Assembly: GCA_016931325.1 (NCBI GenBank)
Contig: JAFGFC010000136.1
Coordinates: forward strand, 1-37,322
Length of the DNA stretch: 37,322 bases
Source of the DNA: Spirochaetota bacterium
GTDB taxonomy: Bacteria; Spirochaetota; JAHITG01; JAFGFC01
Reading direction: 5' to 3'
Both the position numbers and the translations under genes were made by a program. The notes below the pieces were generated by a model. That model was not told the DNA's origin. It saw only the letters and a program-made list of their open reading frames with translations, and searched no databases. Each line of letters begins with the position of its first letter. The stretch's first letter is position 1. Shown here piece by piece: positions 1-37,322 of the stretch.

Positions 1-90
1 ATGGCGGATCCGACCCGACCTGCTTCCTGCAGTTATGGTCGGCTCCCTGCCATCCATGGCGGATCCGACCCGACCTGCTTCCTGCAGGTC
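1..90 (+). repeat. Structured repeat element copy E, preceded by a truncated tandem copy (55-bp offset)
   Basis: ATGGCGGATCCGACCCGACCTGCTTCCTGCAG at 1-32 repeated exactly at 56-87. Full copy: GGTCGGCTCC (37-46), inner hairpin GCCAT-cc-ATGGC (49-60), GGATCCGACC (61-70), terminal hairpin GACCTGC-TTCCT-GCAGGTC (72-90). Confidence 0.85.
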
Positions 91-101
91 GCATAAATCA
101 T

Positions 102-129
102 TTGACATTATAAATAATTCCAGTATCTT
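102..129 (+). promoter_or_regulatory. Putative sigma70-type promoter for the FecR-domain gene
   Basis: TTGACA (102-107), 16-nt spacer, TATCTT (124-129). Confidence 0.45.
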
Positions 130-170
130 TTTTCATGGATCGAAAGTATGATAATTAAGGAGTGATCGTT

Positions 171-1043
171 ATGAAAAAACTTTTCTTATTTTTAATCATT
201 TTAGGCTTGATGATCTCCGGCTGTACAAAGGAAGCGGATAAGGTCAAATTCGGAATTGTAACACTTTTCATAGGTGATGTGGAAATTAAAAAAGGGATGA
301 AAACAGTAAAACCGGCTATCAAGATGATCCTGAGAGCCGGAGACAGGGTTATAACAGGTAAAGGATCCCGGCTGGATATGCAGATGGGCAATTTTGGTGT
401 TCTTCGTATTAATCAGAGTTCCGAAGTGGAAATGGACCGGCTGTTAGACGCATCCAATGATAGTATTCAAACCTTTTTAAAAGAGGGACAGATCATCTGT
501 AAATTGAAAAAGCTGCAGAAAAATCAGGATTTTAGTGTGGAAACACCCACGGCTGTTGTCGGGGTCAGGGGCACGACCTTTGCCGTTGATTCGTCCCAGG
601 AGGAAAAAAAGAGTTCTGTGGCTGTAGCAGAAGGCCAGGTTGAGATGGCCAATAAGGAAGAACCGGAAAAAACGGTAACGGTAAAAGAGAATCAATCGGC
701 TGAAGTGTCAGAAGATAAAAAATTGCCGGAGGTTTTAAACAAGATCGATATCAAACAATTAAAAGCCCTGAATGATATCAAGAAAGTGCAGATATTGAAA
801 GATATTGAGAAATTCAAACCTGATCAGCTCCAGAAATTATTTAAATCAGGCGGCAAAGGAGTAGATGTAAAAGGCCTGCAAAAGGTCGTTTCTTCAGAAA
901 AAGTGGACAAGACCGTTCAAAAGGCTGAAGAAGCCAAGAAAAAAGCAGAAGAAGAGAAGAAAAAAGCTGAAAAGAAGATAGAGGACGCGAAGAAAAAAGC
1001 AGAGGACATAAAGAAAAAGATCCCCGGCGGACTTTTTAAATAA
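171..1043 (+). CDS. FecR-domain lipoprotein with lysine/glutamate-rich C-terminal tail
   Basis: ATG at 171 after AAGGAG; lipobox-like LMISGC; FecR-like core (AGDRVITGKGSRLDMQMG..., VETPTAVVGVRGTTFAV); KKKAEEEKKKAEKK tail. ORF track starts at GTG 162. Confidence 0.8.
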   Translation: MKKLFLFLIILGLMISGCTKEADKVKFGIVTLFIGDVEIKKGMKTVKPAIKMILRAGDRVITGKGSRLDMQMGNFGVLRINQSSEVEMDRLLDASNDSIQTFLKEGQIICKLKKLQKNQDFSVETPTAVVGVRGTTFAVDSSQEEKKSSVAVAEGQVEMANKEEPEKTVTVKENQSAEVSEDKKLPEVLNKIDIKQLKALNDIKKVQILKDIEKFKPDQLQKLFKSGGKGVDVKGLQKVVSSEKVDKTVQKAEEAKKKAEEEKKKAEKKIEDAKKKAEDIKKKIPGGLFK

Positions 1044-1054
1044 ACAAAAATAAC

Positions 1055-1136
1055 GCGGAGGTGGCGGAACTGGCAGACGCGCCAGACTTAGGATCTGGTG
1101 GGGTAACCTGTGGGGGTTCAACTCCCCCTCTCCGCA
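1055..1136 (+). tRNA. tRNA-Leu (anticodon TAG)
   Basis: Acceptor GCGGAGG/TCTCCGC, anticodon arm CCAGA-cttagga-TCTGG, long variable arm, T-arm GGGGG-TTCAACT-CCCCC, discriminator A. Confidence 0.92.
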
Positions 1137-1274
1137 AGTATTTGGTTTATTGGAAGAAGGAAAAATAAGAACACGGGCCTGGCAAAGCATGGCTCGGTGA
1201 ATGGTTAATATAAACGGTGACCTTCATTTACAAGATCTGTCATAAAGGCTAAAAAAACCAAAAGGATCATAAGA

Positions 1275-2228
1275 ATGGGAAATGATATATATGATGTGAT
1301 CATTATTGGCGGAGGCCCGGCGGGTTTGACTGCCGGGATTTATACCTCAAGGGCACGTTTAAGGACCTTGATCCTTGAAAGCTTTGCTCCTTCAACACAG
1401 GCGGTTCTTACCGACTTGATCGAAAATTATCCCGGTTTTCCAGAGGGTATTACAGGATTTGATCTGATCGAGAAATTCAAGAAACAGGCCCAGAGATTTT
1501 CCGCTGAACGGGCAACAGAAAATGTCCAATCCATCGGGAAAGATACGCTGGACAGAAAAATGATATGGCGGGTAAAGACCGATAAACGCGCGCTTCAGTC
1601 TTACTCCCTTATTATTGCCTCAGGGGCCAGAGCCAGGCCGCTGGGAATTCCCGGTGAGAATCAATTCAAAGGAAAAGGTGTTTCGTATTGCGCTGTTTGT
1701 GATGCGCCTTTTTTTAAAGGGAAGGATGTTCTGGTAGTGGGCGGTGGAAATACCGCCGTACAGGAGGCCCTGTATCTGACTAAATTCGCTTCCCGGGTCT
1801 ATCTCCTTCATCGCCGCAACAGGTTGAGAGCCGACAAAATACTGCAGGAACGGGCACAGGATAATCCCAAGATTGAAGTTTTATGGGAATCGATTCCGCT
1901 GGAAATAACAGGGGATGATAAAATAGGATCGGTCAAGATCAAGAATGTGAAAAACAACGTAACATCAGATATAAAGTGTGACGGGGTCTTTATTTTTATC
2001 GGCTGGGATCCTAATACGGATTTTTTAAATGGTCAGGTAAAAAGGGACAGGGAAGGATATATTATTACTGATGATCATATGGCCACCTCCCGGAAAGGAA
2101 TTTTCGCCTGCGGGGATTGCCGGAAGAAAAGTCTCAGGCAGGTGATCACAGCCTGTGGTGACGGGGCTACAGCCGCTTACTCGGCTCAATTATATGTGGA
2201 GAACTTGATGGGCAGGGCTTATGATTAA
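1275..2228 (+). CDS. trxB: Thioredoxin reductase / FAD-dependent pyridine nucleotide-disulfide oxidoreductase
   Basis: GGGPAGLTAGIYTSRA, CAVCD redox CxxC, VVGGGNTAVQEALYL, GIFACGDCR. Confidence 0.92.
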   Translation: MGNDIYDVIIIGGGPAGLTAGIYTSRARLRTLILESFAPSTQAVLTDLIENYPGFPEGITGFDLIEKFKKQAQRFSAERATENVQSIGKDTLDRKMIWRVKTDKRALQSYSLIIASGARARPLGIPGENQFKGKGVSYCAVCDAPFFKGKDVLVVGGGNTAVQEALYLTKFASRVYLLHRRNRLRADKILQERAQDNPKIEVLWESIPLEITGDDKIGSVKIKNVKNNVTSDIKCDGVFIFIGWDPNTDFLNGQVKRDREGYIITDDHMATSRKGIFACGDCRKKSLRQVITACGDGATAAYSAQLYVENLMGRAYD

Positions 2229-2282
2229 AAAGACAATCGTGAAATTTGAGGAATTTTCAGGGATGTCGAACATGATAGGGAT

Positions 2283-2402
2283 ATGGATAAAAAAGAGAAT
2301 AAAGATCTGGACGAGATCAAAAGACTTTTTGAATCGATCCACAAGAACATCGATGCTATCAAAATGGTCATATTCCAGTTTAAGAATAATTCTCGCCGCT
2401 AG
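2283..2402 (+). CDS. Candidate small ORF (39 aa) overlapping the annotated 5' end of sppA in another frame
   Basis: MDKKENKDLDEIKRLFESIHKNIDAIKMVIFQFKNNSRR*; protein-like composition, unlike the overlapping sppA-frame peptide. Confidence 0.4.
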   Translation: MDKKENKDLDEIKRLFESIHKNIDAIKMVIFQFKNNSRR

Positions 2403-4677
2403 TCTTTTCTTGATCCTTTTGACGGTTTTTCTCCATGGCGCCTTTTTAAATCCCCACATTCCTTATGTGACGTCCTCTCTGTCCGATAAGGCTAACAGTA
2501 TCTTTTTCAATCCTGCCGGCCTGGGGGTCAGGAAGAATTTTAACATGTTCTTCGATCTCAGCTACAGGCGATCAGAAAATGTGTCTCTCAGCCTTTCCCT
2601 GGATACCCTTCTGGGGGGATTCGCTTTTGAGAATTTTCAGAATGATAATACAAAATACAAGATCTATCATTATGTTCTTCCCGGTGAGATCAACTTTTTC
2701 GGATTCCCGTTCTATGTCGGTATTAAGAACAGCTGGTATACCATTGACTCTTCTCATCCTTATACGATCGGCCTGGGGTTTTTAAACCGGTTCTGGAATC
2801 ATTTTTCACTGGGCATGGTCTTTGATAATCTGAACAGGATGAAAATTTATCCTGATAGGAGAAAAGCGGTTGAGACAAAATTGTCTCTGGGCTTTGGTTT
2901 TTTTTCGGAAAGGTTGTTTTTCAGTATTGAAAATGTCAACCAGGATAATTTTGGATGGGATCATAATGTCTATCAGCTTTTTTTTGAACCCATAAAAGGG
3001 ATCAGGGTCCATTCGGCCTATTTTAATCTGCTGGATCATTATACCTATCAGCTGGGTATGAATTTTTTATTTTCCCAGACGGAGATCGATTATTCTTTCA
3101 ATAATGTTCAAAAAAAAGATGACAATTCACAGAGCCTTCAGATCGGTTATGATTCCTCGACCTATCCTTCTGAATTAAGGATACCGGGGTTGATCAATAT
3201 TAAGGTGGAAGGCCTTTTAACCGATGCGGAACAGATGAGCCTTCTGGGTGACAGCAGCAAAGGAGCTCAGAATATTGCCGGTCAGATCGAAAAGGGGATC
3301 AACGATGACAAGATCAGAGGCATGCTTCTGGAGATCGGATCCATCGAGACCACGTCTTTCGGGGGGATCGGAGGGCTGGTCTATGAATTGAGGGACAGGA
3401 TCCTGGAGTTCAGAAAAAAGGGTAAATATGTTGTGGCCTATTTGGAGAGTGGGGGTTCAACAGAAGAATATTTTCTTGCTTCAGCCGCGGACAAGATCGT
3501 TTGCGGGCCTTTTGCTTCTCTTGAAGAAATGGGTATCGCTCTCAAGGTGCGGAAATTCAAAGGGCTTTTACAGAAGATCGGTATAAAATTCGATATTATC
3601 AGCGCCGGAGAGGATAAAAACGCGTTAAATCCTTTTGGTGATGACCTTGAAGATTGGCAAAGAGAAAGCCTCATGGAAAATGTCAGGGATTCTTATCACC
3701 TGTTTGTGAAAATGGTCTCTGATTCAAGGTTCCTTAAGAAGGAGAGTGTAGAAAACCTGATGCAGGACCAGGCTGTTCTTTCAGCCAAAGTATTAAAACA
3801 GGAAAATTGGATCGACAAGATCGGCTACAGGGAAGATGCCATGGAGACTCTGGGTTATATGGTCAACAGGGATGTGGCCGGCGCCGGATTTATCAATATA
3901 GAAAATGTCAGTTACCGACCCAGTACCTGGAAAAATTCTCCCAAGATCGCGGTCATCCCTATCTACGGCCCCATTGTGTCGGGAAAGAGTATCTATAACA
4001 GGATATATGGCAATATGGCTACGGGTTCAGATACGGTTGTGGAGCAGATCCAGTCCATTGAAGGGGATGTGACCATTAAGGCGGTTATCATGCGCATTGA
4101 TACTCCGGGTGGTTCTGTCTCAGCCTGTGATAGGATATATAAACGATTACTAAAGTTACAGGATAGCGGAAAATACATTGTGGCTTCTTTTGGGAGTATG
4201 GCCACGTCAGGGGGCTATTATATTGCCTGCGGAGCCAACAAGATCATCAGCACCCCTTTTACCGTGACAGGAAGTATTGGTGTTTTTACCATGAAACCTG
4301 TTCTTGGCGATCTGTATGAAAAGTTCGATATCACTTCTGAAACCTTGAAGAAAGGCCCTTATTCTGATTCTTTTACTTCAGATAGAGAATTCTCTGACAA
4401 AGAACGCGAATCTATTAAAGAGAACATGGAAGAGGCCTATGATCATTTTATCTCTGTTGTGGCAAAGAACCGCGATGTTTCACCGGTCAGTATAAGAAAA
4501 ATAGCCAGAGGAAGGATCTATACAGGAAATCGGGCTTTTCAATTAAAGCTGGTCGATCATCTGGGTGGCATGAAAAAAGCTGTTGACATTATTCAGAAGA
4601 AGACAAAAATTGATGATCCCATTATGATCTATTACTGGCAGGATTTCTGGTCCTTCTCCCCGGTATTATTGTTCTAA
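2353..4677 (+). CDS. sppA: SppA-type (S49) signal peptide peptidase with N-terminal outer-membrane beta-barrel-like domain
   Basis: ORF track 2221-4677. Signal-like SLRIILAASLFLILLTVFLHG; PorV/UPF0164-like DKANSIFFNPAGLG and alternating strands; S49 motifs EDKNALNPF (Lys) and GSMATSGGYYIACGANKI (Ser). Start at 2353 is my suggestion. Confidence 0.85.
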   Translation: MLSKWSYSSLRIILAASLFLILLTVFLHGAFLNPHIPYVTSSLSDKANSIFFNPAGLGVRKNFNMFFDLSYRRSENVSLSLSLDTLLGGFAFENFQNDNTKYKIYHYVLPGEINFFGFPFYVGIKNSWYTIDSSHPYTIGLGFLNRFWNHFSLGMVFDNLNRMKIYPDRRKAVETKLSLGFGFFSERLFFSIENVNQDNFGWDHNVYQLFFEPIKGIRVHSAYFNLLDHYTYQLGMNFLFSQTEIDYSFNNVQKKDDNSQSLQIGYDSSTYPSELRIPGLINIKVEGLLTDAEQMSLLGDSSKGAQNIAGQIEKGINDDKIRGMLLEIGSIETTSFGGIGGLVYELRDRILEFRKKGKYVVAYLESGGSTEEYFLASAADKIVCGPFASLEEMGIALKVRKFKGLLQKIGIKFDIISAGEDKNALNPFGDDLEDWQRESLMENVRDSYHLFVKMVSDSRFLKKESVENLMQDQAVLSAKVLKQENWIDKIGYREDAMETLGYMVNRDVAGAGFINIENVSYRPSTWKNSPKIAVIPIYGPIVSGKSIYNRIYGNMATGSDTVVEQIQSIEGDVTIKAVIMRIDTPGGSVSACDRIYKRLLKLQDSGKYIVASFGSMATSGGYYIACGANKIISTPFTVTGSIGVFTMKPVLGDLYEKFDITSETLKKGPYSDSFTSDREFSDKERESIKENMEEAYDHFISVVAKNRDVSPVSIRKIARGRIYTGNRAFQLKLVDHLGGMKKAVDIIQKKTKIDDPIMIYYWQDFWSFSPVLLF

Positions 4678-4680
4678 GAG

Positions 4681-4735
4681 AAAAGGGGACGGTTCTTGCA
4701 TGCTGGAATGCTTTGCTAAAGAACCGTCCCCTTTT
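4681..4735. repeat. 17-bp perfect inverted repeat (REP/MITE-like, also terminator-like)
   Basis: AAAAGGGGACGGTTCTT (4681-4697) / AAGAACCGTCCCCTTTT (4719-4735), followed by T-rich tract. Confidence 0.8.
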
Positions 4736-4778
4736 TTGTTCAAGAATGTAAAAATAAAATCCGATAATCGTATAAAAT

Positions 4779-5969
4779 ATGAAACTGATAAGAAGAATTA
4801 TTGACGGTATCAGTGATTTCCTTTTCGGGCTGAAACGAACCGGTTTTGGTAATATTATCATCACGTTTTTGCTGATCATTACCATTTCCACAGTAGGGAT
4901 CTATCTTATCGAAAGAAAGGAAAATGCGAGTTTTAAAACGACCTTTGATACCTTATGGTATACGATCGTTACCCTTTCCACGGTCGGGTACGGGGATAAA
5001 ACCCCCATAACGGTAGGCGGGCGGCTTTTGGGCATTCTGATCATTCTTTTTGGTGTGGCGATCATGGGCGCTGTTACCGGTAAGATCGCTTCGTATCTGG
5101 TTGAACGCCAGTTAAAAGAAGGACGGGGAATGATCGATCTGTCCAAATTAAAGAATCACCTGGTTATATGCGGATGGAGGCCACAGCTCCCGCAGATCAT
5201 TAATGATATTCTGACAGTTAAGCCTGAACTGAAACCCTCTCATATCGTTCTGGTTAATTTTGCTGACCCCCAAAAGATCGAAGATATACGGGCTGACAGG
5301 AAACTGTCTAAAATAAAATTTATTTACGGGGATTACAGCGATGAAGCGGTTTTAAGGCGAGCCAATATTATGGAGGCTAAAACAGTTATTATCATAGCGG
5401 ATCATACCAATCCGGCAGCGACCATCCATGAGATCGATTCCAGGACAGTCATGACGGTCATGATAATTGAAAATCTGACCAAGGAGATCTATACCTCCGC
5501 CGAACTGTTAGACCCGAAATTTGAACGGTATCTCAAACTGTCGTATTGTGATGAAATAATTTTAAGCCGGGCCTACAGCCGTATTTTTCTGGCTAATGCT
5601 GCTGCGGCTTCAGGAATATCACAGGTGGTGCACAAGATCGTGGAAGTGGACTCTCCGACTCCGTTAAAAGTTATGCCTTTCCCGGATCGATTTATCGGAA
5701 AGACATTCAAGGACGTTGCTGATTTTTTTAAAACAAAAGGGAATTATATATTGATCGGACTTTTGGAAAATACCGGGAATATATATATGAGAAAAAGAGA
5801 AGCGTTAAAAGAAGCTCAGAAGACACCGGATATATCCAAACTGGTGGATAACCTGCAGAATGTGAAAAGGATAAAGCCCAATGATCCCATTATCAATCCC
5901 GGTAATGAGTATCATGTTAAAAAACATTCCAAGGCTATTGTGATCTTTGCCAAGACAATAAAGGAATAA
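4779..5969 (+). CDS. Potassium channel protein: two-TM pore plus TrkA-N/RCK domain
   Basis: Selectivity filter TLSTVGYGDKTP; HLVICGWRPQLPQIINDIL Rossmann motif; TrkA-C-like C-terminus. Confidence 0.9.
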   Translation: MKLIRRIIDGISDFLFGLKRTGFGNIIITFLLIITISTVGIYLIERKENASFKTTFDTLWYTIVTLSTVGYGDKTPITVGGRLLGILIILFGVAIMGAVTGKIASYLVERQLKEGRGMIDLSKLKNHLVICGWRPQLPQIINDILTVKPELKPSHIVLVNFADPQKIEDIRADRKLSKIKFIYGDYSDEAVLRRANIMEAKTVIIIADHTNPAATIHEIDSRTVMTVMIIENLTKEIYTSAELLDPKFERYLKLSYCDEIILSRAYSRIFLANAAAASGISQVVHKIVEVDSPTPLKVMPFPDRFIGKTFKDVADFFKTKGNYILIGLLENTGNIYMRKREALKEAQKTPDISKLVDNLQNVKRIKPNDPIINPGNEYHVKKHSKAIVIFAKTIKE

Positions 5970-5970
5970 A

Positions 5971-6498
5971 ATGGATAAAGTTTCAAAAAAAACAGAAGAG
6001 ATCATCAAGACATTGAAAGAGGTGCCTATCTTCAAGCCGTTTTCCAACAAGCCTGAAGAGCTGTTAAGAATTGCCTCGATTATGGATCTAAAAAAGGCCA
6101 AGAAAGGCGAATATATCATAAAAGAAGGCAATGAGGGTGATACCCTTTTTATTCTGAAATCAGGAGCGGTCAATATATTAAAGAAGACATTGGAGAAAGA
6201 AGAATATACGGTCGTCCGGCTGGAAAGCACAAAGGACTCGGTTCTGTTTTTTGGAGAGCTGGCTCTTCTGGACAATGACCGCCGTTCCGCTTCTGTTATG
6301 GCTGACACGGACCTTGAACTTTTAACCATAAACCGGTCAAATTTTATCAAGCTGGGCAACAAATATCCTCACCTGGGACTTTTGATCACCCGGGAGATCT
6401 CCAAGATCCTGGCCTCCCGATTACGGAAGACCAATACCGATATTATCACCTTATTTGAAGCCCTTGTTCAGGAAGTGAGCGGGGGATCGGCCCTGTGA
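5971..6498 (+). CDS. Cyclic nucleotide-binding domain protein
   Basis: CNBD-like KKGEYIIKEGNEGDTLFILKSGAVNILKK ... FFGELALLDNDRRSASVMADTDLELLTINRSNF; no obvious HTH. Confidence 0.88.
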   Translation: MDKVSKKTEEIIKTLKEVPIFKPFSNKPEELLRIASIMDLKKAKKGEYIIKEGNEGDTLFILKSGAVNILKKTLEKEEYTVVRLESTKDSVLFFGELALLDNDRRSASVMADTDLELLTINRSNFIKLGNKYPHLGLLITREISKILASRLRKTNTDIITLFEALVQEVSGGSAL

Positions 6499-6510
6499 TC
6501 ATTTCTATTT

Positions 6511-7524
6511 ATGAAAACCAGTGACTTTGATTATGAACTTCCTGTCGAATTGATCGCTCAATATCCCACCAGAGCGCGTGATAAATGCAAACTTCTTGTT
6601 TATCATAAAACCAGCCACGAAATAGAACACAGAATATTTTCAGATATCGTTTCTTATTTTAAAAAAGGAGATGTTCTGGTCTTTAATGATACCAGAGTGT
6701 TCCCGGCCCGGCTCTACGGATTAAAAAAAGAGACCCACGCGAAACTTCAAATTCTTCTTTTAAAAAAAGTCTCCCCTTTTGTATGGGAAGCGTTGATCAA
6801 GCCGGCCAAACGGGTAAAGGAAAACACCCTGATCCATATTAAAAAGGAGCAGGCGCGTGTCGTTCAGAAAAAGGACGAAGGACTGTGTCTTCTGGAATTT
6901 CAAAGGGAATTTAAATATAAGGATCTTGAACGGATAGGGGACATCCCCCTCCCTCCTTATATTAAACGCGATATCAGCCAGGCCATTGATAAAAAATTTT
7001 ATCAGACCATTTATGCCAGACAGTTCGGAGCGGTAGCCGCTCCCACAGCGGGACTTCATTTTACCAGGGGACTCATGTCCCAAATAAAAAGAAAAGGGAT
7101 CAAAATAGCGTATGTGACATTGCATGTGTCCTGGGGCAGCTTTGCCCCGATCCGCGCGGAGGACGTCCGGGATCACAAATTGCACAGGGAATATATTATC
7201 CTTTCAGAGGATAACGCCAGGATCATTAATGAGAGAACCGGCCGGCTCATCAGTATCGGTACTACCGTGACCAGGGCCCTGGAGAGTATGGCCAGACAGG
7301 GACGGGTATCACCTTTTGAGGGCGAAGTGGACCTTTATATCTATCCTTCCTATCAGTTTCAGATAATCGATGGGTTATTAACAAATTTTCATCTTCCAAA
7401 AACATCCCTCTTACTTATGGTGAGCGCTTTTTTAGGGGGATCGGTCTGGAGAAAATTGTATCAGGAAGCGATGGAAAGAAAATACAGATTCTATTCTTAC
7501 GGTGATGCGATGTTGATCATTTAG
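6511..7524 (+). CDS. queA: tRNA preQ1(34) S-adenosylmethionine ribosyltransferase-isomerase
   Basis: DYELPVELIAQYP, VFNDTRVFPARLYG, GAVAAPTAGLHFT, TNFHLPKTSLLLMVSAFLG. Confidence 0.95.
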   Translation: MKTSDFDYELPVELIAQYPTRARDKCKLLVYHKTSHEIEHRIFSDIVSYFKKGDVLVFNDTRVFPARLYGLKKETHAKLQILLLKKVSPFVWEALIKPAKRVKENTLIHIKKEQARVVQKKDEGLCLLEFQREFKYKDLERIGDIPLPPYIKRDISQAIDKKFYQTIYARQFGAVAAPTAGLHFTRGLMSQIKRKGIKIAYVTLHVSWGSFAPIRAEDVRDHKLHREYIILSEDNARIINERTGRLISIGTTVTRALESMARQGRVSPFEGEVDLYIYPSYQFQIIDGLLTNFHLPKTSLLLMVSAFLGGSVWRKLYQEAMERKYRFYSYGDAMLII

Positions 7525-7527
7525 AAT

Positions 7528-7620
7528 ATGGGGACGGTGCGTGACATTGTGACAAATAAAAAATTATTATACCAATCTCAAAATTGAATATTTTGTCAAA
7601 ATGTCACGCCCTATCCCCAT
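7528..7620. repeat. MITE/REP-like long imperfect inverted repeat between convergent genes
   Basis: ATGGGGACGGTGCGTGACATTGTGACAAA (7528-7556) vs TTTGTCAAAATGTCACGCCCTATCCCCAT (7592-7620); 29-nt arms, few mismatches. Confidence 0.8.
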
Positions 7621-9476
7621 TAGAATTGAAATTTATTATTATTAAAAAGGTCAAGACAGGTGTCGGCTACCCGAATGTCATAGAGCCTGCCTTTATTATC
7701 ATTGATCTCCTGCAGGGCTTTCTTTATTCCCAGGGCTTCCCGGTAAGGCCTGTGTGAACTCATGGCTTCCACCACATCCGCCACAGCCAGGATTTTGGCT
7801 TCCATGCTGATCTGTTTTTGTCCAAGACCCTGCGGGTATCCGGAGCCATCGTTCCTTTCATGATGCTGGATAAGAATATCTGCCACAGGCCATGGGAATT
7901 CTATGGTCTGGATCACATCATGGCCGTGTTTAGGGTGATGTTTGATCAGATCGAATTCAATGTCACTTAAAGGGCCGGGTTTACTCAGGATCTCTGCCGG
8001 TATATAGATCTTCCCGATATCATGTATCATGGCCGTTAAATGAATGCCATCGATCAAATGCTGCGACAGGTCCATATGAGTTGCGATCGCTGAAGCCAGA
8101 TAAGCCACCTGTTGCTGGTGCCCGGCCGTGTAGGGATCTCGTTCTTCCACGATCCTGGCCATGGCATAGATCGTGTTCTGCAGGGTGCTTGAAATTTTTT
8201 CCAGGCTGTCTTTCAGCTGTTCTTCAGCCCGTATCCTTTGTGTAATATCACGAATGATGGCCACGATCTCCCCTTTATTTAACGGGGCCATACGGGCTTC
8301 ATAGAACGCCAGGCCCATGGGCGTAGAGATCTTGTATTCAAAAGTCTGGGCCAGTCCGGTCTTAAGGGCTTTGGTAATTTTGTCAAACGCCAGATCACGA
8401 TAATCTTTGAAAAATGAGATCTGACGCAAATTTTTTCCAATGATATCACAGGGAGGGATAGGCAGATAATGTTCCTTATCCGCCTTGAATTCCTTGAACG
8501 TGCCGTCCTTTGTAATGATGAACATCAGATCGGGGATGGCCTCGATCAAAGCCCTGTTTCTCTGCTCACTTTCCCGTAACGCCAGATCTGTTCTTTTTCG
8601 AACCAGGGCATTGGTAAATATTTCTCCGACAACTTTTAATAGCGTGATCACTTCCGGATTGAATTTTTTCTCACAAAACGAGTCAAATCCGAAAAAGCCA
8701 ACCAGGGAACGGTTGCAGAGCAAAGGGATGCATAACAGAGAAATAACACTCTCTTTTTTCATCAGATTTTTCAGGGACTGGGCTTCACGGGGGAGATGGT
8801 CAACATGAGGGACATAAAACACCTGACCCTTTTTCAGTTTCAAGCTGGCCCATGGAAATTTGTCTACCGGAACGGTTCTAAATTGATCAACATTTGATTT
8901 TATATTCTTATCGCACCACTCATACGTATAGTGAACATGGGTCTTTTCGTTATTTAACAGAAAGATCCATGTCCGGCTCATACCGGCAAATTTGCTAATG
9001 GTTTCCAGGGATTCATTTATTTTCTGATCGATCTCTTCAGGCTCAAGATTAATAAAATTAGATGAAATGGTGGTGATGATAGTTTCAAAGTGAACCCGGT
9101 ATTGCAGTGACGCTTCCATTCGTTTGCGATCGGTTATATCCACCATCTTGGCCAGGATGGCCGGTTTTGACCGGTACAGAATGAAATTAGCCGTTTCCGA
9201 GACCCACAAAATCTCCTTTTTTTTGGTTATGATCCTGTACTCGTAAAGAGAGGTCAGTTTCCCTTCCTGGATCTGGGCCATCTTTTTTTCAATGATCTTT
9301 TTATCATCAGGATGGATCAGTGACTGCTGAGTCCGGCCTATTAGTTCGCTTTTTTTATATCCGGTTATTTTTTCAAAACGGGGATTGACGAATTGAAATT
9401 TTCCGCTTCTTGCGATATAAACACCGGCATCGGATTTTAAAAATATTTTTGAAAATATCTTCTGCGGACTTTTCAA
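7620..9476 (-). CDS. PAS/GAF/PAS sensor HD-GYP phosphodiesterase-like protein
   Basis: PAS (FVNPRFEKITGYKKSELIGRTQQSLIHPDD), GAF-like centre, HD-GYP motifs (MIHDIGKIYIPAEILSKPG, KHHPKHGHDV, HHERNDGSGYPQGL). TTG start after GAGGTAATAT. Confidence 0.9.
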   Translation of the reverse strand: MKSPQKIFSKIFLKSDAGVYIARSGKFQFVNPRFEKITGYKKSELIGRTQQSLIHPDDKKIIEKKMAQIQEGKLTSLYEYRIITKKKEILWVSETANFILYRSKPAILAKMVDITDRKRMEASLQYRVHFETIITTISSNFINLEPEEIDQKINESLETISKFAGMSRTWIFLLNNEKTHVHYTYEWCDKNIKSNVDQFRTVPVDKFPWASLKLKKGQVFYVPHVDHLPREAQSLKNLMKKESVISLLCIPLLCNRSLVGFFGFDSFCEKKFNPEVITLLKVVGEIFTNALVRKRTDLALRESEQRNRALIEAIPDLMFIITKDGTFKEFKADKEHYLPIPPCDIIGKNLRQISFFKDYRDLAFDKITKALKTGLAQTFEYKISTPMGLAFYEARMAPLNKGEIVAIIRDITQRIRAEEQLKDSLEKISSTLQNTIYAMARIVEERDPYTAGHQQQVAYLASAIATHMDLSQHLIDGIHLTAMIHDIGKIYIPAEILSKPGPLSDIEFDLIKHHPKHGHDVIQTIEFPWPVADILIQHHERNDGSGYPQGLGQKQISMEAKILAVADVVEAMSSHRPYREALGIKKALQEINDNKGRLYDIRVADTCLDLFNNNKFQF

Positions 9477-9717
9477 ATATTACCTCATATTATCGAAACC
9501 GATTTCTCTCCCTTTACATAATTCTTTCCTTGTTTTTTCAGGTAAAATTCAGTTACCGTGAACCTGTTTTGCAATAATAAAGATGAAGAAATTAAAAATA
9601 ACCTTACCCCTCGTCATAGATACCTATGATCCTTTCTTCCCTCCCATCTTAAATAACCTAGGCCAGTTTTATATGAAAGAAAAAATAGCAAGCTAAAATA
9701 CCAAGTATATTAACTAT

Positions 9718-9746
9718 ATTATATATGATTTTTTGCCAATTGTCAA
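9718..9746 (-). promoter_or_regulatory. Consensus sigma70-type promoter upstream of the HD-GYP gene
   Basis: Minus strand TTGACA (9746-9741), 17-nt spacer, TATAAT (9723-9718); implies ~230-nt leader. Confidence 0.65.
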
Positions 9747-9840
9747 GGGCTTGGGGGAATATATTTTCTATCCTTGATATTTAAAAATAAGCATTTTTGG
9801 ATCAATAAATTGAAAATTTTATTTTGCCAGAAAGGATTTA

Positions 9841-9857
9841 AGGGGTCCTTGACCCCT
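9841..9857. repeat. Short hairpin AGGGGTC-ctt-GACCCCT
   Basis: Perfect 7-bp stem in the intergenic region upstream of the aminotransferase. Confidence 0.5.
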
Positions 9858-9942
9858 CGCCCCCTGGGACCCTTTATTTCGATTTATTAAATTTGACTTT
9901 CCAGTAAAAATTGATTAGGTTTTCAAAAACTCAAGGATAAAA

Positions 9943-11139
9943 ATGGGTATATTAAGCAAAAGAATCATGAATGTAAAGCCATCGGCTACGCTGGCGATTA
10001 CGGCTAAAGCCAAAGTCATGAAGAAGCAGGGAATGGATGTCATCAGCTTTGGAGCCGGTGAACCGGATTTTGATACCCCTGATTATATCAAAGAGGCGGC
10101 CTGCCAGAGTATTAAAAAAGGGGAAACGAAATATACTCCGGCTTCAGGTGTGCCTGACCTGAAAAAGGCCTTTGCTGAGAAATTGAAAACAGAGAATGAT
10201 CTTGAATATGCAGAAGAGAATATCATTATCTCCTGCGGGGCCAAACATTCCTTGTATAATATTATACAGTGTCTTATCAATCCGGGTGATGAGGTTATCC
10301 TGTTCTCTCCGTACTGGGTATCCTATCTGGAACAGGTCAATCTTGCATCCGGGGTGCCTGTTATTGTCAAGACAGAGGATAATGAATTCAAGATCGATAT
10401 AAAGAGACTGAAAAAGAAGATCAGTTCTAAAACCCGGTTAATTATCATTAATTCCCCTCAAAATCCATCAGGATGCATTTATGATGCCTCGACACTGGAA
10501 CAGTTAAAGGATCTTGTCCTTTCAAAAAAAGATCTATATGTTATATCAGATGAGATCTATGAAAAGATCATATTTGATGATCAAAAGCATATCAGCATCG
10601 CACAATTAGGCAGAGATATACAGGACAGGACTATTTTAGTCAATGGTATGTCAAAAACCTATGCCATGACAGGATGGAGGATAGGATTTTTAGCCGCGCC
10701 TAAAGAGATCGCCTCGGCGATATCCCGGCTTCAGAGCCACTCTACATCCAACCCGACCACATTCTGTCAGATGGCGTCCATAACAGCCTTGAGAGGAAGA
10801 TCATCACAGATCGATAAAATGCTGCAGGCTTTTTCCGAACGGCGTGAGATCATTTTTACAAAATTATCCTCCATAAAAGGCTTCCAGACCGTAAAGCCGC
10901 AGGGTGCCTTTTATATCTTTCCAAAGATTTCTTATTATTTTGGAAAAAAATTCGAGAATAAAAAGATCGATTCCTCCCTGACCTTTTCTGATCTTTTACT
11001 GGAAAAAGCCAATGTGGCCCTTGTCCCGGGTTCCGCGTTCGGATGTGATGAATTTGTCAGACTGTCTTTTGCCATTTCCGTGGACCAAATAAACAAAGGC
11101 CTGGACAGGATCAAAGAATTCTGTCAGAGTTTGAAATGA
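9943..11139 (+). CDS. Class I/II PLP-dependent aminotransferase (aspartate aminotransferase-like)
   Basis: SFGAGEPDFDTPDYIKEAA, NSPQNPSGCIY, SDEIYEKIIFD, VNGMSKTYAMTGWRIGF. Confidence 0.92.
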   Translation: MGILSKRIMNVKPSATLAITAKAKVMKKQGMDVISFGAGEPDFDTPDYIKEAACQSIKKGETKYTPASGVPDLKKAFAEKLKTENDLEYAEENIIISCGAKHSLYNIIQCLINPGDEVILFSPYWVSYLEQVNLASGVPVIVKTEDNEFKIDIKRLKKKISSKTRLIIINSPQNPSGCIYDASTLEQLKDLVLSKKDLYVISDEIYEKIIFDDQKHISIAQLGRDIQDRTILVNGMSKTYAMTGWRIGFLAAPKEIASAISRLQSHSTSNPTTFCQMASITALRGRSSQIDKMLQAFSERREIIFTKLSSIKGFQTVKPQGAFYIFPKISYYFGKKFENKKIDSSLTFSDLLLEKANVALVPGSAFGCDEFVRLSFAISVDQINKGLDRIKEFCQSLK

Positions 11140-11159
11140 TAAATACGCAGGAGAAAAAT

Positions 11160-11675
11160 ATGCCAAAAAGTATAAAGAAACCAAATTTGATACTGGGGAT
11201 CTCATCGGATGCGATCCAGAATTATATCAACTTTGCCGAAGAAAAAAAGCTGGAAACAATGGAGATAAAAGAGCACGGCGTGTCGATCATTATCAAACGA
11301 CACAAGGAAAAAGATTCTTACAGGATCATTCCGGTCCAGAGAGAAGAGAAACCCAGTCAACTCGAGATCGACTTTCAGGCTGATACGAAGACATCAGAAA
11401 AGACGCCTGAAAAGGAACCGGCTAAAGACGATACGCTTCACAAGATCGTATCGCCCCTTTTTGGCACCTTTTATCGCTCCCCGGCTCCGGGAGCTCCCCC
11501 TTTTGTTAAAAACGGAGATGCTGTAAAATCAGGGCAGACCCTGTGTATTGTTGAAGCCATGAAGGTGATGAATAAGATCTCTTCCAATATAAACGGCAAG
11601 ATCATCAAAGCCCCGGTTGAGAATGGCCAGCCTGTTAAAAAAGACCAGGTTCTCTTTTTCATCGAACCGTCATGA
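11160..11675 (+). CDS. accB: Biotin carboxyl carrier protein of acetyl-CoA carboxylase
   Basis: Biotinyl motif VEAMKVMN; SPLFGTFYRSPAPGAPPFV. ORF track start 11136; ATG 11160 has GGAG upstream. Confidence 0.9.
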   Translation: MPKSIKKPNLILGISSDAIQNYINFAEEKKLETMEIKEHGVSIIIKRHKEKDSYRIIPVQREEKPSQLEIDFQADTKTSEKTPEKEPAKDDTLHKIVSPLFGTFYRSPAPGAPPFVKNGDAVKSGQTLCIVEAMKVMNKISSNINGKIIKAPVENGQPVKKDQVLFFIEPS

Positions 11676-12091
11676 TAAAAAAGTTTCAAATAAGGGTCAG
11701 TGGTATAAGTTTTATCAAGAAAAAACTTATACTGTTGACCCATAAGAAAAAAGACAGATGTTATTGGGTTTTCCCGGGGGGAAGGGTTGAATTTGCTGAA
11801 AAAGCCGAAGAGGCTGTGATAAGGGAATACAGAGAAGAACTGAATGTAAAGGCCAAAGTCGTAAGGTTCTTATTCTATAATGAATCACTTCCACCTGACT
11901 ACCCGGTCCATTCTCTTAATCTGTTCTTTCTGGTCAAACCAATAACAACCGATATTCGTTTGGAGAAAAACGGGGTTATCCAGAACGTTCAATTATTTGA
12001 AAAAAATAAGATAAAAGATATATTACTTTTCCCGAAAATAAATAATAAGATCATGGAAAATTTTGAAAAATGGGTGGAAGATTCAAAATGA
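11672..12091 (+). CDS. NUDIX hydrolase
   Basis: GGRVEFAEKAEEAVIREYREELNV Nudix box; overlaps accB stop by 4 bp. Confidence 0.88.
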   Translation: MIKKFQIRVSGISFIKKKLILLTHKKKDRCYWVFPGGRVEFAEKAEEAVIREYREELNVKAKVVRFLFYNESLPPDYPVHSLNLFFLVKPITTDIRLEKNGVIQNVQLFEKNKIKDILLFPKINNKIMENFEKWVEDSK

Positions 12092-12969
12092 GAAAATCAG
12101 TTTTTACGATTCTGACGATCTGTTTTGTGCTGGTTATATCCCTCAAAGGATATTTAAGGGAGAGATTCCTGCGGGAGGGCAAGGTCTTTGAGAAAATAGA
12201 GTACGGTGAGATGGACTGGTCAGAAGGCATTATCATGGTTTCAGGCACAAAGAGCCCGGATGAGGTGAAACAACAAACAAAGGGATCTGACAAGGCCAAA
12301 GCCAGGTTGATCGCTCTTGAGCAGGCCAGAGACCTGGCTTTGCGAAATATGATCCTGGCGATTCATTATATCCGTATCAGGGAGGATGTGCTCTTGAAAG
12401 ATCTTATTGACTCCGGCCATGAAGAGGCAGGAAAACGCCTTGAGGATTTCATTTCCCGGAATATAAAAGAAAAAGTACTTTATAATAAAGATGACAGCAT
12501 AACCGTCCAACAGTATGTCCATTTATGGGGAGAGGAAGGATTGCTCTTTTGTCTGCAGGATATCATGTCTTTCGGATCAAAGGACTTTGCCGTTACTCCT
12601 CAGGGTGAAACAGGTGATGATTTGGTCGGGCAGGAGTATACATCACTGATCATTGACGCTGCGGAAATGAATGATCTTGAAATGAGTCTTTCTCCTGCTG
12701 TGCTGGATGAAAAAGGCTCAGTGGTCTATGACGCCTCTTTTGTTTCCGCGGAAAACGCGCTTCAGTCCGGTATTGTCAAATATATCGCTGATAGATCGAT
12801 GATCCCGAAGATCGAATACGTTGATGAAAAGGCCTTCCTGGCCAAGGCCAAAACCATAAAGGATAAAACAAAGATCGTTCTTTCTGATGATGTGGTCAGA
12901 CAGCTCTTCTCTTCTGAAGAAACATTCCCTTATTTAAGAAAATGCCGGGTGATCATCATTGCCCGATAA
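12088..12969 (+). CDS. Membrane-anchored/secreted protein of unknown function, LPP20/FlgO-P-like features
   Basis: MRKSVFTILTICFVLVISLKG signal/anchor; ARLIALEQARDLALRNM; YTSLIIDAAEMNDLEMSLSPAVLDEKGSVVYD. ORF track start 12070. Confidence 0.6.
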   Translation: MRKSVFTILTICFVLVISLKGYLRERFLREGKVFEKIEYGEMDWSEGIIMVSGTKSPDEVKQQTKGSDKAKARLIALEQARDLALRNMILAIHYIRIREDVLLKDLIDSGHEEAGKRLEDFISRNIKEKVLYNKDDSITVQQYVHLWGEEGLLFCLQDIMSFGSKDFAVTPQGETGDDLVGQEYTSLIIDAAEMNDLEMSLSPAVLDEKGSVVYDASFVSAENALQSGIVKYIADRSMIPKIEYVDEKAFLAKAKTIKDKTKIVLSDDVVRQLFSSEETFPYLRKCRVIIIAR

Positions 12970-13002
12970 AGGTACCCTTCAGGTCTGAACATCAATAAGA
13001 GA

Positions 13003-14040
13003 ATGAAGATATTCAAAAAAATCGAAAGAATTGGCAAAAAATATCTTTTTCATATCATACGTCGTATTTTCCCTTCCCCGCCTCTGACGAAGAAAAGTTC
13101 ATCCGGGATCAGAAATGTTCTGGTGGTCAGGATCGATGAACGCCTGGGAAATCTTGTCCTGTTAACTCCTGTGATCCGCTCGTTTTTAAAGAACCACATC
13201 AACATCACGGCGTTAGTCGCCGGGAAATTTTCAAAACTCCTGAAAGCGTTTGATCATGTCAGGATCATTGAGTTTGAAAAAAAACGTCTTTTTAATCCGT
13301 TTTATCTTATCCGTTTTGTGATCATGCTTCGAAGACTCAAGATGGATCTGCTCTTTGACGCTTCGAATCCGAATAATCTGTCTCTGTTGACATTCTTTAC
13401 GATCATGCTCACAAAGGCCAGGATAAAATTGGGATTTTCAAGAAAGAACAGTGATCTTATCCTGAACCATCAGATTTCAGGTCCCAAAAAAGACGTTCCC
13501 ATGGTGCGGTACTATCAGATCCTCTTTCAAGAGATGAATTTGAAATATGATCCTGATCCCCGTATCAATCTGCTGCCTTCCGTGAGGAATAAATATAAAA
13601 AATTGAAAAAAATGAAAATGATCGCCTGCCACCCGGGTGGACGGGGTCCGAAACAGTGGCCTGTTCTTAACATGTTCCATCTTTTGGACCGGATCAAAAA
13701 GTATTACAGAACATATGACTTTTTGATCATTGCCGGGCCCCAGGAACAGCATCTGACAGAGATATTTCAAAAGAAGAATTTTAAAGTAGTTACTCCGAAA
13801 GACGTTATGGATCTGGCTTCTTATTTCAGTATCTGTGAAATCTTTCTGGGGAATGATTCCGGTCCCATGCATCTGGCCGCTTCCCTGGGCTTAAAGATCG
13901 TGGCCATTTTTAATGATACCGCCAGAGTCGTTTTTCAACCTCAGAGCCGGCATTATAAAATAATCTCTTCTTCCCGTCCGGATAAGATCTCTGTGGATTC
14001 TGTCTGGAAAGCTTTTCAATACATTGAAAAAAAAAGATAG
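13003..14040 (+). CDS. Glycosyltransferase family 9 (LPS heptosyltransferase-like)
   Basis: VLVVRIDERLGNLVLLTPVI; ACHPGGRGPKQWP; FLGNDSGPMHLAASLGLKIVAIF. Confidence 0.88.
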   Translation: MKIFKKIERIGKKYLFHIIRRIFPSPPLTKKSSSGIRNVLVVRIDERLGNLVLLTPVIRSFLKNHINITALVAGKFSKLLKAFDHVRIIEFEKKRLFNPFYLIRFVIMLRRLKMDLLFDASNPNNLSLLTFFTIMLTKARIKLGFSRKNSDLILNHQISGPKKDVPMVRYYQILFQEMNLKYDPDPRINLLPSVRNKYKKLKKMKMIACHPGGRGPKQWPVLNMFHLLDRIKKYYRTYDFLIIAGPQEQHLTEIFQKKNFKVVTPKDVMDLASYFSICEIFLGNDSGPMHLAASLGLKIVAIFNDTARVVFQPQSRHYKIISSSRPDKISVDSVWKAFQYIEKKR

Positions 14041-14089
14041 ATATTGACACATCATTTGAATCGTTTATTTTATCACAAAGGAGTAAAAA

Positions 14090-14455
14090 ATGGCCCAAAA
14101 AAATTCAAGCGATAAAAAAGCCTCTTCAAGTAAAAAAGTATCAAAGGTTATTGATAGTGAGAAAGTCAGGAAAACCATCTCAAAAGCTGTGAAAAAGATC
14201 CAGGCAGGGGTCAGCAAATATGCCTCTCTGGCTCAGCTCCAGGTCAAATTAATGACCCTGGAAGGCAAGCGCGAAGCCAGGATGAAGAATCTGGGGAAGT
14301 CGATCTATTCCCTTCTTGGAAAGAGCAAAAAAAACAAAGGCCAGATACTGGAAGACCCGCAGATACAGTCAGTTATTAATCAGATCAGGTCCATTGAAAG
14401 AGATATATCAAAGCTGAAAAAACTTATGACCGATAAAAAAAAGCAGGCTGTATAA
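14090..14455 (+). CDS. Small lysine-rich coiled-coil-like hypothetical protein
   Basis: Intact ORF after AAAGGAG; basic, helical composition. Confidence 0.65.
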   Translation: MAQKNSSDKKASSSKKVSKVIDSEKVRKTISKAVKKIQAGVSKYASLAQLQVKLMTLEGKREARMKNLGKSIYSLLGKSKKNKGQILEDPQIQSVINQIRSIERDISKLKKLMTDKKKQAV

Positions 14456-14480
14456 GTTCTTTTCTTTCTTTTGCTTAGAG

Positions 14481-16349
14481 ATGAGGTTAAAAAAAGAGCT
14501 AAATTTCTTTGATATCTTCAGTATTGCTACCGGGGCCATGATCAGTTCAGGGATTTTTGTTCTTCCCGGAACGGCGTTTACTCAAGCCGGCCCTGCCATT
14601 ATCCTGTCCTATCTTTTAGCCGGGATCTTGATGATCCCCAGTATATTCTCACAGGCGGAACTGGCCACGGCTATGCCTAAATCAGGAGGCACGTATTTTT
14701 ATATTGAAAGGAGCCTGGGCCCTTTTGCCGGCACGCTGAGCGGGCTGGCCAACTGGTATTCCATCGCTCTCAAAAGCGCCTTCGCTCTTATCGGGATCGG
14801 AGCCTTTGTTAAAATATTTCAACCTGAAATCAGCTATCAGCAGATAAAATTTATCTCGATCGGTTTCTGTTTTATTTTTACAATGATAAATTTTATCAGT
14901 GTCAAACATACCGGGCGATTGCAATCTTTTTTTGTCGTCGGGCTTTTGCTGGTATTGGGGATCTATTCCATCATTGGCACGGGTGCGATCAATATCCGGC
15001 ATTTTATCCCTTTCAATCCTTTTGGCCTTAAAGCAGTCCTTGGTACAGCCGGGATGATCTTTATCTCTTACGGCGGCATAACGAAAATAGCCAGTATATC
15101 AGAAGAAGTAAAAAATCCCGGTAAGAATATCCCTTATGCCATGCTGATATCATTTTTAATTGTTATGATTTTATATCTGTTTGTTGTAAGCGTGACAGTC
15201 GGTCTTGTTCCCCCCCAGACCCTAAAAGATTCTCTTATCCCCTTGGCCCTGGGAGCCAGGGCATTGGGATCAAAAGTCATGTTGATCCTTACCGCTTTAG
15301 CGGGTCTGGCCGCTTATGTCACCACGGCTAATGCGGGAATACTGACCGCCTCCCGTTCTCCCATGGCCATGAGCAAGGATAATTTAATGCCACCCTTTTT
15401 CTCAAAACTACATCCCCGCTTTAAAACTCCGTATATCAGTATTTTCCTAACCAGCCTGATCATGATTCTTTTGATCATGTTTTTGGATTTGACGAATCTG
15501 GTCAAACTGGCTTCCACGCTTATGCTTTTATTATTCATTTTTGTGAATTTTGCCGTCATTATCATGCGCGAAAGCAATATTAAAAGCTACAGGCCCAGAT
15601 TCAAATCCCCGTTGTATCCTTATCTCCAGATATTCTCTATTATCTCCTATTTCTTCCTGATCGCGGAGATGGGTATGTTGCCCCTTGGTCTCACCATTAT
15701 CTTTTTATTCCTGGGCAGCAACTGGTATTTTTTCTATGTTAAAGATAAGGTAAAAAAAAGAGACTACGCGATCATCCATCTGGTAAAGCGGATTACAGCC
15801 AAAGAATTGATCGATACGAGGCTGGAGAATGAATTAAGAGATATTATCTGGGAAAGAGATGATATCAGTGAGGACCGTTTTGATACGCTTATCAAACAGG
15901 CTTATATCCTGGATATAAAAAAAAGAATGGATTATAAAAGCTATTTTAAACATATTTCAAAAATACTCTGTTCCAGGTTAAAGACAGATCCTTCGACCCT
16001 GTACGGGCTTTTTTTAAAACGGGAGCATGAATCTTCCACGGTCCTGAAGGAAGGACTGGCCATCCCCCACATCATTACAGAAGGGAAAGGCAAATTTGTG
16101 ATCCTTTTAACCAGAAGCAAACCGGGCATTAAATTCCCTCACCAGAAAAGGCCTGTCAGGATCGTGTTTGTCCTGGTGGGCTCTGCGGATGAACGTAATT
16201 TCCATCTCAAGGCTCTGATGTCCATCGCCCAGATCGTTCAGGGCACCAATTTCGAAAAGGATTGGCTCAACGTGCAGAACATCGACCAGATGAAGAACGT
16301 GATCCTTCTATCAAGCCGTGACAGGGAGAAAAAAACCATTCGGTCCTGA
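14481..16349 (+). CDS. APC-family amino acid permease with C-terminal PTS EIIA-like domain
   Basis: APC N-terminus (GAMISSGIFVLPGTA...AELATAMPKSGGTYFYIERSLGP); C-terminal LKEGLAIPHIITEGKGKFVILLTRSKPGIKF...VFVLVGSADERNFHLKALMSIAQIVQ. Confidence 0.85.
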   Translation: MRLKKELNFFDIFSIATGAMISSGIFVLPGTAFTQAGPAIILSYLLAGILMIPSIFSQAELATAMPKSGGTYFYIERSLGPFAGTLSGLANWYSIALKSAFALIGIGAFVKIFQPEISYQQIKFISIGFCFIFTMINFISVKHTGRLQSFFVVGLLLVLGIYSIIGTGAINIRHFIPFNPFGLKAVLGTAGMIFISYGGITKIASISEEVKNPGKNIPYAMLISFLIVMILYLFVVSVTVGLVPPQTLKDSLIPLALGARALGSKVMLILTALAGLAAYVTTANAGILTASRSPMAMSKDNLMPPFFSKLHPRFKTPYISIFLTSLIMILLIMFLDLTNLVKLASTLMLLLFIFVNFAVIIMRESNIKSYRPRFKSPLYPYLQIFSIISYFFLIAEMGMLPLGLTIIFLFLGSNWYFFYVKDKVKKRDYAIIHLVKRITAKELIDTRLENELRDIIWERDDISEDRFDTLIKQAYILDIKKRMDYKSYFKHISKILCSRLKTDPSTLYGLFLKREHESSTVLKEGLAIPHIITEGKGKFVILLTRSKPGIKFPHQKRPVRIVFVLVGSADERNFHLKALMSIAQIVQGTNFEKDWLNVQNIDQMKNVILLSSRDREKKTIRS

Positions 16350-16351
16350 AA

Positions 16352-16939
16352 CTACAGGTCAAATTTATAGCCGGCCCCCAGGCTGCCTCCCAGATTGAGG
16401 ACCGCGCTCTCCTTGACCGTCAGATCATAGATGAATTTCAACTCAAGGGGAAGAAAGAAATTTTCACTAATATTGTAAAGGTACCCTGTTTTAAAAACAG
16501 CATAGGTATCGGTCCCCAGGTATTCAGTATCGATATCTTTTTCTATGGCTGTATCTCCGAATTGTCCGCTGATCTGGTTGATAAATTCTATGCCCAGGCC
16601 GAAGAAAAGGCGAAAGGCAAAGGGATAGAGCTTGGCCACAAAACAATTTTTCATATTGATCATACTGATAAAGCTGTCTTGATTAAAGTCTGCTTCATTT
16701 AGATTATATCTTTCTTTCATAACTGAAAATTCATACTCCAGTGAGAAAGGAGACGATTCGATCTGAAATTCACTGGCCAGAGCAAAGCCCCATATGAATC
16801 CCTGCCATGACCCATAACCTTGAGGGCTGATATACCCGTAATGCAGGGGGATTTTAAAGGAAATAAGGGTAGCCTGGTTCTGGGCCCGGCTCAATATTCC
16901 CCAGAGGCAGAAGAAAAGAATAAGGGTCAGCTTTTTCAT
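16352..16939 (-). CDS. Putative outer-membrane beta-barrel protein
   Basis: Signal peptide MKKLTLILFFCLWGILSRA; amphipathic strands; terminal aromatic/hydrophobic GAGYKFDL. Confidence 0.6.
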   Translation of the reverse strand: MKKLTLILFFCLWGILSRAQNQATLISFKIPLHYGYISPQGYGSWQGFIWGFALASEFQIESSPFSLEYEFSVMKERYNLNEADFNQDSFISMINMKNCFVAKLYPFAFRLFFGLGIEFINQISGQFGDTAIEKDIDTEYLGTDTYAVFKTGYLYNISENFFLPLELKFIYDLTVKESAVLNLGGSLGAGYKFDL

Positions 16940-17412
16940 TTTAATTTTTTATAGACTGATTCAAACGATTCTGAAAGTATCCTGTCCTTACCCAGAACAG
17001 GCATAAAGTTATTATCTCCCTCCCAGCGGGGGACGATATGAAGATGAATATGATCTTTGATCCCGGCCCCGGCGGTTTTCCCTATATTGATCCCTATATT
17101 GAATCCATGGGCCTTCATCACGCTTTTCATTTTGCGTAAATATTGCCGGGTTAACTTCATCATTTCCAATAAAGTGTTATCATCCAGATCTTCCAGGCAA
17201 GGAGTATGTTTATAAGGGACGACCATAATATGCCCGTTGTTATAGGGATACTTGTTCATGATCACAAAAACATGTTTCCCTCTGTGGATGATCAGATTCT
17301 CTTTGTCTTTCTTCTGCCTGGTGACAGAACAGAAAAGGCATTTTCGCGTTCTAGAGGAGAGGATATAGTCTATTCGCCAGGGCGCAAATAATCGCTTTAT
17401 AAATTCTTTCAT
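16936..17412 (-). CDS. HIT family nucleotide hydrolase/phosphorylase
   Basis: CLFC, NNGHIMVVPYKHT, HIHLHIVPRW. Confidence 0.92.
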   Translation of the reverse strand: MKEFIKRLFAPWRIDYILSSRTRKCLFCSVTRQKKDKENLIIHRGKHVFVIMNKYPYNNGHIMVVPYKHTPCLEDLDDNTLLEMMKLTRQYLRKMKSVMKAHGFNIGINIGKTAGAGIKDHIHLHIVPRWEGDNNFMPVLGKDRILSESFESVYKKLK

Positions 17413-17426
17413 GATGTTAGGTTATA

Positions 17427-18422
17427 TTACTTGGCGAATATCATTCTCCCTGCCGTTGTCTGCAGGACACTTGTCACGATAACATCCACTTTTTTACCCA
17501 TATATTGCAGGCCTTCCTCGACAACCACCATGGTCCCGTCTTCAAGATATCCGATCCCCTGGCTGGGATCTTTTCCTTCCCGTATGATCTGAACGGTCAA
17601 CTCTTCCCCGGGAAGAACAATGGGTTTCAGAGCATTGGCCAGCTCGTTAATATTGAGGACTTTGACCCCGTGTATCTGTGCCACTTTATTCAGGTTATAG
17701 TCGTTAGTGATGATCCCGGCCACAAATTTTTTAGCCAGCTCGATCAGTTTTTCATCCACTTCCCTGATACTGGGAAAATCATCATCCACGATCTGAACAA
17801 GGGTCTTGATCCCCTTTTTGATCTTGTTCAGAATATCGAGTCCTCTGCGGCCGCGCTGCCGTTTGAGAGAATCGGAACTGTCAGCGATCTGCTGAAGTTC
17901 ATTAAGAACAAAACGGGGGATGATCAGGATCCCCTCTAAAAATCCGGTCTCACAGATATCAGCGATCCTGCCGTCAATGATGACCGATGTATCCAGTATT
18001 TTGTAATTTTCAACCTTTTCTTCATCCTTGAGCGGCACGCGCACCTTGGCATCAAAAGAAGAACCAGGTAATCTTATTTCAAAGCTCTTGTAATATAAAA
18101 TAACTCCCAGAGAATAAGAAGATATGAGGATAAAAAGGATACGGAAATAATGTTCAGAACCCGCGGGAAAAGTCAATATGGGTGAGAGCAATTTAAAAAT
18201 AAGATCACCTAAAATAAATCCAAATAAAACACCAATAACAGAGAAAAAGATCCTTTGACCGTTCAGCTTGGCCAGTTGGAATGTTAAAAATTTAAAAAGG
18301 CCACCTGTGACAAGACCACCGATGGCATAATAAATGATCATGGACGTATGGCCCGTCGAATAACCCATTATGGCAGAAATTCCGCCCATGACAAGTATGA
18401 ATATAATATCCAGTACACGCAT
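17427..18422 (-). CDS. PIN/TRAM-domain membrane protein (YacL-like)
   Basis: N-terminal TMs; [27 protein letters not shown] motif; C-terminal TRAM-like [31 protein letters not shown]. Confidence 0.9.
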
Positions 18423-18478
18423 TTTTAAGCACCACCTTTCTAATTAAAATTTGGGAGTAATATAACAATTTTAAATTG

Positions 18479-18955
18479 TTAAGGCAAGACTTTATTTACC
18501 ATTTTTTCGGCTTCTTCGTAAGTCATCTTTTTCGCGATGGAGATCTCCGTGATGATCTGGTTTAAAGCGCTTTCATACATTTTTCGCTCCATCAGGGAAA
18601 GCTCTTTCTCCTTGTTCCTGTTATTCAGGTCCCGAACAACCTGAGCAATATCATAAATAGAGCCTGTTTTTATCTTGTCCGTATTGTTCTGGTATCTTGT
18701 TTTCCAGTCTTCGTGAAGTTTCCCCCCTTTATTACCCAGTATTTTGAGTATTTTATTCACTTCTCTTTTATCAATAACAGCCCTTAATCCGATTTCATCG
18801 GCCTTATCAACCGGCACCATGATCTTTATATTGCCCTGAAGGATCTTGATAATATAATATTTAGTTGCTTTTTCAAGGATCTTTTTTTTCTCGATCGAAT
18901 TGATCTTTCCAACCCCATGCATTGGATATACGACATTTTGTCCGACTTTGTACAT
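18479..18955 (-). CDS. CarD family transcriptional regulator
   Basis: MYKVGQNVVYPMHGVGKINSIEKK; IMVPVDKADEIGLR. Start moved to 18955 behind AAGGAGGAG. Confidence 0.9.
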   Translation of the reverse strand: MYKVGQNVVYPMHGVGKINSIEKKKILEKATKYYIIKILQGNIKIMVPVDKADEIGLRAVIDKREVNKILKILGNKGGKLHEDWKTRYQNNTDKIKTGSIYDIAQVVRDLNNRNKEKELSLMERKMYESALNQIITEISIAKKMTYEEAEKMVNKVLP

Positions 18956-18972
18956 TGTTCTCCTCCTTATTT

Positions 18973-20334
18973 TCAAATAACGGTATTTAATTCGTTAATA
19001 TATTTAATGGGCTGGATCTCCTTTATCCCGGCGGATCGTTTTCCCAGCTTTTTCAGATTGCCGTAAGGGATGATCATCTTTTCAAACCCCATCTTAATGG
19101 ATTCATCAATACGCTGATTGATATAGGTGACAGGTCTGATCTCACCGGTTAATCCCACTTCGCCGATCAAAACGGACTTGACGGGGGCCGCTTTGTTCTT
19201 CGCGCTGGAAAGCACAGCCGCGGCAATTGCCAGGTCGATGGAAGGTTCTTTGATCTTCATGCCGCCGGCTATTTTTAAATAGATCTCCTGATGCGCCAGG
19301 TTCAAGCCAACCAGTTTTTCCAGTATGGCGGTTAAAAGCAACAGCTTGTTAAAATCAGTACCTTCCACAACGCGTCTTGGATAAGGCAGGTTGGAAGGCA
19401 CCACAAGAGCCTGGAGTTCGACCAACAGCGGTCTTGTGCCCTCCATGATCGTGGTGATCACGGAACCGGGCATTTTTTTATCATGGGCCTCCAGAAAATA
19501 GGACGAAGGATTGCTTACCGGCTCAAGGCCGTTCTGTGTCATCTCAAAAACACCGATCTCATACGTCGAGCCGAAACGGTTCTTCTGACTTTTCAAAAGC
19601 CTGAAGGAATGATACCGTTCCCCTTCCATATAAAGCACAACATCCACAATGTGTTCCAGAGCTTTGGGCCCGGCAATGTTGCCTTCTTTGGTCACGTGGC
19701 CGATCAAAAATACCGGCAGATTCATCTTTTTCGCCATGTGCAACAGGGTGCTGGTGGTCTCTCTTATCTGGGAAAAGCTGCCGGTTATTTTATAAAATTG
19801 GGGATTGTTGATCGTCTGGATGGAATCAATGATCACACATTTCGGCTCAAGGGAATGTGTATAATCCAGAATAAGGTTGATGTCCGTTTCCGGTAAAATG
19901 ATAATATTATCGCTTTTTATTCCCAGCCGGTCAGAGCGAAGCTTGATCTGTTCCGGAGACTCTTCCCCGGAAATATACAGAACCTTTCCCTGAGAAGCGA
20001 TCCTCTCGCTCACCTGCAGTAACAGAGTCGATTTTCCGATCCCCGGCTCCCCGCCGATCAATATCACTGATCCGGGTACGGCTCCTCCTCCCAGAACACG
20101 ATCGAATTCCATGATCCCCGAACTGATCCGTTTGGATTGGGCAGGGGCAATATCTTTTAAATTCTTCACGCCTGAGGGAACTTTTACGTTCTTTGTCCGG
20201 GATGGTTGAGATGTTGACAGGATCTCTTCATTGAGGGTGTTCCATGAGCCGCAGGACGTGCATCGCCCCAGCCATTTCGGGGTCTGGTATCCGCATTCAG
20301 CGCAGACATACATCTTTTTTACTTTTGTGCTCAT
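18973..20334 (-). CDS. radA: DNA repair protein RadA
   Basis: Zinc finger CAECGYQTPKWLGRCTSCGSWN; GGEPGIGKSTLLLQ; KNRFGSTYEIGVFEM. ORF track start 20436 overlaps mlaD; ATG 20334 fits better. Confidence 0.95.
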   Translation of the reverse strand: MSTKVKKMYVCAECGYQTPKWLGRCTSCGSWNTLNEEILSTSQPSRTKNVKVPSGVKNLKDIAPAQSKRISSGIMEFDRVLGGGAVPGSVILIGGEPGIGKSTLLLQVSERIASQGKVLYISGEESPEQIKLRSDRLGIKSDNIIILPETDINLILDYTHSLEPKCVIIDSIQTINNPQFYKITGSFSQIRETTSTLLHMAKKMNLPVFLIGHVTKEGNIAGPKALEHIVDVVLYMEGERYHSFRLLKSQKNRFGSTYEIGVFEMTQNGLEPVSNPSSYFLEAHDKKMPGSVITTIMEGTRPLLVELQALVVPSNLPYPRRVVEGTDFNKLLLLTAILEKLVGLNLAHQEIYLKIAGGMKIKEPSIDLAIAAAVLSSAKNKAAPVKSVLIGEVGLTGEIRPVTYINQRIDESIKMGFEKMIIPYGNLKKLGKRSAGIKEIQPIKYINELNTVI

Positions 20335-20335
20335 G

Positions 20336-21262
20336 TTATTTCCATAATAACGTTCTGGGATTTTTTTTGATCTGTTCGGAAAATTTGGCCAGATTATCAG
20401 ATGTTTTTTTGAGATTATCATAGACTTCGGCTTCATAGATCAGTTTACCAATGGTCCCCTGTTTGCGCTTGACAGCCCGTGTAATATCTTCCAGGTTATT
20501 GGACGAACGTTCCAGGTCCTTCATGGCGCTTCGAAGCCTGATTGTTGTGCTTTCAAGATTCTTGATGGTCTCGTTGATCCTCTTCTGGTTCTCTTCTGAA
20601 ATATCGCTGATATTCTCTGTCAATTTTTTTACCTGTTCCAGCACAGAAACCAGATTTTTTTCCAGCGAGTCAGCGGCATTTTTTATATTCATGATGGTTG
20701 ACCGCAGATAAGGCCGGTTCTCTTTCACGAGCATATCAAGATTGTACGCCAGGTCCCCGGCATTATTGAATAACTGGGAAAAGGAACGTTTTACTTCATC
20801 ATCGGTCAAAGTGGGCCCAAAAACACCTTTCATCAGTTTGGCCAGTTTGATGCTCATCGCATCCAGGCTGATCGGGTCCACCCCTGTTACCAGATCTCCA
20901 TCTTTTAAATATTCTCCTTCTCCTTCATATCCGTTGATCTCAACATATTTTTCTCCTAAAAGTCCCATGGTGTAGATCAATATTTCGTTCCCGGGCTTGA
21001 TCTTGAACTCTTCATTAAGATAAATAACAACTTCAACCTGATCTCCGGCGGGTTGAATATCTATCACCTTTCCTACCCTTATGCCGCCGGCAAAAATAAC
21101 CGGCGCGCCGATCTTCAGATCTCCTATAAAGTTGAATTTTATCCGCAGTTTGTACCCTTCTTCTTTAAACCGTATCTTTCCCAGAAAAAAAGTGGAACTG
21201 ATAAAGATAGCGATGACCATTATGGATATGATGCCTAATTTAAATTCCGGTGATAATTTCAT
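20336..21262 (-). CDS. mlaD: MlaD/MCE-domain substrate-binding protein
   Basis: FKLGIISIMVIAIFISSTFFLGKIRF..., GAPVIFAGGIRVGKVIDI, coiled-coil C-terminus. Confidence 0.9.
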   Translation of the reverse strand: MKLSPEFKLGIISIMVIAIFISSTFFLGKIRFKEEGYKLRIKFNFIGDLKIGAPVIFAGGIRVGKVIDIQPAGDQVEVVIYLNEEFKIKPGNEILIYTMGLLGEKYVEINGYEGEGEYLKDGDLVTGVDPISLDAMSIKLAKLMKGVFGPTLTDDEVKRSFSQLFNNAGDLAYNLDMLVKENRPYLRSTIMNIKNAADSLEKNLVSVLEQVKKLTENISDISEENQKRINETIKNLESTTIRLRSAMKDLERSSNNLEDITRAVKRKQGTIGKLIYEAEVYDNLKKTSDNLAKFSEQIKKNPRTLLWK

Positions 21263-21292
21263 TCGTTACTCCTCGATGCACTTCTTGTTGTT

Positions 21293-21408
21293 GATCGAAT
21301 CCTATCCCTCCTTGTCCCGTGGAATTTCGAAGAAATCCCCGGGATTAAATCCCCGCAATTCATATAATTGCAGGGGAGGGATTCGATCCGACTCACTTCC
21401 TGTGAGTC
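21293..21408 (+). repeat. Structured repeat element copy B (long form), between mlaF and mlaD
   Basis: Outer stem GATCGAATCC (21293-21302)/GGATTCGATC (21379-21388); inner hairpins incl. CCCCGCAATT..AATTGCAGGGG; terminal hairpin GACTCAC-TTCCT-GTGAGTC (21390-21408). Confidence 0.85.
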
Positions 21409-21411
21409 GTA

Positions 21412-22179
21412 CTAATACGGTATCGGGCCCTCTGATTTCCCCGTTATGAACTGGTGGACAAAAGGATCTTTTGTCTTCTTCACCTGATCCGGTGTCCCCT
21501 GGAAAATGATCTTGCCCTGGTATATCATAGCGATCCGGTCAGCGACCTTGTAGGCTGAGACCATATCATGTGTCACGATGATAGAGGTGACGGATAATCT
21601 TTTCTTCATTTCTATCATCAGGTCATTGATCGCATCAGCCGTAATAGGGTCAAGGCCCGTGGTCGGTTCATCATAAAGCAATATCTCGGGTTCAATAGCC
21701 AGCGCCCGGGCCAGTCCGGCTCTTTTTTTCATGCCGCCGGAGAGTTCAGCCGGTTTCAGGTCAAGAACATCGTACAGGCCCACAAGGGCCAGCTTGTCCT
21801 GAACGATCTTTCTGATCTTTTCTTTCCCCAGTTCCTTTCTGTATCGATAGAGAAAGAATCCCACGTTTTCATCAATATTCAAAGAATCAAAAAGAGCGGC
21901 TCCCTGAAAGACCATGCCGATCTTCATCTGTATTTTGGTTAAACGGGTATCATCCAGATGGGTTATTTCTGTCCCTTCAATATGGATCCTGCCTTTGTCC
22001 GGCTTCATAAGCCCTGAAATATGTTTTAACAGGACACTTTTTCCCACACCGCTTCGTCCGATCACAACCAGATTTTCGCCTCTGCGCACGGTTAAATCTA
22101 ATCCGTCAAGGACTTTGTTCTGTGACAGGGATTTATGAACATCAGAAAGCTCAATGATGGCATCGGACTTTTGAGACAA
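21412..22179 (-). CDS. mlaF: ABC transporter ATP-binding protein MlaF
   Basis: Walker A GRSGVGKSVLLKH, signature LSGGMKKRAGLARAL, Walker B ILLYDEPTTGLDPI. Confidence 0.93.
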   Translation of the reverse strand: MSQKSDAIIELSDVHKSLSQNKVLDGLDLTVRRGENLVVIGRSGVGKSVLLKHISGLMKPDKGRIHIEGTEITHLDDTRLTKIQMKIGMVFQGAALFDSLNIDENVGFFLYRYRKELGKEKIRKIVQDKLALVGLYDVLDLKPAELSGGMKKRAGLARALAIEPEILLYDEPTTGLDPITADAINDLMIEMKKRLSVTSIIVTHDMVSAYKVADRIAMIYQGKIIFQGTPDQVKKTKDPFVHQFITGKSEGPIPY

Positions 22180-22190
22180 TCGCTTCTCCT

Positions 22191-22976
22191 TTAAATATGT
22201 AAAGTAAAATTTAAAAAGGACGTCAGGAAATAATCCGCCACAAGGATAAAAATGGAGGACGTCACGACAGAACTGATGGTCGATTTTCCTACCCCCTCGG
22301 CTCCACCTGAAGTGGCAAAACCCTTGTAACAGCCAACAGTGGCGATGATCATTCCAAAACAGCCGGATTTTATCAGCCCGCTTAAAATATCACCCATTTT
22401 CAAGGCTGATTTTGAATTATAATAATAGGTTAAGAAAGGGGTCTCCAGCTCCAGAACAGAGACGATCGCGCCCCCGAGCCAGCCGATAAAATCAGCGAAC
22501 ATAACCAGAGCCGGCGTCATGAACAGAAGGGCCAGGAACCGGGGCACGGCCAGATAATGGACGGGATTGGTGCCCAGCGTCTTCAGAGCATCGATCTGTT
22601 CGGTGACCTGCATGGTCCCGATCTCAGCCGCGATGGACGAGCCGATCCGCCCCGCCATGATCAGAGCGGTCAGAACAGGAGCCAGTTCCCTTGTCATGGA
22701 AACAGAAACAACGCTTCCGATAAACTGTGACATGCCTTTCAGGGTGGCTTCCAGGGTCAATCCTGTCTGAAGGGCCATGACCATACCGGTAAAAAGCGAG
22801 GTAATAAAAATAACAGGTAGCGAATTATATCCGATGTGGACCATTTGACCCACAATATTCTTTGTATCAAAAGGTTTCCTGAACATCCACTTCAGGGTGG
22901 CCAGAAACAAAGAGGTGATCTGGCCCAGGGACGTTATGGCCTGCAGAATTTTTCTGCCAATGTATTCGAACATCAA
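22191..22976 (-). CDS. mlaE: MlaE-family ABC transporter permease
   Basis: TGMVMALQTGLTLEATLKG..., MTRELAPVLTALIMAGRIGSSIAAEIGTMQVTEQIDALKTLGTNPVHYL. Confidence 0.94.
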   Translation of the reverse strand: MMFEYIGRKILQAITSLGQITSLFLATLKWMFRKPFDTKNIVGQMVHIGYNSLPVIFITSLFTGMVMALQTGLTLEATLKGMSQFIGSVVSVSMTRELAPVLTALIMAGRIGSSIAAEIGTMQVTEQIDALKTLGTNPVHYLAVPRFLALLFMTPALVMFADFIGWLGGAIVSVLELETPFLTYYYNSKSALKMGDILSGLIKSGCFGMIIATVGCYKGFATSGGAEGVGKSTISSVVTSSIFILVADYFLTSFLNFTLHI

Positions 22977-24334
22977 GCTACCTCTGTGGGCACATAATCC
23001 ACTTTTTCAAGATTGGTGAACCGGGTAAAGCTCTTGTGGAACAGAACCTCGCGGGTTCCGATCGGACCATTGCGCTGTTTGGCCACGATCAATTCGCAGA
23101 CGATCGGTTTGTCATCTCCTTCGTCCTCGAGCGGGCGATGAATGAAAAGGACCACGTCAGCGTCCTGCTCGATAGCACCGGATTCACGCAGATCAGAGAG
23201 CTGGGGTTTCTTATCTTTTCTTTCTTCCACTTTCCGGCTTAGCTGAGAGAGCGCGATGACAGGAATGGTCAACTCCCTGGCCAGGGCTTTCAGGGAACGG
23301 GAAATAAAGGAGATCTCCTGCTGGCGGTTCTCATGCTTCCCGGCCAGATTGATCAGCTGAAGGTAATCGATCAGAAGCATTTTTAAATTATAGCGGGATA
23401 CCGCCCTCCTGGCCTTGGCCCTCAATTCCATAAGAGACAGGGCGGCCGTGTCGTCAATAAAGATCGGCGCATCGGATATGATCGCGGCTGAATTGGTCAG
23501 AGGGCCCCAATCCGCTTCACTGATATAACCCGTGCGCAGATTTTTAATGTTCACCTTGGCCTGGGACCCGAGCATCCTGTAAATGATCTGTTCGCGGGAC
23601 ATTTCAAGGCTGAACAGGCCCACCGGTATATTCTTTTCAATGGCCGCATGTTCGATGATATTCAAGGCCAGAGATGTTTTTCCCATGGTGGGACGGGCCG
23701 CGATAACGATAAAATCTGAATTCTGAAACCCGGCCGTCAATTCATCGATTTGATGCAGACCACAGGGGATACCGGTCACGTATTCCTTGCGGTTGTAAAG
23801 GTTATCGATCAGCTTGATAACATCTTTCATCATATCGCCGACTTTCACAAATTCTTTGCCGATCTTTCTGCCTGTTATTTCAAATATGATCTGCTCCGCC
23901 TTATCCAGTATTTCTGAGATATCCGAGGCTTTCCCCGACTCATACGCTGTCATCAGGATCTGATTGGCTGCTGAGATGAGTTTTCGTAATGTGGATTTTT
24001 CAATGATAATATCCGCATAGTGAGAAAAGTTAGCCGAGGTGGGGACGCTGTCCAGGAGATCATTTAAATACTGCACACCTCCTATCTCGTCCAGGAGGTT
24101 CTTGTCTTTAAGATAAGACGTCAGGGTAACGAGATCGACCGGTAACGAACGGTCAAAGATCTCGGCAATGGCATTAAAGACATAGCGATGTGATTCTTTG
24201 TAAAAATCATCGCTGCGCAGGCGTTCTATCCCTTCAGAGACCGTTTCTGCATCCAGGAGCATGGCCCCTAAGGCCGCCTGCTCAGCTTCAATGTTATAAG
24301 GGGGCACCTTGCCTGCGATAAATTCTTTTACCAT
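22973..24334 (-). CDS. dnaB: Replicative DNA helicase
   Basis: PPYNIEAEQAALGAMLLD; ARPTMGKTSLALNI; LLIDYLQLI; SDLRESGAIEQDADVVLFIHR. Confidence 0.97.
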   Translation of the reverse strand: MVKEFIAGKVPPYNIEAEQAALGAMLLDAETVSEGIERLRSDDFYKESHRYVFNAIAEIFDRSLPVDLVTLTSYLKDKNLLDEIGGVQYLNDLLDSVPTSANFSHYADIIIEKSTLRKLISAANQILMTAYESGKASDISEILDKAEQIIFEITGRKIGKEFVKVGDMMKDVIKLIDNLYNRKEYVTGIPCGLHQIDELTAGFQNSDFIVIAARPTMGKTSLALNIIEHAAIEKNIPVGLFSLEMSREQIIYRMLGSQAKVNIKNLRTGYISEADWGPLTNSAAIISDAPIFIDDTAALSLMELRAKARRAVSRYNLKMLLIDYLQLINLAGKHENRQQEISFISRSLKALARELTIPVIALSQLSRKVEERKDKKPQLSDLRESGAIEQDADVVLFIHRPLEDEGDDKPIVCELIVAKQRNGPIGTREVLFHKSFTRFTNLEKVDYVPTEVA

Positions 24335-24348
24335 TTCATATCACTCTT

Positions 24349-24792
24349 TTATTCTTTGGCCACCCAGACTTTAAGATCAGCTTTTACTTCAGGGTGAAGT
24401 CTTATCGGTATATGATAGATACCAAGTTTCTTTAAAGGTTCCTGCATTTCCAGCTGTTTCTTATCCAGGTCAAGGCCCAGGGATTTGACCTTATCAATGA
24501 TCTGCTGGGCCGTGATAGAACCGAATAATTTCTCATCTTCCCCTACTTTGGCCTGAATGGTGCAGTCTGTTTTTTCGATCTTTTCTTTCAGTTCTTTCGC
24601 CTGTTGAACGACCTTGGCTTCTTTTCTGGACTGCTGTCTTTTTTCTTCCTCCAGTCTCTTTAAATTTTGCTTGCTGGCCTGAAGAGCCAGTTTGTTCGGG
24701 ATAAGATAGTTGGCGGCAAAACCTTTTTTTACCTCTTTTATGTCACCTTTGTATCCTAATTTATCAACATCGGTGATCAGAATGACTTTCAT
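24349..24792 (-). CDS. rplI: 50S ribosomal protein L9
   Basis: MKVILITDVDKLGYKGDIKEVKKGFAANYLIPNKLAL; start shifted to 24792. Confidence 0.96.
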   Translation of the reverse strand: MKVILITDVDKLGYKGDIKEVKKGFAANYLIPNKLALQASKQNLKRLEEEKRQQSRKEAKVVQQAKELKEKIEKTDCTIQAKVGEDEKLFGSITAQQIIDKVKSLGLDLDKKQLEMQEPLKKLGIYHIPIRLHPEVKADLKVWVAKE

Positions 24793-24839
24793 ACGTTCCT
24801 CCTCCTTGCGATTTACATTTGGGAAATATTTCAAATTTT

Positions 24840-24864
24840 CCGAGCCTAAAGGCTCGGCTACAAG
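24840..24864 (-). repeat. GAGCC-palindrome repeat copy
   Basis: Minus strand CTTGTAG-CCGAGCC-TTTA-GGCTCGG. Confidence 0.75.
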
Positions 24865-24870
24865 ATGAAT

Positions 24871-25917
24871 CTATGTTTCAGGCTCATCAGCTGATTTTAA
24901 TTTTCTGAAATCGAACCAGATATCCAAAAGCCCCAGGCCCATTAAAATAATTGAACTGATAAGTAAAAATCGAGATACCAGGATAAAAAATACGAACAGA
25001 AGGACTGTCTTGAACATGAGTGAGAGATGAGAGATCAAAAGCCTGAACAGGAAAATAGACAGGCCCTGAAAGATATATAATATTGATACAATAAAAGACA
25101 GATTCAGACCGGCCTTTGACAGGGCTTCTAATTTCAAATTGAGAAAGAGGAAATGCAAAGCCCAGCTGGCGATAAAGACCCAGATGATATGTTCGTTGAT
25201 CTTCACATGGAAAATATTGAGAAAATCCATATTCTTTGTGATAAAGCGTGAAATAAAAAGAGTAGAGGCAAAAATATTAAGAATGAAATAACCTGTCAGG
25301 CCCATAAATAACAGGGAAGGGAAATAGCCCTTTACTATTTTCAGGCTTTCATTCATGATAAACAGCTGGTTCTGGATAAAATCATCAGAAAAATTCAATT
25401 TCTTGAGATCAGCAATATACTCCTTGGTAAAATTGCCCCATTGCCTGCTCCAGTAAGCCAGTTGGTCTGAAAAAAGGTTTATCTTGAAAATAACAACAAG
25501 GCCTATCACAATAAGAAAGATATAGCCGAAGAACAGATGAAAGGTCTTTTGCATGGTAAAATTCTTTTTTAAAGAATAATAATAGAGCAAAGCCGGAAAA
25601 AGACAGAGTATAAGATAAAGAACAGGCAACAGGAGGGTCAATGATTCCTGTAATCTGACTGTCTTGGGGTCTTTTGTTGTAAAAAAAGGGATGAAATAAA
25701 AGATAACAAAGAACACAGCGCTGGAAATCAGAGGGACCAGGAATTTGGCGCGATATTTATAGACCCCGATCAAAAGCGGTGATAAAGCCAGAGGGAAGAG
25801 CAGGATAAGAGGGAAAAAGAGGAACATGAAAGAGGGAGAGATATAAAAGATCAAAGACAGTAAAATAAGGATAAAGGGTAAAAGGGCACTAATTATAGTT
25901 TTATCATTCTTTTCCAT
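24871..25917 (-). CDS. DUF2232/YybS-like polytopic membrane protein
   Basis: Multiple hydrophobic segments; position between rpsR and rplI as often seen for this family. Confidence 0.75.
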   Translation of the reverse strand: MEKNDKTIISALLPFILILLSLIFYISPSFMFLFFPLILLFPLALSPLLIGVYKYRAKFLVPLISSAVFFVIFYFIPFFTTKDPKTVRLQESLTLLLPVLYLILCLFPALLYYYSLKKNFTMQKTFHLFFGYIFLIVIGLVVIFKINLFSDQLAYWSRQWGNFTKEYIADLKKLNFSDDFIQNQLFIMNESLKIVKGYFPSLLFMGLTGYFILNIFASTLFISRFITKNMDFLNIFHVKINEHIIWVFIASWALHFLFLNLKLEALSKAGLNLSFIVSILYIFQGLSIFLFRLLISHLSLMFKTVLLFVFFILVSRFLLISSIILMGLGLLDIWFDFRKLKSADEPET

Positions 25918-25960
25918 AGGTAAAAAATTTAGTTGAATAAATATATTTTAACAGGGTTAA

Positions 25961-26314
25961 TTATTCCGCTACATAAGGTAAAAGAGCCAGGTTCCTCGCC
26001 TGTTTAATGGCTTTGGATACTTTTCTCTGATGTTTGGCGCAACAGCCTGTAATCCTTCGCGGCAATATCTTTCCACGATCAGAGGTGAACCGTTTTAACG
26101 CTTCATAGTCTCTATAACCGGCTTCTTTTAAAGACCCGCTGCAGAACCGGCATACCTTTTTCTTAAACTTTAACCTTGATGGAATAGCCGTTTTATCAGA
26201 CATCTTATCAGATTTTTGATAAGACCTTGATGGCTTCCTGTCCATTGGTCTGGGTCTTCTGGGCTTTTCCTTACTCCCTCTTTCTTCTTTCTTTTTTTCA
26301 GGCGCTTCAGCCAT
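25961..26314 (-). CDS. rpsR: 30S ribosomal protein S18 with charged N-terminal extension
   Basis: [10 protein letters not shown]...[47 protein letters not shown]. Confidence 0.95.
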
Positions 26315-26340
26315 TTATATCCTCCTGTAAAACATGATAT

Positions 26341-26544
26341 CTATTTTTTAACTGTAATGGCCACATCAGGACAGACAATAGCGCACAGGGCACAACCTGT
26401 ACAGTTTTCCATATTTTCCGGCCTTACATAATGGAGCCCTTTTTTATTGAATTTGTCCGATAGCTTTATCACCTTTTTAGGACAAATTCCAATACATAAC
26501 TCACATCCTTTACATCTCTGAATATCAATTTTAATTTCTGCCAC
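26341..26544 (-). CDS. 2x[4Fe-4S] ferredoxin (KorD-like)
   Basis: CKGCELCIGICPKKVI ... CTGCALCAIVCPDVAI; GTG start at 26544 (VAEIKIDIQRC); ORF track extends to 26649. Confidence 0.85.
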   Translation of the reverse strand: MAEIKIDIQRCKGCELCIGICPKKVIKLSDKFNKKGLHYVRPENMENCTGCALCAIVCPDVAITVKK

Positions 26545-26590
26545 TGAAAAATACCTTTCACCCGAAGAAATATTTGTGAGATAATTCATA

Positions 26591-26827
26591 TTAAACTCGG
26601 GAAATTTGATGACCGCCACACATGGGGCAAGCCACTGCAGAATCATCAATAACCAACCGGGTCCCTGTCTTGTCTTCGTCAGAAAGATAGGGCTTTTTTA
26701 TTTCACTCCACCGGTAATCGCAATCTTCACAACGATATTCTACACTGCAGTTATCTATTTCGTTTTCGAGTAGGTATTCCGTATCCTGTTCAACGATCTC
26801 TTCGCCTTCAAAATTCATATTTTTCAT
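26591..26827 (-). CDS. Small zinc-ribbon hypothetical protein
   Basis: CEDCDYRWSEIKKP ... ACPMCGGHQ CxxC pairs. Confidence 0.65.
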   Translation of the reverse strand: MKNMNFEGEEIVEQDTEYLLENEIDNCSVEYRCEDCDYRWSEIKKPYLSDEDKTGTRLVIDDSAVACPMCGGHQISRV

Positions 26828-26977
26828 ATTCAGGCTCCTGATACTTATTTTACTTAATTCAAGAATGATGTCAAGCCATTTTTTAATTTCCTGAATATTT
26901 TTTTTATCATGTCAGGATTTTTCTTTTTTTTATTTTTAAATAATAGACTTGATTAAAAGAACTCTTATAATTAAAAG

Positions 26978-28156
26978 TCAAATAACTTTGAGCTTTTTAC
27001 CGAGCTTTTTAAAGATCTCAAGAACATAGTCCAGCTGTTCGTCTGTATGGGTCGCCATGTAACTGGTCCGTATCAACGCTCTCCCGTGAGGGACAGCCGG
27101 GTGGATAACGGGATTCACAAATATCCCGGCTTCACTGAGCGCTTTCCACATTTTAAAACAGATCATATCATCTCCGATCACCAGAGGGATGATGGGTGTT
27201 TCGGCGATCCCGGTATTATAGCCGAGATCCTTGAACCCTTTGAGCATCTTATGTGTATTATGCCACAGCTTTTCAATCCTTTCCGGTTCGGTCTGCATGA
27301 TCTGAAGTGATTTTAAAGCCGCTCCCACGGCAGCCGGGGTCGGGGAGGCATGAAAGATGAGGGTTCGGGAATTATGTTTCAGATAATCGATCACCTTGGC
27401 CGGGCCGGAGACAAATCCGCCCAGGGAGGCGAAGGATTTGCTGAATGTTCCCATGATCAGGTCCACGTCATCATCCATTTTGAAATGATTCGCGGTGCCC
27501 CTGCCGTTTTCTCCAATGACTCCCAGAGCATGGGCATCATCGACCATGAGCCTGGCCTGGTATTTTTTGGTCAGTTCCACTATTTCTGGAAGTTTCGTGA
27601 TATCCCCTTCCATGCTGAAGATGCCGTCAACTACGATCAGCTTGCCGGCCTCGCCGGCGTTTTTCAGCTTGATCTCGAGGTCTTCTATGTCATTATGCTT
27701 GAAACGAAAAGTCCTGGCAAAGGTGAGCCTGGTGCCTTCAATGATGCTGGCATGGTCCAGGCTGTCAATGACCACAACATCATCTTTTCCGCAGATATAA
27801 GAGATAACGCCCTGATTGACCATAAAGCCGGTTGAAAATAATAGAGCCGCCTCTTTTTTGGTGAACACAGCCAGTTTCGCTTCCAGTTCTTCGTGAATAT
27901 CCAGTGTGCCGTTCAGGAATCGGGAGCCGGCGCAGCCCGTGCCGTACTTTTCCGTGGCCTTGATAGCGGCTTCTTTGACCCGGGGATCATTGGTCAGTCC
28001 GAGATAGCTGTTAGACCCCAGCATGAGATATTTTTTCCCTTTAATAATAACTTCCGTATCCTGGGCGCTGGAAATAGGCCTGAAATAGGGATACATACCG
28101 ATCTTCCTCACGTCATCGGCTGTTGTGTAATCAAAGCATTTCTGGAAAACGTCCAT
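26978..28156 (-). CDS. Alpha-oxoamine synthase family PLP enzyme (Kbl/BioF-like)
   Basis: LGSNSYLGLTNDPRV, GTGCAGSRFLNGTLDIHEELE, DDAHALGVIGENGRG, GTFSKSFASLGGFV. ATG 28156 preferred over TTG 28174. Confidence 0.92.
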   Translation of the reverse strand: MDVFQKCFDYTTADDVRKIGMYPYFRPISSAQDTEVIIKGKKYLMLGSNSYLGLTNDPRVKEAAIKATEKYGTGCAGSRFLNGTLDIHEELEAKLAVFTKKEAALLFSTGFMVNQGVISYICGKDDVVVIDSLDHASIIEGTRLTFARTFRFKHNDIEDLEIKLKNAGEAGKLIVVDGIFSMEGDITKLPEIVELTKKYQARLMVDDAHALGVIGENGRGTANHFKMDDDVDLIMGTFSKSFASLGGFVSGPAKVIDYLKHNSRTLIFHASPTPAAVGAALKSLQIMQTEPERIEKLWHNTHKMLKGFKDLGYNTGIAETPIIPLVIGDDMICFKMWKALSEAGIFVNPVIHPAVPHGRALIRTSYMATHTDEQLDYVLEIFKKLGKKLKVI

Positions 28157-28187
28157 TAAAATCTTCCTTTTCAAAACCGGAATATTA

Positions 28188-28215
28188 ATAATATTCTTTT
28201 TTATCTATGTGTCAA
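28188..28215 (-). promoter_or_regulatory. Putative sigma70-type promoter for the oxoamine synthase gene
   Basis: Minus strand TTGACA (28215-28210), 16-nt spacer, TATTAT (28193-28188). Confidence 0.5.
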
Positions 28216-28232
28216 TAAGAAAATATTTTGTT

Positions 28233-29954
28233 TTAACCGGGCGCAAATCCGTTGGTAATAGGCATCCGCCGGTCTTTGCCAAGCGCTACTTTCGAGATCT
28301 TTATACCGGGCGGAGATTGACGTCTTTTATATTCACTCCTGTCAACCATCCCGATCACCTTTTTGACCATATCCCGCTGGAAACCTTTTTTCATGATCTC
28401 GGGTAAGGTAAGATATTTTTCAATATAAAGGAAAAGGATCTTATCCAGCAAAGGGTAGGGCGGGAGCGTATCCGAATCCTTCTGATCCTTTTTTAATTCT
28501 GCCGTGGGAGCTTTATGAATGATGCGGGCGGGCACCAGTTCTGTTTTGCTCTGCTTATTCCTGTAATGGACAAGTTGATAGACCAGTGTTTTAGGCACAT
28601 CTTTGATCACGGCAAAACCACCGGCCAGGTCCCCGTAAAGCGTTGTATACCCTGTGCTCATCTCGCTCTTGTTCCCTGTGGCCAGGACAAGAGCCTTGAA
28701 TTTATTGGAAAAGGCCATGAGGATATTCCCGCGGATGCGCGCCTGGATGTTCTCTTCTGTTATGTCAGGAGGAAGATCCCGGAATATCTGCTCCAGGGAT
28801 CGCAGATAAGAGCTACAGATATCGTCGATGGGAAGGGTATGCAATTTTATCCCGAGATTCCGGGCTAATGTTTCAGCGTCCTGGCGACTTTCCTGTGAGG
28901 TGAAACGGGAGGGCATAAAAAGAGCCGTGACATTCTTTTTTCCCAGGGCATCCACAGCAATAAGCGTGGTTAAGGCGGAATCAATACCTCCGCTCAGGCC
29001 GATTACCACTTTTTTAAAATTATTTTTATCAACATAATCTCTGGTTCCCAGCGTCAGGGCTGTATAGATCTCCTGTGGAAGCTCATAAAACGGTGTCTTT
29101 TGCGCAGAGTATTTTTTGAAATCCTTTTTTTCTTTAGGTTGAAAGCCTTTTATCTTTACCAGGTGGACTTTGCTTTTGCGGTTGAGCTTTTTTCCTTTGG
29201 CCTCAAGGTCAAAGAAGAAAAGATCTTCTTCAAACTGTTTCCCGGTTCGGACCAGCTGTCCTTTGTTGTCCACAATAAGGCTGTGGCCGTCATAAACGAC
29301 CTCATCCTGGCCGCCCACCATATTTAAATAACAGATTACTGTACCGGTCTTCAGGGCTATTTCTTTCATCCGTTTCAGCCGGTCCTTTGCTTTTTCCTTA
29401 TAGTAAGGAGACGCGTTAATATTGATATTTATAATGCTGCCGTTTTTTGATTGCTCGAAAAGGGGCGTGTCCTCAGCCCAGATATCTTCACAGATACTTA
29501 TACCAAAAAATATTCCCCCCAGATCATAGACAGGAATAATATGGCCGGGCGCAAAGTACCGTTTTTCGTCAAAGACGCCGTAATTGGGCAGATGGATCTT
29601 GTTGTAGATATCAATGATCCTTTTTTTATGGATCAAAGCCGCTGAATTATACAGCTGATCTTTTTCCTTACCCCTCATGCCTCGGGATGTTTCGCTACGG
29701 ACAAAACCCACCAGGCAGATAATATTATCGCATAATGAGACGATCTTTTTCACATAGCTCATGTTCTCACGGATAAACCCTTCTTTATGTAAAAGGTCTT
29801 CAGGCGGATACCCTGTGATGGCCAGTTCCGGGAAAACAACAAGATCGCATGATCGTTCTTTTGCTTTCAGGATACAATCTTTTATCTTTAAAAAATTATG
29901 CTGAAAATTTCCCACAAAGGCGTTGATCTGACCGAACGCGATACGCAGTTTCAT
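28233..29954 (-). CDS. nadE: Glutamine-dependent NAD+ synthetase
   Basis: N-terminal nitrilase domain (VVFPELAITGYPPEDLL, GISICEDIWAED); C-terminal VIGLSGGIDSALTTLIAVDALG, TGNKSEMSTGYTTLYGDLAGGFAVIKDVPKTLVY. Confidence 0.95.
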   Translation of the reverse strand: MKLRIAFGQINAFVGNFQHNFLKIKDCILKAKERSCDLVVFPELAITGYPPEDLLHKEGFIRENMSYVKKIVSLCDNIICLVGFVRSETSRGMRGKEKDQLYNSAALIHKKRIIDIYNKIHLPNYGVFDEKRYFAPGHIIPVYDLGGIFFGISICEDIWAEDTPLFEQSKNGSIINININASPYYKEKAKDRLKRMKEIALKTGTVICYLNMVGGQDEVVYDGHSLIVDNKGQLVRTGKQFEEDLFFFDLEAKGKKLNRKSKVHLVKIKGFQPKEKKDFKKYSAQKTPFYELPQEIYTALTLGTRDYVDKNNFKKVVIGLSGGIDSALTTLIAVDALGKKNVTALFMPSRFTSQESRQDAETLARNLGIKLHTLPIDDICSSYLRSLEQIFRDLPPDITEENIQARIRGNILMAFSNKFKALVLATGNKSEMSTGYTTLYGDLAGGFAVIKDVPKTLVYQLVHYRNKQSKTELVPARIIHKAPTAELKKDQKDSDTLPPYPLLDKILFLYIEKYLTLPEIMKKGFQRDMVKKVIGMVDRSEYKRRQSPPGIKISKVALGKDRRMPITNGFAPG

Positions 29955-30087
29955 AGCATAATATTATTTGAAATAAAGACCGAAGTCAACAATAAGTTCA
30001 AGCTCGAAATTCGAAGTTATTCAGACTCCTTGTAGGGATAGGTATTTTTCAAGATGGTTTGTTTTCATACCGAAGTTAAAAGTAGAG

Positions 30088-30972
30088 ATGAAAGAATTAC
30101 TGGAACAGTTCATTAATTACCTGAAAATCGAGAAAGGCCTGTCCAGGAACACGGTGCTGAATTACCAATCTGATATCGAACAGTTTTTTATTTTTTTAAA
30201 AAGTAAAAACATAGACAATATAGATGATGTATCAGGCCTTCTTTTAAGCGGGTATCTTTCATATTTAAGATCGCATAATATCTCCAACAGGTCCATGGCC
30301 CGAAAAGTGACGGCTTTAAGGATGTTCTTCAAGTACCTGGTCATTGACCGTATCATCCAGATAAACCCTTCCCTTTTACTCGAGGTCCCGAAGATCAATG
30401 CCTCCCTTCCGGAATACCTGAGCCTTTCTGAAGTGGAGTCTCTGTTAAAAACATTTGATACACAAAAACCTTTGCAGGTCCGCGACAAAACGATCATGGA
30501 ACTTTTATACTCCGCTGGCCTGAGGGTTTCCGAGATCACGAACCTTCACGTCTACGACATTAATTCCCGAGAGCGTTTCATCAAAGTGAAAGGCAAGGGA
30601 GACAAGGAACGGTTGATCCCGCTGGGTCAAAAGGCCATTGACATTCTGGATCATTACATCATGCGCATCAGACCGCAGTACAACAGGATGGATTCGCCGT
30701 TTCTGTTCCTGAACGCCAAAGGAGGAAAGCTCTCCCGTATCAGCGTATGGAAGATCATAAAGTTCTATGCCAGAAAATGCGGGATCACCAAAGACATTTC
30801 TCCCCATACCCTGAGGCACAGTTTTGCCACGCATTTAATAAACAACGGGGCTGACCTGAGGTCTGTCCAGGAGCTGTTAGGCCACTCCAGCATTTCCACC
30901 ACACAGATCTACACTCACCTGAACTATGAAAAGTTGAAGAAATTTCATCATTCCTATCATCCGAGAGGATGA
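30088..30972 (+). CDS. xerD: Tyrosine recombinase XerC/XerD family
   Basis: YSAGLRVSEITNL, ISPHTLRHSFATHLINNGADLRSVQELLGHSSISTTQIYTHL. Confidence 0.93.
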   Translation: MKELLEQFINYLKIEKGLSRNTVLNYQSDIEQFFIFLKSKNIDNIDDVSGLLLSGYLSYLRSHNISNRSMARKVTALRMFFKYLVIDRIIQINPSLLLEVPKINASLPEYLSLSEVESLLKTFDTQKPLQVRDKTIMELLYSAGLRVSEITNLHVYDINSRERFIKVKGKGDKERLIPLGQKAIDILDHYIMRIRPQYNRMDSPFLFLNAKGGKLSRISVWKIIKFYARKCGITKDISPHTLRHSFATHLINNGADLRSVQELLGHSSISTTQIYTHLNYEKLKKFHHSYHPRG

Positions 30973-31001
30973 CGGTATAATATATCAACATTCCTATGAT
31001 T

Positions 31002-31048
31002 GCGAGCCTGAAGGACCTTCGGCCCTGAAGGCTCGCCTACAGGTTAAC
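31002..31048 (-). repeat. GAGCC-palindrome repeat copy (expanded loop)
   Basis: Minus strand TTAACCTGTAG-GCGAGCCT...AGGCTCGC (outer arms 31002-31009/31029-31036) with nested GAAGG-a-CCTTC. Confidence 0.75.
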
Positions 31049-31071
31049 GTACAATCTCGCTTATTTATCTA

Positions 31072-31099
31072 TTGACTTTAACACAAAAAATATTATACT
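31072..31099 (+). promoter_or_regulatory. Putative sigma70-type promoter for the DegT-family gene
   Basis: TTGACT, 16-nt spacer, TATACT; AAGGAG RBS downstream. Confidence 0.65.
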
Positions 31100-31127
31100 A
31101 TCAAAATATCTTTGCAAGGAGAAAATA

Positions 31128-32234
31128 ATGTCATTCAAGATCCAATTCACTGACCTGAAACGTCAGTATAAAGAACTGGAAGAAGAGATAGTCGCTTCAC
31201 TCAAAAAGATAATGGAATCAGCCCGGTTCATTAACGGGCCTGAAGTGACCGAGCTGGAAGAAAAAATCGCAAAATACTGCGGCTGCAAAATTGCCGTGGG
31301 TGTGGGTTCAGGCACAGACGCGCTTTTATTATCGCTCATGGCCCTGGATATAAAAAAAGGAGATGAAGTCATCACCACGCCTTTCACCTTTATTGCAACA
31401 GCTGAAGTGATCAGCCTTCTGGGTGCCAGGCCGGTCTTTGTCGATATAGACCAGAGTACCTATAATATTGATGCTGCCGGAATAAAAGCCAGGGTCACGG
31501 ACAAGACCAAAGCCATCATCCCTGTCCATTTATACGGACAGACAGCGGATATGGACGAGATCAACAAGATCGCAAAAGAACATGATCTTTTTGTTATTGA
31601 AGATGCCTGCCAGGCGATCGGCGCCGAATACAAAGGCAAAAAAGCCGGAAGCCTGGGCCATGCAGGGGCTTTCAGTTTCTTCCCGGCCAAGAACCTCGGG
31701 GCTTACGGGGACGGTGGAATGGTGACCACAGATGATGAAGATCTGGCCGCAAAGATAAAGACTTTGCGGGAACACGGCTCAAAAGAACGTTACCGGCATT
31801 CTCTGATCGGTATCAACGCCAGGCTTGACACCATGCAGGCGGCCGTTCTTCTGATAAAATTGAAAAAACTGGATCAATGGCTCCAAAACCGTATCAAACT
31901 GGCCTCACGTTACAGTGAAAAATTGAAGGACCTTGTCCATACCCCTGTTGTTAGAAAAGAGAACAAAGCTGTCTTTAATCAGTATACGATCCTGACTGAC
32001 AGACGGGATGATCTCATTAAATTTTTAAATGATAACGGGATCCCCACAGCCATTCACTATCCCATGCCTCTGCACCTTCAGAAAGCATTCGAGTTTTTAG
32101 GATATAAACAGGGTGATTTCCCTGTGAGCGAAGAGATTTCAAAAAAGGTAATGTCCCTTCCCATGTATCCGGAAATGACCGAACAGGAACAGGACCTGGT
32201 CATAAATGAAATTCACAGGTTTTTCAAGAAATAA
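31128..32234 (+). CDS. DegT/DnrJ/EryC1/StrS family aminotransferase
   Basis: GVGSGTDALLLSLMAL, TPFTFIATAEVI, EDACQAIGAEYKGKKAGSLGHAGAFSFFPAKNLGAYGDGGMV. Confidence 0.94.
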   Translation: MSFKIQFTDLKRQYKELEEEIVASLKKIMESARFINGPEVTELEEKIAKYCGCKIAVGVGSGTDALLLSLMALDIKKGDEVITTPFTFIATAEVISLLGARPVFVDIDQSTYNIDAAGIKARVTDKTKAIIPVHLYGQTADMDEINKIAKEHDLFVIEDACQAIGAEYKGKKAGSLGHAGAFSFFPAKNLGAYGDGGMVTTDDEDLAAKIKTLREHGSKERYRHSLIGINARLDTMQAAVLLIKLKKLDQWLQNRIKLASRYSEKLKDLVHTPVVRKENKAVFNQYTILTDRRDDLIKFLNDNGIPTAIHYPMPLHLQKAFEFLGYKQGDFPVSEEISKKVMSLPMYPEMTEQEQDLVINEIHRFFKK

Positions 32235-32253
32235 CGTACATATTGAACGTTTT

Positions 32254-32366
32254 GGTCAAATCCTTGCCCTCCTGCCCTGAGGAATTTAAGGAATTCCCAG
32301 GGTAAAGTCCCCGCAATTCGGGGAATTGCAGGGGAGCGGATTTGACCCAACGCACTTCCTGTGCGT
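32254..32366 (+). repeat. Structured repeat element copy A (long form), immediately upstream of the GT2 start
   Basis: Outer stem GGTCAAATCC (32254-32263)/GGATTTGACC (32338-32347); inner hairpins incl. CCCCGCAATTC..GGAATTGCAGGGG; terminal hairpin ACGCAC-TTCCT-GTGCGT (32350-32366). Confidence 0.87.
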
Positions 32367-32372
32367 AGAACG

Positions 32373-33143
32373 ATGCAAAAAATCAGCACTGTCATTATCA
32401 CTTTTAATGAGCAGGATAATATCAAAGAGTGCGTGAAAAGTGTCCTGTGGACCGATGAGATCATTATCATTGATTCTTTCAGCACGGACAAGACCATAAA
32501 AATATGCCGCAGCTTTGGCAGACGGGTCAAGCTCTACAAAAGGAAATGGAAGGGTTATGCTGACCAGAAGAACTTTGGCATTAAAAAGGCAACGAACCCG
32601 TGGATCCTGAGCCTGGATGCTGATGAAAGGATCACCCGGGAATTGAAAAAAGAGATCAGTATCTGCCTTTCGCAAGATAAGACCTTGAAAAGAGGATATC
32701 AGATCCCGCGGAAGAATTATTATTTCGGCAGGTGGATCAGACGGGGAGGCAATTATCCTGATCTCCAGTTGCGGCTCTTTCAAAAGCGGTATGGGAAATT
32801 CAGCCTTGTGCCTCTGCATGAAGGCGTATCCTTAACCCAGACCGGTGTTCTGAAACATCCCATGATCCATTACAGCTATAAGAATATAAATGACTATTTC
32901 AAACGCTTCATCATTTACACGGATATGGAAAAAGAGATCTTTATTTCCAAAAAGGTCAAGGTGAATATTTTTTCTTCTTTCTATTATATTGTCCTGCTGC
33001 CTTTTAAAAAATTCATCAGCCGTTTCATTTTCAAGCTCGGCTTTCTGGACGGCCTGGACGGTTTTATTGTGCTGCAGCTGAATAACATCACCAGGATGAT
33101 CTCCTATTATAAATATTATTTATGGTATAAACGAAATGTCTGA
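32373..33143 (+). CDS. Glycosyltransferase family 2 (WaaE/KdtX-like)
   Basis: MQKISTVIITFNEQDNIKECVKSVLWTDEIIIIDSFSTDKT; ILSLDADERIT. ORF track start 32361 (GTG) lies inside the repeat hairpin. Confidence 0.9.
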   Translation: MQKISTVIITFNEQDNIKECVKSVLWTDEIIIIDSFSTDKTIKICRSFGRRVKLYKRKWKGYADQKNFGIKKATNPWILSLDADERITRELKKEISICLSQDKTLKRGYQIPRKNYYFGRWIRRGGNYPDLQLRLFQKRYGKFSLVPLHEGVSLTQTGVLKHPMIHYSYKNINDYFKRFIIYTDMEKEIFISKKVKVNIFSSFYYIVLLPFKKFISRFIFKLGFLDGLDGFIVLQLNNITRMISYYKYYLWYKRNV

Positions 33144-34458
33144 GTACGATCTCATCATTATCGGGGCCGGTTCCGGCGGTTACAGGGCGGCTGTCACTGC
33201 CGGAAGCATGGGAAAGAAAGTCCTTGTGATCGAACGGCACAAAGCCGGCGGTGTCTGTCTCCATAACGGCTGCGTCCCTTCCAAGACCTTTTATCAGACA
33301 GCCAAAATAATCAAAAACCTCCATGGCCAGAAAAAAAATTCGCTTTTAGAAGCCGAACTCAACTGGAACATGGAGAAACTCATCCGGTACAGGGATGGTG
33401 TCATCTCAAAACTTGAAAAGGGCATCGAATTCTTATTCAAAAAGAACAATATTGAGATGATCAAAGGCCAGGCCCATCTGATAAAAGAAAAGAATAAACC
33501 CCTTGTGATGGTGAATGATAAAAAATTCCAGGCTCCTTTTATCATTGTGGCCACGGGTTCCAGGAATGCCGCTCCCTCCACCTGGCAGGACAGAGTCCTG
33601 TCCCCGGATGAATTTATCCGGCTCGGAGGATATCCGGGTTCAGTGGCTATCATCGGCGGCGGTGTGATCGGCTGCGAATTCGCCGGTATATTCAGTCAAT
33701 TCAATGTGGATATCACGGTGATCGAAAAAGAGAACAGGCTTCTGCCGTTTCTGGACAAGGATCTCGGCGAGGTGGTCGAGAAGAGCCTTAAAGAGATTGG
33801 CGTAAAAGTTTATACCGGGCAGACCGTATCAAAGATCAGTGACGGTCTTATCCTGTCGGATAAAACAAAGATCAAAGCGGAAAAGATCATCGCCTGCATG
33901 GGGCGCAGGCCCAATACGGAATGGACAGAGGATCTTATTCAAACGGACGAAAAGGGTTTTATCAAGGTGGATAACAATTTCAAAACATCCTGTGACGGGG
34001 TATACGCTGTCGGGGATGTGATCAACAAAGATTCCATGTACGCGCATCTGGCCTCTTTTCAGGGCGAGGCGCTTGTCCTGCATCTTTTCCAATCGAAAAA
34101 AATTCATCCTGCGCATTCGCCTTACGGCATCTTCACTTTCCCCCAGATTGCCGGTATCGGCATGAGCGAGGATCAGGCGGTCAAAGCCGGACTGGACCAT
34201 GAAGTGATACGTTCCCCTCTTTTTGCCACGTCCATAGGAAAGATACAGGATGACAGGACCGGATTCATGAAAGTCATAAAACAAAAAAGCAGAGATAAAC
34301 TGTTCGGGATCCATGTAGCCTCTCCATCAGCCTGTGAGATGATCCATACCGCTTCCGTGTTGTTCAACAATGATCTCGCGCAAGCTGCGAGTCTGAAAAA
34401 CACGGTTTTTATCCATCCCACCGAATCAGAGATATTCCACGACATCCAAGTTTTTTGA
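33136..34458 (+). CDS. Dihydrolipoyl dehydrogenase-like flavoprotein disulfide reductase
   Basis: IGAGSGGYRAAVTAGSMGKKV, GGVCLHNGCVPSKTF, IIGGGVIGCEFAGIFSQF, C-terminal HPTESE. Confidence 0.9.
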   Translation: MSEYDLIIIGAGSGGYRAAVTAGSMGKKVLVIERHKAGGVCLHNGCVPSKTFYQTAKIIKNLHGQKKNSLLEAELNWNMEKLIRYRDGVISKLEKGIEFLFKKNNIEMIKGQAHLIKEKNKPLVMVNDKKFQAPFIIVATGSRNAAPSTWQDRVLSPDEFIRLGGYPGSVAIIGGGVIGCEFAGIFSQFNVDITVIEKENRLLPFLDKDLGEVVEKSLKEIGVKVYTGQTVSKISDGLILSDKTKIKAEKIIACMGRRPNTEWTEDLIQTDEKGFIKVDNNFKTSCDGVYAVGDVINKDSMYAHLASFQGEALVLHLFQSKKIHPAHSPYGIFTFPQIAGIGMSEDQAVKAGLDHEVIRSPLFATSIGKIQDDRTGFMKVIKQKSRDKLFGIHVASPSACEMIHTASVLFNNDLAQAASLKNTVFIHPTESEIFHDIQVF

Positions 34459-34564
34459 AAAGTTGTTGAAATAATTTTTAAAAGGAGTATCTTTTTTTCA
34501 GATCAGTCTGGAAAAATATTCAATAAATTTTGTATATAAGATAAAAGGTCATGGGAGGAAAATC

Positions 34565-35653
34565 ATGAAAAGTTCCAAATTGAATATCCAGGATAAATTA
34601 ACCAAGGCGTCTTCCCGGGAAGAGGCTTTATCCTTAGCCCTTTCGCAGATCGAGAGTCAGTTCGGGAAGGGCGCGATCATGCGGCTCGGTGATCAAAAGG
34701 CCAAGGTGAGTGTTCCGGTCATACCCACAGGGGCTCTGACCCTGGACATAGCCCTGGGAGTCGGTGGTATCCCCCGTGGCCGCGTTGTAGAGATCTACGG
34801 GCCGGAATCATCCGGCAAGACCACGCTGGCTCTTTCCATTATTGCCGAGATTCAGAAAATAGGAGGCATCGCCGCTTTTATTGATGCCGAGCATGCTCTG
34901 GACCCGGCTTATGCCAAGATGCTGGGAGTTGATATAGACAATCTTCTGGTCTCGCAGCCTGATACAGGAGAACAGGCGCTCGAGATCGCCGAATCGCTTG
35001 TAAGAAGCGGCGCGGTGGATCTTATTGTCGTGGATTCTGTAGCGGCTCTGACGCCACGCGCCGAGATCGAAGGGAATATGGGGGATTCGCATATGGGCTT
35101 GCAGGCGCGGTTGATGTCCCAGGCCTTGAGAAAACTGACCGGCACGCTCAGTAAATCCAATACATCCATTGTCTTTATCAACCAGATAAGAATGAAGATC
35201 GGTATTGTTTACGGCAGCCCGGAAACGACTACAGGCGGGATCGCGCTCAAATTCTATGCTTCTTTAAGACTGGAGATCAGAAAGGCGGAGAATATTAAAA
35301 AAGGCGAAGACCTCTATGGGATACGGGTGAGGGTCAAAGTGGTGAAAAATAAAGTGGCTCCCCCCTTTAAAAAAGCTGAATTTGATATCCTGTTCAATCA
35401 GGGTCTTTCCAAAGAAGGCTGTATCCTGGACGCCGGCGTGGAGAGTGAGGTCATCAGCAAGACAGGCACCTGGTTCTCTTATGGCGACCAGCGTATCGGA
35501 CAGGGCCGGGAGAACGTAGCTAAATTTTTAAAAGAGCATCCTGATATCATGGACAAGATCGAAAAACAGGTCCGGGAAAAAGTGGGTCTGGTATTGAAGC
35601 GGGAAACGCCGGCTCCGGCTGCGCAGGAGAAAAAATCTTCTGATCCCGAATAA
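34565..35653 (+). CDS. recA: Recombinase A
   Basis: [80 protein letters not shown]. Confidence 0.98.
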
Positions 35654-35679
35654 GCAAAAACACTATATCTTTTAAAAAT

Positions 35680-36900
35680 TTGATGAAGAAGAAAAAGATC
35701 AAGATAAAAGAGATTGCCGGAGGGGTAACGGCTCCACTCGGTTTTTTAACCTCTGGTGTGCACTGCGGATTAAGACGCTCCAAATATGACATTGCCCTGA
35801 TCTACTCCAAAGAAAAATGTCTGGCTGTGGGAGGTTTTACAAAAAATCTTCTGCAGGCGGCTCCGCTTATCATTTCCAGAAAGCATATCAAAGGCCCCAT
35901 CAAGGCTGTTATTGTTAACAGCGGTAATGCCAATGCGGCAACCGGCAAGAAAGGTCTGGCCGATGCCAGAACTATGTGCCGGCTGACCGCTCAAAACTTG
36001 AATATAAAGACAGAGAATGTGCTGGTCTTTTCCACCGGCGTTATCGGTAAATTCATGGACATGGCCAAGATCTCAAAAGGCATCAAGATGCTCATACCGG
36101 TTTTAAATACATCTTCTGAAGAAGCGGCTGAAGCTATCCTGACGACCGACAGGGTAAAGAAACAGGTGGTAACCGAGTTCAAGATCAAGAATAAAAAAGT
36201 ACGTATCGGCGGTATGGCCAAGGGCTCGGGCATGATCGCGCCCAATATGGCCACCATGCTGGCCTTTATCTGTTCGGATGTGAACATTAAAAAGAGTCTG
36301 TTGAACAAACTTTTTCAACATGCGCTGGAACGATCGTTCAATCTGATATCCATTGACGGCGAGATGAGCACCAATGACGCCTGTGTCTTTATGACGAATA
36401 AAAAGGCGGGCAACGACGAGATCAATGAAAAGACAGCGGATTCGATAAAGATCTTTTACGCCAACCTGCTCTATGTGATGCAGAAACTGGCGCGCATGAT
36501 CGTGTCAGACGGCGAGGGTGTGACCAAGCTGATCGAGATCAAGGTGATCAACTGCAAGACAAAAAAGAAAGCCAGAGCGATCGCCAGCCGTATCGCCAAT
36601 TCGCCCCTGGTCAAGACCGCCATTTACGGCGGGGACGCCAACTGGGGCCGCGTGGCCTCAAGTATCGGCGCCAGCGGCGAAAAGGTGAATATGGAAAAAT
36701 GCATTATAAAGTTCGGTAATTACCTGATGTACAGGAATAACGCGCCTGTGAAATTCAGCGAAGAGAAACTGGCCGCTTATCTGAAGAATAAAAAGATACA
36801 GATCCTGGTCGACCTGCAGGAAGGAAAAGAAGCCATCTCGTTTTTCACCGGCGACCTGACGGAAGAATATATACGTATCAACGCGCATTATAGGAGTTAG
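35680..36900 (+). CDS. argJ: Bifunctional glutamate N-acetyltransferase / amino-acid acetyltransferase
   Basis: GVTAPLGFLTSGVHCGLR; VNSGNANAATGKKG; GMAKGSGMIAPNMATMLAF; YGGDANWGRVASSIGASGE. Confidence 0.96.
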   Translation: MMKKKKIKIKEIAGGVTAPLGFLTSGVHCGLRRSKYDIALIYSKEKCLAVGGFTKNLLQAAPLIISRKHIKGPIKAVIVNSGNANAATGKKGLADARTMCRLTAQNLNIKTENVLVFSTGVIGKFMDMAKISKGIKMLIPVLNTSSEEAAEAILTTDRVKKQVVTEFKIKNKKVRIGGMAKGSGMIAPNMATMLAFICSDVNIKKSLLNKLFQHALERSFNLISIDGEMSTNDACVFMTNKKAGNDEINEKTADSIKIFYANLLYVMQKLARMIVSDGEGVTKLIEIKVINCKTKKKARAIASRIANSPLVKTAIYGGDANWGRVASSIGASGEKVNMEKCIIKFGNYLMYRNNAPVKFSEEKLAAYLKNKKIQILVDLQEGKEAISFFTGDLTEEYIRINAHYRS

Positions 36901-36952
36901 ACTCACAGGAAGTGAGTCTGGTCGGATTCCCATGGATGGAAAGAATCCGACC
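36900..36952 (-). repeat. Structured repeat element copy C (short form), overlapping the argJ stop codon
   Basis: GACTCAC-AGGAA-GTGAGTC (36900-36918); perfect outer stem GGTCGGATTC (36920-36929)/GAATCCGACC (36943-36952) around CCAT-gg-ATGG. Confidence 0.87.
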
Positions 36953-36967
36953 AAGGCTATATATATC

Positions 36968-37322
36968 GGATAAAAAAACGAAAGATTACATACAAAAAGC
37001 CAATGTTTAACCTTGTAGAGGAGCCTTCAGGCTCCGATAGATTAAAAAAACAATGAAAGACTATATCCAAAAAGCCAATGTTTAACCTTGTAGAGGAGCC
37101 TTCGATAAACAGGATGTTTATCGGCCCGAATCCCTAAGGAGGGATAGGATTCGACCAAGGCTTGCCATGTTGGAATATAAAAAAACGAAAGATTACATTC
37201 AAAAAGTCAATGTTTAACCTTGTAGAGGAGCCTTCAGGCTCCGCCATCTGGGATAAAAAAGAAAATGAAAGATTATTTACAAAAAAATCAATGTTTAACC
37301 GTGTAGGCGAGTCTTCAGGCTC
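36968..37322 (+). repeat. Four-unit array: A-rich leader + (M/T)KDYIQKANV-coding segment + TTTAACCTTGTAG-GAGCC palindrome
   Basis: Units ~36968-37036, 37037-37103, 37172-37243, 37251-37322 share GAAAGAT/CTA..CAAAAAGCCAATGTTTAACCTTGTAGAGGAGCCTTCAGGCTCC. Confidence 0.9.
37104..37156 (-). repeat. Structured repeat element copy D (short form), nested in the second array unit
   Basis: GATAAAC-AGGAT-GTTTATC (37104-37122); outer stem GGCCCGAATCC/GGATTCGACC (one bulge); inner CCCT..AGGG. Confidence 0.8.

Follow-up and report, generated by a model that had tools for sequence, protein, structure and literature searches.

Five copies of a palindromic element were found in the window, which is the entire contig (37,322 nucleotides) of a Spirochaetota MAG from an uncultured spirochaete. 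The element is probably (at a rough probability of 0.6) a mobile, non-autonomous palindrome that resembles REPs or MITEs, and it would be the folded single strand that is recognised and moved. It is dispersed over the genome and conserved in structure, its two strands are unequal, its placement is polar, and some filled sites have empty counterparts. A full copy consists of hairpin 1, with a stem of at least 10 bp and the loop CATCC, and hairpin 2, with a mostly 8-bp stem and the loop HTCCT (CGAYNNRC-HTCCT-GYNNRTCG). The short form measures about 53-60 nt; in the long forms, to which two of the five window copies belong (21293 and 32254), extra hairpins lie within the loop of hairpin 1. Read on the reverse strand, a hairpin with the loop C-AGGA(A/T/G)-G is followed after 1-2 nt by a longer hairpin with the loop CANGGATG, and the spacing between the loops CAGGA(A/T)G (hairpin 2) and CANGGATG (hairpin 1) is 26-31 nt. 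The stems vary freely, whereas both hairpin loops stay fixed.

All five copies claimed by the first-pass annotation were found in place, and each terminal stem (GACCTGC, GACTCAC in two copies, ACGCAC, GATAAAC) is fully paired and closes a TTCCT or ATCCT loop. The copy annotated at 1-90 had to be divided into a truncated tandem copy (1-36, + strand) and a full copy (37-91). The former comprises the 3' part of hairpin 1 and a hairpin 2 with a cut 3' arm (CGACCTGC TTCCT GCAG TTAT); the same truncation pattern was seen at tandem joins on contigs C11, C106, C142 and C154. In full copy 1, hairpin 1 (37-70, +) pairs GGTCGGCTCC with GGATCCGACC around the loop CATCCATG, with one outer-stem mismatch, and hairpin 2 (71-91, +) reads CGACCTGC TTCCT GCAGGTCG. 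Both long forms lie on the + strand. Copy 2 has a hairpin 1 (21293-21388) with the outer stem GATCGAATCC/GGATTCGATC and two more hairpins in its loop, and a hairpin 2 (21389-21409) of CGACTCAC TTCCT GTGAGTCG. Copy 3 has the outer stem GGTCAAATCC/GGATTTGACC with two inner hairpins (32254-32347), followed by CAACGCAC TTCCT GTGCGTAG with a single A.A mismatch (32348-32368). Copies 4 and 5 lie on the - strand. Hairpin 1 of copy 4 (36920-36952) is formed by GGTCGGATTC/GAATCCGACC and its hairpin 2 (36899-36919) by AGACTCAC TTCCT GTGAGTCT; an argJ-like gene (35680-36900) directly precedes this copy. In copy 5, hairpin 1 (37124-37156) pairs GGTCGAATCC with GGATTCGGGC imperfectly, and hairpin 2 (37103-37123) is CGATAAAC ATCCT GTTTATCG.

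The proposed search with a covariance model identified the element throughout the genome: a 10-copy model gave 122 matches (E<=1) and a 60-copy model 127 (E<=0.1). In 571 kb around copies, 56 hairpins with a TCCT loop and a stem of 6 bp or more were counted, whereas seven control loop words gave 0-4 each. Because of these match counts and the excess over the control words, chance is excluded. The copies are intergenic in 119 of 125 cases (95%), in sequence that is 83% coding. The element is rare in the 392 other Spirochaetota genomes; the search of all 393 gave one to three matches each in eight genomes besides the source. No match to the exact sub-type was found beyond the source genome in 84,980 species, and the general loop pattern gave 24 stretches in the same set. 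Those in Alphaproteobacteria, Bacteroidota, Planctomycetota and two viral contigs showed no folding and were attributed to chance. Two-hairpin units with identical loops were detected in Gammaproteobacteria (for instance Pseudomaricurvus and Stenotrophobium), Firmicutes and other Spirochaetota. This suggests that related two-hairpin elements are an old class, of which the source genome holds an expanded sub-family. No paper on CATCCATG/TCCT-loop repeats was found in the literature.

Structure rather than sequence is maintained, as had been annotated: in the 60-copy alignment, two-sided changes occurred in 17 of 20 stem pairs. Two-sided cells numbered 237, compared with 65.2+-7.8 in 500 shuffles, and the paired fraction was 93.6% against 21-42% when slid (60 copies each). 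At free stem positions transversional exchanges (AT/GC/CG/TA) were observed. Outer-stem pairing is incomplete in full copy 1 and at 37104-37156. The mismatches differ between the strands. A.C was found 41 times and G.T 15 times, the bias is significant per copy (sign test, p=0.002), and the mismatch penalty is lower on the reverse strand (p=3e-6). By these results, it is the reverse strand whose ability to fold is preserved. The conserved TTCCT loop is present, but since the wobble mismatches fall on the reverse strand, the meaningful loop is AGGAA or AGGAT, not TTCCT, and other functions become candidates.

Evidence for mobility came from filled and empty sites, which are within-genome paralogues in every case. 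The filled site C124:4540 and the empty site on C163 share 83.5% identity over the junction with the element excised, and the insertion lies in the loop GGTCT^GAAGACC. In the window, copy 5 sits in the loop of a GTAG-tagged REP palindrome (37090-37167), which it splits into the arms 37090-37103 (GTAGAGGAGCCTTC) and 37157-37167 (AGGCTTGCCAT). Intact versions of this REP adjoin at 37015-37040 and 37222-37247 and show how the site looks without the element (GCCT^GAAGGC, read on the - strand). Copies also occur in tandem arrays, and some are nested in other palindromes or repeats: several lie within TCGAAC heptamer arrays, which are found elsewhere without the element, others within degenerate tRNA-Asn copies on contig C24. 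A general preference for hairpin loops was not detected, as flank complementarity (3.85 vs 3.65±0.14 in permutations) was not significantly raised; the individual cases stand. The flank profile of 45 single copies shows T on the 5' side and AA(C) on the 3' side.

The folded single strand that would be recognised and moved is the reverse of the strand written in the first-pass annotation. Insertion would leave no clear target duplication; its sites would adjoin short stretches that are T-rich or read TTC, and in some cases would lie within another palindrome's loop. The folded strand would be placed with its 5' hairpin toward the end of a gene or the upstream side of a promoter. Local multiplication would then give tandem and head-to-head arrays. 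We infer processing as a single strand and a putative trans-acting protein that has the GGA loops as its recognition signal. High copy number, intergenic location, dimer clusters and natural empty sites are shared with REP-like and MITE-like elements in general. Against this reading stands the lack of a transposase tied to the element. The genome holds only two Y1 transposase genes, one of them a RAYT, and neither is flanked by the element. Mobility as annotated was borne out; a RAYT/REP or IS200/605 partner with matching flanks was not. No linked TnpA (Y1) was found between left and right ends, and no recombinase domain occurs in the scanned genes between neighbouring copies, which argues against a composite element with a transposase. 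A retro-mechanism or group II origin was rejected, as RVT_1 (PF00078), the reverse transcriptase domain, was not found in the 95% complete genome. Lagging-strand ssDNA transposition might furthermore give an orientation bias with GC skew, but none was detectable (37 vs 29, p=0.39).

Since the reverse strand carries the CsrA loop motif, the element could be a new selfish palindromic repeat, a set of scattered CsrA-type sites, or both. If the reverse strand is transcribed, each copy would be a candidate two-site CsrA-binding module, in which 26-31 nt separate the loop CAGGA(U/A)G from the loop CANGGAUG, and would sequester CsrA or put CsrA sites into mRNAs. This alternative is possible but rather unlikely. 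GGA lies in the reverse-strand loop of hairpin 1 in 71 of 76 copies and of hairpin 2 in 73 of 76, CANGGANG occurs in 47 and CAGGANG in 65 of the 76, the loop spacing is 25-32 nt, and the wobble pairs fall on this GGA strand. The source genome contains csrA, as do 20 of 21 element-bearing genomes compared with 3 of 14 control genomes. RsmY is a CsrA-sequestering sRNA; three related copies gave weak Rfam matches to it on the reverse strand, but with scores far under the gathering score. The repeats of CsrB carry CAGGA(U/A/C)G in their hairpin loops, SELEX gave the consensus RUACARGGAUGU, and two sites can be bridged by CsrA at distances of 10-63 nt (PMC7652899); the loops of the element match CAGGA(U/A/C)G or CANGGANG, and their spacing lies within this range. 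CsrA binding was proposed earlier for the reverse complement of the Rfam family Bacillaceae-1 (PMC4333381). In contrast, the element stems are longer than the SELEX hairpin stems, and no orientation with transcription was observed: the genes on either side both run with the + strand at 26 copies and both with the reverse strand at 20. Promoters that would drive the reverse strand were not above background: 86 copies had 6 of them, where a rate of 0.117 per 100 nt predicts about 10. Of 38 reverse-sense leaders, only 6 have a start within 80 nt. The likeness to CsrA sites is thus strong in sequence, and transcript orientation does not support it. The strong loop conservation together with the CsrA-like motif could reflect selection on RNA. 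More doubtful is a combination of both ideas, a selfish palindromic element using the CsrA loop motif as its single-strand recognition signal and spreading dual CsrA sites in Spirochaetota, Gammaproteobacteria and Firmicutes. Transcribed copies would then jointly serve as a sponge for CsrA that is scattered over the genome, or would rewire the control it exerts, with Bacillaceae-1 as one sub-family.

The copies are markedly polar: hairpin 2 is turned toward gene boundaries and precedes promoters by 6-12 nt. Within 80 nt of the hairpin-2 end there is a gene boundary in 48 of 79 cases, compared with 14 of 68 at the opposite end (p=9e-7). Boxes of the -35 type were found 6-12 nt beyond hairpin 2 in 17 of 86 copies and in 0 of 78 on the opposite side (p=9e-6); 16 of the 17 adjacent promoters are followed by a same-strand gene. 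An example is the -35-like hexamer TTGACA (102-107, +), 10 nt beyond copy 1 toward a FecR-domain gene at 162. This tight, one-sided spacing and the gene ends near hairpin 2 would also fit a DNA-level boundary element, which would serve the gene next to it as an insulator or by binding a protein. Such a role is improbable, as most copies have no promoter at this spacing, the genes beside copies are mixed in function with no shared regulon among the promoter-adjacent ones, and copies are nearly absent from relatives; a preference of insertion for T-rich boundaries explains the pattern equally. An ordinary GTAG or CGTC REP moved by the resident RAYT is very improbable even though REP families are likewise intergenic palindromes in dimers, because the flanks of the 45 single copies show no unpaired GTAG or CGTC tag at the element foot, the unit is two different hairpins with fixed loops, and the RAYT is flanked by its own GTAG palindromes of another family (e.g. 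GTAGCAGAGCCTTAAGGCTCTGCTA). GTAG palindromes similar to these occur separately in the window.

The mobile element of our preferred reading resembles several known systems. REPs and REPINs with their RAYTs are high-copy intergenic palindromes recognised as single strands (PMC3733652, PMC8266576). The element shares this and the head-to-head and tandem groups with the GTAG/CGTC types. However, palindromic repeat classes compared here are tagged with GTAG or CGTC, the GTAG class being tied to RAYTs, whereas the element has two unlike hairpins per unit, no tag and no linked transposase; its mismatches also reveal the strand that matters, and its insertion is sharply polar at promoters and gene ends. 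Like IS200/IS605 ends, it has subterminal hairpins and a short conserved 5' flank and lacks a clear target duplication, but neither a transposase, a second-end organisation nor a GC-skew orientation bias was found. CsrB, CsrC, RsmY, RsmZ and TwoAYGGAY likewise carry GGA within the loops of hairpins, the CAGGA(U/A)G motif and paired sites close enough to be bridged. The element differs in its many dispersed copies, where these are one gene with many sites, and in having no sense-strand transcription signal.

The family was not recognised in the first-pass annotation, and at gathering score only tRNA was detected in the window with Rfam; scattered weak matches (TD-1, SraG, MIR7533 and similar) were taken as chance. 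The nearest described relative is Bacillaceae-1 (RF01690), below threshold. A copy from a sister genus reached 28.3 bits (E=0.003) against the whole model; the gathering score of 35 bits was not reached, and neither the window nor 20 loci of the source genome (E<=1) gave a match. Bacillaceae-1 is described as an RNA of Bacillaceae (PMC2864571) and, in the text consulted, not as a mobile repeat at about 100 copies. Its layout, a stem around a UCCU-type loop, about 3 nt and a terminal hairpin with an AUCCU loop, recurs in the element, where the stem bears a UCCU-type inner loop and the terminal hairpin after it a UCCU loop. An untagged element whose loops match the motif of the global RNA regulator CsrA, with similar units in three phyla, connects two unsolved matters, bacterial palindromes that have neither a tag nor a transposase and the question of what Bacillaceae-1-like RNAs do, and one simple binding test serves both.

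All five dispersed copies described in the first-pass annotation were found in the window. The first of them (1-91) is present, but it is not a single unit and consists of a truncated and a complete copy in tandem. The copies at 21293 and 32254 are long forms with other hairpins within the loop of hairpin 1, the longer of the two hairpins; the remaining two (36899-36952 and 37103-37156) measure about 59 nt and belong to the short form. The modules nested in long forms, CCCGTGAAAT..ATTTCCGGGA and CCCCGCAATT..AATTGCAGGGG, vary in number (window 21315-21377 and 32275-32335; locus L091, 1820-2010). A covariance model from ten copies yielded at least 122 matches (E ≤ 1) in the own genome, a MAG of 2.88 Mb in 204 contigs of which the window is one entire contig (C164), and a model from 60 copies yielded at least 127 (E ≤ 0.1); both counts are lower bounds (150 candidates scored). 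The window begins in an element copy (1-94) and ends in a GTAG REP (37250-37322), and contigs C63, C128, C154 and C198 also begin in an element copy, at most 100 bases from the start. Since several contigs start in this way, the assembly is probably broken by repeats and the true copy number is therefore likely higher.

The covariation claimed from five copies was examined with 60 distinct short copies and a structure of 20 pairs. It held at this larger scale: 93.6% of the cells were paired, and 17 of the 20 pairs changed on both sides. Two-sided changes were counted in 237 cells, compared with 65.2±7.8 in shuffles and 13-39 in slid structures. All four pair types (AT 17, GC 16, CG 14, TA 10) occur at one central position of hairpin 2. 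Of the 88 copies parsed, 85 had NTCCT as the loop of this hairpin (TTCCT 36, ATCCT 32, CTCCT 15, GTCCT 2) and the other three had TCAT. TCCT-loop hairpins with stems of 6 bp or more numbered 56 in the 571 kb examined, versus 0-4 for seven control words. At L102 4940-4990 (contig C199) hairpin 2 is lengthened by flanking GTTCGA and GGGGC sequence to a perfect 20-bp hairpin, GCCCCGTTCGACGAAC-ATCCT-GTTCGTCGAACGGGGC.

If DNA palindromy alone mattered, the + strand should show as many G·T as A·C mismatches. Instead, 15 G·T and 41 A·C were counted, and 4 versus 24 in well-paired copies only (per-copy sign test, p=0.002). Refolding showed the actual mismatches to be 1.3 kcal/mol cheaper on the reverse strand (43 copies versus 14, p=3e-6); both p values are optimistic, because the copies are not fully independent. 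Thus, the strand kept foldable is the reverse of the one first described. It reads 5'-hairpin with loop C-AGGA(A/T/G)-G, 1-2 nt, longer hairpin with loop CANGGATG. GGA occurs in the loop of the 5' hairpin in 73 of 76 copies and of the longer hairpin in 71 of 76, and 25-32 nt separate the two. As DNA and RNA folding parameters agree, the strand test does not separate single-stranded DNA from RNA.

Among the matches listed for the own genome, 119 of 125 are intergenic, though 83% of the sequence is coding. Paired copies lie head to head or in tandem; at the tandem joins inspected, the 3' arm of hairpin 2 is cut. No orientation bias was measured relative to transcription (26 versus 20 copies) or GC skew. 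A repeat on contig C124 holds a copy in its palindrome loop, and its paralogue on C163 is without it (site GGTCT^GAAGACC); with the element excised, both share 83.5% identity across 79 nt. The copy at 37103-37156 splits a GTAG-tagged REP exactly in the loop (GCCT^GAAGGC), and intact REPs flank the interrupted one. These REPs (GTAGAGGAGCCTTCAGGCTCC) are a second, classical family (24841-24861 and 36994-37322), at the contig end a tandem array with a unit of about 75-80 nt. Some copies lie inside TCGAAC heptamer arrays, which also occur empty elsewhere in the genome. The TCGAACN arrays (CGAACCTCGAACGTCGAAC) are dispersed with and without element, e.g. at L097 2611-2644, L058 5813-5844 and L086 4427-4510; as their unit equals the element 3' end (GTCGAAC), they may have grown from the element or be its target. 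On contig C24, copies occupy decayed tRNA-Asn copies beside an intact one. There (L074 1190-2220) tRNA-Asn(gtt) is preceded by three decayed copies with promoter-like boxes. In these, hairpins of the element with GGA loops stand in place of the D-arm or the anticodon region, all in a single orientation; with about nine such hairpins within 0.8 kb of the tRNA strand, the locus looks like a CsrB-type array. A general preference for insertion into hairpin loops was not significant. In 45 single copies, the flanking sequence has T ahead of the element and AA(C) behind it, so that on the reverse strand TT stands 5' of the element.

The hairpin-2 end is distinguished by its neighbourhood. An outward sigma-70-like promoter lies within 100 nt of it in 28/86 copies (6/78 at the other end), and 6-12 nt past it in 17/86 (0/78); 16 of these 17 close promoters precede a same-strand gene, usually 39-142 nt off. 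A gene boundary lies within 80 nt in 48/79 copies, versus 14/68 for the opposite end. Genes that follow the promoters have mixed functions (kinase-GGDEF, glucoamylase-like, adenylate cyclases, adenosine deaminase, MalK-like ABC, pyruvate:ferredoxin oxidoreductase, IMPDH, FecR), which disfavours a shared regulon and favours an insertion preference.

We prefer the reading of the element as a non-autonomous mobile palindrome that would be recognised as a single DNA strand in its folded form. This reading accounts for a burst specific to one lineage, for copies lying between genes or nested, for the empty sites, and for copies being unoriented relative to transcription. The Y1 transposase that had been suggested as a partner was searched for, but neither one tied to the element nor any linked mobilisation gene was detected. 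Of the two Y1 genes in the own genome, one encodes a RAYT, which has GTAG palindromes of its own, and the other a protein whose tail is DnaA-C-like. The former (L010 1336-1830, contig C120; 164 aa) has GTAG/CTAC palindromes (GTAGCAGAGCCTTAAGGCTCTGCTA) on both sides and is a REPtron in a Spirochaetota MAG. The latter (306 aa; L011 728-1700, contig C124) lies between TGGGGACGGACTTAAG ends; similar inverted ends, ATGGGGACGG...CC(C)CAT, enclose a 35-nt gap at window 7528-7620, possibly a MITE of this transposase. Reverse transcriptase is absent from the own genome, and no recombinase domains were found in the genes scanned between neighbouring copies.

Alternatively, though less probably, the element may be a CsrA-binding RNA. 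Its loops agree with the CsrB repeats, CAGGA(U/A/C)G, with the SELEX core for CsrA and with its bridging range of 10-63 nt (PMC7652899). The own genome encodes CsrA, as do 20 of the 21 genomes with such elements, but CsrA is common in those phyla. CsrA binding was already proposed for the reverse complement of the Bacillaceae-1 RNA (PMC4333381), which matches this idea; the GGA strand, however, carries no sequence sign of preferential transcription. Both readings may be combined in a mobile element carrying predicted CsrA-type sites.

Among 393 Spirochaetota genomes, matches were found in the own genome and in eight of other genera, the latter with 1-3 copies each, changed stems and the same loops. 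A stem-free pattern (CATCCMTG-N7-CGACAY-N6-CHTCCTG) retrieved 24 stretches among 84,980 species; matches that fold are confined to Spirochaetota, Gammaproteobacteria and Firmicutes. The gammaproteobacterial carriers are Halioglobus (in tandem), Pseudomaricurvus, Stenotrophobium and others, one a MAG labelled Klebsiella, and their copies adjoin a terminator-like hairpin. In several such genomes there are variants whose stems differ while their loops are the same. One sister-genus copy scored 28.3 bits against Rfam Bacillaceae-1 (RF01690; cut-off 35), and the reverse strands of three related copies matched RsmY weakly (12.5, 20.6 and 23.9 bits; cut-off 57). This cross-phylum architecture with conserved loops and varying stems appears undescribed in the literature searched, which is part of the whole. 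The respective defining tests placed the element outside GTAG/CGTC REPs, RAYT systems, IS200/605 and RF01690; in kind, it is REP/MITE-like.
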